A stretch of DNA of 64,000 nucleotides from the NCBI RefSeq assembly GCF_001445655.1, contig NZ_LNBE01000002.1:558001-622000 (forward strand), read 5' to 3'. This document shows, one piece after another, positions 1 to 64,000 of this stretch. Made by a program: the position numbers and the translations under genes. The notes beneath the pieces were generated by a model. That model made no database searches, was not told the origin of the DNA, and saw only the letters and a program-made list of their open reading frames with translations. This stretch comes from Streptomyces roseifaciens (lineage in GTDB: Bacteria > Actinomycetota > Actinomycetes > Streptomycetales > Streptomycetaceae). Every line of letters begins with the position of its first letter. Position 1 is the stretch's first letter.

Positions 1-1533
1 GTCCTGCCGGACGACCCGCGCTACGCCGACCTGGTCGTCGGCAACAACACCCGCTGGGTGGGCCGTCCCGATTCCGTGCGCATCGTCCACACCACCGAGC
101 AGGTCGTCCGGACCGTCCAGGAGGCGGTCCGCGCCGGCAAACGCCTGTCCATACGCGGCGGCGGCCACTGCTACGCGGACTTCGTCTACAACCCCGACGT
201 GCGCATCGTCATCGACATGACCACGATGGACCAGGTCACCTATGACGAGCAGCGCAAGGCCTTCTGCGTCGAGGCCGGGGCCACGCTGCTGCACGTCTAC
301 GAATCGCTCTACAAGGGCTGGGGGGTGGCCCTCCCCGGCGGCATGTGCTATTCCGTGGGCGTCGGGGGTCACATCAGCGGCGGCGGGTACGGAATGCTCT
401 CGCGCAAGCAGGGCCTCACCATCGATCACCTCCACGCCATCGAGGTCGTCGTCGTGAACGCCGACGGCACCGCGCGGGCCGTGGTGGCGACCCGCGAGGC
501 CGACGACCCCCACCGCGACCTGTGGTGGGCGCACACCGGCGGGGGCGGCGGCAACTTCGGCGTGATCACCCGCTACTGGTTCCGTTCCCCGGGCGCGACC
601 GGAAGCGACCCCGCCAAGCAGCTGATGCACCCGCCGAAGGACGTCTTCGTCAGTGCCGTCTCGCTGCCCTGGAGCAAGCTCGACAAGGCGCGCTTCGCCA
701 CGCTGGTGAAGAACTTCGGGACCTGGCACGAGAAGAACGCCGGCCCCGACTCGCCCTACGCGTCGCTGTGCAGCTTCCTGATGATCAATCACAAGGCGAA
801 CAACAGCATCGGGCTGCTCACCCAGATGGACGCCGGCGTCCCCGACGCCGAGAAGCTCATCACCGCCTACGTCGCCTCCATCACCTCCGCCCTCGGCATC
901 AAGCCCGAGCCGCTGACCTCGGCCGTCGGCGAGCAGGGCCCGATGCCCGACTTCTTCACCCCCCAGCGGGTGCCCTGGCTGGCCTCCGTCCGCTTCCTGG
1001 GCACCAACAACCCCACGCTCACCAACCCCACCCTGCGCGGCATCCACAAGTCCGCGTACCTGCGCAAGAGCTTCGACGACGCCCAGATCGCGTCGATGTA
1101 CAAGCACCTCACCCGCACCGACCTGCAGAACCCCAACTCCATGGTGGTCCTGCTCTCCTACGGCGGAAAGATCAACACCGTGCGCTCCGGCGACACGGCC
1201 TCCGCCCAGCGCGACTCCATCTTCAAGGGCCTCTTCCAGAGCTTCTGGCCCGACAGGAAGCAGGACGCCCAGAACCTGGCCTGGACCCGGGAGATCTACA
1301 CCGAGGTCTTCGCCTCCACCGGCGGCTACCCGGTCCCCGGGCCGGCCACCGACGGCTGCTACATCAACTACCCCGACAGCGACATCGCCGACCCGCAGCA
1401 GAACAAGTCGGGCGTGCCCTGGTACACGCTCTACTACAAGGACAACTACCCGCGCCTGCAGCGGGTGAAGGCCGCGTACGACCCCCGGAACGTCTTCCGG
1501 CACTCGCAGTCGATCGCCCTGCCCAAGTCCTGA
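1..1533 (+). CDS. FAD-dependent oxidase, BBE family (5' end cut)
   Basis: The reading frame is open from base 1, so the start lies outside the window. The protein has the berberine-bridge-enzyme layout: an N-terminal FAD-binding domain and a C-terminal BBE segment (KAAYDPRNVFRHSQSI) that closes over the flavin. Both attachment points for a bicovalent FAD are visible: the His of RGGGHC and the Cys of GGMCYSVGVGGH. Such enzymes oxidise alcohols, sugars or alkaloid-like substrates with O2; the substrate here cannot be told. No signal peptide can be judged because the N-terminus is missing. A reductase gene follows 73 bp downstream on the same strand, so the two may be co-transcribed. Confidence 0.9.
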   Translation, partial: VLPDDPRYADLVVGNNTRWVGRPDSVRIVHTTEQVVRTVQEAVRAGKRLSIRGGGHCYADFVYNPDVRIVIDMTTMDQVTYDEQRKAFCVEAGATLLHVYESLYKGWGVALPGGMCYSVGVGGHISGGGYGMLSRKQGLTIDHLHAIEVVVVNADGTARAVVATREADDPHRDLWWAHTGGGGGNFGVITRYWFRSPGATGSDPAKQLMHPPKDVFVSAVSLPWSKLDKARFATLVKNFGTWHEKNAGPDSPYASLCSFLMINHKANNSIGLLTQMDAGVPDAEKLITAYVASITSALGIKPEPLTSAVGEQGPMPDFFTPQRVPWLASVRFLGTNNPTLTNPTLRGIHKSAYLRKSFDDAQIASMYKHLTRTDLQNPNSMVVLLSYGGKINTVRSGDTASAQRDSIFKGLFQSFWPDRKQDAQNLAWTREIYTEVFASTGGYPVPGPATDGCYINYPDSDIADPQQNKSGVPWYTLYYKDNYPRLQRVKAAYDPRNVFRHSQSIALPKS

Positions 1534-1606
1534 CCCCGTCCGAGCCCCGGCCCGGCCGGCGGAACACCGGCCGGCCCGGGGAGAACCCCAGTTGGAGGAG
1601 AACCAG

Positions 1607-2368
1607 ATGACCGCACAGTTCGAAGGCAAGGTCGCCCTCGTCACCGGGGCGGGCTCCGGCATAGGCCGGGCCAGTGCCCTGGCCTTCGCACGCCAGGGCG
1701 CCACGGTCGTCGCCGTCGACGTCGCGCTGGAGCCCGCCGTGGAGACCGTACGGCTCATCGAGGAGGAGGGCGGCAAGGGCAGCGCCGTGGCCGCCGACGT
1801 CACCAGCGCCCAGGACGTCGAGGCGATGGTCGCCACGGCGGTGTCCCGCCACGGCGGCCTGCACATCGCGCACAACAACGCCGGGCTCTTCGCCCGGCCG
1901 ACGCCCCTGGCCGACACCGACCTCGCCTCCTGGCACCGGCTCCTGGGCGTCAACCTCACCGGCGTGATGCTGTCGATGAAGTACGAGATCGCCCACATGC
2001 GCGAGCACGGTGGCGGTGTGATCGTCAACGCCTCGTCCAACATCGGCTTCCACGGCCGCCGCCCCGGCATGGCCGCCTACGTCGCCTCCAAGGCGGGCGT
2101 CAGCGCGCTGACGCGCGTGGCCGCGCTGGACCACATCAAGGACGGCATCCGCATCAACGCCGTCAGCCCCGGTGCCTCCAACACCGCCATGTCCTTCCGC
2201 CCCGGCGAGACCGAGGCCGACCGCAACGCGCGGGTGGCCGGGACGGTGCCGATCGGGCGCGTGGCGGAGACGGAGGAGATCGTCGCCGCGGTGCAGTGGC
2301 TCGCCTCGGATGCCGCGAGCTTCGTGGTCGGCCACGACTTGGTGGCCGACGGCGGCATGACCGCCTGA
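1607..2368 (+). CDS. SDR family NAD(P)-dependent oxidoreductase
   Basis: Classical short-chain dehydrogenase of 253 residues. The cofactor motif TGAGSGIG is near residues 13-20, NNAG near 90, the catalytic Ser in NASSN, and Tyr/Lys in YVASK. The C-terminal GHDLVADGGMTA is typical of the 3-oxoacyl-ACP-reductase-like subgroup. I chose the ATG at 1607 because GGAGGAG lies about 7 bases upstream; an in-frame start 15 bases earlier would lie on top of this ribosome site. It probably works with the upstream flavin oxidase on a shared alcohol/ketone substrate, which is inference from position only. Confidence 0.93.
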   Translation: MTAQFEGKVALVTGAGSGIGRASALAFARQGATVVAVDVALEPAVETVRLIEEEGGKGSAVAADVTSAQDVEAMVATAVSRHGGLHIAHNNAGLFARPTPLADTDLASWHRLLGVNLTGVMLSMKYEIAHMREHGGGVIVNASSNIGFHGRRPGMAAYVASKAGVSALTRVAALDHIKDGIRINAVSPGASNTAMSFRPGETEADRNARVAGTVPIGRVAETEEIVAAVQWLASDAASFVVGHDLVADGGMTA

Positions 2369-2375
2369 CCCTCCG

Positions 2376-2413
2376 GCCCCGGGGCGCGGGGTGCCCACCC
2401 CGCGCCCCGGGGC
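2376..2413. terminator. bidirectional terminator between convergent genes
   Basis: Perfect 17-bp inverted repeat (2376-2392 with 2397-2413) with a 4-base loop, lying between the ends of the plus-strand SDR gene and the minus-strand ferritin-like gene. No T-run follows, as is usual in Streptomyces. Confidence 0.8.
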
Positions 2414-2423
2414 ACTGCGCGTC

Positions 2424-3617
2424 TCACCACCTCGGGCCGCCCGGCAGCGCGGTGCTGCCGGGAACATTGCCGGGCAGACTGCGGCGGGCCTCGCCGAGGA
2501 GCTCCTCGGTGATCTCGTACGTCGCGGAGGCGTACAGCCCTCGGGCGCGCCGGGCCGGGTCGGGGTGGGGATTGCGGTACAGCTGCACCGACAGGTCGCG
2601 CAGCTGCAGCATGGTGGGGACGGCGGCCTGCATCACCGCCGGATCCCGGGTGAACGCCGCCTCCAGCACGCACAGCAGCCGGGCGTAGGTCTCGTTGAAG
2701 CGCTCGGCGGCACGCCGTACCGCGCTGCCCGGCGGATAGTGGGCGACCTTGGCTTCGGGGTCGACGGGGTAGGCGTCCTCCCAGCTGACGTCGAGGGCCG
2801 GGCCGGTGGGCCCGGAGGCCGGGGTGTCGTGCGGGCCGTAGCGGCGCCGCCGGCGGATCTCGTCGAAGCGGAAGTAGTGCGCGGGCTCGCGGGCCTCGCC
2901 GAAGAGCTGGTCGTCGGTGTTGTAGATGGTGCGGCTCACGCCCTCGCCCTGCTCGGTGATCACGCGCAGGGCCTTGAGGGCGGAGGCCCGCCCGGTCACG
3001 GGGAAGACCTCGCCGCCGGAGTTGTAGAAGTCCTCCGGGCCCACCTGGCGCCGGGGGTCGCCCCGGAACAGCTCGGCCTCGCCCAGCTCCTCCGTCAGCC
3101 GGATCAGCCCCGTGCGGATGGTGTTGTAGAACTGGCCGATCGACGTCCAGCCGGTGTCGCCCGCCACGGAGGGGTGGCCGGGCGGCTCCGCCACGTACTC
3201 GGGCCGCTCGATGTACAGGAAGGTGTCCAGCGCCGCGGTCCCGAAGTGGCGCAGGGCGATGGGGACCTTGTCCCGGCTGTAGGGGAGCAGGGCCGGATAG
3301 CCGGTGACGAACCGGGAGTGGGCGACCAGGGGCTTGCCGCCGACGGCGTTGAGGAGGTTGGCGACCAGCGTCATGTGCAGCATCTCTTCGAGCACGACGG
3401 CCCGGATCGCGTAGAAGGCCGTCCGGTTGGTGCCGGGGCGCAGGGTGTACATGGCCGTCAGGTAGGGCGGGATGGTGAGGTGTTCCAGCGTCAGCGCGGC
3501 CTGGAGGAAGACGTGCAGGTCGGCGCGGTCGCGCGGGACCCGGAACGGCGGCTCCTCGACCCGGGACGGCTCGGCCGAGAGACCGGCGAGGGCCGAGGGC
3601 GGGGGAAGGGTGCTCAT
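2424..3617 (-). CDS. ferritin-like domain protein
   Basis: 397-residue protein whose first ~250 residues match the ferritin-like/iminophenylpyruvate-dimer-synthase-type domain (as in VioB and RebD-associated proteins). The helical segments LEHLTIPPYL and EEMLHMTLVANLLN carry the Glu and His residues expected to bind a di-iron or similar metal centre. The start at 3617 overlaps the stop of the GMC oxidoreductase gene by 4 bp and is preceded by AAGGAGG. It is the last gene of a three-gene operon with a GMC flavoenzyme and a small dehydrogenase subunit, so a role in the same oxidation is likely. The reaction is unknown. Confidence 0.85.
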   Translation of the reverse strand: MSTLPPPSALAGLSAEPSRVEEPPFRVPRDRADLHVFLQAALTLEHLTIPPYLTAMYTLRPGTNRTAFYAIRAVVLEEMLHMTLVANLLNAVGGKPLVAHSRFVTGYPALLPYSRDKVPIALRHFGTAALDTFLYIERPEYVAEPPGHPSVAGDTGWTSIGQFYNTIRTGLIRLTEELGEAELFRGDPRRQVGPEDFYNSGGEVFPVTGRASALKALRVITEQGEGVSRTIYNTDDQLFGEAREPAHYFRFDEIRRRRRYGPHDTPASGPTGPALDVSWEDAYPVDPEAKVAHYPPGSAVRRAAERFNETYARLLCVLEAAFTRDPAVMQAAVPTMLQLRDLSVQLYRNPHPDPARRARGLYASATYEITEELLGEARRSLPGNVPGSTALPGGPRW

Positions 3618-5542
3618 GCCCGGCCCTCCTTCCGGCCGTCCGCAGCGGGCGCGGCGCCGGGCGGCCCTACGGCGGCGGGCCGGTGAGCCTCCGTCAGGTC
3701 GCGGTGGATGCGCTCGCTGCTGCGCAGGGCGAGGGCGGCCATGGTCAGCGAAGGGTTGGACGTGCCCATCGACGGCATGCTGCCGCACCCCACGGCGTAG
3801 AGGTTGGGGTGGTCCCAGCAGCGCTGCCAGGCATCGACCACGGAGGTGCCGCGGGAGGTGCCCATGATGTGCGTGCCGCCGCCGTGCCCGGCGCCGTTGA
3901 AGGTGAAGCCGCGGCCCTCGAAGCGGAAGTGGCCGGGGGAGAGGGGGCCTGGTGCGTAGGCCGTGCGGTCCTCGGCTCCCAGCAGGCGGAAGATCTCCCC
4001 GGAGACGGTCCTCGCCGCGGCCATGCCGCGCTTGACCCGGTCGGAGAGGTCGTAGGTGATGACCGGGCGCGGATTGCCGAGCCGGTCGCGGTGGCGCGGG
4101 TCGACGGTCACCCTGTTGCGCTCCTCGGCCTCCTGCTCCATCAGGAACTGCACGGAGACCTGTCGGCCGATCTCCTCGCCCAGCGCGGCGCGCAGCCGGG
4201 CCCCGAAGACGCCCTTGCCGCGCGGCTGCGCGGAGTCGGCCCCGATGCCCAGCAGCCGGGCCACGTCACTGCCCGGGGAGCCCGTGGGCCAGCCCCATCC
4301 CCAGTTGCTGATCTCGATGCGGAAGGGCGCCCGCTCGCGCCGGGCGGGGCCGGTGCGGAAGCTCTCCAGACCGGCGGTGGACGCGGGCCCGCGGAATGGT
4401 CCGACCGGGTGGCCCGCCAGCCCCCAGCCGAGCAGGACCGGGTGGTCCATCAGGTTCCGCCCGACCTGGTCGCTGTGGCCGGCGAGCCGGGAGACGAGGA
4501 GCAGCCGGGCGTTCTCGACGGCGTGCGCGGCCAGGACGACGACGTCCGCCTCGGCCGTACGGGTGGTGGCGACGGGGGTCGCCGGGTCCTCGTACTCCTG
4601 GTACTCGACGCCGAGGGCGCGGCCGTTCCCGTCGGCCAGGACGCGGCTGACGACGGCGTGGGTGAGGAGGCGGACCCGCCGGCGGTCCCACGCGGCCTGG
4701 GTCTTGAGCGGGGTGTACTTGGCCTGCACGGGGCAGATCGGCACGCAGGAGGCGTTGCCCACGCAGCGCTCCCCGTAGTTGGGCAGGCCCGCCGCGCCGG
4801 CCGGGCGGTAGCCCAGGCCGCCGTCGTAGCGCCGGTCGGGGGTGCTGTTGCGGGCGTGGGGGGTGCCGACGACCCGCAGGGTGGTGCCCGGGGCGCCGGG
4901 GGCCTCCCGGACCGTGGCCCCGTCGAGGCGGGCGGCGAAGACGTCGTCGACGTAGCTGCGGGGGATCTCGTGCATCGGGTAGACGTAGCCGTCGGGGAAG
5001 GGGAGGCCGATCGCGGCGGCCTGCTCGGCGGCGTTGCCCGCGACGCCGAGGGCCCGTTCGGCCGCGCGGTAGTGGGGCTCCAGGTCGTCGTAGCCGAGGG
5101 GCCAGTCGCGGCCGTAGCCGTAGGCCCGGCGGGTCCTGAAGTCCTCGGGGTGCATGCGCGGGGTCAGCCCGAGCCAGTGCAGGACGGTGCCGCCGCGGGC
5201 GCGCAGGTAGTCGGTGGCGTAGGGCAGGGGGCCCTGCTGGACGAAATAGCCGTGGGCCCGGTAGCCGCCGGAGGGGAGGCCGGTGAGGTCGAGGACGTCG
5301 GGGGAGGGGGCCGCGGCATTGGGCCGGTAGGGGGAGTTGGGCACCTTGGCCAGGGCGCCGTAGAAGGTGTCGAGGGCGTCGAGGTGGCCGGGCCAGGTGT
5401 CCAGGGTGCCGGTGCCGGCCTCCAGGACGAGGACGCGCCAGCCCTTGTCCCCCAGCTCCTTGGCGACGAGCGAGCCGGACAGGCCGGCGCCCACCACGAT
5501 GACGTCGTACCGCCCGCGGCCGTGGCGCGGCGCCGGGCTCAT
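3614..5542 (-). CDS. GMC-family FAD oxidoreductase
   Basis: 642-residue flavoenzyme. The N-terminal dinucleotide motif GAGLSG is near residues 18-23. A Cys-rich stretch (CVGNASCVPICP, about residues 259-270) is of the type seen in gluconate 2-dehydrogenase/fructose dehydrogenase large subunits. The catalytic-His region NGAGHGGGTHIMG is near 548-560, and the C-terminal FAD contact is GTSNPSLTMAALALR. Such proteins oxidise sugars, polyols or sterol-like alcohols and pass electrons to a partner. No signal peptide is seen. It overlaps both neighbours by 4 bp (upstream small-subunit-like gene, downstream ferritin-like gene), so the three are translationally coupled. Confidence 0.9.
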   Translation of the reverse strand: MSPAPRHGRGRYDVIVVGAGLSGSLVAKELGDKGWRVLVLEAGTGTLDTWPGHLDALDTFYGALAKVPNSPYRPNAAAPSPDVLDLTGLPSGGYRAHGYFVQQGPLPYATDYLRARGGTVLHWLGLTPRMHPEDFRTRRAYGYGRDWPLGYDDLEPHYRAAERALGVAGNAAEQAAAIGLPFPDGYVYPMHEIPRSYVDDVFAARLDGATVREAPGAPGTTLRVVGTPHARNSTPDRRYDGGLGYRPAGAAGLPNYGERCVGNASCVPICPVQAKYTPLKTQAAWDRRRVRLLTHAVVSRVLADGNGRALGVEYQEYEDPATPVATTRTAEADVVVLAAHAVENARLLLVSRLAGHSDQVGRNLMDHPVLLGWGLAGHPVGPFRGPASTAGLESFRTGPARRERAPFRIEISNWGWGWPTGSPGSDVARLLGIGADSAQPRGKGVFGARLRAALGEEIGRQVSVQFLMEQEAEERNRVTVDPRHRDRLGNPRPVITYDLSDRVKRGMAAARTVSGEIFRLLGAEDRTAYAPGPLSPGHFRFEGRGFTFNGAGHGGGTHIMGTSRGTSVVDAWQRCWDHPNLYAVGCGSMPSMGTSNPSLTMAALALRSSERIHRDLTEAHRPAAVGPPGAAPAADGRKEGRA

Positions 5543-6048
5543 GAGCCGTCCCCGCGCGGGCCGGGCGCGCCGCGGAAGCGGTCACCCGCCCGGGCGACGG
5601 CCGGGGCGCCGGGCGGCGGATCGGCCCAGGTGCCGAAGCCGGGGGGCTTGGCCCCGGCGGGGTGCCCGTGGAACGTGCGCCACACCAGGCCCTCCGTATG
5701 GGCCTCGGGGGAGACGGTGAAGGCGGTGTTGGCCCGCTCCCGGCCGAGGGCGGTGTGGACGGACCCGGCGAGCTGCGGCCACACCCCCAGGTACCAGGTG
5801 TGGGCGAGGGCGCGGGCGATGTCGCGCGAGGTCTCGTCGGCGATGCCGTCGGGGTCGCCGCCGGCGGCGGCGAGGGCGTCGAGGAAGCGGCCGAGGGCCG
5901 GCTCCCCGACCTGCTCGCGTGCGGTCGCGTGGTACAGCTCGGCCATGCCGGTGCCGTGGAGCTCGAAGGCGTCGAAGCCGGTCAGGGCGGCCGAGGCGGT
6001 GAGGAAGTCGTCGAGGGAACGTGCGGACGTGCCTGTCTTCGGTGCCAT
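5539..6048 (-). CDS. FAD-dependent sorbitol dehydrogenase small-subunit-like protein
   Basis: 169-residue protein resembling the FAD-SLDH/gluconate-dehydrogenase small-subunit family. It begins with a DDFLTASAALTGF helix, has the central HTWYLGVWP that corresponds to the family's LWYTG motif, and ends with PPGFGTWADPPPGA. Such subunits usually stabilise or export a GMC catalytic subunit, which here is the next gene, overlapping by 4 bp. Unlike many family members it shows no Tat signal. The ATG at 6048 is preferred over an upstream GTG at 6129, whose extra residues look non-coding; the ribosome site is weak. First gene of the operon. Confidence 0.75.
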   Translation of the reverse strand: MAPKTGTSARSLDDFLTASAALTGFDAFELHGTGMAELYHATAREQVGEPALGRFLDALAAAGGDPDGIADETSRDIARALAHTWYLGVWPQLAGSVHTALGRERANTAFTVSPEAHTEGLVWRTFHGHPAGAKPPGFGTWADPPPGAPAVARAGDRFRGAPGPRGDGS

Positions 6049-6186
6049 CCGTGACCACCCATCCGTGGGACCTGACGCATGTCTATCGGAGACTCCACGG
6101 TGAGTGAAGAGGAAACAAATCCCCTTCACTCGTATGAGTGTTCGGTGGGGCGGGTGCCGGACGGGATGCCGGGAGGCGGCGGCGGG

Positions 6187-6217
6187 ACGGCCCCCGCGCT
6201 CGGGGTGCGGGGGCCGT
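6187..6217 (-). terminator. terminator of the L,D-transpeptidase gene
   Basis: 11-bp perfect inverted repeat (6187-6197 with 6207-6217, 9-base loop) about 35 bases beyond the stop codon of the minus-strand gene that ends at 6252. Confidence 0.6.
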
Positions 6218-6251
6218 GGGACCGCGGAGCGGAGGGGTTCTCCGGGTCCGC

Positions 6252-6965
6252 TCAGGTGCCGGGCTTGCGGCCGTAGACGAAGACGTCGTCCCCGTTGCCC
6301 AGCATGGACCAGTACGTCTTGGCGTCGGCGGTGCGCATGTTCACGCAGCCGTGCGAGCCGGGCGGCGACCAGACGCTGCCGTCGATGGCGTGGAAGGCCT
6401 GCCCGCCGTCGAAGAACTGCGCGTAGGGCATCCGCACCTTGTAGATCGTCGACCAGTGGTCGGCCGAGCGCCAGTAGATCTTCTTGGTGCCGGTCCGCGT
6501 CTCGTAGCCGTCACGCCCGGTGCGTACCGGCACCGGGCCGAACCTGAGGGCCTTGCCGTCCTGTATCCAGCTGATCTGGCGGCTGAGGTCGACGCAGGCT
6601 ATCCGGCCCTTGTCCACCGGGCACTTCCCGGCGGCGTTGGGGTCCCGGCGCGTGATCTCCTCCTGCATCACCCCCCAGGTGATCGGCCCCGCGAAGCCGA
6701 TGTTCGGGGTGATGCGGCGACTGGTCTGGAAGTCCTGGATCGCCTTGCAGTCGGCGGGCGACTGCTGTCCGTCGACCGGTCTGCCCAGGAACTTCTCGGC
6801 CTCCTTCTGATAGGGCCCGGTCCTCGTCGTGCAGGAGGGGGCCGCCTCGGCGGACCCGCCCATCGCGAGCGTCAGCGGCGCCGCCAGCCCGAGGGCGCCC
6901 AGCAGCACCCCGAGCCGGCGTGCCGCTACCGGCCGCGCCGTCGTCCTTCTGCTAAGTGTTCCCAT
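6252..6965 (-). CDS. secreted L,D-transpeptidase (YkuD domain)
   Basis: 237 residues. A twin-arginine-rich N-terminus and hydrophobic segment (LGVLLGALGLAAPLTLAMGG) end in AEA-A, a likely signal peptide. A peptidoglycan-binding-like region (CTTRTGPYQKEAEKFLG to ITWGVMQ) precedes the YkuD catalytic domain with HAIDG and SHGCVNM near residue 204. The catalytic Cys and His are present; the usual Arg after SHGCV is Asn. These enzymes form 3-3 crosslinks in peptidoglycan outside the membrane. The ATG at 6965 fits the signal peptide, but no clear ribosome site precedes it. Confidence 0.88.
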   Translation of the reverse strand: MGTLSRRTTARPVAARRLGVLLGALGLAAPLTLAMGGSAEAAPSCTTRTGPYQKEAEKFLGRPVDGQQSPADCKAIQDFQTSRRITPNIGFAGPITWGVMQEEITRRDPNAAGKCPVDKGRIACVDLSRQISWIQDGKALRFGPVPVRTGRDGYETRTGTKKIYWRSADHWSTIYKVRMPYAQFFDGGQAFHAIDGSVWSPPGSHGCVNMRTADAKTYWSMLGNGDDVFVYGRKPGT

Positions 6966-7039
6966 ATGACGTAAGACTGATAGCACCGGCCGGTGGTTGC
7001 AGCCGGGACCGAGGGGGCCGAGGGGCCGGAGAGGGCCCG

Positions 7040-7058
7040 CCGCCGTCCCGGACGGCGG
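7040..7058 (-). terminator. hairpin after the secreted repeat protein gene
   Basis: Short GC-rich palindrome (8-9 bp stem) about 25 bases beyond the stop of the minus-strand gene ending at 7082. A modest terminator candidate. Confidence 0.4.
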
Positions 7059-7081
7059 TCCCTCGAACGGAGCAGCGGGCG

Positions 7082-7600
7082 CTAGGAGATGGCGGCGCCC
7101 GTGGGGATCGCGTTCAGGGCCACGGGGGAAATACTGACGATCTTGTTCCAGTCGAAGTAGTACTTGTCCATCGCGGCCGGGCTGGTGATCCACCGCTTGA
7201 TGCCGTTGCTCACCAGATACACCGCAGGACCGTCGGGAGATTTCGCGAGAATGGCGCCGTCGGACAGCTGGCCGCCGTCGTCGATGCTCGCGATGTCGAC
7301 GACGGTCTGAATTCCGTTCCAGTTCCGGAACAGGTTGTTGTACGTGGCCGGGTTGGGGATCCAGCGCCGTTTGCCGTCCAGGATCAGATAGACGGCGGGG
7401 CTGTTCACCCCTTTCAGCCGGGCGCCGTTGAGTTCGGGGTGCCGTCCGCGGAGCTGCGCGCCGGAATCGCGCGCGACGGCGGTTGCGGCCGCGGTTTCTG
7501 ACGCGGTGTCGGCGGCGGCCTGGGCCGCGGGCGCCGCGGCGAGGCCGGAAACGGAGGCGGCCACGAGGGCCAGGGCAGCGAACCACGAGCGTCTGGACAT
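7082..7600 (-). CDS. secreted two-repeat protein of unknown function
   Basis: 172 residues. A clear Sec signal peptide (MSRRSWFAALALVAAS to AAQAA) is followed by a mature part with two copies of a ~45-residue unit, each starting PAVYL and containing an RWI-x-(N/S)PA motif (KRRWIPNPATYNN and IKRWITSPAAMDKY). Similar short VYL-NG-K-R units occur in surface and cell-wall-associated bacterial proteins, so an extracellular binding role is plausible, but I do not recognise the family. GGAGG stands about 6 bases before the ATG at 7600. The gene faces a divergent transporter gene across 261 bp. Confidence 0.8.
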   Translation of the reverse strand: MSRRSWFAALALVAASVSGLAAAPAAQAAADTASETAAATAVARDSGAQLRGRHPELNGARLKGVNSPAVYLILDGKRRWIPNPATYNNLFRNWNGIQTVVDIASIDDGGQLSDGAILAKSPDGPAVYLVSNGIKRWITSPAAMDKYYFDWNKIVSISPVALNAIPTGAAIS

Positions 7601-7861
7601 ATTTCCTCCAACCGTGAACGGAAGTGGGGGAAGAGCTCAACTCGCCGGGAATGCCGTGCCTTTTGCCTGCCGGCCAACCCTTACGGCGCCGTGCCCGCTT
7701 GTCAATGTCCGCTCGAATATCGGTGCGGACGGCCAGCGATTCTGCGCCACCGGTGCGCCTGTGCCCCGTCCGCCCGCGATCGGCAGAAGATGGAAAGGGT
7801 ATTCCGGATCCATCCCCCAGGAATACCCGATTCCGCAGTGCGGCACGAAAGGAGTGACGGC

Positions 7862-8755
7862 GTGCGGAGTTTTCCCGCCCTCCTCTTCGCCCTGCTCGCC
7901 GCGGCCGCCAACGCCCTGGCGATCGTCCTGCAGCGCCGGGCCGCGCGGACGGTCCCCCTCGCCCCGGGCCTGCGCCTCTCCCTCTTCGCCCAACTGCTGC
8001 GGCGCAAGGCCTGGCTCGGCGGAATGGCCGCCGTCATGGCCGCGGCCTGCCTCCAGGCCCTCGCGCTCTCGCAGGGCGCCATGGCCGTCGTCCAGCCCGT
8101 CTTCGTCCTGGAGCTGCCGTTCGCCCTTCTCCTGGGCGGTCTCCTGCTGGGCCGCAAGGTCACCCGCCCGGCGTGGCGCGGAGCCGTCTGCATCGCCGCC
8201 GGGCTGGGGCTGGCCCTCGCGGCCGCGGCACCCTCGCCCGGCACCGGGCGGCCGCCTGCGGACCGCTGGGTGATCGCCCTCGTCTGCTGCCTCGCCGTCA
8301 TCGCGGCGCTGACCGCGACGGCGCTGCGCCACCCCGAAGGAGGCCTGCGGGCCCTGTGCTTCGGCACCGCGGCCGCCGTCGGCTACGCGCTCACCGCCGC
8401 CCTGATGAAGGACGCCACGCACGCCTGGCAGGACGGCGGCATCACCGCCTTCTTCCTCTCCTGGCAGACGTACGGATTCGCCGTCGTGGGCGTGACGGCG
8501 CTGTTCCTGCTGGAGAACGCCATGCAGTCCGGCCCCCTGACGGCCTCTCAGCCCGCCCTCACCCTCGGCGACGCCCTGGTGAGCCTCGCGCTGGGCATCA
8601 CCCTGTACGAGGAGCACGTCCGCGGCGGCTGGTGGATCCTGCCCGAAGCGCTCGGAGCGGCCCTGGTGCTGTACGGGGCGGTCACGCTCTCCCGCGTCGC
8701 CCTCGCGCGGGACCTGGTGGCGCCGGACCGCCCGGGGGAGCCCGCACGGTCCTGA
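7862..8755 (+). CDS. DMT/EamA-type transporter
   Basis: 297-residue membrane protein with about ten hydrophobic segments in two EamA-like halves. It starts with an RSFPALLFALLAAAANALAIVLQRR helix pair and ends with LGAALVLYGAVTLS. Family members export metabolites or drugs; the substrate is unknown. The GTG start at 7862 is chosen because AAAGGAG lies 8 bases upstream and the membrane protein begins right there. An in-frame upstream extension to 7691 has no membrane or coding character. Confidence 0.85.
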   Translation: MRSFPALLFALLAAAANALAIVLQRRAARTVPLAPGLRLSLFAQLLRRKAWLGGMAAVMAAACLQALALSQGAMAVVQPVFVLELPFALLLGGLLLGRKVTRPAWRGAVCIAAGLGLALAAAAPSPGTGRPPADRWVIALVCCLAVIAALTATALRHPEGGLRALCFGTAAAVGYALTAALMKDATHAWQDGGITAFFLSWQTYGFAVVGVTALFLLENAMQSGPLTASQPALTLGDALVSLALGITLYEEHVRGGWWILPEALGAALVLYGAVTLSRVALARDLVAPDRPGEPARS

Positions 8756-8780
8756 GCCGCGGGGCGCCGGGCCCCGGCCG

Positions 8781-9350
8781 TCAGCCGGCCGAGGGCTCCA
8801 GCACCCGGACGACCCGCGCCGGATTGCCGACCGCCAGCACACCGGCCGGCAGGTCCGCGACGACCACGGAACCGGCACCCACGACCGTGTTCTCCCCGAT
8901 GGCCACCCCGGGGCACACGATCACGCCGCCGCCCAGCCAGACGTTGTCGCCGATCGTCACCGGCATCGCCTTCTCCCAGCCGGCCCGGCGCCGCTCCGCG
9001 TCCAGGGCGTGGTGCGGGGTGAGCAGCTGGACGTTGGGCCCGATCTGGACGTCCGCCCCGATCGTGATCGGCGCGGCGTCGAGGAGGACCGCGCCGAAGT
9101 TGACGAACGTCCGCGCGCCGATGCGGATGTGACGGCCGAAGTCGCAGCGGAACGGCGCCCGGATCCGTACGCCCTCGCCCACCGACCCCAGGAGCCGCTC
9201 CAGGAGGGCGAACCGCTCCGCGTAGGGGAGCCGCTCGGCCGCGTTGAAGTCCGCGCAGAGCCCGATGCAGCGCCGGTGATCGTCCGCGAGCTCCGGATCG
9301 TCCGGCAGGTACCAGTCACCGGCCAGCAGTCGCTGCTTGTTCTCCCCCAC
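8781..9350 (-). CDS. hexapeptide-repeat O-acetyltransferase (maltose/NodL type)
   Basis: 189 residues with the maltose-O-acetyltransferase N-terminal helix domain (LLAGDWYLPDDPELADDHRRC) followed by left-handed beta-helix hexapeptide repeats (IRIGARTFVNFGAVLLD, ITIGADVQIGPNV, VTIGDNVWLGGGVIVCPGV). The catalytic His of LLTPHHALD is present. It transfers acetyl from acetyl-CoA to a sugar hydroxyl in the cytoplasm. The GTG at 9350 is preceded by GAGGAGG. It converges with the transporter gene at 8755. Confidence 0.9.
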   Translation of the reverse strand: MGENKQRLLAGDWYLPDDPELADDHRRCIGLCADFNAAERLPYAERFALLERLLGSVGEGVRIRAPFRCDFGRHIRIGARTFVNFGAVLLDAAPITIGADVQIGPNVQLLTPHHALDAERRRAGWEKAMPVTIGDNVWLGGGVIVCPGVAIGENTVVGAGSVVVADLPAGVLAVGNPARVVRVLEPSAG

Positions 9351-9394
9351 GGAAGGCCCCCTCCTCGGTCCGGCCGGCGAGCGCGTACGTCTCA

Positions 9395-9446
9395 CCGGTC
9401 ACCCGGACAGCGTAGGCCTCACCGGTTCGGCCGTCCGGGTGACCGG
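9395..9446 (-). terminator. terminator of the ABM monooxygenase gene
   Basis: Perfect 14-bp inverted repeat (9395-9408 with 9433-9446, 24-base loop) just beyond the stop at 9467. Confidence 0.6.
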
Positions 9447-9466
9447 GCCACCCGCCGGGCCGCCGC

Positions 9467-9796
9467 TCAGCGGTTGCGCGGCGTGAGCTCCGCCATCGCG
9501 GACCAGCCGTTGCCGGGGGCCTCGGTGCTGATGATCTGCGGCGTGGTGGCGATGGCCTCCGCCATCGTGTCCATGGCGGTCTTGAAGTGCACGGAGTTCA
9601 CGTGCGCGTCCCCTGCCTCACGGGAGGCGAAGCCCTCCACCAGGACGAACTGGCTGGGGTTGTCGACGCTCCTGGACCACTCGAAGAAGAGGTTGCCCGG
9701 CTCGTCACGGGTGGCCCGGGTGAAGTCGCCCACGAGCTCGAGCCACTTGTCGGTGTACTCGGGGCGGACGGTCATCTTGACGACGATGAAGATCAT
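9467..9796 (-). CDS. ABM-domain putative quinol monooxygenase
   Basis: 109 residues with the antibiotic-biosynthesis-monooxygenase fold: N-terminal strand MIFIVVKMTVRPEYTDKWLELV, the EPGNLFFEWSRS segment, VLVEGFASREAGDAHVNS, and the C-terminal PQIISTEAPG. Such small cofactor-free proteins oxidise quinols or dimerise as scavengers (YgiN-like). GGAG stands about 6 bases before the ATG at 9796. It is a single-gene unit between hairpins. Confidence 0.85.
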   Translation of the reverse strand: MIFIVVKMTVRPEYTDKWLELVGDFTRATRDEPGNLFFEWSRSVDNPSQFVLVEGFASREAGDAHVNSVHFKTAMDTMAEAIATTPQIISTEAPGNGWSAMAELTPRNR

Positions 9797-9971
9797 GGAG
9801 GCTCCTGCTCGTATTGCGGGCGTCGTGCCGGAGGCACCGGCACCGGGCCGGTCGCACCGACGGCGGCGGGCCGGAGCGCCCGCGCCGGTGCCCACGGTGG
9901 CGGAGGCAGGGGCACCCGGTGAAACGGGGGCGACAGTGATTCCGGCCCTCCCGGAAAATTGCACCCCGGAG

Positions 9972-10030
9972 ACGACGGAACGGCCAGTCGGACGGGGGCG
10001 GGGCCCCTGTCCGGCCGGCCGTTCCGTCGT
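9972..10030 (-). terminator. terminator of the secreted pyrophosphokinase-like gene
   Basis: Perfect 14-bp inverted repeat (9972-9985 with 10017-10030) with a GC-rich inner loop, about 30 bases beyond the stop at 10061. Confidence 0.6.
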
Positions 10031-10060
10031 GCGGATCACGAACCCGTACGGCAGGGTGTG

Positions 10061-10915
10061 CTACGCGGCGGCGGGACGGTCCACGGGTGCCGGAAGGGTC
10101 TGCGCGTCCGTCGGCCGGGTCTGCGCGGGGGCGCCGAGCTGATCCGCGCCCTCCGGGACGGGCACGGAGGCGAAGATCGCGTCCTGCTGCTCCTGGAGCT
10201 CGCGGGCCCTCTCCGGGGAGGTGCTGGGCAGCCGCTGCTCCTCGTACAGCTTGTGCGTCGCCTCCTGGGCCCACTTGCTCGACGGGGTGTGGAACTGCAC
10301 CTCGAAGACGTGCGCGGAGCGCGGATCGCGCCAGGCCGAGTTGATGCCCTTGTAGCCGTGCTTCCGGCCCCAGGTGTTGGACCACTTGACGCTGTCGTTG
10401 CCCCAGAGGGCCAGGGCGGAGGAGGCGATGGCCACGCCCCGGCTGTAGCTGCCGTCCGGCCACTGGAGGGTGTAGCGGACGGAGTCGCTGATCCTGGACA
10501 GGGCGGTGTCCACGGACTGCCCGGGGGCCTCCTTCATGGCGGAGGCGACCTTGCGCTTGAGCGAGTCCGGCGACTTCAGCCGGTGGTCGAAGCCGATCAG
10601 GTTCGCGTGGCTGATGCGGGCCACGGCCTGCATCTCGGGGCTGACCGTCCGCTCCGCGGACCGCGCACGGGCGAGGAACCGGTCGACCTTCTTGTTGTCC
10701 GCGGCGTTGAGGGAGAGGCCGTCACCCTGCCACCCGCCCTCGTCGCCGGGCGGCAGCTCCGCCTTGGCCACCTTGTCGGCGTAGGCGTGGTGCGACAGCG
10801 CCCCGGGCCGGGCCGTCCTGCCGTCGGCCAGGGCACTGGGCACGGCCCCGACGCTCAGTGCGGCGGCCAGCGCCGCTGCGGCCGCGAGTCGGTGGGCGAT
10901 GCGGTTGTTGGTCAT
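10061..10915 (-). CDS. secreted RelA/SpoT-fold protein, probable nucleotide 3'-pyrophosphokinase
   Basis: 284 residues with a Sec signal peptide ([25 protein letters not shown]). The mature part has landmarks of the RelA/SpoT synthetase domain in order: LKSPDSLKRKV, ISDSVRYTL (the D-x-x-R of the G-loop region), YKGINSAWRD (compare YKSIH-S) and FEVQFHTPSS with THKLYEEQR. Streptomyces are known to secrete ATP:nucleotide 3'-pyrophosphokinases that make pppApp-like nucleotides, and this architecture fits. The C-terminal ~40 residues are Pro/Ala-rich. The ATG at 10915 gives an intact signal peptide. Activity is inferred, not seen. Confidence 0.75.
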   Translation of the reverse strand: MTNNRIAHRLAAAAALAAALSVGAVPSALADGRTARPGALSHHAYADKVAKAELPPGDEGGWQGDGLSLNAADNKKVDRFLARARSAERTVSPEMQAVARISHANLIGFDHRLKSPDSLKRKVASAMKEAPGQSVDTALSRISDSVRYTLQWPDGSYSRGVAIASSALALWGNDSVKWSNTWGRKHGYKGINSAWRDPRSAHVFEVQFHTPSSKWAQEATHKLYEEQRLPSTSPERARELQEQQDAIFASVPVPEGADQLGAPAQTRPTDAQTLPAPVDRPAAA

Positions 10916-11273
10916 CCGTGTGATTCGTCCTTCGGCACGTGAGGTGTCATCCGGCGACCCATACAACCGGCGCGGCACCGCACCGGTCACTGGACCCGCC
11001 GCCGCGCGGGCCGCTTTTGGCCGGATGGCGCGGTTGCGGGGCGGAAACGGGCACGGCGCCGGTGACCAGGGGTGATCGCCCGATGCGGTCCGGTCGGTTC
11101 ATATGCCTGTCGTACGGCCGTATGGGCTGGGCGGGTGATCGGGGGGTGTGTTGGGCGCAATCGTCAGATGATCGCTCCGGTGCGTTGTTACGTTTTGCTG
11201 ACTAATAACCCCTTTGGTGGTGGTTCCGGCGGCGGGGGAGCGGGTGGTGGTTGTGGTGGTGGGTGGAGTGCGG
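10916..11273. other. divergent intergenic region, 358 bp
   Basis: Lies between the secreted pyrophosphokinase-like gene (minus) and the glycosyltransferase gene (plus). It must hold both promoters. It contains relatively AT-rich patches around 11150-11212 and the palindrome TACGGCCGTA near 11114; I could not assign promoter boxes with confidence. Confidence 0.4.
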
Positions 11274-13118
11274 GTGTCGGGGCGCGGTGTGGTCGCCGAC
11301 GAGGGTGCCGGTGGCGCGGGCGCCGTGCCGGGGCCCGCGGGGGAGCGGGGCGTCGTGTCCCCTCCCGTGGACCCGGGTACGGGCGGCACCTACGACTACG
11401 ACGGGTTCAGCCGGCTGGCGGGAGTGATGGAGGAGCCGCCGCCGCTGGGGACGTACCGGGTGGGGTTCCGGCGGCTGCCGGGCCGGGAGGGGGCGGTGAG
11501 CGTATGGGTGGGACTGCTGGTGGCGCTGGCGCCCCTGATGGCGGCAGGGGTGTTGGTGTGGTTGATGTGGCCGGGGCACTGGGTGGTGCGGGGCGGATGG
11601 CTGGGGGTGGGGGACGGGGTGATGCTGGCGTCGATGGGGCTGGTCGAGGTGTTCCGCGTGGTGAACGTGGTCTCGGTGGCCCACGCCTCCTGCGCGGCCC
11701 GCGATCCGGTGCCGGTGCGGGCGCAGCCGGGTGCCCGGGTGGCCTTCTGCACGACGTTCGTGCCGGGGAAGGAACCCCTCGCGATGGTGTCGGCGACGCT
11801 GGAGGGGGCGGTGCGGGTCTGCTACGACGGCCTGGTCGACGTGTGGCTGCTGGACGAGGGCGACGACCCCGGGGCGCGGGCGCTGTGCGCACGCCTGGGG
11901 GTGCGTCACTTCTCCCGGAAGGGCGTGGCGCGGTACAACCGGCCGTCGGGGAAGTTCCGGGCCCGGACGAAGCACGGCAACTACAACGCGTGGCTGGACG
12001 CGCACGGCGACGGTTACGACTTCGTGGCGTGCGTGGACACGGACCACGTGCCGCTGCCGAACTTCCTGGAGCGGATGCTGGGGTACTTCCGTGACCCGGA
12101 CGTGGCGTTCGTGGTGGGGCCGCAGGTGTACGGGAACTATTCGGCCCGGGTGACGAAGGCTGCGGAGAGCCAGCAGTTCCTGTTCCACGCGCTGGTGCAG
12201 CGGGCGGGCAACCGGTACGGATCGCCGATGTTCGTGGGGACGTCCAACTGCCTGCGGGTGAGCGTGCTGCAGCAGATCGGCGGCTTCTACGACTCGATCA
12301 CGGAGGACATGGCCACGGGCCTGGAGATCCACCGGCGCAAGAACCCGGTGACGGGCCGCCGCTGGCGCTCGGTCTACACCCCCGACGTCCTGGCGGTGGG
12401 CGAGGGCCCGTCGTCGTGGACGGACTTCTTCTCGCAGCAGCTGCGCTGGTCGCGGGGCACGTTCGAGACCCTCCTGCGGCAGTTCGGGCGGGCCATGTGG
12501 TCGCTGTCCCCGGGCCGGCTGTGGAACTACTGCATGCTGATCGCCTACTACCCGATGGCCGCCATGACGTGGGTCCTCGGCGGAGTCTCCTGCGTCCTCT
12601 TCCTCGGCCTCGGGGCCTCGGGGATCAACGTGCCCTCGCAGGTGTGGCTGATGCTCTACGGCGATGCGGCCGTGCTGCAGATCTGCCTGTACGTCATCAA
12701 CCGCCGCCACAACGTCAGCCCGCACGAGCCGGAGGGCTCCTCGGGAGTGGCGGGGATGGTGATGTCGGCGGTGTCGGCGCCGCTGTACGCGCGGGCGCTG
12801 ACGCAGGCGCTGCTGCGGCGCCGGTCGGGCTTCGTGGTGACGCCCAAGGGCGCGTCGGTGTCCGGGGACTGCGCGGCGACGTTCCGCACGCACCTGTGGT
12901 GGGCGGGCGTGTTCGGGGCGTGCCTGATGGCGTCGGTCGTGCTGGACCACACGTCGGCGGCCATGCGGGCGTGGGCCTGCCTGGCGCTGCTGACGGCGCT
13001 GGGCCCGGTGGGGATGTGGCTGGCGGGCCGTGCCCGGGGGCGCTGGCCGAGCGGGCGCGGCACCGGCGGTGGCGGCCCGACCATCTCCCGGCCCCGCGCC
13101 CAGCACAGCACCGTCTGA
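11274..13118 (+). CDS. membrane glycosyltransferase, GT2 cellulose-synthase-like
   Basis: About 614 residues. Two N-terminal membrane helices (VWVGLLVALAPLMAAGVLVW and the following one) precede a GT2 catalytic domain with DEGDD, CVDTDHVPLP (D-x-D), SITED and QQLRWSRG (the Q-x-x-R-W motif of processive synthases), then several C-terminal helices. It would polymerise a sugar at the membrane and export the chain. No partner such as a galactose oxidase or cyclic-di-GMP PilZ domain is adjacent. The start is uncertain: the frame is open from 11214 with many GTGs. 11274 and 11355 both have GA-rich ribosome-site candidates; 11274 is listed because GC-rich codon bias begins about there. Confidence 0.85.
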   Translation: MSGRGVVADEGAGGAGAVPGPAGERGVVSPPVDPGTGGTYDYDGFSRLAGVMEEPPPLGTYRVGFRRLPGREGAVSVWVGLLVALAPLMAAGVLVWLMWPGHWVVRGGWLGVGDGVMLASMGLVEVFRVVNVVSVAHASCAARDPVPVRAQPGARVAFCTTFVPGKEPLAMVSATLEGAVRVCYDGLVDVWLLDEGDDPGARALCARLGVRHFSRKGVARYNRPSGKFRARTKHGNYNAWLDAHGDGYDFVACVDTDHVPLPNFLERMLGYFRDPDVAFVVGPQVYGNYSARVTKAAESQQFLFHALVQRAGNRYGSPMFVGTSNCLRVSVLQQIGGFYDSITEDMATGLEIHRRKNPVTGRRWRSVYTPDVLAVGEGPSSWTDFFSQQLRWSRGTFETLLRQFGRAMWSLSPGRLWNYCMLIAYYPMAAMTWVLGGVSCVLFLGLGASGINVPSQVWLMLYGDAAVLQICLYVINRRHNVSPHEPEGSSGVAGMVMSAVSAPLYARALTQALLRRRSGFVVTPKGASVSGDCAATFRTHLWWAGVFGACLMASVVLDHTSAAMRAWACLALLTALGPVGMWLAGRARGRWPSGRGTGGGGPTISRPRAQHSTV

Positions 13119-13123
13119 CCCGG

Positions 13124-13160
13124 GCCTGCGGGGCGCCTTCCCGGGCGGCGCCCCGCAGGC
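13124..13160 (+). terminator. terminator of the glycosyltransferase gene
   Basis: Perfect 14-bp inverted repeat (13124-13137 with 13147-13160, 9-base loop) directly after the stop at 13118 and before the next gene's ribosome site. Confidence 0.65.
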
Positions 13161-13181
13161 AGGACCGAAGGAGGCAGGACC

Positions 13182-13844
13182 ATGGCCACCGGCACCGCAC
13201 CCGGCCCCATGCGCGTACTCGTGCTCGGCGCGTCGCTGCGCAGCGATTCGCTCAACGCCCGGCTGGCCGCGCTCGTGGCCCGTCTGGTCCGCGACGAGGC
13301 CGGGGCGGACGTCGACCACGCCCACATGGACGAGTTCTCGATGCCGCTCTACAACGGTGACGCCGAGATCGCCGAGGGCGTGCCGCCCGGAGCGCTCGCG
13401 CTGCGCGACCGCCTGGCCGCGTGCGACGCCCTGGTGATCTCCTCGCCGGAGTACAACGCCTCGCTGCCCGGCGGGCTGAAGAACGCCATCGACTGGGTCT
13501 CCCGCGTCCGCCCCCAGCCGTTCAAGGACAAGCAGGCCCTGCTGGTCTCGGCGTCACCGTCCATGGTCGGCGGGAACCGCGGGCTGTGGGCGCTGCGGAT
13601 CCCGCTCGAACACCTGGGGGCGCGCGTCTACCCCGACATGTTCAGCCTCGCCAAGGCGCACGAGGGCTTCACCGCCGACGGCGACCTCGCCGAGAGCGCG
13701 CTCCACGAGCGGCTGGTGGAATCGGTGACGTCGTTCCTGCGGCTGGTCGAGGCGGACACGCGCTACGTCTGCCTGCGCCGGCGCTGGTACGAGTTCCTCG
13801 GTGACTGCACGGACGCCCCGGTCACCCAGCGGGCCCAGGACTGA
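13182..13844 (+). CDS. NADPH-dependent FMN reductase
   Basis: 220 residues of the FMN_red flavodoxin-like family. The N-terminal phosphate loop VLGASLRSDSLNARLA and the hallmark SSPEYNASLPGGLKNAIDW are present, followed by PSMVGGNRGLWALR. It reduces free or bound FMN, or quinones and azo compounds, using NAD(P)H in the cytoplasm. A strong AAGGAGG precedes the ATG. A terminator upstream separates it from the glycosyltransferase gene, although read-through or a promoter in the 63-bp gap is possible. Confidence 0.9.
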   Translation: MATGTAPGPMRVLVLGASLRSDSLNARLAALVARLVRDEAGADVDHAHMDEFSMPLYNGDAEIAEGVPPGALALRDRLAACDALVISSPEYNASLPGGLKNAIDWVSRVRPQPFKDKQALLVSASPSMVGGNRGLWALRIPLEHLGARVYPDMFSLAKAHEGFTADGDLAESALHERLVESVTSFLRLVEADTRYVCLRRRWYEFLGDCTDAPVTQRAQD

Positions 13845-13872
13845 CGGGCAGGGCGGGACGGAAGGGCGGGGT

Positions 13873-14835
13873 TCAGCAGCCCGCCGCGTTGGCGAGCTCC
13901 GCCACCGCGAGCGCGCAGCCCCACGACACCGTGACGCCCGCGCCGCCGTGCCCGTAGTTGTGAATCAGCCTCGCGCCGTTCGGCAGCCGGTCGGTTTCCA
14001 GCCGCGCCGGGGAGCGGGCCGGACGCAGCCCGACCCGGTGGGCGAGGACGCGCGCCCCGGCCAGACGCGGATGCGCGCGGGCGCAGCGGCCGACGATCGA
14101 CCGCGCCGTGCCGGGCGAGGGGGTGCGGTCCCAGACGTGCGCCCGCGCGGTGCCGCCGAGGACGACCCCGTACGGCTGCGGGAGGACGTAGAGGATCTCG
14201 CCCGTGCCGTGGTCCTCCGCGGCCAGCCACTCGTCCACGCCGGGGTTCTCCACGACGACGACCTGACCCTGCACGGGGTGCACCAGCGGGTCGGGCACCA
14301 GGTCGCGGGCGCCGAGGCCGGTGCAGTTCACGACGAGCGGTGCCGCCCGCCCCGCTTCGGCCAGGTCCGGCACGTCCCGGCCGGTGACGGTGCCGCCCGC
14401 GGCCGTGAGCCGGCGCTGGAGATATCCGAGATATGCCGTCATGTCCACCAAAGGGGTGCGGGCCCGGAGGCCGTGGCCGTACCCCGGGGGCAGCTCTCCG
14501 GGCCCGGCCGGCCGGAGCCCGGGGACGCCGGCCGTCCAAGGCCCCTGCTCTTCCGGTGCCGTGCTCGCATGGGTGCCGTCGACCAGCCGGACGCCCGTCT
14601 CCCCGGGCCGCGCGGCGAGGCCGGACAGCACCCGGAAGGACTCCAGCGACCAGGCGGCGACCGCCTCCTCGGGCTCGATCCGGTACGGCCACCAGAGGCC
14701 GCCGGCCACCGCGGACGTGGTGTCCGCGGCCCGCTCGCGGCTCCACACCCCGACCCGCCGCCCGGCCTCCGCCAGCACCACGGCAGCGGTCAGCCCGATG
14801 ACCCCCGACCCCACGACGATCGCATCGCCCGCCAT
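13873..14835 (-). CDS. D-amino-acid oxidase family FAD enzyme
   Basis: 320 residues. The N-terminal FAD motif is AIVVGSGVIGLTAAVVLAEAG, followed by GGLWWPYR typical of D-amino-acid and D-aspartate oxidases. The C-terminal DAO signature NYGHGGAGVTVSWGCA contacts the flavin. It oxidatively deaminates a D-amino acid to a 2-oxo acid with H2O2. There is no obvious SKL-like targeting, as expected in bacteria. The ATG at 14835 is used; a GTG 6 bases upstream is an alternative. It converges with the FMN reductase gene. Confidence 0.9.
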   Translation of the reverse strand: MAGDAIVVGSGVIGLTAAVVLAEAGRRVGVWSRERAADTTSAVAGGLWWPYRIEPEEAVAAWSLESFRVLSGLAARPGETGVRLVDGTHASTAPEEQGPWTAGVPGLRPAGPGELPPGYGHGLRARTPLVDMTAYLGYLQRRLTAAGGTVTGRDVPDLAEAGRAAPLVVNCTGLGARDLVPDPLVHPVQGQVVVVENPGVDEWLAAEDHGTGEILYVLPQPYGVVLGGTARAHVWDRTPSPGTARSIVGRCARAHPRLAGARVLAHRVGLRPARSPARLETDRLPNGARLIHNYGHGGAGVTVSWGCALAVAELANAAGC

Positions 14836-15012
14836 GCCCACACCGTACCCCCGTGTCCGGAACCTCTTTCCCCGGTTATCGGTGCTGTTGACTTCTCCGC
14901 CGCCCTGTGGAATTGATTCCCCACCCGGATCCGGCTTTTCGCCATTCCCCGGATTCCTCAGATTCCTCTCGTTCCCCGTCCCCGGTCCCCTGTCCCCAGC
15001 CACAGGAGCGAC

Positions 15013-15675
15013 ATGTCCAGATCCAGAGTTCTCTTCCTCTGCGGCGCGGCAATAGCGGCGATATGCGGCCCGGTGCTGCCCGCGCACGCGGCGGCCCCCG
15101 GGATCACCGTGCCGCCCGATAAAATCGTGATCGAGGTCGCCACGGTCAACGGTTCCGGGTGCCCCGCCGGCTCCGCCGCCGTGGGCGTCTCCCTCGACAA
15201 CACGGCCTTCACCGTCACCTACAGCAAGTACCTCGCCCAGGTGGGCCTGGGCGCGAAGCCGACGGATTTCCGCAAGAACTGTCAGCTGAATCTGATCGTC
15301 CATGTGCCGCACGGATTCACGTATGCCGTCGCCAGCGTCGACTACCGCGGATATGCCCAGCTCGAACCCGGCGCCACGGGCGAGCAGAAAGCCTCGTACT
15401 ACTTCCAGGGGCAGTCGCAGACCACGGCCAAGTCCCATCAGTTCAAGGGCGCGCTCGACGACAACTGGCAGGCGACCGACACCAACGAAATCGCACAGTA
15501 CGTGTGGGCGCCGTGCGGGGAACGGCGCAACTTCAACATCAACACCGAGCTGACGGTCAACGCCGGCACCTCCGACCCCACGAAGACCACCAGCTTCATG
15601 GCCATGGACTCCACGGACACCGCCATCAACACCCTCTACCGCCTCGCCTGGAAGGAGTGCCCGCCGAAGCGGTAG
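15013..15675 (+). CDS. secreted DUF4360 protein
   Basis: 220 residues. A signal peptide (FLCGAAIAAICGPVLPAHA) is followed by a DUF4360 domain: VATVNGSGCPAG, FRKNCQLNLIVHVPHGFTYA, DYRGYAQL, YVWAPCGERRNFNINTEL and YRLAWKEC. Four cysteines are placed as in the family and probably form two disulfides. Family members are abundant small secreted proteins of actinomycetes and fungi with unknown function. AGGAG lies about 8 bases before the ATG. Confidence 0.9.
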   Translation: MSRSRVLFLCGAAIAAICGPVLPAHAAAPGITVPPDKIVIEVATVNGSGCPAGSAAVGVSLDNTAFTVTYSKYLAQVGLGAKPTDFRKNCQLNLIVHVPHGFTYAVASVDYRGYAQLEPGATGEQKASYYFQGQSQTTAKSHQFKGALDDNWQATDTNEIAQYVWAPCGERRNFNINTELTVNAGTSDPTKTTSFMAMDSTDTAINTLYRLAWKECPPKR

Positions 15676-15771
15676 CCGCCCCGGGGTTGTGGGAACCGCA
15701 CAGGTACCCCTCGCCGGGACTGGAGCCGGCCCCGCTGTCCGGAAACGCGTGGGACGGACGAGGATGAACGG

Positions 15772-17076
15772 GTGCTCGATACCCTCGATCCGGCGGACCC
15801 CGACTTCGCACGCGACCCGTACCCCTACTACGCACGGCTGCGCACGACGGGCCCCGCGGCGCGGGTGGCGCTGGCCAACGGCACGGAGGCCTGGCTGGTC
15901 ACCGGCTACCGGCAGGCCCGGGAAGTGCTCGCCGACCCGCGCTTCTCGAACGTGCCCCCGCGCGCCGCGGGCCGCCCCAAACCCGACTCGCCGGCACAGC
16001 GCGCCCGCGGCTGCCTCGCCCGCCACATGCTCAACACCGACGCCCCGGACCACACCCGGCTGCGCCGGCTGACCACGGCCGCGTTCACCCCGCGCCGGGT
16101 CGACGCCCTGCGCCCCCGCATCGAACACCTCACGGCGGAGCTGGTGGCGGACGTGGCCGCGGGGCTGGCCCGCGAGGGCACCGCCGACCTCGTCGACGCC
16201 TTCGCCTTCCCCCTGCCGGTCCTCGTCATCGGCGAGGTGCTCGGCGTGCCCGCCGCGGACCGGGCGGACCTGCGCACCTGGACGTACCGCGTCGGCTCGC
16301 CCGCCGACGCCCTGCCCGCCGGAGCCGTCGACGAGGCATGGACATCCCTCCATGCCTACTTCACCGCCCTCATCGCGCACAAGCGCCGGATACCCGGGGA
16401 CGACCTCTTCAGCGCCCTGATCCACGATGCGGGCGAGGGCGGGCTGGACGACGGCGAGCTGCTCGCGATGGCGTTCCTGCTGCTCTTCGCCGGCTACGAG
16501 ACGACCATGAACCTGCTGGCGTCCGCCTCGCTCCTGCTGCTCACCCACCCCCGGGAGCTGGTCGCCGCCCGGCAGGGCGGCCCCGGGGCCTGGGCCGCCG
16601 TGGCCGAGGAGGCCCTGCGGCACGCGAGCCCCCTGGAGGGGACGACGTGGCGGCGCACGACCGAGGAGATCGACCTGGGCGAGGGCGTGGTCCTGCCGGC
16701 CGACGCCTCGGTCCTCGTGGTCCTCGCCGCAGCCAACCGCGATCCGGAGGCCTTCCCCGAACCGGACGCGTTCCGGCCCGCCCGCTACGCCGCAGCCGGC
16801 GAAAGGGGCGGCGACGGGACTGGCAACAAGGCCGGCGAAAGGGCCGCGCCCCACGCCGCCTTCGGTCACGGCCCGCACTTCTGCCTCGGTTCGCGACTGG
16901 CCCGGCTGGAAGCGGAGATCGCCCTTCCGATGCTGTTCGGCGAGGGCTCCCGGATGCCGGAGTTCTCCCTCGCGGCCGACCCCGCCCTGCTTCCCTACCG
17001 CCCCGGCCTCCTGGTCCGCGGCCCGCGGCACCTCCCCGTCCGCGCGACGCCGCCCGGCTGCACACGAACCGGCTGA
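15772..17076 (+). CDS. cytochrome P450
   Basis: 434 residues, bacterial class. The I-helix oxygen-binding segment is LLLFAGYETT, ExxR lies in EEALRH, and the heme-binding loop FGHGPHFCLGSRLAR has Cys near residue 371. The early DPYPYYARLR is typical of the CYP105/107-like N-terminus. The start is the GTG at 15772, since the nearby ATG at 15764 is out of frame. No ferredoxin or ferredoxin reductase gene is adjacent, so it would use electron partners from elsewhere. The C-terminus has a short linker rich in Gly/Glu around 16800 that may be an insertion before the heme loop. Confidence 0.92.
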   Translation: MLDTLDPADPDFARDPYPYYARLRTTGPAARVALANGTEAWLVTGYRQAREVLADPRFSNVPPRAAGRPKPDSPAQRARGCLARHMLNTDAPDHTRLRRLTTAAFTPRRVDALRPRIEHLTAELVADVAAGLAREGTADLVDAFAFPLPVLVIGEVLGVPAADRADLRTWTYRVGSPADALPAGAVDEAWTSLHAYFTALIAHKRRIPGDDLFSALIHDAGEGGLDDGELLAMAFLLLFAGYETTMNLLASASLLLLTHPRELVAARQGGPGAWAAVAEEALRHASPLEGTTWRRTTEEIDLGEGVVLPADASVLVVLAAANRDPEAFPEPDAFRPARYAAAGERGGDGTGNKAGERAAPHAAFGHGPHFCLGSRLARLEAEIALPMLFGEGSRMPEFSLAADPALLPYRPGLLVRGPRHLPVRATPPGCTRTG

Positions 17077-17215
17077 TTCCGCCCCCGGGTTGACGTGGGC
17101 CGGCCGCCCGCCGGCCCACCGTCCGGGGTGGCGGGAGGGACGTTCTTCCCCTGCCCGTGCCCATGGGCTCTACAGTGGCCTGTGCCTTTGTGTGCTGCCA
17201 GGGAGGAAGTGCGTA

Positions 17216-18484
17216 GTGGTCGACACGGCCCGGGGTTGTGTGCTGTTACTGGACGGTACGCCTGACCGGCGACGAGGTGTCCTGCCGAATCCGACCGCAC
17301 ATGCCATTGCGGGCGCCAATCCCCGCCGCTTCCTCGCCGCGGGCGCCGTCGACGTCGTGCAACTGCCCGCCGTGGAGGGGCCGCAGAGCGCCCTGGCCTA
17401 TCTGCAGCACGCCGCGGCCGTGCCCGGCCCGCTCCTGGTCTGGGTGACCGGACGGCTGATGATCCCGGCCCGCCGCGGCGGCGAGCTCCACCTCGCCCTG
17501 CCCGGCAGCACCCCGGCCACCGTCCGCTACACCGGCCTGCCCTGGGCCTGGCTGCTGCGCACCCTGCAGGCCCACGCGGGCCCGGTGCTGGTGCTGGCCG
17601 ACCTGGAGGCCGACCCGGCCTCCCGGCCGCACGTGGAGAGCGGCGCGCACTCCGGGGAACTCTCACAGGGCGTCCCGCTGTTCGGCGTCGTCCACCCCGT
17701 CCCGCCGGTCGCCGCGCGCGAAGCGGGCCCGTACACGCGGGCGCTCCTCGAAGCGCTGCAGACCGGAGACCCCCGTGCCGGCGCCGTGCTCGACGCGTCC
17801 GCCCTGCACCAACGGGCCCTGCTCGGGGCGGGACTGGGCGCGGAGACGCTGCCCCTGCAGTGGGGCGTGCCGGGACCGGTCCTGGCCAACGTCGCCGCGG
17901 CCGCCCGTCCACGCCCCCGGCCCCGGCCCCGGCCCCGGCCCGCGGCGGCACCTGCCCCGGCCCCGGTGCCGCACCCTGCGCCGGTGCAGCAGCCCGCGGC
18001 CCGCGCGGTGTCCGTGGCGCCCGCCCCCGCCCCCGCAGAAGAGCAGGTCCCGCCCCAGGACGACCTGCTGCCGGTCATCCTCGCAGCCGCCCACGCCGGG
18101 CGGCACAACGAGGCCGCGGCCATGGCCGCGGCGGGCGAGCAGCAGGCCTTGCGCCGCCACGGCCCGGACAGCCCCGAGGCGGGTCTGTGGGTCGAGGTCC
18201 GCGCGGACCTCGCGCGCATGGCGGGCGACCACGCGCGGGCCGCCGAGCTGTGGATGACGGCCGCAGGCGTACGCCTGGGCCGCAGCGGACCGGCCGACGA
18301 GGAGGCCCTGGCCGCGGTGAAGCGGGCGCACTACTGCTGGCAGCACAGCGGCGACGGGGCGCTCCGCCTTGCCCCCGCCCTGCTCGCGCTGTGGGAGCGG
18401 ATTCCCGGGGGCGAGGGCGCGGCCGAGCACATCCGTACGCGCCTGCAGGAAGCGGAGGAGTCCTGGCCCGGGGTGGCTCGCTGA
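17216..18484 (+). CDS. hypothetical protein with TPR-like C-terminus and a TTA codon
   Basis: 422 residues, family not recognised. The N-terminal ~230 residues form a globular alpha/beta domain (VVDTARGCVLLLDG, LLVWVTGRLMIPA, GPVLVLADLEADP). Next comes a Pro/Ala/Arg-rich linker (about residues 230-280, consecutive RP and AP dipeptides), then a helical C-terminus with TPR-like spacing (LAAAHAGRHNEAAAMAAAGEQ, ARMAGDHARAAELWMTAA). The GTG start at 17216 follows GGGAGGAAG. Codon 11 is TTA (17246-17248), the only TTA codon I found in any gene here, suggesting bldA-dependent translation. The layout suggests a regulatory or scaffold protein; no enzyme motif was seen. Confidence 0.8.
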   Translation: MVDTARGCVLLLDGTPDRRRGVLPNPTAHAIAGANPRRFLAAGAVDVVQLPAVEGPQSALAYLQHAAAVPGPLLVWVTGRLMIPARRGGELHLALPGSTPATVRYTGLPWAWLLRTLQAHAGPVLVLADLEADPASRPHVESGAHSGELSQGVPLFGVVHPVPPVAAREAGPYTRALLEALQTGDPRAGAVLDASALHQRALLGAGLGAETLPLQWGVPGPVLANVAAAARPRPRPRPRPRPAAAPAPAPVPHPAPVQQPAARAVSVAPAPAPAEEQVPPQDDLLPVILAAAHAGRHNEAAAMAAAGEQQALRRHGPDSPEAGLWVEVRADLARMAGDHARAAELWMTAAGVRLGRSGPADEEALAAVKRAHYCWQHSGDGALRLAPALLALWERIPGGEGAAEHIRTRLQEAEESWPGVAR

Positions 18485-18574
18485 TGCCTCGTCAGGCGCT
18501 GCGGCTCTCCGGTACGGCGGCCAGGGCCTGCGGCCCGCGCACGGCCTCACGCCGCCGGAGCTCGTGCAGGGACC

Positions 18575-19720
18575 TCATGACGGGAGCTTGTAGAGCCGCC
18601 GCGCGGTTTCCGATCCGATCAGCCCGGCGATCCGGGGCACCTCGGCTGCGGGCCACGCACCCTCACCGGCCCACGTCTCCGTCAACTGCCCCAGCGCGCG
18701 GGTGAACAGGCGGGCGCCGACGACGTACAGCTCCGGCAGCCCGTAGGCGTCGGTGGAGAACATGACCTTCCCGAACGGGGCGAGCTCCAGCACCTCCGCG
18801 AGGACGGCCGTGGCGCGCGCCCCGGTGTACGAGAGGGTCAGTCCGACGTCGGCGTGGACGTGCGGGAACACCTGGGCCAGATAGGCCGCGTTGCGGTGGT
18901 ACGGGTAGGCGTGCAGCAGGACCAGCGGGCAGCCCGTCGGCCGCACCGCCTTGATGAAGCCGGTGAGGAGCGCCGGGTCGCTGCGGTGGAGGCTCAGGTC
19001 GGGGTCGCCGAAGCCGGTGTGGATCTGCAGGGGCAGCGCGGTCGCGGCCGCCGTCCACAGCAGGTGGCGCAGGAGGACGGGGTCGTGGAGGCGGCCGCCG
19101 GGCTCCCGCGCGGCCAGCCAGCCGTCCGTGGCGGCCCGCAGCTCCCCGGGGCCCGGCGGCGCCGGGTCGAAGTCGAGTCCGTGGCGGTAGGCGGCCACCG
19201 ACTTGAAGCCCGCGGCGGTGCGGGCCGCCGCGTGCACCGCTTCCTGCAGGCCGTCGAGGAACTCCCGGCCGGTTCCGGCCTTGTCGGCCGTGTGCTCGGC
19301 GAGGGTCTCCAGCCGCACGATCTCGTGGGCGCGTCCGCCGCCTGCGCGGGCGAGCTCGTGGTGGGTGGTGAGGTCGTCGGCCAGGCCGGTGTCGACGACG
19401 TAGTCGGTGATGCCGGTGGCGCCGAGCAGCCGCCGGTTCACCTCGTCGGCGCCCAGCTCGGCGCGCCGGGCCAGGTAGTCGGCGGGCGGGCAGTGGGCCG
19501 GGAGGCCGAGGAGCGGCGGGCACCAGCGGCGCACGGCGAAGCCCAGCTGGCTGTCGAAGAACGTGGTGCCGTCGGCGGCCGGTGCGTCGGACTCCGTCAG
19601 GTACGCCGTGAAGCGGGAGCCGGTGAGCGGGCCCCGGGCCACGCCGTGGCAGTGGTGGTCCACCAGCCCGCCGCCGGGGGGCTGTCCGGCGGGCGGTGCG
19701 GTCGCTGTCCGGTTCGCCAT
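18575..19720 (-). CDS. amidohydrolase, FluG N-domain-like
   Basis: 381 residues of the metal-dependent amidohydrolase superfamily. The first metal pair is in VDHHCHG near residue 22, a further His in QIHTGFGDPDL, and the terminal Asp region is MFSTDAYGLPE. The protein corresponds to the N-terminal half of fungal and plant FluG-type fusions, whose other half is a glutamine-synthetase-like domain. Exactly such a gene lies upstream in the same direction, 72 bp away. The pair may make and cleave gamma-glutamyl amides. The ATG at 19720 has GAAGG upstream. Confidence 0.85.
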   Translation of the reverse strand: MANRTATAPPAGQPPGGGLVDHHCHGVARGPLTGSRFTAYLTESDAPAADGTTFFDSQLGFAVRRWCPPLLGLPAHCPPADYLARRAELGADEVNRRLLGATGITDYVVDTGLADDLTTHHELARAGGGRAHEIVRLETLAEHTADKAGTGREFLDGLQEAVHAAARTAAGFKSVAAYRHGLDFDPAPPGPGELRAATDGWLAAREPGGRLHDPVLLRHLLWTAAATALPLQIHTGFGDPDLSLHRSDPALLTGFIKAVRPTGCPLVLLHAYPYHRNAAYLAQVFPHVHADVGLTLSYTGARATAVLAEVLELAPFGKVMFSTDAYGLPELYVVGARLFTRALGQLTETWAGEGAWPAAEVPRIAGLIGSETARRLYKLPS

Positions 19721-19792
19721 GGCTGCCGCCTTCTTCACGACGTCGGGTAGGGACGGATCGGTCGGGGTCGGTGGCTTCGGGCCGGTACCGGG

Positions 19793-21184
19793 TCAGTAGC
19801 GGTGCCGGAGGTCCGCGACGACGGCTTCCGGGGCGTGGTGCTGCAGGCGCGCGTGCTCGCCTTCGCGGACGGCGAGGAAGGCCTCGTAGAGGGGCTCTCC
19901 GAGGGCCTCGCGCAGGAGGGCCGAGCCGCGGAAGTGCTCGAGCGCCTCCGGCAGGCCGGCCGGCAGGCGGGGAACCCCGGCGTGCGTGACCGCCGGATCG
20001 CCGCTGACGGGGGCCGGCAGGGTGTCCTGACGGTCGATGCCGTCGAGTCCGGCGGCGATGACCGCGCCGGCCACCAGGTACGGGTTGGCCGTCGCGTCGA
20101 TGCACTTGATCTCGGCGTTGGCGCCCTGGAGGTCCTTCGCCGGGCCGGGAATGAAGCGGAGGGCGGCCTCTCGGTTCTCGGGCCCCCAGCACTGGAAGAC
20201 CCCGGCCCACATGGACGGCGCGAGCCGCAGGTAGCCGGCGGGGTGCGGGGAGGTGACGGCCAGCAGCTCGGGAAGCGCGCGGAGGACGCCGGCGAGGAAC
20301 GCCTCGCCGGTCCGCGTCATCCCCAAGGGGCCGTCGCCGCCGCGGCACAGATTGGCGCCGTCCTTCCAGAGGCTGAGGTGGAGGTGCGCGCCGTTGCCCA
20401 CGGCCCCGTGCTCGACCACCGGGGCGAACGTGGCGTGCAGGCCGTGGTGCGCGGACACGGCGCGGATCGTCTCCCGTACGAGAACCGCGTCGTCGGCGGC
20501 GGCCACCGGGCCCGACGGGGCGGTGGAGACCTCGAACTGGCCGGGGGAGTACTCCGGATGGATCTGCAGCACGTCGATGCCCTGGGCGGCCAGGGCCTGC
20601 AGGACGTCGCGCACGTAGCCGGAGAGACCGGTGATGCGGGTCATGCCGTAGGCCGGGCCGGGGCCGGCGTAGCGCCGGGCGTGGCCGGGTGCCTCCGGCC
20701 CGTCCCCCTCGCCGTCCGCTCCCGTCGCGTGGGTGACGACCCATTCGGTCTCGTAGCCCATGCGCAGTTCGAGGCCGGACCGCGCGGCCCGCTCGGCCAT
20801 GCGCCGCGCGAACCCGCGCTGACAGGCCGCGTAGGGAGCGCCGTCCTGTTCGAAGCGGTCGGCCGGGGCCCAGGCCCAGCCCGGCTGGGCGGCCAGGACG
20901 GTCAGCCGGTCGAGGTCGGGGAAGAGGCGCAGGTCCCCGTCGGGCCCGCCGATGTGGGCGCTGGTGACGGCGGAGTCGTCGCTGAGGTACACGTCGAAGA
21001 CGGGGGACATGCCGACGCCCCACTGCGCCGCGTGGGCGAGCCGGGCGGTGGGGACGGCCTTGACGCGCACGATGCCCGCGTTGTCGACCCAGGTCAGCGC
21101 GACGCCGTGGATGTCCTTGGCCGTCAGGCGCGCCGCCTCCTGGCGCGCTGCCGAGGCCGCGGCCTCGTGCGGTGGTGTGTCCAA
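19793..21184 (-). CDS. glutamine-synthetase-like gamma-glutamyl ligase
   Basis: 463 residues of the GS-III/GlnA-like ligase family. It has IHPEYSPGQFEV, the GNGAHLHLSLW catalytic/ATP region, NREAALRF with the glutamate-binding Arg, and the C-terminal IDATANPYLVAGAVIAAGLDGI. It is not a housekeeping GlnA sequence. Streptomyces paralogues of this kind attach glutamate to polyamines or ethanolamine, so a gamma-glutamyl-amine ligase is likely. No ATG or GTG fits the N-terminus. The TTG at 21184 with GGAGCG upstream is chosen, at moderate certainty. A FluG-like amidohydrolase follows. Confidence 0.88.
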   Translation of the reverse strand: MDTPPHEAAASAARQEAARLTAKDIHGVALTWVDNAGIVRVKAVPTARLAHAAQWGVGMSPVFDVYLSDDSAVTSAHIGGPDGDLRLFPDLDRLTVLAAQPGWAWAPADRFEQDGAPYAACQRGFARRMAERAARSGLELRMGYETEWVVTHATGADGEGDGPEAPGHARRYAGPGPAYGMTRITGLSGYVRDVLQALAAQGIDVLQIHPEYSPGQFEVSTAPSGPVAAADDAVLVRETIRAVSAHHGLHATFAPVVEHGAVGNGAHLHLSLWKDGANLCRGGDGPLGMTRTGEAFLAGVLRALPELLAVTSPHPAGYLRLAPSMWAGVFQCWGPENREAALRFIPGPAKDLQGANAEIKCIDATANPYLVAGAVIAAGLDGIDRQDTLPAPVSGDPAVTHAGVPRLPAGLPEALEHFRGSALLREALGEPLYEAFLAVREGEHARLQHHAPEAVVADLRHRY

Positions 21185-21233
21185 CGCTCGCTCCCGGGTG
21201 CCGGTGCCCTCAACTGCCCTGTGCGGGCCATTA

Positions 21234-21245
21234 CACCGTACGGTG
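21234..21245. promoter_or_regulatory. 12-bp perfect palindrome in the divergent glnA-like/gvpO region
   Basis: CACCGTACGGTG is a perfect palindrome 50 bp upstream of the ligase start and 110 bp upstream of gvpO. It is a possible operator for either gene. No regulator gene is adjacent, so this is only a candidate site. Confidence 0.3.
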
Positions 21246-21354
21246 GCGGGCCCGGCGGGCAAAGGACGCCCCGGGAACCGCAGGCCGGGGCGGTCACGCC
21301 GTGATCGGGTGTTTGGGCCCGCCGGGACGCGGTATCCGCAGGGCGAGGTTCTCC

Positions 21355-21675
21355 ATGACTGATGAGGCAGACACACCCGACGAGACCGGCACGGGCCCGG
21401 AAGCGGGAACACGGCCGGACCTCACCGCAGCCCAGGTACTCCGCGCGGCCCGCGAGCAGTTCGCCGAACTGACCGGGCTGCAGCCCGAAGGCGTCTCCCG
21501 GTTCGAGCGGACCGAGGACGGCTGGACGGTGGAGGCCGAGGCGGTCGAGGTCGCCCGGATCCCCGAGACGATGAGCGTCATGGCGCTCTACGAGCTCACC
21601 CTCGGCCCCGACGGCCTGCTCACCGGCTACCGCCGCGTCCGGCGCTACGAGCGCGGCAGGTCCGACGCCCGCTGA
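21355..21675 (+). CDS. gvpO: gas vesicle protein GvpO
   Basis: 106 residues. After an acidic, disordered first ~25 residues, the GvpO core reads [39 protein letters not shown] and a [23 protein letters not shown] end. First gene of the standard actinomycete order gvpO-A-F-G-J-L-S-K. GvpO is an accessory or regulatory factor needed for vesicle formation in haloarchaea; its role in Streptomyces is not established. The ATG at 21355 has GCGAGG upstream. Confidence 0.9.
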
Positions 21676-21784
21676 GCATCGTGCTTGCGGGCGAGCCGGG
21701 CGGCACGAGCCCCCGGGCGGTCCGGGCCGCCGTGCGCCGGTCGCGTCGCGACGAGAGAACAATGACGAGAGGAAACCGCCCGAG

Positions 21785-22204
21785 ATGAGCGTTGTCCCTG
21801 CGCAACCGGGCACCGGCTCCGCCGGCGGCACCAGCGGTCTCTACGACGTGATCGAACTGGTGCTGGACCGCGGGCTGGTCATCGACGCGTTCGTACGCGT
21901 CTCACTGGTCGGCATCGAGATCCTGAAGATCGACGTACGCGTCGTCGTCGCCAGTGTCGACACCTACCTGCGCTTCGCCGAGGCCTGCAATCGCCTCGAC
22001 CTGGAATCCGGACCCCACAAGAGCGCCGGCCTGCCCGAACTCGTGGGCGAGGTCACCGAGAGCGGCGCCCACGGCAAGACCAAGGGCGCCCTGTCCGGCG
22101 CCGCGCAGACCGTCTCCGACGCCCTGCACCAGGTGCGCGACCGCGGCGAGGAGACGAGCCGCAGCCGCCGCTCCACCTCCCGCAAGAAGGAGGACACCGA
22201 GTGA
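21785..22204 (+). CDS. gvpA: gas vesicle structural protein GvpA
   Basis: 139 residues. The GvpA core spans about residues 18-70 ([40 protein letters not shown]), the amphipathic coil-beta-beta-coil unit that builds the vesicle wall. A longer charged, Ser/Arg/Lys-rich tail than in cyanobacterial GvpA follows, usual for actinomycete members. The stop overlaps gvpF by 4 bp (GTGA). Confidence 0.92.
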
Positions 22205-22917
22205 CCACCTACGTCTACGGCATCGCGCGCGCCGGCAGCACCGACCTGCCCGACGGCCTCACCGGCATCGGGGACCCGCCACGCCCCGTACGGGTGGTGA
22301 GCCGGGACGGACTGGCCGCGGTCGTCAGCGACTGCCCCGAGCAGCTGCGCCCCAAGCGCCGCGACCTGCTGGCCCACCAGCAGGTGCTGGCGGCGGCCGG
22401 CCGCCGCACCCCCGTGCTGCCGATGCGCTTCGGCAGCGTCTCCGACAGCGACGACAAGGTGGCCGAGGTGCTGTCCGAGCACTCCGGCCGCTACGAGGAA
22501 CAGCTCGACCGGCTCGCCGGCCGCGTCGAGTACAACGTCAAGGTCCTGCACCGGGAGGACGCCGCCCTGCACCTCGTCCTCGCCGGGAACGCCGGTCTGC
22601 GGACCCTGGCCGAGGCCAACAGGGCCGCCGGCGGAGGCTCCTACGAACAGCGCCTGCGCTTCGGCGAGATGGTCGCGAACAGCATGCGCGAACGCGAGGC
22701 CCTGGACGCCGGGCTGGTGCGCGACGCGCTGGTACCCCTGGCCGAGGAGCACTGCGACGGCCCGGAGAGCGCGGGCTGGTTCCTGAACGTGTCCTTCCTC
22801 GTGGAGGAGTCCGCGGCCCGGCGGCTGCTGGAGGAGGCCGGGCGGCTCGGCGAGCGCCACCCGCAGCTGGACATCAAGGTCAACGGTCCGCTCCCGCCGT
22901 ACAGCTTCGCGACGTGA
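22201..22917 (+). CDS. gvpF: gas vesicle protein GvpF
   Basis: 238 residues of the GvpL/GvpF family. It begins [11 protein letters not shown], has [27 protein letters not shown], then [13 protein letters not shown], and ends in [11 protein letters not shown]. GvpF binds GvpA at the growing end and takes part in nucleation. The GTG start overlaps the gvpA stop and the gene overlaps gvpG by 4 bp, so translation is coupled. A paralogous gvpL lies two genes on. Confidence 0.92.
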
Positions 22918-23126
22918 TCACCTTCGTGGGCTGGGTGCTGCGCCGGGTCGTCGCCGAGGCCGAGCGCCTCCACCACGACCCGGCGGCCGTCCGGCGCGAA
23001 CTCGAGGTGCTCGAGGAGCAGCTGGTGAGCGGCGCCATCGACGAGGAGGAGTTCGACCGGCGCGAGGACGCCCTGCTGGACCGCATGGAAGCGGTCCGGC
23101 AGCAGCCCGGAGGAGGTGCGGCATGA
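22914..23126 (+). CDS. gvpG: gas vesicle protein GvpG
   Basis: 70 residues, mostly one long helix: [20 protein letters not shown], then VRRELEVLEEQLVSGAIDEEEFDRREDALLDRM in two shorter pieces. The pattern matches GvpG, a minor assembly factor. The GTG at 22914 overlaps the gvpF stop; the end overlaps gvpJ by 4 bp. Confidence 0.88.
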   Translation: MITFVGWVLRRVVAEAERLHHDPAAVRRELEVLEEQLVSGAIDEEEFDRREDALLDRMEAVRQQPGGGAA

Positions 23127-23476
23127 CCGGCCGGTCCCAGACGTCGCTCTCCGGCGGCGGCAGCTCGGCGAACCTCGCCGACATCCTGGAGCGCGTGCTC
23201 GACAAGGGCATCGTCATCGCCGGCGACATCCGCGTCGACCTCCTCGACATCGAGCTCCTCACCATCAGGCTGCGCCTGGTCGTCGCCTCCGTCGACAAGG
23301 CCAGGGAGATGGGCATTGACTGGTGGGAGAGCGATCCCTCCCTGTCCTCGGGAGCCCGCCGGCGCGCCATGGACGCGGAGAACGCACGGCTGCGGTCCCG
23401 TATCGCCGAACTCGAAGCACACGACGGGCTCGAAGAGCTCGAAGGACCCGAAAGGAGGAGTTCCGGTGAACCGTGA
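23123..23476 (+). CDS. gvpJ: gas vesicle protein GvpJ
   Basis: 117 residues, GvpA-like core (LADILERVLDKGIVIAGDI, RVDLLDIELLTIRLRLVVASVDKA) plus a charged helical tail with the WWESDP motif typical of GvpJ/GvpM. A minor wall protein thought to form the vesicle tips. It overlaps gvpG by 4 bp and gvpL by 11 bp. Confidence 0.9.
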   Translation: MTGRSQTSLSGGGSSANLADILERVLDKGIVIAGDIRVDLLDIELLTIRLRLVVASVDKAREMGIDWWESDPSLSSGARRRAMDAENARLRSRIAELEAHDGLEELEGPERRSSGEP

Positions 23477-24323
23477 CCGTACGGAACTGCTGTACGCCTA
23501 TGCCGTCCTGCGGGACACCGGTGCCGCCGGGAGCCGGCTGGAGACGGTCACCGGCGTGGCCGGCGAGCCGGTGCGTGCGGTGCGGGAAGGCGGTCTCGCG
23601 GCCCTGGTGGGGCCCGTCCCCGTCGCCGAGTTCGACGAGGAGGGGCTGCGCGAGCGGCTGGAGGACCTCGCCTGGCTGGAGCACGTCGCGCGCGGTCACC
23701 AGCGGGTGGTCGACGCGGCGTCGGCCGGTGCCCCGTGCGTCCTGCCGCTGCGGCTCGCGACCGTCTACCGCGACGAGGCCGGCGTGCGCAGCATGCTGAC
23801 GTCCCGGCACGCCGCGTTCGGTGCCGCCCTCGACCGGCTGGAGGGCCGCGCCGAGTGGGGGGTCAAGATCCACACGGTGGCGGAGGGCGCCGGCGGGCCG
23901 CCGGCCGCCCCGCCCCCGGGCCCGCCTTCCCGGGCCCGCCGACGAGCGCCGCGCGCCGCCACGTCCGGCCGCGACTACCTCCGGCAGCGCGCCGCGGAAC
24001 GGCAGGCGCGCGAGGAGGAGTGGCGGCACGTGGACGAGGCCGCGCGCGGCATCCACGCCGCCCTCGCCACCCTCGCGGAGGAGACCCGGCTCTACCCTCC
24101 GCAGAACCCCCGCCTCACCGGGCACCCGGGCCGCAACGTCCTCAACGCCGCCTACCTCGTGCCCCGAGAGCGCGGCCCCGCCTTCACCGCCGCCGTCGCC
24201 GGGCTGGCCGGCCGTGCGCCCCGGGACGGGCTGCGCGTGGAGCTGACCGGGCCGTGGGCGCCGTACTCGTTCGTCACCGGCGAGCCCTCGCGGGAACCCG
24301 TCCACGACGCGGGCACGCCGTGA
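23466..24323 (+). CDS. gvpL: gas vesicle protein GvpL
   Basis: 285 residues, second GvpL/GvpF-family member: ELLYAYAVLRDTGAAG, GHQRVVDAASAGAPCVLPLRLATVY in two parts, EWGVKIHTV, and the end VELTGPWAPYSFV. Unlike gvpF it has an insertion rich in Pro, Arg and Ala around residues 140-180. The GTG at 23466 is inside the end of gvpJ and follows AAAGGAGGAG, a strong ribosome site. It overlaps gvpS by 4 bp. Confidence 0.9.
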   Translation: MNRDRTELLYAYAVLRDTGAAGSRLETVTGVAGEPVRAVREGGLAALVGPVPVAEFDEEGLRERLEDLAWLEHVARGHQRVVDAASAGAPCVLPLRLATVYRDEAGVRSMLTSRHAAFGAALDRLEGRAEWGVKIHTVAEGAGGPPAAPPPGPPSRARRRAPRAATSGRDYLRQRAAERQAREEEWRHVDEAARGIHAALATLAEETRLYPPQNPRLTGHPGRNVLNAAYLVPRERGPAFTAAVAGLAGRAPRDGLRVELTGPWAPYSFVTGEPSREPVHDAGTP

Positions 24324-24505
24324 CCGGCGCCGGCGGCGGCCCCCTCGCCGAGCGGCGCCTGTCGCTGCTCGACCTCCTCGACCGGCTGCTCGCGGGCGGC
24401 GTCGTGCTGGCCGGGGACCTCACCCTGAGCATCGCCGACGTCGACCTCGTCCGCGTCGACCTGCGCGCCCTCATCAGCTCGGTCGACGGGGAGGAACAGC
24501 CATGA
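24320..24505 (+). CDS. gvpS: gas vesicle protein GvpS
   Basis: 61 residues, a minimal GvpA-like protein: SLLDLLDRLLAGGVVLAGDL and SIADVDLVRVDLRALISSVD. It lacks the tails of GvpA and GvpJ. The GTG start overlaps the gvpL stop and the end overlaps gvpK by 4 bp. A short open frame that could easily be missed. Confidence 0.88.
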   Translation: MTGAGGGPLAERRLSLLDLLDRLLAGGVVLAGDLTLSIADVDLVRVDLRALISSVDGEEQP

Positions 24506-24780
24506 CGACGCGCCGCCTGGAGCTCGACGAGGAAGCCGTCGAACGCGACCTCGTCACGATCGTGCTGACCGTGGTGGAACTCCTGCGCCGGCTGATGGAG
24601 GCGCAGGCGCTGCGCCGGGTGGAGCTGGGCGGGCTGGGCGAGGAGCAGGAGGAGCGCCTCGGCCTCACGCTGATGCTGCTGGAGCGGCGCATGCAGGAGC
24701 TGTGCGCGCACTACGGCCTGGAGCTGCGCGACCTGAACCTCGACCTCGGCCCGCTGGGCTCCCTGCTGCCGCGCGAGTGA
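24502..24780 (+). CDS. gvpK: gas vesicle protein GvpK
   Basis: 92 residues, almost all helical: VERDLVTIVLTVVELLRRLM, EAQALRRVE, LGLTLMLLERRMQELCAHYG and the closing LNLDLGPLGSLL. Matches GvpK, required for vesicle assembly. Last gene of the operon; about 100 bp separate it from ctaD. Confidence 0.9.
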   Translation: MTTRRLELDEEAVERDLVTIVLTVVELLRRLMEAQALRRVELGGLGEEQEERLGLTLMLLERRMQELCAHYGLELRDLNLDLGPLGSLLPRE

Positions 24781-24885
24781 GCCGCCGCCCCACCCGTCCG
24801 AATGGCCCATCCCTGGTTTGTGCGACCGCGGCCACGGCTACACACGTGGCGCCCGCCGCAACGGGCACGGGCCCACGGAGGGGCG

Positions 24886-26568
24886 ATGCCGCAGCTGGAG
24901 CAGGAGAGACCCGAGGGGACGGCGGAGACCGCCGACAGTCCGCACCTCCGGCTGGGCAACAGAATGCTCACCTACCTCACCACCACCGATCACAAGGTGA
25001 TCGGAAACATGTATCTGGTGACCGCCTTCTGCTTCTTCCTGTTCGCCGGGCTGATGGCGATGGTGATGCGGGCGGAGCTGGCCCGGCCGGGGCTGCAGAT
25101 CGTCAGCACCGCGCAGTACAACCAGCTGGTCACCATGCACGGCACCGTCATGATGCTGCTGTTCGCCACGCCCATGTTCGCCGGGTTCGCCAATGCCGTG
25201 ATGCCCCTGCAGATCGGCTCCCCGGACGTGGCCTTCCCCCGCCTCAACGCGATGACCTTCTGGCTGTTCCTCCTCGGCGGCCTGATCGTCGTCTCCGGAT
25301 TCGTCGTGCCCGGCGGGGCCGCGTCCTTCGGGTGGTTCGCCTACGCCCCGCTCAACAGCGCCGTCTTCTCGCCCGGCGCCGGCGGCGACCTGTGGGCGAT
25401 GGGCCTGGTGGTCGCGGGCCTGAGCACCACCCTGGGCTCGGTGAACTTCATCGCCACCATCGTCTGCCTGCGCGCGCCCGGCCTCACGATGTTCCGCATG
25501 CCGGTCTTCACCTGGAACATCCTCTTCACCTCGATCCTGGCGCTGCTCGCCTTCCCGGTGCTGACCGCGGCCCTGCTGGCCCTGGAGGCGGACCGGAAGT
25601 TCGGGGCGCACGTCTTCGACGCGGCCAACGGCGGCGCGGTGCTGTGGCAGCACCTGTTCTGGTTCTTCGGCCACCCCGAGGTCTACATCGTCGCCCTGCC
25701 GTTCTTCGGCGTGATCACCGAGATCATCCCGGTCTTCAGCCGCAAGCCGCTCTTCGGCTACGCCGGAATGGTCGGCGCGACCATCGCCATCACCATGCTC
25801 TCGGCCAGCGTGTGGGCGCACCACATGTTCGCGACCGGCGCCGTCCTGCTGCCGTTCTTCTCGCTGATGTCCTTCCTGATCGCCGTCCCCACGGGAGTGA
25901 AGTTCTTCAACTGGATCGGCACCATGTGGCGCGGCAGCGTCTCCTTCGAGACCCCCATGCTGTGGGCGGTCGGCTTCCTCGTCACCTTCCTGCTCGGCGG
26001 GCTCAGCGGCGTCCTCATCGCCTCCCCGCCGCTCGACTTCCACGTCACCGACTCGTACTTCGTCGTCGCGCACCTGCATTACGTCCTCTTCGGCACGGTC
26101 GTCTTCGCCATGTTCGGCGGCTTCTACTTCTGGTGGCCCAAATGGACGGGGCGGATGCTCGACGAGCGCCTCGGCAGGATCCACTTCTTCACCCTCTTCG
26201 CCGGCTTCCAGATCACCTTCCTGGTACAGCACTGGCTCGGCGAGGAGGGCATGCCCCGGCGCTACGCCGACTACCTGGCCGCCGACGGATTCACCCTCAT
26301 GAACACGGTCTCCTCCATCGGGTCGTTCCTGCTCGGCATCTCGACCCTGCCGTTCCTCTACAACGTGTGGCACACCGCCCGCCACGCGCCGAAGGTGACC
26401 GTGGACGACCCCTGGGGCTTCGGCCGGTCCCTGGAGTGGGCCACCAGCTGCCCGCCGCCGCGCCACAACTTCCACGCCCTGCCGCGGGTGCGGTCCGATT
26501 CCCCCGCCTTCGACCTGCACCACCCCGAAGCCCTGGAGGCGGCGGAGACGAGGAGCATCCCGAAGTGA
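24886..26568 (+). CDS. ctaD: cytochrome c oxidase subunit I
   Basis: 560 residues with 12 membrane helices. It has [10 protein letters not shown] (heme a ligand), [10 protein letters not shown] (CuB His cross-linked to Tyr), WAHHMF (CuB His pair) and [11 protein letters not shown] (heme a3 and a ligands). It is the catalytic subunit of aa3 oxidase, reducing O2 and pumping protons. The ATG at 24886 with GGAGGGG upstream is chosen. Subunits II and III (ctaC, ctaE) are not here, so it is probably a second copy or relies on partners elsewhere. It overlaps ctaF by 4 bp. Confidence 0.95.
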
Positions 26569-26954
26569 AGACAGAGGCGGTCCTCTTCGCCGGCGTCGCC
26601 GGCTTCTTCCTCGCCACCGGAGCCGTCTACGTCTGGCTCTCCGGCCGTGAGCCCGCGGGGACCGCGGCGCTGGCGGTCTCCTTCGTCATGGCGTCGCTGA
26701 TGGCGTTCTTCTTCGCCATGAACTACCGCCGCCGGGGCGCCCGGCCGGAGGACCGGAAGAAGGCCGACATCGCCGAGCGGGCGGGCCCCCTGGACTTCTT
26801 CCCGCCGCGCAGCGCCTACCCGGCCCTGACCGCCCTGGGCGCCGCCCTCTCGGCGCTGGGCATCGTCTTCGGCCTGTGGCTGTTCCTCATCGGCTTCGGC
26901 GTCCTGGCCGCGGGCGTGGGCGGGATGTCCTTCCAGTACGTCCAGCGCGACTAG
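26565..26954 (+). CDS. ctaF: actinobacterial cytochrome c oxidase subunit IV
   Basis: 129 residues with four membrane helices ([35 protein letters not shown] and two near the end). It has the central acidic segment and FFPPRSAYP typical of CtaF, the small subunit specific to actinobacterial bcc-aa3 oxidase. The GTG at 26565 overlaps the ctaD stop, with AGGAG about 12 bases upstream. The gene converges with qcrB. Confidence 0.9.
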
Positions 26955-26990
26955 GCGGAGCCGGCCGAGGCCGCCGGGCCGGCGGAGCGG

Positions 26991-28637
26991 CTACGTGCCC
27001 CGCTCGGCCGGCGCGTTCGGTCCCGCGGGCGGGGCCGGTTCGCCGGGCTCGACCGGGGCGGCGGTGCGTTCCTCGATCGCCCGCCGCTGCTCGGGCGTCA
27101 CCGGGATCTCGACGCGGTCGCGGTAGTACCAGGAGCTCAGGGCCAGCCGCAGCCGCTGTCTGCGGGGCAGCTCCCCCGCGGGGGCCGCGAGCGGCCGCGG
27201 GATCTCACGCACCATCAGGCGGTAGCCGCGGGCGGCGGACAGCGGCTTGTGGCCCTCGCCGAGCCCGCCCTGGACGTCCTGCTCGACGTTCCCGCTCTCG
27301 TGGCCCTCGGTCAGCAGCGTGCGGTCGTGGGCCTGCAGGGCCAGACAGATCCGCCGGGTGGCCCAGAAGGCCAGCACCGGACCGGCGACCACCGCGATGC
27401 GGAAGATCCAGGTCAGGGTGTTGACGGAGACCCGGAAGGAGAACGCGATCACGTCGTTCCCGCCGGCGGCCAGCAGCACGGCGTAGAAGACGATGCCGGC
27501 CACTCCCAGGGCGGTCCGGGCGGGCTGGTTGCGGGGGCGGTCGCTCAGGTGGTGCTCGGTGCGGTCGCCCGACACCCATTTCTCGATGAAGGGGTACAGG
27601 TAGAGGGCCGTGAACAGCACGCCCGGCAGGACGACCGCAGGGATGAGCACGTTCCACATGAAGGTGTGCCCCCACAGCACGTTCTCCCACGGGGGCATGA
27701 CGCGCAGGGCCCCCTCCAGGAACCCCACGTACCAGTCGGGCTGGGCGTCCGTCGCCACCTGGTCGGCGCGGTAGGGGCCGTAGGCCCACACGGGGTTGAC
27801 CTGCGCGAGCGCGCCGAGCGCGGTCAGCAGGCCGAACAGCATCAGGAACAGCCCCGAGGACTTGGTGGCGAACTGGGGGAACATGGGCGTCCCGACCGCG
27901 TTGCGGTTGGTCCGGCCGCGCTCCGCCCAGTGGGTGTGCTTGAGGTAGACCACCAGGAGCAGGTGCACGGTGATCAGGGCGATCAGCACGCCGGGCACGA
28001 AGAGCACGTGCACGACGTACAGCCGGGGCATGATCACGTGTCCCGGGAACGGCCCGCGCCAGATGAACGAGCTCAGGTACGTGCCCACGACGGGGATCGA
28101 CAGCACGATCGTGTGCGCCGTCCGCAGCCCGGTCCCGGACAGCAGGTCGTCGGGCAGCGAGTAGCCGGCGAACCCTTCGAGGAGCGCGAGGACGAAGAGC
28201 GTCAGCCCCACGATCCAGTTGACCTCCCGGGGCCTGCGGAAGGCGCCCGTGAAGAACACCCGCAGCATGTGCACGGCGATCGCGGCCACGAAGATCAGCG
28301 CGGCCCAGTGGTGGACCTGCCGCATGAGCAGCCCGCCGCGCACCTCGAAGCTCAGGTCGAGCGTCGAGAGGTAGGCCTGCGACATCCGCAGCCCCCGCAG
28401 CGGCTCGTAGGGCCCGTCGTACACGCTCTGCGTCATGCCCGGATCGAAGAAGAGCGTGAGGTAGGAGCCGGTGAGCACCAGGACGACGAAGCTGTAGAGG
28501 GCGAGCTCCCCCAGCAGGTACGACCAGTGGTCGGGGAACGCCTTGCGCAGCAGGGCCTTGGCCGCCTCGGCGGCCGGCAGGCGCCGGTCCAGCGCCACGA
28601 AGCCGGTCAGGGCCGCCTCCCGGACCTTCTCTTTCAC
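26991..28637 (-). CDS. qcrB: cytochrome bc1 complex cytochrome b subunit
   Basis: 548 residues. The heme-ligand helices carry HHWAALIFVAAIAVHMLRVF and the RTAHTI...HLLLVVYLKHTH region. The quinol-site motif is QPDWYVGFLEGALR (PDWY, the actinobacterial form of PEWY). The extended soluble C-terminus is usual for QcrB. It is the membrane core of the bcc complex that passes electrons to aa3 oxidase. qcrA and qcrC are not adjacent, so this looks like a paralogue paired with the ctaD/ctaF copy. The GTG at 28637 has GGGAG upstream. Confidence 0.93.
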   Translation of the reverse strand: MKEKVREAALTGFVALDRRLPAAEAAKALLRKAFPDHWSYLLGELALYSFVVLVLTGSYLTLFFDPGMTQSVYDGPYEPLRGLRMSQAYLSTLDLSFEVRGGLLMRQVHHWAALIFVAAIAVHMLRVFFTGAFRRPREVNWIVGLTLFVLALLEGFAGYSLPDDLLSGTGLRTAHTIVLSIPVVGTYLSSFIWRGPFPGHVIMPRLYVVHVLFVPGVLIALITVHLLLVVYLKHTHWAERGRTNRNAVGTPMFPQFATKSSGLFLMLFGLLTALGALAQVNPVWAYGPYRADQVATDAQPDWYVGFLEGALRVMPPWENVLWGHTFMWNVLIPAVVLPGVLFTALYLYPFIEKWVSGDRTEHHLSDRPRNQPARTALGVAGIVFYAVLLAAGGNDVIAFSFRVSVNTLTWIFRIAVVAGPVLAFWATRRICLALQAHDRTLLTEGHESGNVEQDVQGGLGEGHKPLSAARGYRLMVREIPRPLAAPAGELPRRQRLRLALSSWYYRDRVEIPVTPEQRRAIEERTAAPVEPGEPAPPAGPNAPAERGT

Positions 28638-28764
28638 CCGTCACGCTCCCTGTCGGATCCGGCTCCGGCACCCGCTTCCGCGCGCGGGACCGCGGCTGAT
28701 GGGTAACCGGCGCGCCGGGAGCTCAACCGCGTGATCGCCGGGTGTCACCCGGAGCGCGCGGGCA

Positions 28765-28805
28765 GGAGGGGGCGGACGCCGGGTCGTCCGGCGTCCGCCC
28801 CCTCC
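28765..28805 (-). terminator. terminator of metE
   Basis: Perfect 18-bp inverted repeat (28765-28782 with 28788-28805) with a 5-base loop, 14 bases beyond the metE stop codon. Confidence 0.85.
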
Positions 28806-29884
28806 CGTCACCTCACCGTCAGGAGGCCTGGCCGGGGATCTCGGCCCGCACCGTGCGGGCCGCCGTGACCAGGTTCTCCAGGGCCGCCCGGACCTCGGTC
28901 CAGCCGCGGGTCTTCAGGCCGCAGTCGGGGTTGACCCACAGGCGCTCGCCGGGGATCGCCTCCAGGCCCTTGCGCAGCAGCGCCGCCGCCTCGTCCGCCC
29001 CCGGGACGCGCGGGGAGTGGATGTCGTAGACGCCCGGGCCGACCTCGCGCGGGTAGCCGGCGACGGCCAGCTCCGCGGCGACCTGCATGTGCGAGCGGGC
29101 GGCCTCCAGGCTGATGACGTCGGCGTCGAGGTCGTCGATGGCCTGGAGGACGTCGCCGAACTCCGCGTAGCACATGTGCGTGTGGATCTGGGTGTCCGGC
29201 CGGACGCCGCTGGTGGACAGGCGGAACGACTCGGTCGCCCACGCGAGGTACCCGGCGTGGTCGGCTGCGCGCAGCGGCAGCGTCTCGCGCAGGGCGGGCT
29301 CGTCCACCTGGATCACCGACGTCCCGGCGGCCTCCAGGTCGTTCACCTCGTCGCGCAGGGCGAGGGCCACCTGGCGGGCGGTCTCGCCGAGCGGCTGGTC
29401 GTCGCGGACGAACGACCAGGCGAGCATGGTGACCGGGCCGGTCAGCATGCCCTTGACCGGGCGGCCCGCCACCGACTGGGCGAAGCGGGTCCAGCGCACG
29501 GTCATCGGCTCGGGGCGGGAGATGTCGCCGGCGAGGATCGGCGGGCGGACGTAGCGCGTGCCGTACGACTGGACCCAGCCGTGCTGCGTGGCCAGATAGC
29601 CCGTCAGCTGCTCGGCGAAGTACTGCACCATGTCGTTGCGCTCGGGCTCGCCGTGCACCAGGACGTCGATGCCGGCCTTCTCCTGGAAGGAGATGACCTC
29701 GCGGATCTCGGCCTCGATGCGCCGCTCGTACGCGGCCTCGTCGATCCGCCCGGCGCGCAGGTCGGCGCGGGCGGTGCGCAGCTCCGTCGTCTGCGGGAAG
29801 GAGCCGATGGTGGTGGTCGGCAGCAGCGGCAGGCCGAGGTGGGCGCGCTGCGCGGCCGCCCGCCGGGCGTACGGCTGCGAGCGG

Positions 29885-30177
29885 CGGCCGTCGGCGTCGG
29901 TGACGGCCGCGGCGCGGGGGGGGCGCGGGGGGGGGGGGGGGCGGGGGGGGGGGCGGAGCCGGCGCGGGAGGCCAGGTCGGCGCGGTTGGCGGCCAGTTCG
30001 GCCGCGATGGTGTCGGTGCCCTGCGCCAAGCCGCGGGCCAGGGTGACGACCTCATCGCGGCCGAACTGGCCGCCAACCGCGCCGACCTGGCCTCCCGCGC
30101 CGGCTCCGCCCCCCCCCCCGCCCCCCCCCCCCCCCGCGCCCCCCCCGCGCCGCGGCCGTCACCGACGCCGACGGCCG
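29885..30177. repeat. perfect 124-bp inverted repeat with homopolymer runs inside metE
   Basis: Arm 29885-30008 is the exact reverse complement of arm 30054-30177, with a 45-base spacer. Each arm contains runs of 8, 15 and 11 G (or C) separated by single C or CGC. The run lengths are identical in both arms, so one arm was copied from the other. Confidence 0.95.
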
Positions 30178-30292
30178 GGTCACGGGTGATGGCCGAGCCG
30201 GCGCGGGAGGCCAGGTCGGCGCGGTTGGCGGCCAGTTCGGCCGCGATGGTGTCGGTGCCCTGCGCCAAGCCGCGGGCCAGGGTGACGACCTC
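29956..30292. repeat. 98-bp direct repeat overlapping the inverted repeat
   Basis: Bases 29956-30053 are repeated exactly at 30195-30292, an offset of 239. Both copies encode, on the minus strand, the segment around [20 protein letters not shown] of MetE. With the inverted arm this makes a direct-inverted-direct triplication. Confidence 0.92.
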
Positions 30293-31390
30293 GGCGGTCT
30301 TCTGCCGGGCGAAGGCGAGCCAGCGGACGATCTGCGGGTCGATGTCCCGCTCGGCCGCCGCGTCCAGCGGGACGTGCAGCAGGGAGCAGGAGGAGGAGAC
30401 GTCGACCCGGTCGGCGAGGCCGAGGAGGGTGCCGAGGGTGGACAGGGACTTCTCGAAGTCGTTGATCCACACGTTGCGGCCGTTGACGACGCCGGCCACC
30501 AGGCGCTTGCCGGGCAGTCCGCCGGCGGCCGCGAGGTCGTCGAGGTTGGCGGCGGCGGGCCCGGTGAAGTCCAGGGCAAGGCCTTCGACGGGGGCCTTGG
30601 CGAGGACGGGCAGGGCCTCGCCGAGCCGGTCGAAGTAGGAGGCGACGAGCAGCTGGGGCCGGTCGGCGACGCCGCCCAGGTCGCGGTAGGCGCGGCCGGC
30701 GGCGTTCAGCTCGGCGGGGGAGCGGTCCTGGACCAGGGCGGGCTCGTCGAGCTGCACCCAGGCGGCCCCTGCGGCCCGCAGGTCGGCGAGCACCTCGGCG
30801 TACACCGGCAGCAGCCGGTCGAGGAGGGTGAGCGGTTCGAAGTCGGCGGCGACGCCGGGCGCGGCCTTGGCCAGCAGCAGGTACGTGACGGGGCCGACGA
30901 GGACCGGACGGGGGGTCAGGCCGAGCGCGAGGGCCTCCTTCACCTCGGCGACCTGCTTGGCGGAGTCCGCGGTGAAGACCGTGTCGGGACCGAGCTCGGG
31001 GACCAGGTAGTGGTAGTTGGTGTCGAACCACTTGGTCATTTCCAGCGGCGCCACGTCCTGGGTGCCGCGGGCCATGGCGAAGTAGCCGTCGAGGGAGTCG
31101 GCTTCGACGGCCGCGCGGTGCCGCGCGGGGATCGCGCCGACCATGACGCTGGTGTCCAGGACGTGGTCGTAGAGCGAGAAGTCGCCCGTGGGCACTTCGT
31201 GAACGCCGGCGTCGGCCAGCTGCTGCCAGTTGGTGCGGCGCAGTGCGGCGGCCGTGTCCCGGAGGTCGCCGGCGGTGACGCGGCCCTTCCAGTACCCCTC
31301 GATCGCCTTCTTCAGTTCACGGTTGCGGCCCTGACGGGGGTAGCCGTACACGGTGGCCTGGGCTGCCGCGGCTGCGGACTTGCTGGTCAC

Positions 31391-31859
31391 GGAACTCTCC
31401 TTCGCGAGCGTGCGTGCGTCCATGACCCCGGGGGACGGGCGGAAGGCGCGAAGGAACGACGGAACCGGGCGGGTTGCTGCCGGAACGCGGTCGCGTGTGC
31501 GCCGCCGTCCGTGCCCGCCTGATGTGCGCCGACCCGCCCTCGAGGTCACCGGGATCTCCGTGCGCTCGGCAGCGCACGGGCAGTCGGCAGGTCTTCGGAC
31601 TCGCGGGCACGCCGTGTGGCACCTACTGGCCGTCGCTTCCCGGATCCGTACGGATCCAGTGCGTATGACGGCGGTCGTTCCCGCTCACCGCTGCGGGGCA
31701 GTCCCGGATTCCCACCGGGTTCCCTCTTACGACGCGCCTGCCTGGCGAGCAGGGCGAACCAGCTGCACCGTCACCATATGGTGCCGGACGGGCCCACGGA
31801 CAGACCTGTTCGAATACCGGACTGTGGCGTCGGACACGCGATGCGCGAACGGACGTTCC
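31391..31859 (-). other. metE leader region, 469 bp, no gene
   Basis: Contains the cobalamin riboswitch (31575-31775) and about 185 bases between it and the metE start, where an expression platform would lie. The promoter must sit in roughly 31776-31859. I see no coding sequence. Confidence 0.7.
31575..31775 (-). promoter_or_regulatory. cobalamin riboswitch upstream of metE
   Basis: On the minus strand the core elements occur in order: GTAAGAGGGAACCCGGTGGG and GAATCCGGGACTGCCCCGCA followed by GCGGTGA (31690-31735), then the B12-box AGTCCGAAGACCTGCC (about 31585-31600). This is the standard adenosylcobalamin riboswitch. It normally lowers expression of B12-independent MetE when B12 is available and the B12-dependent MetH can act. 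Boundaries are approximate. Confidence 0.88.
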
Positions 31860-32252
31860 TCAGGAGGCTGTTCGCGTGTCCAGTCGCAGGCGCAGCTCCA
31901 TCTCGTGCTCGCCGGAGACGTGCCCCCGGTGCTCGACGGCGAAGGCCCGTTCGAGCTCCTCCTTGACCTGGCGGACGGGATCCGCCGCGCCGAAGAGGTC
32001 GGCGGTCACCGCGCCCGAAAGAGGCGTCCCCTCCGGCTGCACCGCGTCGCCGCCGGTGCGCGTCCGGGTGTCGACGCTCATGCACCAGATCATGGGGCCG
32101 GCGCCGGGGGCGCCGGGCCCGGTCTCGCTGCGCGGCGGCCCGGCCTCGGGGAAGACGGCCTCGAGGACGCCGAAGACGGCACCCGCGTCCTGGTGGCCGC
32201 AGTCCGTCAGATGCACGCTGACGTGGTCCGCACTCTCCCGGGCATCCGTCAC
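31860..32252 (-). CDS. hypothetical protein, 130 residues
   Basis: Not recognised. It begins TDARESADHVSVHLTDCGH, has a compact alpha/beta pattern (DAGAVFGVLEAVFPEAG, PMIWCMSVDTRTR), a Pro/Gly-rich middle, and ends in a charged helix with VRQVKEELERAFAVEHRG and RLRLDTRTAS. No signal peptide or membrane helix. GGAGGAG 4 bases before the GTG at 32252 and strong third-position GC support it as real. It lies upstream of the metE leader on the same strand and is divergent to a small secreted-protein gene. Confidence 0.7.
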   Translation of the reverse strand: MTDARESADHVSVHLTDCGHQDAGAVFGVLEAVFPEAGPPRSETGPGAPGAGPMIWCMSVDTRTRTGGDAVQPEGTPLSGAVTADLFGAADPVRQVKEELERAFAVEHRGHVSGEHEMELRLRLDTRTAS

Positions 32253-32467
32253 TGCTCCTCCTTCGCCGTCCTGGCCGTGTTCGGGGTCCGCCGCCGCGCG
32301 GGGGAGGCCCTGCCTCGACCGTACGGCGCGCCCGGGTGCTCTGGCGCGGGCTGTGCGACCATCCGGGCCAGGTACCCGGCTCCCGCACGAAGATGCAGCG
32401 TCCGATTCAACGTCCTCACCCGAACGGTGGAATGCGCCGAAAGTAATTGACTGATTACGCTTAGTGC

Positions 32468-32815
32468 ATGAACCTGTGGAGTCCTGCGCCGCTGCCGTGG
32501 CGGCCCGCCGTGCGGGCCGCGGTCGCCGTGCTGGTCTCCGTCCTCCTGCTGTTCTCCGGAGGGAGCGGCACGGTCTACGCCCTGGGCCCCCAGGAGGAGA
32601 GCTCCGTCTCCGTGGAGTTCGCCGCCACCGACGACTGCGTCGCGGACGCCCGTTCGTCCCGCTCCTCGGCCTCGCCCTCCAGGCGCTCCTGCCTTCCGCC
32701 CTTCCGGGCGTCCGCCTCGCCGGCCGCCCCGCTCCGCCCGCTGTCGCCCGCGGGCGAGCCCGAGGGCCCCGCGGCGTCCGCCGGCCCCGCGCGCAACGAC
32801 GTCCTGCGCTGCTGA
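32468..32815 (+). CDS. small membrane-anchored or secreted protein, unknown
   Basis: 115 residues. A single hydrophobic segment (VRAAVAVLVSVLLLFSGGSG) near the start is a signal peptide or anchor; the rest is Ser/Pro/Ala/Arg-rich and probably disordered, with two Cys at the middle and one at the very end. Codon third positions are almost all G or C. There is no clear ribosome site: the ATG is close to an AT-rich stretch that could be a promoter, so the message may be leaderless or nearly so. Confidence 0.55.
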   Translation: MNLWSPAPLPWRPAVRAAVAVLVSVLLLFSGGSGTVYALGPQEESSVSVEFAATDDCVADARSSRSSASPSRRSCLPPFRASASPAAPLRPLSPAGEPEGPAASAGPARNDVLRC

Positions 32816-32904
32816 GAAGGCCCGCGCCCGCCCCCGGCCGTCCGGGGCGGACGCACGTGCGGAACTTCCCTTCACATCGGCAGGCACGAGAGCAGAGAGA
32901 CGTC

Positions 32905-33189
32905 ATGCCCCTCGATCCCGCGCGTGTCCTGAGTGCGTATCTGCGTGCCCAGGTCTACCGCGCCCACGGCCCAGACCCCAAGCCCGCCTCCACCGACGGT
33001 GAGCACCCTCCGGGCACCACGAGCCCCCTGCGCGGTGCGGACCCCGCGTCCCCGGCCGGGGAGAAGCCCCCCGTCGGACCCGGCGCGAGCGTCCCCGTCG
33101 CGGAGGCCGAGCCGGCCGCGCCCCGCGGAGCACCGCCCGCCCGGCCCGGCCTCTTCGCCCGTCTGCTGCTGTACGTGCGGCAGGAGTAG
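32905..33189 (+). CDS. small hypothetical protein
   Basis: 94 residues. The N-terminal LDPARVLSAYLRAQVYRAH is helical, the middle is a Pro/Gly/Ala/Ser-rich disordered stretch, and the C-terminus PGLFARLLLYVRQE is a short amphipathic helix. It is followed immediately by a strong terminator hairpin at 33205-33240, which supports expression. Function unknown; the ribosome site is weak. Confidence 0.5.
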   Translation: MPLDPARVLSAYLRAQVYRAHGPDPKPASTDGEHPPGTTSPLRGADPASPAGEKPPVGPGASVPVAEAEPAAPRGAPPARPGLFARLLLYVRQE

Positions 33190-33204
33190 CAGGGCCCGCC
33201 CGGT

Positions 33205-33240
33205 GGGCCGTCCGCTCCCGGCGCCGGGAGCGGACGGCCC
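33205..33240 (+). terminator. terminator after the small hypothetical gene
   Basis: Perfect 18-bp self-complementary sequence on each side of a central GGCGCC (33205-33222 with 33223-33240), directly after the stop at 33189. Confidence 0.75.
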
Positions 33241-33360
33241 GTGTGCTCCGCCTGCCGGCGCCGGACCCGTCCCCTTTCAGGTGAAGGGGCAGGCCCGGCC
33301 CGTCGGTGGCCTCCCGGTGCCGGGAAGGGGATGCCCGTCGACGCTGACGAGGGAGAACCC

Positions 33361-33573
33361 ATGCCGACCGACGATGTCGCGCGATTCCTGGCGGCCCTGA
33401 GCCCGGCTCACCGCGAGGAGGTCGGCCGGCAGCCGCGCGAGCAGCAGGAGAAGCTGGCCGCCGCCTGGGAGAAGGAACTGCGGGAGGACACCGACCTCGA
33501 CACGCTGAGCGAGCTGTCGCCGGCCGCCGCCGAGAGCGAGGCGGCCCGGCGGGTCGTCGAAGGGCGCTCGTAG
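33361..33573 (+). CDS. small charged helical protein
   Basis: 70 residues: TDDVARFLAALSPAHREEVG, EQQEKLAAAWEKELR, and LSELSPAAAESEAARRVVEG. All helix-forming and charged, no Cys, no membrane segment. GAGGGAG stands 6 bases before the ATG at 33361. An in-frame ATG at 33331 is less likely because its ribosome site would be almost adjacent. Family unknown. Confidence 0.65.
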   Translation: MPTDDVARFLAALSPAHREEVGRQPREQQEKLAAAWEKELREDTDLDTLSELSPAAAESEAARRVVEGRS

Positions 33574-33625
33574 GTACGGGAGCGGGGAGCCTGGGGGCAG
33601 GCCGGGCGGTCCCCCGCACGGTGCC

Positions 33626-36600
33626 TTATTCCGTGGCCGTCACCCGTCCCAGCGCCTCGTCCCGTACGTCCGGGTGCGGGTGCCGGCGCAGCGACCGCAG
33701 TTGCTCGCGCCAGGGAGCGGACCAGTTGGTGCGGCGGCCCCCGAGCGCGGTGAGCGCGAGCGCGAAGAGCCCGGTGGCCAGATCTCCGTCGTCCGCGAGG
33801 GAACGGGCCGCGTGGGCGAGCGCCGCGTCGCTGCCGTCGCGGCTGCCGAAGCGCCCGGCGAGGGAACCGGCCGTCCGCGCCGCGAGCACGGGCCGGCCCT
33901 CGTGCAGCCGGGCGAGGCGCTCCAGCTGCGCCGTCAGGGCGTCCGGCGCGGCGGCCGGGTCGAGGACCCGGAGCATCAGCTCGACGGCATCGGGGACGTG
34001 GTCCCCCGAGCCCGCGAGGAGCTCGGCCACCACGGGCGCCGCCTCCCCGACGGCCCGGGTGTGAAACCGGCTCCTGCCGGCCAGGCCGGTGACCAGGCGC
34101 CGGATGCGCGCGCGGGCGGGCCGGTCGCGGCCGGGCTCCGCGTCGGGCGTGCCCGGCAGGGCGTCGGCGTGCACGAGAGCCGTGAACGCCCGCACGAGCG
34201 GGGCGAGGTCCGGCGATCCGGACGGCGCCAGCGCCACGACGCTGCACAGTGCGTCGGCGGCGTGGCTCCAGCTCGTCCGGTTCTCCAGGTCGGTGACGGC
34301 CGTCACCAGGACGTCCGCTGCTCCGGGCGCCCAGGGCGACCACCGGCCGAGCGCCGCGTACGCCTGGCGTGCGACCTCGGGGTCGTCGGTGTCGCACACG
34401 GCCCGGATCAGCGTCGCGTAGCGGCGCCGGTGCCGCGCGGGCAGCCGGCGGGGCACGGTCGAGAGCACGGCCGTGCGCAGCTCGCGCCGCCCGGTGGCCG
34501 CGGTCTCCAGCAGCCCCCAGGCCTCCTCGTACGCGAGCAGGTCCGTCGTGAACGCCACGCAGGTGGCCTGCACGTCGTGGTGCTGGCCCGGGAGCGTGCA
34601 CGCCTCGGCGAGGAGGGCCACTGCCTCGGGCGCGGGCAGCACCGTGGCGGCGAGCCGTGCGGCCTCCTTCCGGCTGGTCACCTTCACCCCGGTGGCCGCG
34701 GTCAGCAGCCCGCGCAGCATCCCGGCCAGCGCGGACGGCGCGACGAACCGGGCCGCGCGGGACGCCGCCGTGACCGCGACCCGGGCCCGGTCCCCGCCGG
34801 CGTGCGACAGCAGGAGCCCCACGTGCCGCCCCGGGGTGTCCGTCCATGCGAGGGCGGCCAGGGCGGCCTCGGCGAGCGGGACGCTGTCGTCGCCGGCCCG
34901 GCGTACCAGCAGCTCGGTGCCGTACTCCGGGATGCACGCGGCCCGCCGGAGCGCCTGCACGCGCTGATGCGTCGTGAGCGTCGCGTCCTCGGCCGCACGC
35001 TCCAGCAGCCGTGCGGCCGCGGCCTGCTGGCGCGGCAGCCAGTGCGCCGTCTCCCGGCGGACGGGCGGCAGCCAGTGGCTGTCCTTGGTGAGGAAGCGCC
35101 CGTAGGGAGGGGTGTCGCCCAGGACGGTGTCCAGCAGGTCCGTGCGGCGGCGCACCAGCATCGCCTCCACGGCGGGGAGCGTGGCGGCCGACGCGTCCAG
35201 CGCGAGGAGCTCGGTGACCCGGGCCTCGCGCGTCCGCGGGTCGCCGAGCCAGTACGAGGCGGCGTTGCGGGCGGTGCCGGAACTGCCGTGCTCGACCGCC
35301 CGCCGCAGCAGGGCCTGAAGTCCCGGTACGCCGTGGGCGCGCTCGCCGAGAGAGCCCGCCAGTTCCAGCGTCCCGCCGAAGTCCGCCCGGTCGGCGGCCG
35401 CTTCGAGCGACGGGCGGAGAGCCTCGAAGATCCGGTGCTCCTGCCCGTGCCGCAGGTGCCCGAGGGCGCCGGCGGAGTCGGGCAGCTGCGCCAGGGTGCG
35501 CAGCGACCAGGCGGTGGGCTCGCTCTCCTCGCCGCTCTCCCCGGCGTTGCCGGGCTCGCGCAGCAGCGCGTGGGCCAGGGAGCGCAGGGAGTTCTTTTCG
35601 AACCACGAGAAGTCCCGTGCCTCGATCGCATACGTGGCGAGGCGGTCCAGGTGGGGAGCGGCCTCGTGGGTGAACAGCGAGGGGTGGACGGCGGCGAGCG
35701 CGGCCAGGGCGGCGGACCGCACCGGCTGCTGTTCGTTCCGCAGTCGGCCCAGGCCGGCGAGGAGTTCCGTGACGACGGCAGGGTCGCGGGCGAGAGCGGC
35801 GTTGCGCACCAGCAGCCCGTACGCGTACGCCCGGTCCTCGGCCACCGGGCGGCGGGTGGCGGCCAGCAGCTCCTCGCGGACCTCCGCCACCGGCAGGTAC
35901 GACAGCGCCGACAGGACCGTCCGCCAGTCCGCCCCGCGCTCCTCCGCCTGCGCGGCCATGCGCCGTGCCTCGGCCTCCCGCCGTGCCCGCGGCAGCAGCT
36001 CCAGGATCCTGTCCGGCAGCACGGCACCGCCCGTGTCCTGCCCTCGCATCGCGGCGTCGTAGCACTCGGCGCGCTGCGACGGCGGCATCAGACGCAGCAG
36101 GCCCGCGAGCGCGGGCTCGTGGCGGGCCAGCGCCCGGGCCAGGTCGTCGAAGCCCGGCGGCCGGTGGCGGACGAGCGTACGCAGCACGGGCCTCCCCAGG
36201 CCGGAGAGGTCCGCGTCCTCGCGCTCGGGCGCCACGAGGAGCCGGATCGTGCCGGCCGGGTCGGCGGCCGCCAGCCGGCCCATCCGGCGGTGCACCTGCC
36301 GGGGCAGCTTCCCGTGGCACAGGCGCTGCAGCAGGTCGAGCACCCGCAGCGGCTCGACGTCCACGGTCGCCGCCACGACGGACCCGTTCGACAGCCACCA
36401 CCGGCGCCGGTGGTCCTCCGGCAGCGCGGTGAGCCGGCGTTCCGCCTCGTCGAGGATCACGGTCGCGTGGCGGCGTGCCAGCCGGGCCCAGGGAACGGTG
36501 GTGTGGAAGAGGGCGGGGAGCAGCTTTGCGACGGTCCCGGGCTCGCAGACCGGCAGGAGCTTCGCCGCCTCGGCGTCGCCCCAGCGCTCGCGGACCGGCC

Positions 36601-37003
36601 GGACGAGGGTCTCCGCGAGCGCGGTCCGCTGCCCGGCGACGACCGCGCGGACGAGCTCGCGGCGGATCGCCGTCGGGGCGTCGTCGAGCGCCGCCGCCAC
36701 CGCGGCGTCGGGTATGAGGCCCCGGCGCACGGCGGCGACGGCGTGAACCCGCGCCGCCGGGTCGGGATCGGTCAGCCGGGTCTGCAGCCAGGCGACGTCA
36801 CGGCCGACGCTCGCAGCCAGGCCGGCGACACCCAGCTCGTAGCGCCCGCGCCCGGACAGTTCGGCCACCACCGCGCCCAGCTCCCCGCGGGCGCCGAGCT
36901 CCCGGGCCCACCGGGCGAGGTGCCGCACGCGCCCGGGGAAGGGGAGGGGGTCGAGAGCTGCGAGGAGTTCGTCGGCACGTGCGGGTGCGGAGGTTTCGGT
37001 CAC
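33626..37003 (-). CDS. large helical-repeat (HEAT-like) protein
   Basis: 1125 residues, soluble, built of repeated ~35-residue helix pairs throughout (for example RVHAVAAVRRGLIPDAAVAA, RSAALAALAAVHPSLF, RQAYAALGRWSPWAPGAADV, RDEALGRV). No enzyme motif, signal or membrane helix was seen. HEAT/ARM-like arrays usually serve as protein-binding scaffolds. Similar very long repeat proteins are common and mostly uncharacterised in Streptomyces. The GTG at 37003 is the first start that gives a complete N-terminal helix. An equally long open frame on the opposite strand is only the high-GC mirror. Confidence 0.85.
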   Translation of the reverse strand: MTETSAPARADELLAALDPLPFPGRVRHLARWARELGARGELGAVVAELSGRGRYELGVAGLAASVGRDVAWLQTRLTDPDPAARVHAVAAVRRGLIPDAAVAAALDDAPTAIRRELVRAVVAGQRTALAETLVRPVRERWGDAEAAKLLPVCEPGTVAKLLPALFHTTVPWARLARRHATVILDEAERRLTALPEDHRRRWWLSNGSVVAATVDVEPLRVLDLLQRLCHGKLPRQVHRRMGRLAAADPAGTIRLLVAPEREDADLSGLGRPVLRTLVRHRPPGFDDLARALARHEPALAGLLRLMPPSQRAECYDAAMRGQDTGGAVLPDRILELLPRARREAEARRMAAQAEERGADWRTVLSALSYLPVAEVREELLAATRRPVAEDRAYAYGLLVRNAALARDPAVVTELLAGLGRLRNEQQPVRSAALAALAAVHPSLFTHEAAPHLDRLATYAIEARDFSWFEKNSLRSLAHALLREPGNAGESGEESEPTAWSLRTLAQLPDSAGALGHLRHGQEHRIFEALRPSLEAAADRADFGGTLELAGSLGERAHGVPGLQALLRRAVEHGSSGTARNAASYWLGDPRTREARVTELLALDASAATLPAVEAMLVRRRTDLLDTVLGDTPPYGRFLTKDSHWLPPVRRETAHWLPRQQAAAARLLERAAEDATLTTHQRVQALRRAACIPEYGTELLVRRAGDDSVPLAEAALAALAWTDTPGRHVGLLLSHAGGDRARVAVTAASRAARFVAPSALAGMLRGLLTAATGVKVTSRKEAARLAATVLPAPEAVALLAEACTLPGQHHDVQATCVAFTTDLLAYEEAWGLLETAATGRRELRTAVLSTVPRRLPARHRRRYATLIRAVCDTDDPEVARQAYAALGRWSPWAPGAADVLVTAVTDLENRTSWSHAADALCSVVALAPSGSPDLAPLVRAFTALVHADALPGTPDAEPGRDRPARARIRRLVTGLAGRSRFHTRAVGEAAPVVAELLAGSGDHVPDAVELMLRVLDPAAAPDALTAQLERLARLHEGRPVLAARTAGSLAGRFGSRDGSDAALAHAARSLADDGDLATGLFALALTALGGRRTNWSAPWREQLRSLRRHPHPDVRDEALGRVTATE

Positions 37004-37178
37004 GGGGTGATTCTCGCGGAGGGCACCGCTCCGTCAGGCGCCGGGGCACCGCTTGCTCACGGTGATTGCGCTTCGCCCTCGCCGTAGCCGGGGTGGCTGG
37101 TTTGCAGTGGGGACTGCGGGTCCGGCGTGGCCTAGCGTGTGGTGGGCGCTGCGGCCCGCTCTTCGGGGAGGAGCTCGG

Positions 37179-38468
37179 ATGGGAACGGCGAGACGCGGAT
37201 CCGGCGCGTACGAGCGCGCCTACGACCGTGACAGGCTGCGGCGGTACCTGTCGGGAGAGGCGGTGGGGGAGGGGATCTCCCGCCGGGGCGTCCTGCGTCT
37301 CCTGGGAGCGGTGAGCGCCTCGGGGGCCGTGGCTTCGCTCCCGGGAATCGCCGTCGCCGGGCCCGCGGCGGCTGCGGAGGCGCCGGGCGCTCCGGGGATC
37401 GTCAAGCCGCTGCCCGCCGGACTGCTGACGGTCCGGGGCACGAACGCGGAGACGAACTGGGCGGCGCTGCGGGGCACGGGCTACCACACCCCGGTCGACC
37501 GGTTCTTCGTCCGCAACCACACGGCGACGCCCCTCCTGGACCCCGCGCGGTGGCGCCTGACGGTGTGGGGCGGCGGGCTGCGCGGCGGTGCGGTGGAGTT
37601 CTCGTACGCGGACCTGCGCGCGTTGCCCGCCGTGACCTCCAGCGTGTGCCTGGAGTGCGCGGGCAACGGCCGGAGCTACTTCGCCACCCAGCAGGGCGAC
37701 CCGGTCACCGGCACCCCGTGGACGATGGGCGCCGTCGGAGCGGCACGCTGGCGGGGCGCGCGGCTGTCGGACGTCCTGCGCCTGGCGGGCCTTTCACCGC
37801 GGGCGGTGGACGTGATGCCGCGCGGTCTGGACGCGGCGTTCGTCACCGAAGGGACCGACCACGGGCGGGTGCGCCGGCCGATGCCGGTGCAGAAGGCCCT
37901 GGACGACGTCCTGCTGGCGTACGAGATGAACGGCCGCCCTCTCCTCCCCGACCACGGCAGTCCGGTGCGGCTGGTGGTGCCGTCCTGGGCGGGCATCGCG
38001 TCCGTGAAATGGGTCGGGGACATCGAGGTGTCCGACCGTCCCCTGTTCTCGCCGTGGAACACCGTCTTCTACCGGCTCTTCGGCCCCGCGCACCCGGCCG
38101 GCGGCAGCGCTCCGCTGTCCCGTCAGCCGGTCCGCAGCGCCTTCGAGCTGGCGCCCGGTGCGGTGTTCGCCGCGGGCCGCGGGCACAGGCTGACGGGGCG
38201 GTCGTGGTCGGGGCAGGGAGGGATACGCCGGGTGGAGGTGAGTACGGACGGCGGCGGCGCGTGGCGGCCGGCCCGGCTGCACGACGCCCCGCGTCCGGGC
38301 GGCTGGGTGCGCTGGAGCACGCCCTGGCACCCGCGCGGCACGGGCCCCGCCCACCTGCTGGCCCGGGCCACGGACACCGCCGGCAACGTCCAGCCCGCCC
38401 GCTCCGTGCCGAACGAGCAGGGCTACTTCTTCGACGCCGTGATCCGCCACGCCGTCGAGGTCGTCTGA
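37179..38468 (+). CDS. Tat-exported sulfite-oxidase-like molybdopterin enzyme
   Basis: 429 residues. The twin-arginine signal has SRRGVLRLLG near residue 35. The Mo-cofactor domain has VDRFFVRNHTATP, the Mo-ligand Cys in CLECAGNGR (near residue 160) and VPSWAGIASVKWV. The C-terminal dimerisation domain has GGIRRVEVSTDGGGAW and ATDTAGNVQP. It lacks the heme domain of animal sulfite oxidase. It would oxidise sulfite or a similar compound outside the membrane. The ATG at 37179 follows GGGGAGGAG. Confidence 0.92.
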   Translation: MGTARRGSGAYERAYDRDRLRRYLSGEAVGEGISRRGVLRLLGAVSASGAVASLPGIAVAGPAAAAEAPGAPGIVKPLPAGLLTVRGTNAETNWAALRGTGYHTPVDRFFVRNHTATPLLDPARWRLTVWGGGLRGGAVEFSYADLRALPAVTSSVCLECAGNGRSYFATQQGDPVTGTPWTMGAVGAARWRGARLSDVLRLAGLSPRAVDVMPRGLDAAFVTEGTDHGRVRRPMPVQKALDDVLLAYEMNGRPLLPDHGSPVRLVVPSWAGIASVKWVGDIEVSDRPLFSPWNTVFYRLFGPAHPAGGSAPLSRQPVRSAFELAPGAVFAAGRGHRLTGRSWSGQGGIRRVEVSTDGGGAWRPARLHDAPRPGGWVRWSTPWHPRGTGPAHLLARATDTAGNVQPARSVPNEQGYFFDAVIRHAVEVV

Positions 38469-38562
38469 CCCGGCCGCACGCGGCGTGCGTCGTCCGGCCC
38501 CGGCCGCAGGCGGCGTCACCGCGGCGGCCCGCCGCAGCGCTGCCCCAGTAGGGTGCCTGCTC

Positions 38563-39210
38563 ATGACCGAACCAGGCTTCCTGACCACCACTCGGGCGTT
38601 CTACGACGCCATCGCCACCGATTACGCCGACCGCTACCGCGACCTGCTGGACGCCCAGCCGCTGGACCGGGCGATGCTCGGCGCCTTCGCCGAGCTCGTG
38701 CAGGGCGCCGGTGAGGGAATGGTCGCCGACATCGGGTGCGGCGAGGGCCGCGTCACGGCATACCTGAACGCTCTCGGTCTGCCCGTGTACGGGATCGACC
38801 TGTCGCCGCAGATGATCGCCCTGGCCCGGCGGACCCACCCGGAGCTGCGCTTCGAGGTGGGCTCGATGCCTGCGCTGGACATACCGGACGGCGCGCTCGC
38901 CGGGGCCGTGGCCTATTACTCGATCGTCCACACCCCGCAGGAACTCCTGCCGGAGGTCTTCGCCGAGCTCCACCGCGTACTGGCCCCGGGCGCACCCCTG
39001 CTGCTCGCCTTCCAGGTGGGCGACGAACCCCTGCACATCGACCGGCCCTTCGGCCACGAAGTGTCCCTCGACTTCCACAGGCGGCAGCCGGACCGCATCG
39101 CCGAGCTGCTCGGCGGCGCCGGACTGGTCGTGCGCGCCCGGCTGGTGCGCGAACCCGAGGAAGGCGAAGGGACCCCGCAGGCCTGTCTGCTGGTACGGAA
39201 GCCTGCCTGA
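38563..39210 (+). CDS. class I SAM-dependent methyltransferase
   Basis: 215 residues. Motif I is VADIGCGEGRVTAYL, the acidic residue follows in VYGIDLSPQMI, then SIVHTPQELLPEVFAELHRVLAPGA in two stretches, the usual post-I and motif III elements. Subgroup of small-molecule methyltransferases; substrate unknown. The ATG at 38563 is used. The gene converges with the 2OG oxygenase gene across a hairpin. Confidence 0.9.
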   Translation: MTEPGFLTTTRAFYDAIATDYADRYRDLLDAQPLDRAMLGAFAELVQGAGEGMVADIGCGEGRVTAYLNALGLPVYGIDLSPQMIALARRTHPELRFEVGSMPALDIPDGALAGAVAYYSIVHTPQELLPEVFAELHRVLAPGAPLLLAFQVGDEPLHIDRPFGHEVSLDFHRRQPDRIAELLGGAGLVVRARLVREPEEGEGTPQACLLVRKPA

Positions 39211-39264
39211 CGCCCCCTGTCCGGTCCGGCACAGGCCCGGCCCCGGCCGGACAGGCGGGCGACG

Positions 39265-39303
39265 GGAGCACGGCGGAATCCGCACGGGGAGCCGCCGTGC
39301 TCC
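39265..39303. terminator. bidirectional terminator between methyltransferase and oxygenase genes
   Basis: Perfect 12-bp inverted repeat (39265-39276 with 39292-39303, 15-base loop) between two convergent genes. Confidence 0.6.
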
Positions 39304-39319
39304 GGCCCGTCACCCGGGG

Positions 39320-39940
39320 TCAGCGTTCGGGGCGGGCGCGCCAGAACTCCAGGACGGCCGCTCGCAGGGTGCGCCCGGTGGTCACCGTGGAGGTGGCGTG
39401 CCAGACGGAGGAGTCGAAGGCGACGGCGGTGCCGGCCGCGGGCGGCAAGGAACGTACGGGGGCGGTGGCCGGGTTGTGCGAGGCGCGGATCTCGAAGTGC
39501 CCGCCGCCTTCGGCGGGCCAGTCCCGGTTGAAGTAGATCACCACGGTCAGGGCCTTCTCCGGCTCGTCGTGGTGCAGGGAGATGAACTCGCCCTCGGCGT
39601 GGGTGAACAGGCCGGTGTCACGCGGCAGACCTGCCAGCTCCATGCCGGTCACCTCGCTCAGCCGTGCCGTGAATTCCGGCCCGTCGAGATCGTCGAGCAG
39701 GCGGGACCAGACCGCCGGCAGCCGGTCCGCCGCCGGCAGGCGCCCGCCGTCCCGGGAGAGCCACAGGGCCCCCAGCCGGAAGCGCTTGACCTGATTGGAG
39801 AAGACCACCTTCTCGAACCGGTCGTCACTGGGATAGGCGGCATCCAGCTCCCGGATGTCGGACTCCGACAGCAGGTCCGTCGCCACGTGGGCGGCGATCG
39901 GCTCTCTGGCCTTCGTGAAAGCAACGGTGGTGCGCAGCAT
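39320..39940 (-). CDS. 2-oxoglutarate/Fe(II)-dependent oxygenase
   Basis: 206 residues of the prolyl-4-hydroxylase-like 2OG-Fe(II) fold. The metal triad is H-x-D in SLHHDEPEKA and the distal His in FDSSVWHATSTV. The 2OG-binding Arg is in GRTLRAAVLEFW. The N-terminal part has VKRFRLGALWL. It would hydroxylate a small molecule or peptide. The ATG at 39940 has AGGAGG upstream. The TetR gene ends 148 bp upstream on the same strand, so it may be controlled by that regulator and could belong to the neighbouring biosynthetic locus. Confidence 0.87.
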   Translation of the reverse strand: MLRTTVAFTKAREPIAAHVATDLLSESDIRELDAAYPSDDRFEKVVFSNQVKRFRLGALWLSRDGGRLPAADRLPAVWSRLLDDLDGPEFTARLSEVTGMELAGLPRDTGLFTHAEGEFISLHHDEPEKALTVVIYFNRDWPAEGGGHFEIRASHNPATAPVRSLPPAAGTAVAFDSSVWHATSTVTTGRTLRAAVLEFWRARPER

Positions 39941-40088
39941 CGTGGAACGGTCCTCCTGCCGGCGGGTGCCCGTGTCGGCGCGCGGGCGATGGCAGGTGGT
40001 GATGCTAGGCGCGCCGGCGGGAGGCGGGCTGTACGGAGATCCGTAGAACACAGGGTGCCGCCCCGCGCCGGGAGGGGCCGCCCGTTCG

Positions 40089-40748
40089 TCAGCCGGGAAC
40101 GGCGGCGGGCTCCGGCCGCCCGGCGGGGAGGACCCCGTCGAGGATGATGGTGCAGACCGCTTGCAGTTCGGTGCGCAGCTCCAGGTGGGCGTCCTGGCCC
40201 TGCGCCTGGGACCAGCGGTAGAGCGTGCCGAGGTAGACGTCGCGCAGCAGGCAGCCGACGCGGTAGGCGTTGACGCCCTCGGGAAGTTCGCCGCGTTCGC
40301 GGGCGGCCTCGACGACCTCGGCGAATATCTCGCCGGCGTAGGGGGCCTCCTGCATCGGCCGGCCGGCCTTCACCCAGGCCATGAGCATGGAGCGGGTGAC
40401 GTCCTTCTCCGCCTCGTTGATGTCGGCCAGAATGCGCATGCACCGCTCCAGCGCGGTGCGCAGGCATTCCTGACGGCCGATGTCGGAGGCGCTCAGACCT
40501 GCTCTGAGGCGGGTGCGCCGCTGTTCTCCCCACGCGCTGATGAGGTCTTCCTTGCGCTGGAAGTGGTTGAAGAACGTGCCGCGCGCGACGTCGGCGGCTT
40601 CGGCGATCTCGTCGACGGAGGTCTGCTCGTAGCCCTTCTCGGTGAAGAGCTTCAGGGCGGACTCGTAAAGGCGGCTCCTGACCTTGAGCTTGTTGCGCTC
40701 GCGGCGCCCGAGGGGGGCGCCGTCCGTGGTCGGGGGCGTGTCATCCAT
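40089..40748 (-). CDS. TetR family transcriptional regulator
   Basis: 219 residues. The N-terminal HTH runs through LYESALKLFTEKGYEQTSVD, EIAEAADVARGTFFNHF and QRKEDLISAW, the TetR signature. The C-terminal ligand domain is helical (RSMLMAWVKAGRPMQEAP, VGCLLRDVYLGTLYRWS). It follows the PKS gene on the same strand after a hairpin and precedes the 2OG oxygenase gene. It probably controls itself and one of these. An inverted CATGAA/TTCATG pair at 40926-40947 in its upstream region may be an operator. The ATG at 40748 has GGAG upstream. Confidence 0.9.
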   Translation of the reverse strand: MDDTPPTTDGAPLGRRERNKLKVRSRLYESALKLFTEKGYEQTSVDEIAEAADVARGTFFNHFQRKEDLISAWGEQRRTRLRAGLSASDIGRQECLRTALERCMRILADINEAEKDVTRSMLMAWVKAGRPMQEAPYAGEIFAEVVEAARERGELPEGVNAYRVGCLLRDVYLGTLYRWSQAQGQDAHLELRTELQAVCTIILDGVLPAGRPEPAAVPG

Positions 40749-40972
40749 AGCTGCTCCTGCTGTTTCCTGCTGTCCGGCTCGCTGCCTCGCACGCCAGCTG
40801 CCGGGGCGCATCGGCAAATCCGCCCCGCCGCGAATGGATGATCACGCCGTGCCTTGCAGACGCGGTGCGCTCGCCCTCTGACATGAAGACCCGCCCCCGT
40901 CTGGCGATCTACTTGTACCACGATCCATGAATGGTTGGAAGTTCATGATGTGTGAAGGAGTCGTGATGCCGA

Positions 40973-41007
40973 GGCGGGGATACCGCGTCGTGCGCCGTAT
41001 CCCCGCC
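40973..41007 (-). terminator. terminator of the PKS gene
   Basis: Perfect 11-bp inverted repeat (40973-40983 with 40997-41007, 13-base loop) about 35 bases beyond the PKS stop. Confidence 0.55.
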
Positions 41008-41041
41008 GTATCTCCGCCGGACAAAGCCGCCCGCCTTCCGG

Positions 41042-45199
<4,158 letters not shown>

Positions 45200-45529
45200 G
45201 TGAAACCCCACCTCGGTCAAGTGCTGAAGGTCTTTTCCGAACGTGTGCGGAGCGGAGGGGCTGCGGAGAGGAGAAGCGACCGGCGGCCCCCGGCGCAGCG
45301 ATTGTGGTCCAAAGATGCACTGGAGATCAATATTGTCCTCCAGGTCTCTTCTTGGACCTGCTGAACGGCCGTCATGAACTGCCCGCTGCATGCCTGTTGA
45401 TCAGTGTTTGCGGGGCCGGTCGCGGCCCGGGCTGTGATGCGGCTCTCCCGTAAAGTTGGGCTTGAGTTCAAGATTGCATGCCAATATAAATTTATTCGTG
45501 AGTCCATGACTGAGCGGGGGAAGACGATC
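45200..45529. other. divergent control region between PKS and YCII-LuxR genes, 330 bp
   Basis: Unusually AT-rich for this DNA at 45325-45340 and 45460-45505 (for example GCCAATATAAATTTATTCG). It must contain both divergent promoters. A near-palindrome CTTGAG/TTCAAG lies at 45461-45472. No open frame is convincing. Confidence 0.5.
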
Positions 45530-46093
45530 GTGAGGTACTTGGTCGACAGGGAGCTCCGGGACGACGACCGCCTGCGGCTGACGGGGCCGGCGCACCGCAC
45601 CTACTGGCGCAGGATGTCCCGCCTGGGCGTACTGCTGCACGGCGGCTCCTGGCACGAGGGCTGCGGCGAGATCCTCGTCGTCAAGGCCGCCACCCGGGCG
45701 GAGCTGCAACGGGTGTTGTGCGAGGACCCCTACGTCCAGGAGCATCTCGTCCTGGAGACGCGCATCAGAGCCCTGGAAGCCCTGGTCGAAGCCGCCGAAC
45801 ACGCGCGGACGGACATCCGCCGGGCGCCGCGGGAGGAGCCGGAGGCGGTCCCGGAGAGCCCGGGCGGCCTCGGCGCCCACGACCTCAGCGCCCATGAGTG
45901 GCGCGTCGCCCGCATGATGCTGGCGGGCCTGACGAACCGGCAGATCGCCGAGCACTTCGCCGTCTCGCCCCGGGCCGTGGAGCAGCACATCACCCGGATC
46001 TACCGGAAGCTGTCCATCAGCCGTCGCGCGCAGCTCGCCGTCGCCATCCAGGGCGAGCTGCCCCGGGTCGGCGAACTCGCCGCCATCAGCTGA
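45530..46093 (+). CDS. YCII-like/LuxR-HTH fusion regulator (first copy)
   Basis: 187 residues. The N-terminal ~90 residues resemble the YCII dimeric alpha/beta-barrel domain (AHRTYWRRMSRLGVLLHGGS, GEILVVKAATRAELQRVL, EDPYVQEHLVLETRIRALEA). The C-terminus is a LuxR/GerE helix-turn-helix (LSAHEWRVARMMLAGLTNRQ, IAEHFAVSPRAVEQHITRIY, RKLSISRRAQL). The GTG at 45530 after GGGGGAAG makes the N-terminus align with the second copy at 52640 (RYLVDR against TYVVER). An ATG at 45506 is possible. It lies divergent to the PKS gene, a probable control target. Confidence 0.85.
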   Translation: MRYLVDRELRDDDRLRLTGPAHRTYWRRMSRLGVLLHGGSWHEGCGEILVVKAATRAELQRVLCEDPYVQEHLVLETRIRALEALVEAAEHARTDIRRAPREEPEAVPESPGGLGAHDLSAHEWRVARMMLAGLTNRQIAEHFAVSPRAVEQHITRIYRKLSISRRAQLAVAIQGELPRVGELAAIS

Positions 46094-46099
46094 AACACG

Positions 46100-46148
46100 A
46101 ACGTGACGCCGGGCGGGCCGGAATCTCCGGCCCGCCCGGCGTCACGTT
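46100..46148. terminator. strong bidirectional terminator, 23-bp stem
   Basis: Perfect 23-bp inverted repeat (46100-46122 with 46126-46148) with a 3-base loop between the convergent YCII-LuxR and glutamyl-tRNA synthetase genes. One of the strongest hairpins in the window. Confidence 0.9.
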
Positions 46149-46164
46149 CACGCCTTCGGGCGCC

Positions 46165-47835
46165 CTACACGGCGGCACGGGCGGCGGCCGCCGCGGCCGC
46201 CAGCGGGCGGATGCGGCGCAGCAGTTCCGTCTCGCCCAGCGCGCGGGCGATCTGGAAGAGGTCGGGGCTGTGGCCCGTGCCCGTCACGCACACGCGCAGG
46301 ACGTTGATCACCTCGCGCACCGAGCCGTGGAAGGCCTGCGGATCGGCCCTGTAGGTCCGCACGTCCGGCGCGAAGCCGTGCCGCTGTGCGAGGTCGCGCC
46401 ACTGTGCGAACCAGTCCTCCGCGGGCCCGGCGTGGCGGTAGCTGCCGGCGAGGTCGGTGACGAGGCCGGCGACCTGCCCGGCCGGCAGGCCCAGCCGGAG
46501 GTCGTCCAGCGAGTGCACCGGGGTGTGCAGCTCCGGGAAGAAGAACCCGTAGGCCCTGCGGAACTCGCTCCAGCACGCCAGGTCCTTGCGCGGCGTTCCC
46601 GTGCCGTTCCGGCCGATCTCCAGGGCCTGGAGCGCGAGGTCCCGCCGGGCGTGCAGCACGCGGGCGAGCTCGGCGTCGTGCCCCTCGGCCCATGCCGACA
46701 GCTCCCGGAGGGCGTCGCCCGCGGGCAGCGAGGCGATGTAGTCGCGGCTGACCGAGCGCAGCTTGCCCAGGTCCACCATCGGCCCGGCCAGCCCGGCCTC
46801 CTCCAGGCGTACGGGTTCGGTCCGGGCGCGGTCGGCCGGCAGGTCCGCCAGGCGGCTGTTGGCCAGGCCGCGCAGGTAGTGCCGCACCGCTGCGGCCGGA
46901 TACCCCGTGGTCAGGTAGAAGGCGGCCGCGGACTCGGGGTCCTTGCGCTTGCTGAGCTTGCGCCTGCTGGAGCCCTCCACCTTCATCAGCGGGGCGATGT
47001 GGGCGTACTGCGGAGGGGTGAACCCGAGCGCACGGTGGAGCTGGTGGTGCACCGGCAGGGAGGAGATCCACTCCTCGCCGCGGATCACCAGGGTCACGCG
47101 CATCAGGTGGTCGTCGACGACGTGCGCGAAGTGGTAGGTGGGCAGCCGCCGGCCCTGCTCCGCCGACTTGAGGATCACGATGTCGTTGCCGTTGTCGAGC
47201 ATCGTCAGGGCACCGCGGACGCGGTCGCGGAAGCGCACCCGCCCGGGCAGCCCCACGGGGCAGCGGAAGCGGACGGTGAACTCCTCGCCCGCCGCGACCC
47301 GTTCCTGCACCCGGTCCGTCTCCAGCCCGCGGCAGTGCGCCCACTTGCCGTAGTAGCCGATCGGCGAGCGCGTCCGCTGCTGCTCATCCGTGTTCCGCGC
47401 GAGCTGCTCGGGCGAGCAGAAGCACGGGTACGCCAGCCCGTTGCGCACGAGTTCGCGCACGTAGCTGAGGTAGACGCCCTCCCGCTGCGACTGCAGGTAC
47501 GGGCCCCACGCCCCCTGCCGGGTGCCGCCCTCGTCGGGGACGAGGCCGAAGTAGCCGAAGACCCGCTCGAACTCCTCCGCGGCACCTGCGACTTCCCGGC
47601 GCTTGTCGGTGTCCTCGATGCGCACCAGATAGGTGCCGCCGCTGCGCTGCGCCGCCTCCTGGGCGAGCAGGGCCACGTACAGCCCGCCCAGGTGCATCGA
47701 CCCGGTCGGGCTGGGGGCGAAACGCGTCACGTGGGCGTCCGCGGGGAGCCTGCGCGGTGCGAAGCGCTCCTCCCAGACCTCGCAGGAGCGCAGGTCGGCG
47801 GGGAACCACGAATCGATGACGTCACGGTCCTGCAT
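46165..47835 (-). CDS. gltX: glutamyl-tRNA synthetase paralogue
   Basis: 556 residues, class I synthetase. FAPSPTGSMHLGG carries the HIGH motif as HLGG near residue 46. RIEDTDKRREV, YHFAHVVDDHLM and LVIRGEEWISSLP are present, and KMSKS is KLSKR near 293, followed by a helical anticodon-binding domain. All catalytic landmarks are there, so it should charge tRNA-Glu. It differs from the usual bacterial HVG form. Located in a biosynthetic locus with hemA, hemL and hemB paralogues, it likely supplies glutamyl-tRNA for 5-aminolevulinate synthesis. The ATG at 47835 follows GGAAGGA. Symbol given by family; the housekeeping gltX is expected elsewhere. Confidence 0.88.
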   Translation of the reverse strand: MQDRDVIDSWFPADLRSCEVWEERFAPRRLPADAHVTRFAPSPTGSMHLGGLYVALLAQEAAQRSGGTYLVRIEDTDKRREVAGAAEEFERVFGYFGLVPDEGGTRQGAWGPYLQSQREGVYLSYVRELVRNGLAYPCFCSPEQLARNTDEQQRTRSPIGYYGKWAHCRGLETDRVQERVAAGEEFTVRFRCPVGLPGRVRFRDRVRGALTMLDNGNDIVILKSAEQGRRLPTYHFAHVVDDHLMRVTLVIRGEEWISSLPVHHQLHRALGFTPPQYAHIAPLMKVEGSSRRKLSKRKDPESAAAFYLTTGYPAAAVRHYLRGLANSRLADLPADRARTEPVRLEEAGLAGPMVDLGKLRSVSRDYIASLPAGDALRELSAWAEGHDAELARVLHARRDLALQALEIGRNGTGTPRKDLACWSEFRRAYGFFFPELHTPVHSLDDLRLGLPAGQVAGLVTDLAGSYRHAGPAEDWFAQWRDLAQRHGFAPDVRTYRADPQAFHGSVREVINVLRVCVTGTGHSPDLFQIARALGETELLRRIRPLAAAAAAARAAV

Positions 47836-48109
47836 GGCACATCCTTCCGTCGTGCAACGGTGGTGAAGAGAGCGGGTGTCCGGCTGCCGACCCTAGGTCG
47901 CCGCGCCCTCCCGGCCCCGTGCCCGCCGCGACGGTGATGTGGGAACCCGAACCCTCCGCCTTCCGCGACGGCCCGCAGCGCCCGCCGGTGAGCCACGCTG
48001 GTCCCGGCCGCCCCGGTGAAGGGGGCGCCCGAAGAGCCCGACGAGCCGACGAGCCCGTAGAGGCCCAGGAGCCCGAGGGTTCGCGGAGGCCGACGGAAAG
48101 GATGTGGAC

Positions 48110-49315
48110 GTGCTGCGCGTGAGCCTGCTGGCCCTGGGCGCCCTGGCGGTGGGCACCGATGCCTACATGACCGCCGGACTGCTGCCGCAGATCGCCAGCG
48201 ACTTCCACGGGTCCGCCGCGACGGCCGGGCAGCTGGTGACCGTCTTCGCCCTCTCCTACGCCCTCCTCGCCCCGCTCGCGCAGGCCGCGCTGGGACGCCT
48301 GGGCATGCGCCGGACGCTGCTCGTCTCCCTGGCGGTGTTCACCCTGGCCAATGCCGCCGGCGCCGCCGCACCCGGCGTGTTCGCCCTGGCGGGCACGCGC
48401 GTGGCGGCGGGCGCGGCGGCCGGTGTCTTCATGCCCACCGCCGCGGCGGCCGCCGCCCTCCTGGCCGGGCCCGAGCGCCGCGGCCGGGCCCTGGCCCTGG
48501 TCCTCGGCGGGCTGAGCTGCGGCACCGTCCTCGGCGTCCCCGCGGGCCTGCTGCTCGCCGGCCACACCGGGTGGCGCTCCGCCCTGTGGCTGGTGACCGC
48601 CGTCGGCGCCGCCGCCCTCCTGGGCTCGGCCCTCCTGCTGCCCTCCCTGCAGACCCCGCCGCCGCCTTCGCCGGCCGAACGCGTCGCCCAGCTGAAGGAC
48701 CCGCGGACCGCCGCGGCCGTGCTGACGACCTTCTGCCAGACCGTCGCCGGCCTGGGGCTGTACACCTACCTGCTGCCGGTGCTGGAGGCCGCGGGCACGG
48801 GACCCGGCGGCGTCGGGCTGTGGGTGTGGGGGCTGGGAGGCGTCCTGGGAAGTCTCGCCATCGGTCCGCTGCTGGACCGCATCCCCCGCCCCGGCCTGCT
48901 GACCGGATGGCTGCTGGCCGCGCTGGCACTGGTCCTGGCGGCGATCCCCCTGGTCCCCGGCCCGGTGTGGCTGTGGCCGCTGCTGGCCGCGTGGGGCGCG
49001 GCGGGCTGGGCCTTCGTCGTGCCCCAGCAGCACCGCCTGCTGGCCGCCGGGCCCGCCCGTGGCGCCGCGGCCCTCGCCCTCAACAGCTCGGCCACCTACC
49101 TCGGCGGGTCGGCCGGCGCCGCCCTCGGCGGTGCGGCCCTCGCGGCGGGCCTCGCCCCCCGCGCCCTGCCCCTGGCCGCCGCCGGGTGCGCCGTCCTCGC
49201 CCTGGCCGTCCACCTCGCCGGCCTCCGGTACGGGCCCGGGCCCGACGCCCCGCCCGGCTCCGCCGCCCGCACCGTCCCCCGGGACCTGCCGGCGACACCG
49301 CAGCAATCCCCGTGA
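48110..49315 (+). CDS. MFS transporter (drug/arabinose efflux type)
   Basis: 401 residues, 12 membrane helices. Helix 1 contains GALAVGTDAYMTAGLLPQIA, the signature of the DHA1/AraJ-like exporters, and loop 2-3 has LGRLGMRRTLL. It probably exports the product of the surrounding cluster or gives resistance. The GTG at 48110 has GGAAAGG at good spacing; a GTG at 48104 is too close to that site. Divergent from gltX; the next gene, an F420/flavin oxidoreductase, starts 46 bp later. Confidence 0.9.
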   Translation: MLRVSLLALGALAVGTDAYMTAGLLPQIASDFHGSAATAGQLVTVFALSYALLAPLAQAALGRLGMRRTLLVSLAVFTLANAAGAAAPGVFALAGTRVAAGAAAGVFMPTAAAAAALLAGPERRGRALALVLGGLSCGTVLGVPAGLLLAGHTGWRSALWLVTAVGAAALLGSALLLPSLQTPPPPSPAERVAQLKDPRTAAAVLTTFCQTVAGLGLYTYLLPVLEAAGTGPGGVGLWVWGLGGVLGSLAIGPLLDRIPRPGLLTGWLLAALALVLAAIPLVPGPVWLWPLLAAWGAAGWAFVVPQQHRLLAAGPARGAAALALNSSATYLGGSAGAALGGAALAAGLAPRALPLAAAGCAVLALAVHLAGLRYGPGPDAPPGSAARTVPRDLPATPQQSP

Positions 49316-49361
49316 CCAGCCCCCGGCCCCGCACCCGGCCGCGAAACGATCGGAGAAACAC

Positions 49362-50279
49362 GTGAAGTTCGGCGTCAACGTCCCCAACTACGGCCCCGGC
49401 GCGACCCCCGAGACCCTGGGGGAGTGGGCCGGGCGCCTGGAGGAGCTGGGCTACCACCACCTGCTGGTGTCCGACCACGTCGCCCCCACGCCGGAGGTGC
49501 AGCGCCTGTTCGCCGCCCCGTTCTACGACCCCTTCGCCGTGCTGTCCTACCTGGCCGGCACGACCCGCACCATCGGGCTGGGCACCACCGTGACGGTCCT
49601 GCCCTACCGCCACCCCGTCCTGACCGCGCGCATGGCCGCCGCCGTCGACCGGCTCAGCGGCGGCCGCTTCGTCTTCGGCGCCGCCGCCGGCTGGGCCCCG
49701 GCCGAGTTCGCCGCCCTCGGCGTCCCGTACGCCCGCCGCGGGGCCAGGAGCGACGAGTACCTCGCCGTGATCAAGGCCTGCTGGGCGAACGAAGTGGTCA
49801 GCCACCACGGCGAATTCGTCTCCTTCGACCACCTGCACACCGGCCCGTTGCCGCTGCAGCGGCCCGGCCCGCCGGTGTGGGTCGGCGGGCACAGCCCCGG
49901 CGCCCTGCGCCGCGCCGTGCGCTTCGGCGACGCCTGGCACCCCACCTCCGTCACCGCCCGGTGGCTGACCGGCCACGGCCTGCCCGCCCTGGAGAAGACC
50001 GCAGCGGAACTGGGCCTGCCCGTCCCCGCCCTCGTGCCCCGCATCAAACTCCGCGTCACCGCCCGGCCCCTGGGCAACGGCCGGCTGCTGGGCGAGGGCA
50101 GCCTGGAGGAGATCCGCGAGGACCTCGCCCTCCTCGACGCCCTGGGTGCGCCCACCGTCGTCCTCGACCCGACCTTCCCCGGCGAGCCCCGCACCCCCGA
50201 ACGCAACGAACGCGACCTCGAAGCCCTCGAGACCCTCGCCCGTACGGTCATCGACCCGGAACAGCAGCGCCTGCGCTGA
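49362..50279 (+). CDS. LLM-class flavin (F420 or FMN) oxidoreductase
   Basis: 305 residues of the luciferase-like monooxygenase superfamily. KFGVNVPNYG forms the first barrel strand, and LLVSDHV, IGLGTTVTVLPYRHPVLTA, GRFVFGAAAGW and PPVWVGGHSPGALRRAVRFG follow in order. The pattern is of the F420-dependent TIGR-type subgroup rather than true luciferases. It could reduce or hydroxylate a pathway intermediate. The GTG at 49362 has GGAG 7 bases upstream. It is 13 bp before the LysR gene, so co-transcribed. Confidence 0.9.
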   Translation: MKFGVNVPNYGPGATPETLGEWAGRLEELGYHHLLVSDHVAPTPEVQRLFAAPFYDPFAVLSYLAGTTRTIGLGTTVTVLPYRHPVLTARMAAAVDRLSGGRFVFGAAAGWAPAEFAALGVPYARRGARSDEYLAVIKACWANEVVSHHGEFVSFDHLHTGPLPLQRPGPPVWVGGHSPGALRRAVRFGDAWHPTSVTARWLTGHGLPALEKTAAELGLPVPALVPRIKLRVTARPLGNGRLLGEGSLEEIREDLALLDALGAPTVVLDPTFPGEPRTPERNERDLEALETLARTVIDPEQQRLR

Positions 50280-50292
50280 TGTTGCCCGCAGC

Positions 50293-51255
50293 ATGACCAC
50301 ACCCACCCCCGGCGCGGCCCCGGCGCCGCGCCACCCCGACATCGACCTGAGACGGCTGAGAGTCCTCGCGGAGCTCGACCGCCGCAAGACGGTCAGCGCG
50401 GCCGCCGCCGCCCTGCACCTGACCCCCTCCGCCGTGTCCCAGCAACTGGCCGCCCTCTCCAAGGAGCTGGGGGTCCGCCTGACCGAACCGGCCGGCCGCC
50501 GCCTGCGCCTGACCGGCGCCGCCCGCATCGTGCTGCGCCACGCCGAGGAGATCTTCAGCTGGACCGACCGGCTCCACGAGGCGGTTGCCGCCTGGCGCGA
50601 AGGAGAGACGGGCGAGGTGTCGGTGGCCGGCTTCGCCACCACCCTCACCCCGCTGATCCTGCCCGCCGCCGCCCTCCTCAAGGAGAGCCGGCCCCAGCTG
50701 CGCACCACCCTCGCCGAGGTCGACCCGCCGGTCAGCTTCGAGATGCTCGCCGACGGACGCACCGACGTGGTCATCGCCGTCGAGTCGCCCGCCGCTCCCG
50801 CCGGCGACCCGCGGTTCGAGAAGTTCCCCCTCATGCAGGAGGTCTTCGACGTCGCCCTGCCGCTCGGCCACCGGCTGGCGGACGCGTCGACGCTGACGCT
50901 GGCCGACCTCGCGGAGGAGGCGTGGATCTTCGCCACGGCCGGCATGTGCCAGGAGATCCCCCTGGCCGCCTGCGCCGCAGCCGGGTTCACCCCGCGCGCC
51001 ACCCACGCCATCGGCGACTGGGAAGCGACCTTCGCCGCCGTCCGCCACGGCATGGGCATCAGCCTCGTACCGCGCCTGGCCCGCTCCGCGGCCCGTGAGG
51101 GCGTGGTCGTCAAGAACTTCGACGACGCTCCCTGCCGGCAGGTCTTCGCCGCCGTCCGCGCCGGCGACGGCAGGCTTCCCCAGGTCGCAGCCGTGGTCGA
51201 CGCCCTGGCGCAGGCGGCCGCGACGGCCCGCGCGCAGGACGGCGGCGAACCGTAA
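50293..51255 (+). CDS. LysR family transcriptional regulator
   Basis: 320 residues. The N-terminal winged HTH has LRRLRVLAELDRRKTVSAAA, AALHLTPSAVSQQLAALSKE and LGVRLTEPAGRRLRLTGAA. The C-terminal effector domain is a periplasmic-binding fold (LPLGHRLADASTL, VRHGMGISLVPRLA). It resembles the actinomycete branch with a conserved HPDIDLRRL start. It probably controls the MFS/LLM/DMT genes around it and senses a pathway metabolite. No clear ribosome site, consistent with coupling to the LLM gene 13 bp upstream. Confidence 0.9.
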   Translation: MTTPTPGAAPAPRHPDIDLRRLRVLAELDRRKTVSAAAAALHLTPSAVSQQLAALSKELGVRLTEPAGRRLRLTGAARIVLRHAEEIFSWTDRLHEAVAAWREGETGEVSVAGFATTLTPLILPAAALLKESRPQLRTTLAEVDPPVSFEMLADGRTDVVIAVESPAAPAGDPRFEKFPLMQEVFDVALPLGHRLADASTLTLADLAEEAWIFATAGMCQEIPLAACAAAGFTPRATHAIGDWEATFAAVRHGMGISLVPRLARSAAREGVVVKNFDDAPCRQVFAAVRAGDGRLPQVAAVVDALAQAAATARAQDGGEP

Positions 51256-51496
51256 GCGGGCCTTCACGGTCATCGGAAGAATCCCTCGATGGACGCCGCG
51301 GGGGCGGCGGTGTGAGGCTCTTTCCAGAGCCCGGCCGCCGCACATCCCTCCGGGCCTCTGCCCGGCACGGTCGGTCCCGGCGCCGCAACTCCCCCGGATT
51401 TCCTCTGTTGCGCCCGGACCGGCCCTGCCCTCCATGAGACCGAAACGCCCCGAACGGCAGCCATGCCCACGGGGCGCCGCGACGCCGAGGAGAATC

Positions 51497-52444
51497 ATGT
51501 CGAAGGGTGCCGTCCTGCGGCTTTCCGCACTGAGCCTGCTGTGGGGCTCCGTCTTCCTGTGGATCAAAATCTCCGGATACGCCTTCTCCCCCGTGGAGAT
51601 GGTCTTCGTCCGCCTCGTCCTGGGCGCCGGCGTCCTGCTGACCATCGGCATGGCCAAGGGCCAGGGGTTCCCGCGGGACAAGAAGATCCTCGGGCACATG
51701 GCCGTGGCCGCCTTCCTCGGCAACGCCGTCCCCTGGCTGCTGTTCGCCGAGGGGGAGCGCACCGGCTCCAGCAACATCGCCGGCATCGTCAGCGGAACCG
51801 GCCCGGTGTGGACGCTGGGCGCAGCCGTCCTCCTCGGCTCCGAGAAGCGCCTGGGCGCCGCCCGCGGCTGGGGCATGCTCATCGGCCTGCTCGGCGTCGT
51901 CCTGGTCGCCGCCCCCTGGAGCGCGGGCACGCACGCCTCCACCAGCAGCATCATCTGCTTCGTCCTCGGCGCGGTCAGCTTCGGCAGCAGCTTCGCCTAC
52001 GTCGGACGCTTCCTGGCCGGCCGCGGCATCCCCGTCTTCATGCTGGCCGGCGGCCAGCTCGCCATCGCCGCCGTCATGACGCTCGTCGCCGTGCCCTTCA
52101 TCGGCCTCGAACCGGTCGAGTGGCGCACCGACTCCGTCGTCGCCCTGATCATCCTCGGCGTCGTCTGCACCGGCTTCGCCGTCCTCCTCAACACCATCAT
52201 CATCACCAAGGACGGCGCCGCCGCGGCGGCCACCGTCATCTACCTCATGACCGTCGTCTCCGTCGTCCTGGGCGCCGTCTTCCTCGACGAACCGATCGGC
52301 TGGACCGTCCTGCTGGGCACCGCAGCCGTCCTCGCCGCCACCGCCCTGCTGCGCCGCAAGCCCGCCCCGGCCCCCGCCTCCCGGGCCGCCGGTGCCGCCC
52401 CGGCCCCGCAGGTCGGCACGGCCCCGGCCGCCGGCGCGAAGTAG
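51497..52444 (+). CDS. DMT/EamA family transporter
   Basis: 315 residues with ten membrane helices in two EamA repeats: LSALSLLWGSVFLWIKISGY, VFVRLVLGAGVLLTIGMA, VRLGAA-like linkers and IYLMTVVSVVLGAVFLDEPI, which is the typical ninth-helix signature (FLDE). The tail is Ala/Pro-rich. It probably exports an amino-acid-like or aromatic metabolite of the cluster, a second exporter besides the MFS protein. GAGGAG lies 6 bases before the ATG. Confidence 0.9.
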   Translation: MSKGAVLRLSALSLLWGSVFLWIKISGYAFSPVEMVFVRLVLGAGVLLTIGMAKGQGFPRDKKILGHMAVAAFLGNAVPWLLFAEGERTGSSNIAGIVSGTGPVWTLGAAVLLGSEKRLGAARGWGMLIGLLGVVLVAAPWSAGTHASTSSIICFVLGAVSFGSSFAYVGRFLAGRGIPVFMLAGGQLAIAAVMTLVAVPFIGLEPVEWRTDSVVALIILGVVCTGFAVLLNTIIITKDGAAAAATVIYLMTVVSVVLGAVFLDEPIGWTVLLGTAAVLAATALLRRKPAPAPASRAAGAAPAPQVGTAPAAGAK

Positions 52445-52639
52445 CCCTGCCGGCACCGCGCCGACGGCCGCCCCAGGCGGCGTCGCCCCCAGGGGGCGGG
52501 ACCCGGGAAGCATGCACCGCCCCCACGGGCGACATGCCCCGCCGTCCCGCCCCCTTCGCGTCTTCACCCACCCATCCCGCGCCCGCCGGCGGCCCCGCTC
52601 CCCGGCGACCGGGCGCGACGGAACCCCGAGGACTTCGCC

Positions 52640-53182
52640 ATGACCTACGTAGTCGAGCGCACCTTCAGGACCCTGGACAGCCGCTTCGGCCGCCTGTGGA
52701 GCGCCCACGAGGCGTACCTGCACGCCCTTTCCGCCCGCGGCACCCTCATCGGCGGCGGCCCCTGGGACGGCGAAGGAGGGGAGATCCTCCTCATCGACGC
52801 ACCCGACGAGATCTCCCTGCACCGCGCCCTGCGCCCCGACCCCCTCGTCCGCGAATCCCTCGTCGCCCAGTCCCGCATCCGCAGCTGGAACGTCGCCTAC
52901 GGCCGGCCGGGCTTCACCGGCGGGACCGCCCAGAGCCCGCCGCCCGCCGCGGCCGCCCTCACCCCGCACGAGAGGAGGATCGCCCACCTCGTCCTGGCCG
53001 GTCACACCAACAAGGACATCGCCGGGCGCCTGGGCGTCTCCTGCCGGGCCGTCGAACAGCACCTCACCCGCACCTACCGCAAGCTCTCCATCCAGCGCCG
53101 CGCCCAGCTCGCCCCCGCCCTCGGGGCCGCACTGCCCACAGCCCTCGCCCCGGCCCCGCAGCGGGAGCAGCTGACTGCGTGA
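52640..53182 (+). CDS. YCII-like/LuxR-HTH fusion regulator (second copy)
   Basis: 180 residues with the same two-domain plan as the protein at 45530. The YCII-like barrel has SAHEAYLHALSARGTLIGGG, GEILLIDAPDEISLHRAL and DPLVRESLVAQSRIRSWNVA. A Pro/Ala linker precedes the LuxR HTH (LTPHERRIAHLVLAGHTNKD, IAGRLGVSCRAVEQHLTRTY, RKLSIQRRAQLAPAL). It stands directly before the racemase-like/hem operon and may activate it. The ATG at 52640 follows GAGGA. Confidence 0.88.
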   Translation: MTYVVERTFRTLDSRFGRLWSAHEAYLHALSARGTLIGGGPWDGEGGEILLIDAPDEISLHRALRPDPLVRESLVAQSRIRSWNVAYGRPGFTGGTAQSPPPAAAALTPHERRIAHLVLAGHTNKDIAGRLGVSCRAVEQHLTRTYRKLSIQRRAQLAPALGAALPTALAPAPQREQLTA

Positions 53183-53323
53183 TCCCGTAGTGCGAGGCCC
53201 AACGCCCCCGTCATACCGTCCACTTACGCCGCAGGGCACGCGGAACACCCGGCCCGCGGCGACCGAGGACTTCCCGCGGCCGCTGCCGCCGCCATTCACG
53301 CGAGAACAAGGGGGCTTCCTTCC

Positions 53324-54076
53324 GTGACCATGCACAGCACAGCCCGCCTCGGCGTCGTCGTCCCCTCCGGGAACGCCGCCGCCGAGCCGGAGATCGCCCG
53401 GCTCACCGCCCCGGCCATGAACCTGCACACCTCCCGCTTCCCCGTCCTGCCCGGTCACAGCCTGCGCGGACGCCTGGACATCTACAACGAGCAACTGCCG
53501 GACGTCATCGCAGGGTTCGGCGGACTGGCCCTGGACGCCGTCGTCGTGGCGTGCAGCGGCTCGCACTACCTCCTCGACCCCGAGGGCGACCGTGAGCTGT
53601 GCGACCGGATCGCGCAGACGGCCGGCTACCCCGTGGCCTCCTCCACCCTCACCACCCTCGACACGTGCACCGACCTCGGTCTGACCGACATCGTGCTCGT
53701 CTCCCCGTACGAGCCGTGGCTGACCGAACTCTCCCACCAGTACTGGCAGAAGGCCAGCCTGAACGTCACCCGGGTCGTGCCCGTCCGGGCGGGCGAGCGG
53801 TTCTCCCCGTACGACGTCACCACCGACGACCTCGTGCGCCAGGTCGACGCCGCAGGCCTCGCCCAGGACGCCACGCTGCTGTTCACCGGCACCGGCATGT
53901 TCACCTTCGAGGCCCTCCGCCGCATCGGCGACGGCAACGACCGCACGCTGCTCACCTCCAACATCTGCGCCGCCCGGTGGGCCCTCAAGCACACCGATGC
54001 CACGCCCGCCGGCCCGGACGGCGCACTTCCCGGGCCGCTGCAGCGCCTCGCCGACCGCGCCGGAAGCCGGGCATGA
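53324..54076 (+). CDS. maleate isomerase/arylmalonate decarboxylase-like protein
   Basis: 250 residues of the Asp/Glu racemase superfamily, maleate cis-trans isomerase branch: RLGVVVPSGNAAAEPE, VVVACSGSHYL with Cys77 at the first catalytic position, VSPYEPWLTELSHQYW and TLLTSNICAARWALK near the end. The second catalytic Cys expected before that last strand (usually in an SCT-like turn) appears to be Gly/Thr (LLFTGTGMFTFE). It may isomerise, decarboxylate or only bind a dicarboxylate. The GTG at 53324 is used; ATG at 53330 is an alternative. It overlaps the next gene by 4 bp. Confidence 0.82.
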   Translation: MTMHSTARLGVVVPSGNAAAEPEIARLTAPAMNLHTSRFPVLPGHSLRGRLDIYNEQLPDVIAGFGGLALDAVVVACSGSHYLLDPEGDRELCDRIAQTAGYPVASSTLTTLDTCTDLGLTDIVLVSPYEPWLTELSHQYWQKASLNVTRVVPVRAGERFSPYDVTTDDLVRQVDAAGLAQDATLLFTGTGMFTFEALRRIGDGNDRTLLTSNICAARWALKHTDATPAGPDGALPGPLQRLADRAGSRA

Positions 54077-55341
54077 GCCCGATCCGCAACCCGGTCGTCG
54101 TCGTCGGCGCCGGCCCCGTGGGGCTGACCGCCGCCCTCGTCCTGGCCCGCGGCGGGGTCCCGGTCACCGTCCTCGAAGCGGCCGAGCAGCTCTCGACGGC
54201 CTCCAGGGCCTCGACGTTCCACCCCTCCACCCTCGACCTCCTCGACGAACTCGGCGTCGCCGCCCCCCTGCGCGCCGCCGGCCGTGACGTCACCGAGATC
54301 CAGTGGCGCGACGTCGACCGGAACCTCCTGCACCGCCTGTCCTACGCGCCCCTGGAGGGCCGCACCGCTCACCCCTACCGGGTCCATGCCGAACAGGCCC
54401 GGCTGACACCGCTCCTCCTCGACGCCCTCGCCCGCCATCCCCACGCCGAGGTCGCCTTCGGGCACACCGTCTTCGACCTCCGCCAGGGCCCCGACGGCCT
54501 GCGCGTGTGGACCCGCGGCCCCGACGGCGCCCGCGCCCCGCTCGCCGCCCGCCACGTCGTCGCCGCCGACGGCGCCCGCAGCACCGTCCGCGACCTGCTG
54601 CACCTGGACTCCCGGGCCCGCCCCTACCCCTCCTACGCCCTGCGCATCGTCACCGACACCCCGCTCGACGACCTCGTGCCCGGGCTGTCCCCGCTGACCT
54701 ACGTCCGCGACGCGCGCCAGTCCTTCAGCGTGCTGGGCATGCCCGACCACTGGCGCCTGATCCACCGCATCCCCGCCACCACCCCGCGCGACCACGTCAC
54801 CGCCCCGGCGGCCGTCCGGGCCATGGTCGCCCGCAGCCTGCCCGGCGTCGACGCCCGCATCCGCATACGCGACGCCCACACCTACCGCCTGGCCGCCTTC
54901 GTCCTGCCGCAGTTCCGGGCCGGGCGGATCCTGTTCGCCGGTGACGCCGCCCACCTGACGTCCACCGCCGGCGGCATGAACATGAACTGCGGGCTGCACG
55001 ACGCCGTCGCCTACGGCCGCGCCCTGATCCGCCTGTACCGCGGCGAGGCCGCGGACCGCTCCCTGACCACTGTGGCCGCCGCCCGCCGCGCGGCCGTGCA
55101 GGAAGCCGTCATCCCGCGCAGCGAAGCCCGTACCGCCGGCATCGGCGACGCCACGGCCCTGCGCGCCGCCCTCGACGACATCGGCCGCATGACCGCCGAC
55201 GCGGGCGCCCGCACCGACTACCTCGTCAAGGCGTCCCTCCTGGACTGCGCTCCCCGTCCCCGGCGCGCCGCGGCGGCCCTGAACCCCGGGCCCGGCACGG
55301 ACCACGAGCTCCGGCAGCTCGGCACGGACCCCGAGCACTGA
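54073..55341 (+). CDS. FAD-dependent aromatic monooxygenase (PHBH type)
   Basis: 422 residues of the group A flavin hydroxylase family. The N-terminal GxGxxG is in VVVVGAGPVGLTAALVLARG, the DG motif in VVAADGARSTVRDLL, and GRILFAGDAAHLTSTAGGMN contains the GD ribityl-binding motif followed by MNMNCGLHDAVAYG. Such enzymes hydroxylate aromatic rings with NAD(P)H and O2, so an orsellinate- or pyrrole-type substrate from this locus would fit. ATGA overlap with the upstream racemase-like gene. The C-terminal ~100 residues are variable. Confidence 0.9.
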   Translation: MSPIRNPVVVVGAGPVGLTAALVLARGGVPVTVLEAAEQLSTASRASTFHPSTLDLLDELGVAAPLRAAGRDVTEIQWRDVDRNLLHRLSYAPLEGRTAHPYRVHAEQARLTPLLLDALARHPHAEVAFGHTVFDLRQGPDGLRVWTRGPDGARAPLAARHVVAADGARSTVRDLLHLDSRARPYPSYALRIVTDTPLDDLVPGLSPLTYVRDARQSFSVLGMPDHWRLIHRIPATTPRDHVTAPAAVRAMVARSLPGVDARIRIRDAHTYRLAAFVLPQFRAGRILFAGDAAHLTSTAGGMNMNCGLHDAVAYGRALIRLYRGEAADRSLTTVAAARRAAVQEAVIPRSEARTAGIGDATALRAALDDIGRMTADAGARTDYLVKASLLDCAPRPRRAAAALNPGPGTDHELRQLGTDPEH

Positions 55342-55379
55342 CAGGCCGTCACCTGATCGTCATCTGCCTAAGGAACCCC

Positions 55380-56189
55380 ATGCGCATCTGGTTTCACAAG
55401 CACACCGTGGAAGGCCGAATTCCGCTACTGGACCGGTGGTACCGCGAGCACCTTGACGCCATCGCCGCCCCCGGCACGGTCATCGACGTCCACACCCTGC
55501 CCGCCGACACCTACCCCGACAACACCCCCTTCGGCCTGGTCGGCCACCACGCCGCCCAGGTGCTGTTCTCCCAGCACTTCGCCCACGCCGCCGTGCGGGC
55601 CGAACGCGCCGGCTACGACGCCTGGATCACCGCCGCGGGCCAGGACCCGGGCCTGCGCGACGCCCGCCACCTCGCCGGCATCCCCACCCTCGGCTACGGC
55701 GAGAGCTCCTTCTTCCTCTCCGCCATGACCGGCCAGCGCTTCGGGCTCCTGGGCTTCATGCCGCCCCTCGAAGAGCCCATCCGCGCCAACATCACCCGCT
55801 ACGGCCTGGACTCCCACCTGGCCGCCTACGAAGTCGTCCCCGGCGGCTGGGACGGCGTCCACCGTGCCCTCGACGGCGATTGCGACCCCTTCCTCACCGT
55901 CTACACCGAAGCCGCCGAACGCGCCCGCGCCGCGGGCGCCGAGGTGATCATTCCCGCCGAGGGCATCCCCAACGAGATCCTCTGGCACCTCGGCGTCCGC
56001 GAACTCGCCGGCATGCCCGTCGTCGACCCCGCGGGCCTGGCCGTCAAGCTCGCCGAACTGACCACCGAGCTCGGCCGGCTGGGCATCTTCGCCCGGTCCA
56101 CCGCCGGCTACTGGTTCCACCGGCCGCCCTCCGACATCGCACACCACCTCGAAAAGGTATTCCTCGGCTCGATCCTCCAGGGAGCGTGA
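55380..56189 (+). CDS. Asp/Glu/hydantoin racemase-like protein lacking both catalytic Cys
   Basis: 269 residues. The family landmarks are QDPGLRDARHLAGIPTLGYG, FGLLGFMPPLEEPIRANITR and the C-terminal two-domain repeat, as in hydantoin racemases. The normal Cys in A-C-F-G-D-P-G is replaced (ITAAGQDPGL) and the second, in a GCAG-like turn, is replaced by IIPAEGIPNEI. The only cysteine (GDCDP) lies in a loop region. It is therefore probably not a racemase; a lyase, isomerase or binding role is possible. AAGGA precedes the ATG; hemB starts 9 bp after its stop. Confidence 0.75.
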   Translation: MRIWFHKHTVEGRIPLLDRWYREHLDAIAAPGTVIDVHTLPADTYPDNTPFGLVGHHAAQVLFSQHFAHAAVRAERAGYDAWITAAGQDPGLRDARHLAGIPTLGYGESSFFLSAMTGQRFGLLGFMPPLEEPIRANITRYGLDSHLAAYEVVPGGWDGVHRALDGDCDPFLTVYTEAAERARAAGAEVIIPAEGIPNEILWHLGVRELAGMPVVDPAGLAVKLAELTTELGRLGIFARSTAGYWFHRPPSDIAHHLEKVFLGSILQGA

Positions 56190-56198
56190 AAGACCACC

Positions 56199-57221
56199 AT
56201 GAACACCCACCCCACCCTCGGCCCCGCCCCCGCCAGCACCCCCGCCGCGGCCCCCCTGCACCGCCCCCGGCGCCTGCGCCGGACCCCCCAGCTGCGCCGC
56301 CTGACCGCCGAGACCCAGGTCAACGCGAACAACCTCATCCAGCCCCTCTTCCTGCGCGAGGGCATCACCGAGCCCCGCCCCATCCCCTCCATGCCCGGCG
56401 TCTACCAGCACACCCGCGACAGCCTGCGCAAGGCCGCGGCCGAGGCGGTCGCCGCGGGCGTCGGCGGGATCATGCTCTTCGGCATCCCCACGGACAAGGA
56501 CGAGCAGGGCAGCGGAGCCGTCGACCCCGACGGCATCCTCCAGACCGGGCTGCGCGACGTGACCGCCGAGGTCGGCGACGCCACCGTCGTCATCGGCGAC
56601 ATCAACCTCGACGAGTACACCACCCACGGGCACACCGGCGTCCTCGGCGCCGACGGCGACGTCGACAACGACGCCAGCGTCCTGCTCTACGCGCAGGCCG
56701 CCGTCGTCCAGGCCGACGCCGGCGCCCACATCGTCGCCCCCAGCGGCATGATGGACGGCCAGGTCCGCCACATCCGCGCCGCCCTCGACCAGGCCGGCCA
56801 CCACAACGTCGCCATCCTCGGCTACTCCGCGAAGTACGCCTCGCACTTCTACGGGCCCTTCCGCGACGCCGTCGAATCCTCCCTGCAGGGCAACCGGCGC
56901 ACGTACCAGCAGTACCCCGGCAACATCCGCGAGTCCCTGCGCGAGGTCGACCTCGACCTCGCCGAGGGCGCCGACATGGTCATGGTCAAGCCCGCCCTGG
57001 CCTACCTCGACATCGTCCGCCTCATCGCCGACCGCGTCGACGTCCCCGTCTCCGCCTACCAGGTCTCCGGCGAGTACTCCATGATCGAGGCGGCCGCCGA
57101 GCGCGGCTGGATCGACCGCGACGGCACCGTCGTCGAGAGCCTCACCGCCATCCACCGCGCCGGTGCCTCCCAGATCATCACGTACTGGGCCACCGAGTTC
57201 GCCCCGCGTCTGGGCCGCTGA
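56199..57221 (+). CDS. hemB: 5-aminolevulinate dehydratase (porphobilinogen synthase) paralogue
   Basis: 340 residues, complete. The two active-site lysines are in SAKYASHFYGPFR (near 211) and MVMVKPALAYLD (near 264). Substrate-binding Arg lies in QGNRRTYQQYPGN, and QVSGEYSMI and TYWATEFA close the barrel. The metal loop is INLDEYTTHGHTG, with Asp/Thr instead of the Cys triad of zinc enzymes, so a Mg-type centre is expected. It condenses two 5-aminolevulinates to porphobilinogen. It is adjacent to hemA and hemL but no hemC or hemD is present. Confidence 0.93.
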   Translation: MNTHPTLGPAPASTPAAAPLHRPRRLRRTPQLRRLTAETQVNANNLIQPLFLREGITEPRPIPSMPGVYQHTRDSLRKAAAEAVAAGVGGIMLFGIPTDKDEQGSGAVDPDGILQTGLRDVTAEVGDATVVIGDINLDEYTTHGHTGVLGADGDVDNDASVLLYAQAAVVQADAGAHIVAPSGMMDGQVRHIRAALDQAGHHNVAILGYSAKYASHFYGPFRDAVESSLQGNRRTYQQYPGNIRESLREVDLDLAEGADMVMVKPALAYLDIVRLIADRVDVPVSAYQVSGEYSMIEAAAERGWIDRDGTVVESLTAIHRAGASQIITYWATEFAPRLGR

Positions 57222-57256
57222 CCCGCCCTCCCGCCCCGCGCGGCGAACCTCCCTCC

Positions 57257-57296
57257 CCTGCCGGCCGGGTCGGCCCCCCTCCGCCCGGCCGGCAGG
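57257..57296 (+). terminator. hairpin between hemB and hemA
   Basis: Perfect 13-bp inverted repeat (57257-57269 with 57284-57296, 14-base loop) in the 115-bp gap. It could attenuate read-through from hemB into hemA or protect a processed message. Confidence 0.5.
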
Positions 57297-57333
57297 CACC
57301 CCGCTCCCGCCCGTCACACACCAAGGTGCACAG

Positions 57334-57378
57334 ACCGTGGAACGACAGACCGTGGAACAACACACCGTGGAACGACAC
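57334..57378 (+). repeat. three 15-bp tandem repeats at the hemA start
   Basis: ACCGTGGAACGACAG, ACCGTGGAACAACAC and ACCGTGGAACGACAC follow one another without gaps. Each carries an in-frame GTG (57337, 57352, 57367), so translation could start at any unit; together they encode the N-terminal repeats VERQT, VEQHT, VERHT. Confidence 0.9.
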
Positions 57379-58719
57379 ACACCCGACGACAGCCGGCTGA
57401 TGGCCGTGGGCATCAGCCACGCCACCGCCCCCCTCGACCTCCTCGAACGCCTCTACGAGACCCGCCGCCCCCTGGAGGACCTGTCCGCGGACATGGCCGC
57501 CACCGAGGGCCTCGGCGCCTCCCTCGTCCTGTCGACCTGCAACCGGATGGAGGTCTACCTGGAGGCCGCCCCCGGCACCGACCCCGCGCCCGCCGTCTCC
57601 CGCCTGATCGCCGGCCACACCGGCGTCGACGCCGACGAGATCGCCCCCTACGCCTACGTCCGCGCCGCCGACGACGCGCTGCGCCACCTCTTCCAGGTCG
57701 CCGCGGGCCTCGACTCCGTCGTCCTGGGCGAGGACCAGATCCTCGGCCAGGTCAAGGAGGCACTCGACCGCTCCCAGCGCACCGGCACCGCCAGCAAGAC
57801 CCTCAACCAGGCCGTCCAGGCCGCCCTGCGCGCCGGGAAGCGGGCCCGCAACGAGACCGGCCTCAACGAGGCCGGCCGCTCCCTGGCCACCGCCGGGCTG
57901 GCCTTCTTCGAGCGCCTCGTCGGCTCCCTCGACGGCAGGACCGCCCTCGTCATCGGCGCCGGCTCCTTCGGCGGCGTCGTCCTCGCCGCACTGCGCCGCT
58001 CCGGGCTGCGGACCGTCCACATGGCCAACCGCACGCCCGACAAGGCGCAGCGCCTGGCCGAGACAGCCGGCGGCACCGGATACCCCCTGGAGGACATCCC
58101 CCGCCTCCTGGAGGAGGTCGACGTCGTGGTCAGCTGCACCGCCTCCACCACCCCGCTGGTCACCCGCCGGCACGTCGCCGACGCCATGGCTCGCCGGGCG
58201 GGCCGCGAGCTGTACCTGCTCGACCTCTCCCTGCCCCGCAACATCGAGTCCGAGGCCGCGTCCGTGGAGGGCACCGTCCTGGTCGACCTCCAGCGCATCG
58301 CCGCGGAAGGCGGCGACGACGAGCTCTCCGTAGCCAGCGTCGAAGGCGCCCACCGCATCGTCGACACCGAGGTCGCCGACTTCAAGGCCGCCCGGCGCGC
58401 CGCCCGCGCCACCCCGATCCTCGCCGCCCTGCGCACCAGCGCCGCCGAGGCCACCGCCACCGAACTCGACCGGCTCAGCCGCCGCCTGGACGCCATGGAC
58501 AGCGCCGCCCGGCAGGAGGTCGCCCACAGCGTCCGGCGCATCGTGGACAAGATGCTCCACCAGCCCACCGTCCGCGCCCGCCGGCTCGCGGGCGCCCCCG
58601 ACGGCGACGTCTACGTGGACGCCCTGCGCGAACTCTTCGCCCCCGACCACGCCCCCGGCCATGCCGCCCCCACGGCCGCCCCCCTCACCGCCGCCAATGC
58701 TCAGGAGGTCATGGCATGA
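57337..58719 (+). CDS. hemA: glutamyl-tRNA reductase paralogue
   Basis: 460 residues if started at 57337. The catalytic Cys is in LSTCNRMEVY near residue 68. GLDSVVLGEDQILGQVKEAL, the NADPH motif ALVIGAGSFGG, ANRTPDKAQRLAE, DLSLPRNIE and the C-terminal dimerisation spine follow in the order of GluTR. It reduces glutamyl-tRNA to glutamate-1-semialdehyde. The start is unclear: three 15-bp repeats give GTGs at 57337, 57352 and 57367, and ATG 57400 begins the conserved MAVGISH. 57337 is chosen because AAGGTG lies upstream. It overlaps the acyl-CoA ligase gene by 4 bp. Confidence 0.92.
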   Translation: MERQTVEQHTVERHTPDDSRLMAVGISHATAPLDLLERLYETRRPLEDLSADMAATEGLGASLVLSTCNRMEVYLEAAPGTDPAPAVSRLIAGHTGVDADEIAPYAYVRAADDALRHLFQVAAGLDSVVLGEDQILGQVKEALDRSQRTGTASKTLNQAVQAALRAGKRARNETGLNEAGRSLATAGLAFFERLVGSLDGRTALVIGAGSFGGVVLAALRRSGLRTVHMANRTPDKAQRLAETAGGTGYPLEDIPRLLEEVDVVVSCTASTTPLVTRRHVADAMARRAGRELYLLDLSLPRNIESEAASVEGTVLVDLQRIAAEGGDDELSVASVEGAHRIVDTEVADFKAARRAARATPILAALRTSAAEATATELDRLSRRLDAMDSAARQEVAHSVRRIVDKMLHQPTVRARRLAGAPDGDVYVDALRELFAPDHAPGHAAPTAAPLTAANAQEVMA

Positions 58720-60770
58720 GCGCAATATCAGCCCTGTGGAACGCCCGGTCCATCGCCGTCATCGGTGCGACCGAACGCCCCGGCGCCCTCGGCCGCAAGC
58801 CCATGGACTTCCTCCTGCGCCACGGCTACGAGGGCCGCATCCTGCCCGTCAACCCCCGCGGCGGCGAGGTCCTGGGCGTCCCCGCCCACCGCAGCCTCAC
58901 CGACGCCCCGGGGCCCGTCGACCTCGCCCTGATCATGGTGGCGGCCGACCGCGTCCCCGGCGCCGTCGACGACTGCATCACCGCGGGCGTCCCCCTCGCC
59001 ATCATCGCCTCCTCCGGCTTCGCCGAGACCGGCGACGAGGGCACCGTCCTCCAGGACGACCTGGTGGCCCGCGCCCGCGCCGGCGGACTGCGCCTGATCG
59101 GGCCCAACTGCATCGGCGCCGTCAGCTTCAACAACCGTGTCCTGGCCACCTTCAGCCCCCTCTTCGGGGCCGAGAGCGTCCCCTTCGAGCCGGGCACCCT
59201 CGCCTTCGTCAGCCAGAGCGGCGCGCTCGGCTTCGGCGCAGCCAGCCTCGCCCTGCAGCGCGGCCTGCGCCCCGGATGGGTCGTCAGCACGGGCAACGAC
59301 GCCGACGTCACCGCCCTGGAAGTGCTGCGCGAGCTGTCCGCCGAACCCGGGTGCACCGGCCTCCTCGGCTACCTGGAGGACATCCCCGACACCGCCACGC
59401 TGCGCCTGCTCGCCGAGTCCGGCAAGCCCGTGGCCCTGCTGAAGTCGGGCCGCACCGAGGCCGGCGGGCGGGCCGCCGCCTCCCACACCGGCGCCCTGGC
59501 CACCGACGACCGCGTCCTGGACGCAGCCCTGCGCCAGCTCGGCATCGCGCGCGTCGACGACATCGACGAACTCCTCGACGTCGCCCAGGCCTTCGAGTTC
59601 CCCCTGCGCCCCAAGGGCCCCAAGGTGGCGGTCGTCACCACGTCGGGCGGCTCGGGCATCCTGGCCGCCGACGCCGTCGAGGACGCCGGCCTCGAACTGA
59701 GCAGCCTCAGCGCCGAGAGCACCGCCGCCCTCGCCGAGATCGTCCCGCCCTTCGGTGCGGTCGACAACCCCGTCGACATCACCGCGACCGTCCTGAGCGA
59801 CCCGTCGCTGTTCGACAAGTCCCTCGACGTCCTGATCGCCGACCCGTCCGTCGACATCATCATCGCCTGCTTCTGCGTGATGGCCGGCCCCGACGTGGAG
59901 AAGGCCGTCACCGCCCTGTCCAAGGCGGCCCGCAAGGGCGGCAAGCCCATCCTGGTGGCCCGCACCGGAGCCGACTTCCTCGCCCCCGACGCGCCCGCCC
60001 AGCTCCGCGAGGCGGGCCTGCCCGACTACCCCACCCCCGCCCGGGCCCTGCGCGCCGCCTCCGCGCTCTGGCAGGTCAGCCGCCCCCGCCCCACGGCGGC
60101 CGCCCCCGCCGGCGCCGGTGCGCCGGCCCCCGCGCCGGACGCCACCGAGCCGCAGCTCAAGGCCCTTCTGGCGGCCGCCGGAGCCACCGTTCCCCGGGGC
60201 CGCCTCGCCACCGGTCCCGAGGACGCCGCACGCCTGGTGGCCGAGCTGGGCGGCAGCGCCGTCGCCAAGGCCGTCGTTCCCGGGCTGCTGCACAAGTCCG
60301 AGGCCGGGGGCGTCCTCGTCGGCATCACCGAGGACGACGCGCCCGCGGCGTACGACAAGCTGGCCGCTCTCGGCGGCGGCGTCCTCGTCGAGGAGCTCGC
60401 CGCCGACGGCGTGGAGGTCCTCGTCGGCGCCCGCACCAGCACGCTGGGCACCGTCCTGACCGTCGGGCTGGGCGGCATCTTCACCGAGGTCCTCGACGAC
60501 GTCAGCCACCGGCTGCTGCCGCTGGCCCCCGGCGATGCCGAAGCGATGATCGCCGAACTGCGCGGTGCCGCACTCCTGAACGGCGCGCGCGGCACGGCCC
60601 CGGCCGACACCGCCGCCCTCGCCCGTCTCCTGGAGCGGATCGCCCTGACGGTCCAGGACTGGCCCGAGGGCTTCGAGCTCGACCTCAACCCGGTGCGCGT
60701 CATGAAGGACGGCGGGGGAGCGGTGGTCCTCGACGCCGCGTACACGCTGACCACCGGCACCGCCGGCTGA
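58716..60770 (+). CDS. ADP-forming acyl-CoA ligase (acetyl-CoA synthetase ADP family)
   Basis: 684 residues. Domain order is CoA-binding Rossmann ([29 protein letters not shown]), succinyl-CoA-ligase-like ([16 protein letters not shown], and the phospho-His region [14 protein letters not shown]), and a C-terminal ATP-grasp domain ([30 protein letters not shown]). Such fused ligases make or use acyl-CoAs with ATP to ADP and phosphate; they are uncommon in polyketide loci, where AMP-forming ligases are the rule. It may activate 5-aminolevulinate, a dicarboxylate or the polyketide acid. ATGA overlap with hemA indicates coupled translation. Confidence 0.88.
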
Positions 60771-60794
60771 CACCGCCCGCACCCGTACCACCCC

Positions 60795-60828
60795 GGTGGA
60801 GCCGGCGGCCCCGTACGCCGGCTCCACC
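60795..60828 (+). terminator. hairpin between acyl-CoA ligase and hemL genes
   Basis: Perfect 13-bp inverted repeat (60795-60807 with 60816-60828, 8-base loop) in the 115-bp gap upstream of hemL. Terminator or attenuator candidate; hemL may have its own promoter after it. Confidence 0.5.
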
Positions 60829-60885
60829 CCCTCCCGCCGCCCCCGGCCCCTCTCCTGTCCTCTCCCGTCGCGAAAGGCCCGTTCC

Positions 60886-62214
60886 ATGACCGCCCCTGCC
60901 CACCCCGCCCCCACCGGTACCACCGCCATGTCCGACACGTTGTTCGCCCGCGCGGGCCAGGTCATCCCCGGCGGCGTCAACTCGCCCGTCCGCGCCTTCG
61001 GTTCGGTCGGCGGCACCCCGGTGTTCATGGCCTCCGCCCAGGGGCCGTACCTCACCGACACCGACGGCAACCAGTACGTCGACCTGATCTGCTCCTGGGG
61101 GCCGATGATCCTCGGCCACCGCCACCCCGCCGTCATGGACGCCGTCCGGGCGGCCCTCGCGAAGGGCACGTCCTTCGGCACCGCCACCGAGGGCGAGATC
61201 GCCCTCGCCGAGGAGATCACCTCCCGCGTCGCCCCCGTGGAGCGCGTGCGCCTGGTGACGTCCGGCACCGAGGCGACGATGTCCGCGATCCGCCTGGCCC
61301 GCGGGTTCACGGGCCGGACGAAGATCGTGAAGTTCGCCGGCTGCTACCACGGCCACGTCGACGCCCTCCTGGCCGCCGCGGGTTCGGGCCTCGCCACCTT
61401 CGCCCTGCCGGACACGCCCGGCGTGACCGGGGCCCAGGCCGGCGACACCATCGTCCTGCCCTACAACGACCTCGCCGCCGTCGAGAGGGCCTTCGCCGAG
61501 CAGGGCTCCGACATCGCCTGCGTCATCACCGAGGCGGCCCCCGGCAACATGGGCGCCGTCCCGCCCCTGCCCGGCTTCAACCAGGGCCTTGCCGACCTCT
61601 GCCGGCGCCACGGCGCCCTCTACATCTCCGACGAGGTCATGACCGGCTTCCGCGCGGCCCGGGACGGCTGGTACGGGCGGGACGGCGTGGCGGCGGACCT
61701 GTTCACGTACGGCAAGGTCATGGGCGGCGGCTTCCCGGCCGCGGCCTTCGGCGGCCGCGCCGACGTCATGGAGCACCTCGCCCCGGCCGGCCCCGTCTAC
61801 CAGGCCGGCACCCTCGCCGGGAACCCGGTCGCCACCGCCGCCGGGCTCGCCACGCTGCGGCACTGCACCGACGACGTCTACGACCGCCTGGAGACCGTCT
61901 CCGCCACGATCGGCAGCCACGTCTCCTCCGCCCTGGCCGCCGAGGGCGTCGACCACCAACTGCAGTACTCCGGCACCATGTTCTCGGTCTTCTTCGCCTC
62001 CGCGCCCGTCACCGACTACGACGCGGTCAGGGCCACCGAGGCGCACCGCTACCGCGCCTTCTTCCACGCGATGCTGCGCCAGGGCGTCTACCTGCCCCCC
62101 TCGCCGTTCGAGGCGTGGTTCGTCTCCGCCTCCCACGACGACCGTGCCGTGGACCGGGTGCTGTCGGCCCTGCCCGCGGCCGCCAAGGCGGCCGCGGCGG
62201 CGGAAGCGGCCTGA
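60886..62214 (+). CDS. hemL: glutamate-1-semialdehyde 2,1-aminomutase paralogue
   Basis: 442 residues, PLP fold-type [18 protein letters not shown] is the usual start of [16 protein letters not shown] follows, [15 protein letters not shown] binds phosphate, and the PLP Lys is in [17 protein letters not shown] near 277. It converts glutamate-1-semialdehyde to 5-aminolevulinate. All expected motifs are present, so it should be active. GAAAGG stands 8 bases before the ATG. With gltX, hemA and hemB it gives a complete glutamate-to-porphobilinogen route inside the cluster. Confidence 0.94.
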
Positions 62215-62220
62215 GCCGTA

Positions 62221-62268
62221 CGCGCCGCTGCCGGGCCCGGTGACGTTCCCGGACCCGGCAGCGGCGCG
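62221..62268. terminator. bidirectional terminator between hemL and ohr
   Basis: 20-bp stem with one mismatch (62221-62240 with 62249-62268, 8-base loop) between convergent genes. Confidence 0.75.
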
Positions 62269-62282
62269 AGCTCAAAGGCCGT

Positions 62283-62699
62283 TCAGGACGTCAGCGAGAT
62301 GCCGACCCGGATGCTGTCGCGCACCGCCTTGGAATACGGGCAGCGCCCGTGGGCCTGCTCCACCAGGGAGCGCGCGACCTCCTCCGGGACCCCCGGCAGG
62401 GCGACGACGAGGTCGGCGCTGATCGAGTACCCGCTCTCGTCCCGCTCCAGATGGACCTGCGCGGAGACCGTGTCCCCGGACAGGGCCACCTTGGCCTCGC
62501 GGGCCGACAGCCGCAGGGCGCTGTGGAAGCACGCCGCATAACCGGCCGCGAACAGCTGCTCGGGGTTGGTGGAACCGCCCGGGCCGCCGACCTCCTTGGG
62601 CGCGGCCAGCCCCAGCTCCAGGACACCGTCCGACGAGCGCACGCGTCCGTTGCGGCCGTCGCCCGCCGACACCACACCGGCTGTGTAGACAACTCCCAC
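62283..62699 (-). CDS. ohr: organic hydroperoxide resistance protein (Ohr/OsmC family)
   Basis: 138 residues: the start GVVYTAGVVSAGDGRNGRV, the first peroxidatic Cys in FAAGYAACFHSALRL and the second in GRCPYSKAVRDSI, as in Ohr. It reduces organic peroxides through a dithiol in the cytoplasm. The GTG at 62699 is preferred because the protein then begins like other Ohr proteins and GGAG lies 9 bases upstream; an ATG at 62714 is the alternative. It may protect the producer from peroxidised or photosensitising intermediates, which is inference. Divergent from the CoA-transferase-like gene. Confidence 0.9.
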   Translation of the reverse strand: MGVVYTAGVVSAGDGRNGRVRSSDGVLELGLAAPKEVGGPGGSTNPEQLFAAGYAACFHSALRLSAREAKVALSGDTVSAQVHLERDESGYSISADLVVALPGVPEEVARSLVEQAHGRCPYSKAVRDSIRVGISLTS

Positions 62700-62825
62700 G
62701 GGAAAACACTCCATTCACGATCGGAGAGCAGGAAAGGAAACACCCGGAACCTAGAAAACGGCTGCCCCGCAGGCCATACGGAACCCCGAACCGAACTGAT
62801 CAGAAAAGGAAATGAGGAACCCGGA

Positions 62826-63899
62826 ATGGGCCCCCTGAACTCCCTGCGCGTCGTGGAACTCGCCGCCGGCGCCCCCACCGCCTACGCCGCCACCCTCCTG
62901 GCCGACCTCGGCGCGGACGTCGTACGGATCGACCGCCCCGCACCCGGCGGCCGCCACCACGCCGCCGACCCCCTCGGCCGCGGCCGCCGTTCGTTCGCAG
63001 CCGACCTCAAGGACGAGAACGACCTGCGGACCGTACGCTCCCTGATCGACCGGGCGGACGTCTTCCTGGAAGGGCTGCGCCCCGGCATGTGCGAGCGCCT
63101 CGGGCTGGGCCCCGACGCCCTCACCGCGAGCAACCCGCGCCTGATCTACGCCCGCCTCTCCGGATGGGGCAGGAGCGGGGCCTGGGCCCAGCGCCCGGGC
63201 CACGACATCAGCTTCCTGGCCATGGCCGGCCTCCTGGACGGCGACCGCCCCGCCGATGCGCCCCCGGCTCCGCCCTCCACGTATCTCTCCACTTTCGCCG
63301 GCGGAGGCATGCTCCAGGCCCTCGGCATCCTGGCCGCCCTCCACGAACGCAGCCGCTCCGGCCGGGGCCAGGTCGTGGACGCGGCGATGGTCGACGGCGC
63401 GGCCATGCTGGACGTGATGGTCCGTCAGTGGCGGGAGCTGCCGGGCATGACCACGGTGACCGACGCCCCGTTCTACACCACCTACGTCTGCCAGGACGGC
63501 CTGTCCGTCGCGGTCGGCGCCATCGAGCCGCGCTTCTACGACACGCTCCTGGAGTGCCTGGCCCTCGACCCGGCCGCCCTGCCCGACCGCGCCGACGAAA
63601 CCGCCTGGCCCGCCCTGCGCGCACGCCTCGCGGAGGCCTTCGCGGAACACCCCCGCCACCACTGGACGAAGGTCTTCGACGAGCACGAGGCCTGCGTCGT
63701 GCCCGTCCTGGACGCCGCCGAGGCCCCCGGGCACCCGGCCCTGCAGGAACGGGGCACCTTCGTCGAGGTGGCCGGCGCCCACCAGCCCGCCCCGTCCCCG
63801 CGCTTCGGCCGCACCCCGGCGGCCACCCCGGCCCCGGCCCCCGCGCCGGGCGAGCACACCGCCGAGATCCTGGAGGCCTGGCAGGCACCGACGGGGTGA
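62826..63899 (+). CDS. CaiB/BaiF family protein, alpha-methylacyl-CoA racemase-like
   Basis: 357 residues. The N-terminal part has LRVVELAAGAPTAYAATLLADLGADVVRI in sequence (the CoA-binding start), then IYARLSGWGRSGAWAQRPGH with DISFLAM, LGILAALHERSRSGRGQVVD and AMVDGAAMLDVM. The GH-D-I motif is that of AMACR-type racemases rather than formyl-CoA transferases. It would epimerise or transfer an acyl-CoA, so it may act on the product of the nearby ADP-forming ligase. AGGAA precedes the ATG at 62826. The C-terminus has a Pro/Ala repeat tail. Confidence 0.9.
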   Translation: MGPLNSLRVVELAAGAPTAYAATLLADLGADVVRIDRPAPGGRHHAADPLGRGRRSFAADLKDENDLRTVRSLIDRADVFLEGLRPGMCERLGLGPDALTASNPRLIYARLSGWGRSGAWAQRPGHDISFLAMAGLLDGDRPADAPPAPPSTYLSTFAGGGMLQALGILAALHERSRSGRGQVVDAAMVDGAAMLDVMVRQWRELPGMTTVTDAPFYTTYVCQDGLSVAVGAIEPRFYDTLLECLALDPAALPDRADETAWPALRARLAEAFAEHPRHHWTKVFDEHEACVVPVLDAAEAPGHPALQERGTFVEVAGAHQPAPSPRFGRTPAATPAPAPAPGEHTAEILEAWQAPTG

Positions 63900-64000
63900 G
63901 CCCCCGATCCACCGGCGGCCGGAGAGGACGGGGCCCCGCCTCCTCCGGCCGCGCGGGGAGCGCGCCGCGCCGACCGACCTCTACGGCTGACGGCGTGCAA

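Follow-up and report, generated by a model that had tools for sequence, protein, structure and literature searches.

A conserved Streptomyces gene cassette with second copies of C5-pathway genes and a probable pyrrole-derived product

Second copies of the genes for glutamyl-tRNA synthetase (GluRS, gltX), glutamyl-tRNA reductase (HemA), glutamate-1-semialdehyde aminomutase (HemL) and porphobilinogen synthase (HemB) are found together in a conserved cassette of Streptomyces roseifaciens. The cassette has about 15 genes and occupies about 46.2-63.9 kb of the 64,000-nucleotide stretch of DNA analysed here (the window). From its gene content we read it, with a probability of roughly 0.6, as a self-contained specialised-metabolite cluster with its own C5 route, which would make 5-aminolevulinate (ALA) and porphobilinogen (PBG) and oxidise the pyrrole. 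The product is probably a small pyrrole-derived compound and not haem. This reading draws on the second copies, synteny, a HemB clade of its own, active-site motifs, the lack of a nearby hemC, a compact gene run from AMD to HemL, and an AMD-FMO pair that recurs in other genera.

Table 1. Features of the cassette and its left flank (positions in the window)
Feature	Position	Strand	Basis and remarks
Single-module type I PKS (KS-AT-weak DH-ACP)	41042..45199	-	Pfam
LuxR-type regulator	45506..46093	+	PF00196; left of GluRS
Hairpin, 20-bp stem	46102..46146		Lies where the LuxR and GluRS genes converge; probably a terminator
Dedicated glutamyl-tRNA synthetase, GluRS (gltX)	46165..47835	-	PF00749; HIGH-like and KLSKR motifs present
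MFS transporter	48104..49315	+	PF07690
F420-dependent LLM oxidoreductase, TIGR03619 family	49362..50279	+	Profile match
LysR regulator	50293..51255	+	Pfam
EamA/DMT transporter	51497..52444	+	Pfam
LuxR regulator, weak YCII-like N-terminus	52640..53182	+	Pfam
AMD, arylmalonate-decarboxylase / Asp-Glu racemase superfamily protein	53330..54076	+	PF17645 below cut-off; alignments
FMO, FAD monooxygenase	54073..55341	+	PF01494; 4-bp overlap with AMD
RAC, Asp/Glu/hydantoin-racemase-like protein	55380..56189	+	PF01177; alignments
HemB, porphobilinogen synthase, second copy	56199..57221	+	NF006762
HemA, glutamyl-tRNA reductase, second copy	57400..58719	+	TIGR01035; start ATG 57400, or GTG at 57337, 57352 or 57367
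ACL, ADP-forming acyl-CoA ligase	58716..60770	+	Pfam; 4-bp overlap with HemA
HemL, glutamate-1-semialdehyde aminomutase, second copy	60886..62214	+	TIGR00713; likely start ATG 60886
OsmC-like protein	62283..62675	-	Pfam
Family III CoA-transferase (CaiB-like)	62826..63899	+	Pfam/NCBIfam; right-hand limit of conserved block

The genes from GluRS to the CoA-transferase are listed in Table 1 in their cassette order. Those from AMD to HemL all lie on one strand; two neighbouring pairs overlap by 4 bp, and the remaining genes are spaced 9 to about 180 bp apart. The conserved block contains neither a PKS nor an NRPS gene, so genome mining that relies on such genes may overlook the cassette. Among the relatives and genome-scan loci, a LuxR gene left of GluRS is confined to the window's two nearest clades. 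A tRNA gene moving with GluRS was ruled out: ARAGORN gave four matches in the window and 16 loci together, each within coding sequence and none a tRNA-Glu.

The original prediction took the four genes to be intact, dedicated copies, and both points hold. The reading frames are unbroken, and a whole-genome search finds a further gltX (C4:3032240, 34% identity to the cassette GluRS), hemA (C7:11238), hemB (C7:15303) and close hemL (C7:27866, 70% identity); HemL also has 12 weaker matches among class III aminotransferases (26-38% identity). Contig C7 holds hemA-hemC-hemB and hemL, with hemC after hemA. A housekeeping role for the window's genes is rejected because of these other copies. Two HemA copies occur in 15/15 cassette genomes scored and one in 14/14 genomes without the cassette. 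Besides the cassette copy, HemB is found outside the cassette in 17/17 cassette genomes (one of these cassettes, in G015, is inferred). Of 21 genomes without the cassette, 19 have one HemB, G009 has one plus a partial 54-bit match, and G017 has none.

All three enzymes of the C5 pathway to ALA are present with active-site motifs, as judged by Pfam/NCBIfam profiles and motif scoring. The window's GluRS scores 263 bits against gltX_bact, below the cut-off of 290; KLSKR is found in 23/23 GluRS sequences scored and the HIGH-like motif in 22/23, the exception (L100) being matched without its N-terminus. Across the window and 26 scan loci, STCNR is found in 25/25 HemA sequences scored, and SGTEA and GKVMGGG in 25/25 HemL sequences. 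HemA could not be scored in L083 and L100, nor HemL in L078 and L083, because the genes there are too broken or cut. A second HemA pattern matched 11/25, and with Asp/Glu variation (GL[DE]S-xxx-GE) it is present in 24/24 loci scored.

A GluRS match is found in 19/392 sampled Streptomyces genomes, the source genome included. Flanks were taken for 16 of the 18 others (G015 and G375 were left out), and the cassette is syntenic in 14 of these 16 relatives. Carriers number 17/392, counting G015, where a 9-kb distance between GluRS and HemB points to the cassette. Outside Streptomyces, the cassette is found in Lentzea, Saccharothrix and Actinacidiphila, and HemB identity of at least 75% adds Kitasatospora, kin of Actinoplanes, and Actinosynnema. 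These carriers look rare, since an even phylum sample (E <= 1e-50) gave matches in 2/396 genomes, both Streptomyces. The core AMD-FMO-RAC-HemB-HemA-ACL is found in 26/26 loci of the genome scan, including Lentzea and Saccharothrix, and HemL in 25/26, the remaining contig ending before the HemL position. The two sets overlap and are not independent: eight genomes are in both the 16 relatives and the 26 scan loci, and L100 corresponds to G375. Lentzea and Saccharothrix cassettes have no GluRS, implying that it is not needed in every cassette. Several cassette genes are fragmented in L083 and L100, by either sequencing error or decay. Carriage by viruses was rejected: viral contigs gave 15 pattern matches, and the encoded proteins include no RAC relative.

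HemB differs from its housekeeping counterpart at the metal site. Both Schiff-base lysines are present in 27/27 cassette copies, and Asn136 and Thr146 stand at the positions of zinc-ligand cysteines in all 27, so that these copies do not match the zinc type of porphobilinogen synthase; housekeeping HemBs have Cys at both positions in 30/30 (those of 37 that came as loci). In the HemB tree, the cassette copies form one clade (support 100/99), and those of Lentzea and Saccharothrix are separate from the housekeeping HemBs of the same genera. All rows were kept in the tree; L163, labelled housekeeping, is the cassette copy of Actinacidiphila. Another HemB without the zinc cysteines is found in Streptomyces blastmyceticus (P0166); its comparison with the 392 genomes at E <= 1e-158 gave 0 matches, a null without evidential weight.

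The gene set was expected to end at PBG, and for hemC this is confirmed: tblastn with a HemC gave no match in the window, nor in C2:621001-661000, which extends the search by about 39 kb. A hemC just outside the window in the same operon is thereby rejected, and the locus differs from a tetrapyrrole cluster of the tolyporphin type.

In the proposed route, the dedicated GluRS would charge tRNA-Glu, HemA would reduce glutamyl-tRNA to glutamate 1-semialdehyde, and HemL would convert this to ALA. Two ALA would be joined to PBG by the HemB lacking zinc cysteines, and PBG, rather than ALA, would be the branch point. FMO and the AMD-like protein may oxidise the pyrrole ring, RAC and the F420 oxidoreductase may then tailor it, and ACL and the CoA-transferase may activate a side-chain carboxylate; this order and chemistry are predictions. 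The product may exit via the MFS and EamA transporters.

Some observations count against this cluster reading. AMD scores 20.7 bits against PF17645 (cut-off 25.9); it has Cys75, the first Cys being present in 10/11 aligned sequences, and its second motif, TGTGM, has no Cys, nor do the close variants of this motif in the aligned sequences. RAC has no Cys at either catalytic position, with Ala86 and Ala193 or Glu194 aligned to the target residues that we take to be catalytic, and so does not have the two catalytic cysteines of Asp/Glu racemases. With one catalytic cysteine in AMD and none in RAC, the reactions of both are guesses. FMO has only remote similarity to PnpA and HspB, the closest proteins of solved structure, and it belongs to a family with a broad range of aromatic substrates. 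The nearest solved relative of ACL is a 4-hydroxybutyrate-CoA ligase. The missing GluRS genes in Lentzea and Saccharothrix and the broken genes of L083 and L100 also count against the reading. In its favour, AMD and FMO are adjacent in Nonomuraea and Shinella, and in Roseomonas no more than 4 kb separates them. Genes of the isochorismatase, amidohydrolase, and aconitase or isopropylmalate dehydratase types accompany the pair in Shinella and Roseomonas; the Shinella locus in addition contains a true hemC and a class III aminotransferase with 35% likeness to HemL.

HemB could also serve immunity. In a less likely alternative, the pathway branches at ALA: ALA is activated by ACL to give an ALA-derived product, and the altered HemB and extra ALA protect the producer against an ALA mimic that inhibits the housekeeping HemB. 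The unusual metal site of HemB is consistent with this, as is ACL, which resembles short-acid ligases and sits between hemA and hemL. GluRS, HemA and HemL, however, are unnecessary for resistance alone, HemB is embedded among the biosynthetic genes, 9 bp downstream of RAC, and neither an ALA synthase nor an acetyltransferase is found among the 20 proteins scanned with Pfam (38.5-63.9 kb). The alaremycin pathway uses an ALA-synthase-like enzyme and is not known to include the hemA/hemL/gltX set found in the cassette. The likeness lies in alaremycin being an ALA-related Streptomyces metabolite that acts on PBG synthase, where it displaces ALA (PMC12670364), a further point for a branch at ALA.

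The genes were also described as part of a polyketide locus. They do share a single conserved cluster with genes for transport, regulation and tailoring, but among the 16 Streptomyces relatives, whose sequence covers 9-29 kb of flank on the PKS side, only two have the PKS next to it, at 76% (threshold at least 40% identity). Of the 14 relatives with flanks and a complete cassette, 12 showed no adjoining PKS. A TetR gene and a 2OG oxygenase gene are likewise common to the window and these two relatives. One Lentzea cassette has a PKS homologue in the same divergent position; at 50% identity, usual between unrelated PKS modules, it is weak evidence. Other genes stand on the PKS side elsewhere: an adenylation/PLP/ACP/acyl-CoA-dehydrogenase block in NBC_00704 and G110, and RCC1-repeat genes with genes without assignment in G307. 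The PLP gene of the NBC_00704 block is found in 6/13 genomes: about 6 kb past the cassette in S. rishiriensis (if its contig C1 is the same contig), away from the cassette in S. klenkii, Saccharothrix and the source genome, and on separate contigs in two others. We regard this PKS as an optional accessory that some clades pair with the cassette, and not as core. The originally predicted product, a small polyketide linked to a pyrrole, with this PKS as core enzyme, does not stand as a general rule, the PKS not being conserved with the pyrrole genes. It is possible for the window's own clade, and doubtful overall.

Least probable is an operon for zinc starvation or haem supply, which would give the cell a second, zinc-independent start to haem synthesis under stress: neither HemA nor HemL is known to use zinc, the cassette has no hemC, no zinc transporter is among the 20 scanned proteins, about ten further metabolite-type genes are conserved alongside, and a zinc-regulator box upstream of cassette genes was rejected, as the pattern that we take to be zinc-box-like has two weak matches in the window (25514 and within the PKS; 0.33 expected, at least two in 4/100 shuffles) and none upstream of these genes. 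In favour of this reading, HemB paralogues that lack the zinc cysteines, like the cassette HemB, and have predicted Zur control are on record, and such a role is proposed for one of them, the second HemB (HemB2) of Pseudomonas putida, with putative Zur control (PMC2770081); around the cassette, no zinc-regulatory context was found.

Among known systems, tolyporphin BGC-1 of cyanobacterium HT-58-2 is like the PBG-based cluster proposed here in having extra hemA, hemL and hemB with transport genes (PMC10459692). It also has hemC, hemE and two hemF and leads to a tetrapyrrole, with no gltX among the genes described there, whereas the cassette has gltX and no hemC and would end at a monopyrrole. 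Manumycin-type C5N metabolites are another case of actinomycete specialised metabolism using ALA; they depend on a C4 ALA synthase, the C5 pathway belonging to primary metabolism in the actinomycete example given (PMC4525017), whereas the cassette carries a duplicated C5 route within the cluster. Neither a cyclizing ALA synthase nor an amide synthetase is found among the 20 scanned proteins. In aminoacyl-tRNA-dependent natural products such as valanimycin, too, a charged tRNA is diverted to a metabolite, there with a GNAT-fold transferase (PMC12945691); the terms glutamyl-tRNA, HemA and aminolevulin are absent from the main text of that review. No description of such a cluster is among the literature matches listed, subscription journals lying mostly outside the search.

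The cassette may represent a new actinobacterial natural-product family built on PBG, with a charged tRNA as the start, a complete set of dedicated enzymes from glutamate to PBG, a zinc-independent PBG synthase, flavin-dependent oxidation and no tetrapyrrole; we hold this tentatively, at a little short of even odds. It would be a counter-example to the division described in actinomycetes between the C5 pathway for primary metabolism and ALA synthase for metabolites (PMC4525017). Its interest also lies in the predicted product, in a glutamyl-tRNA synthetase of its own, and in what amounts to a natural experiment on PBG synthase lacking zinc cysteines.

The window carries a second set of genes for the C5 route from glutamate to 5-aminolevulinate (GluRS, HemA, and HemL) and a second hemB, all within a conserved block at ~46.2-63.9 kb that runs from GluRS to CaiB, a family III CoA-transferase (the cassette). 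The original prediction took gltX, hemA, hemL, and hemB to be probable dedicated copies inside a polyketide locus, and further copies of all four exist elsewhere in the genome. Outside the cassette, the 8.64-Mb genome (13 contigs) contains single further copies of HemB and HemA, a close paralogue of HemL (70%), and a single additional GluRS (34%). Another contig (C7) has the gene order hemA-hemC-hemB, with hemL ~12 kb beyond. hemC was also sought just past the window, and it has no match within the window or in ~39 kb beyond its right end. At the level of genes, the prediction is solid.

Positions (window coordinates) and state of the second-copy genes
Gene	Position	Strand	State	Curated cut-off (Pfam, NCBIfam)
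GluRS	46165-47835	-	intact	
HemB	56199-57221	+	intact	above
HemA	ends 58719	+	intact	above
HemL	ends 62214	+	intact	above

The cassette GluRS is divergent: it matches tRNA-synt_1c strongly but reaches 263 bits for gltX_bact, below the cut-off (290). Its origin may lie in a type of GluRS that is common across other actinobacteria. Directly 5' of the hemA ATG are three near-tandem copies of ACCGTGGAACRACA (57333-57380); every copy includes an in-frame GTG, and the hemA start is uncertain.

With GluRS as a marker (E <= 1e-70), matches are found in 19 of 392 Streptomyces genomes, including S. roseifaciens itself. Flanks were inspected for 16 of the 18 others, and the cassette is syntenic in 14 of these 16. 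The order is GluRS (minus strand), MFS, F420 oxidoreductase, LysR, EamA, LuxR, an arylmalonate-decarboxylase-like protein (AMD), a FAD monooxygenase (FMO), an Asp/Glu/hydantoin-racemase-like protein (RAC), HemB, HemA, acyl-CoA ligase, HemL, OsmC (minus strand), and CaiB. An additional LuxR gene lies left of GluRS in the window and in four of the 14 syntenic relatives. One genome (G033) has GluRS on its own, with no rest of the cassette seen in its flanks. Another (G143) keeps a remnant made up of the two ends: GluRS, MFS, and incomplete oxidoreductase and LysR genes on one side, OsmC and CaiB on the other, the EamA-to-HemL part being absent. Because this genome has a single hemA and a single hemB, the cassette looks dispensable for haem.

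A RAC search of genome contigs gives 26 loci, eight of them from genomes already in the GluRS set. AMD, FMO, RAC, HemB, HemA, and the ligase are present in all 26, although two loci (L083 and L100) have several cassette genes in pieces. HemL is present in 25, the remaining contig ending before it. GluRS is present in 22; the contig is truncated on the GluRS side in two loci, and the Lentzea and Saccharothrix loci do not have it. The Saccharothrix locus has its MFS gene at the opposite end. In Lentzea genome G392, the sole GluRS match found belongs to the cassette type (54%) and is located away from the cassette. Streptomyces sp. NBC_00704 carries a copy of the cassette on a 90-kb linear plasmid. 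Even sampling across the phylum (396 genomes) detects RAC in two genomes, both of them Streptomyces. In one locus (L045), a 144-aa protein with no Pfam match and no counterpart in the window is encoded between LuxR and AMD (15933-16367); it has relatives in nine other loci (G162, G185, G224, G249, G270, G291, G299, G318, and G335).

HemB copies were counted in 38 genomes, 17 that carry the cassette (inferred for G015) and 21 that do not. Each of the 17 has one copy outside and one inside the cassette. Among the 21, HemB is single in 19; G009 adds a partial match of 54 bits to its one copy, and G017 lacks HemB. HemA has two copies in 15/15 cassette genomes and one in 14/14 without. In the Actinacidiphila acididurans genome, the housekeeping and cassette HemBs are accompanied by a third match, which is divergent (201 bits).

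Maximum-likelihood analysis of 61 HemB rows places the cassette HemBs in one clade (support 100/99), which includes the Lentzea and Saccharothrix cassette copies; the housekeeping HemBs of these two genera lie on the other side. The Schiff-base lysines are kept in 27/27 cassette HemBs. Of 27 copies, 25 HemAs, 25 HemLs, and 23 GluRSs were scored, and these likewise keep their motifs; the one exception is a GluRS match truncated at the N-terminus, which lacks the HIGH-like motif. Asn136 and Thr146 occur in all 27 cassette HemBs, at positions where 30/30 housekeeping Streptomyces HemBs compared (of 37 copies, those available as loci) have Cys. Alignment to solved PBG (porphobilinogen) synthases maps both residues to the metal site, where the aligned positions act as metal ligands. 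Among the best 120 of 7971 proteins in a HemB search, the top 44 have the signature N-D-T (40), N-D-V (3), or C-D-C (1), and the next 76 have C-D-C (73), N-D-S (2), or N-D-T (1). From these residues and this split in signature, the metal state of cassette HemB is predicted to differ from that of housekeeping HemB. Two HemBs of ~68% identity (P0166 from Streptomyces blastmyceticus, and P0165) have another zinc-cysteine-free signature, N-D-S. Pseudomonas putida HemB2, which also lacks the zinc cysteines, is putatively under Zur control (excerpt of PMC2770081); no zinc box was found upstream of the cassette genes.

The original prediction inferred a product with a pyrrole unit, derived from 5-aminolevulinate or porphobilinogen, joined to a small polyketide. 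The PKS (41042-45199), together with TetR and 2OG oxygenase genes, is shared by 2 of 16 relatives (76-87%). A KS-AT-ACP protein with 50% identity to the PKS is encoded at the corresponding divergent position of a Lentzea locus. PKS modules often share this much identity, so the match is suggestive only. NBC_00704 and G110 have instead, on the PKS side, a ten-gene adenylation/PLP/ACP/acyl-CoA-dehydrogenase/PPTase block. Relatives of its PLP gene occur in 6 of the 13 genomes searched, and those in S. klenkii, Saccharothrix, and S. roseifaciens are away from the cassette. G307, representing a clade labelled here S. venezuelae-like, has RCC1-repeat and unassigned genes on this side. As left-side content differs between clades, the cassette seems self-contained with a variable left neighbour. 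Further left in the window, a run of small ORFs (21355-24780) resembles a gas-vesicle (gvp) gene cluster, and a tRNA-Cys called by ARAGORN (36729-36819) is inside an 1100-aa ORF and probably spurious.

The nearest solved proteins to FMO, remotely, are PnpA and HspB, which catalyse oxidation of aromatic rings at a carbon bearing a substituent. Homologues of AMD and FMO are side by side in Nonomuraea and on a Shinella plasmid, and within 4 kb in Roseomonas, where the AMD match is weak (31% over 58%). Genes of isochorismatase, amidohydrolase, lyase, and aconitase or isopropylmalate-dehydratase type accompany them in the Shinella and Roseomonas loci, suggesting heterocycle-to-maleate-type catabolism with a nicotinate-like pathway logic. 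The Shinella sp. WSC3-e plasmid locus (L175, 10776-17793) also encodes a genuine HemC (PF01379), together with a class III aminotransferase resembling HemL (35%), in this catabolic-looking setting, possibly a plasmid-borne pathway touching porphobilinogen. Other AMD relatives (44-54%) are divergent from RimK/ArgC-type glutamate-reducing genes on two Streptomyces and two Rhodococcus plasmids (L177-L180); the annotation of both Streptomyces plasmids names LysW, ArgB-, and LeuA-type genes. At the racemase positions, RAC lacks Cys altogether and AMD retains a single one; the two may therefore isomerise or decarboxylate through a different mechanism. The acyl-CoA ligase resembles ADP-forming 4-hydroxybutyrate-CoA ligase, and CaiB scores highest against succinyl-CoA:mesaconate CoA-transferase, far below the cut-off.

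In the proposed route, cassette enzymes would form porphobilinogen; the ring would then be oxidised, a side chain activated with CoA, and the product exported. No description of such a cluster was found in the literature searched, among the matches listed. The excerpt of PMC4525017 gives the C5 pathway a primary-metabolism role in its actinomycete example; a cluster of metabolite type with its own C5 set reverses this. The cassette is probably a specialised-metabolite cluster with duplicated precursor genes.
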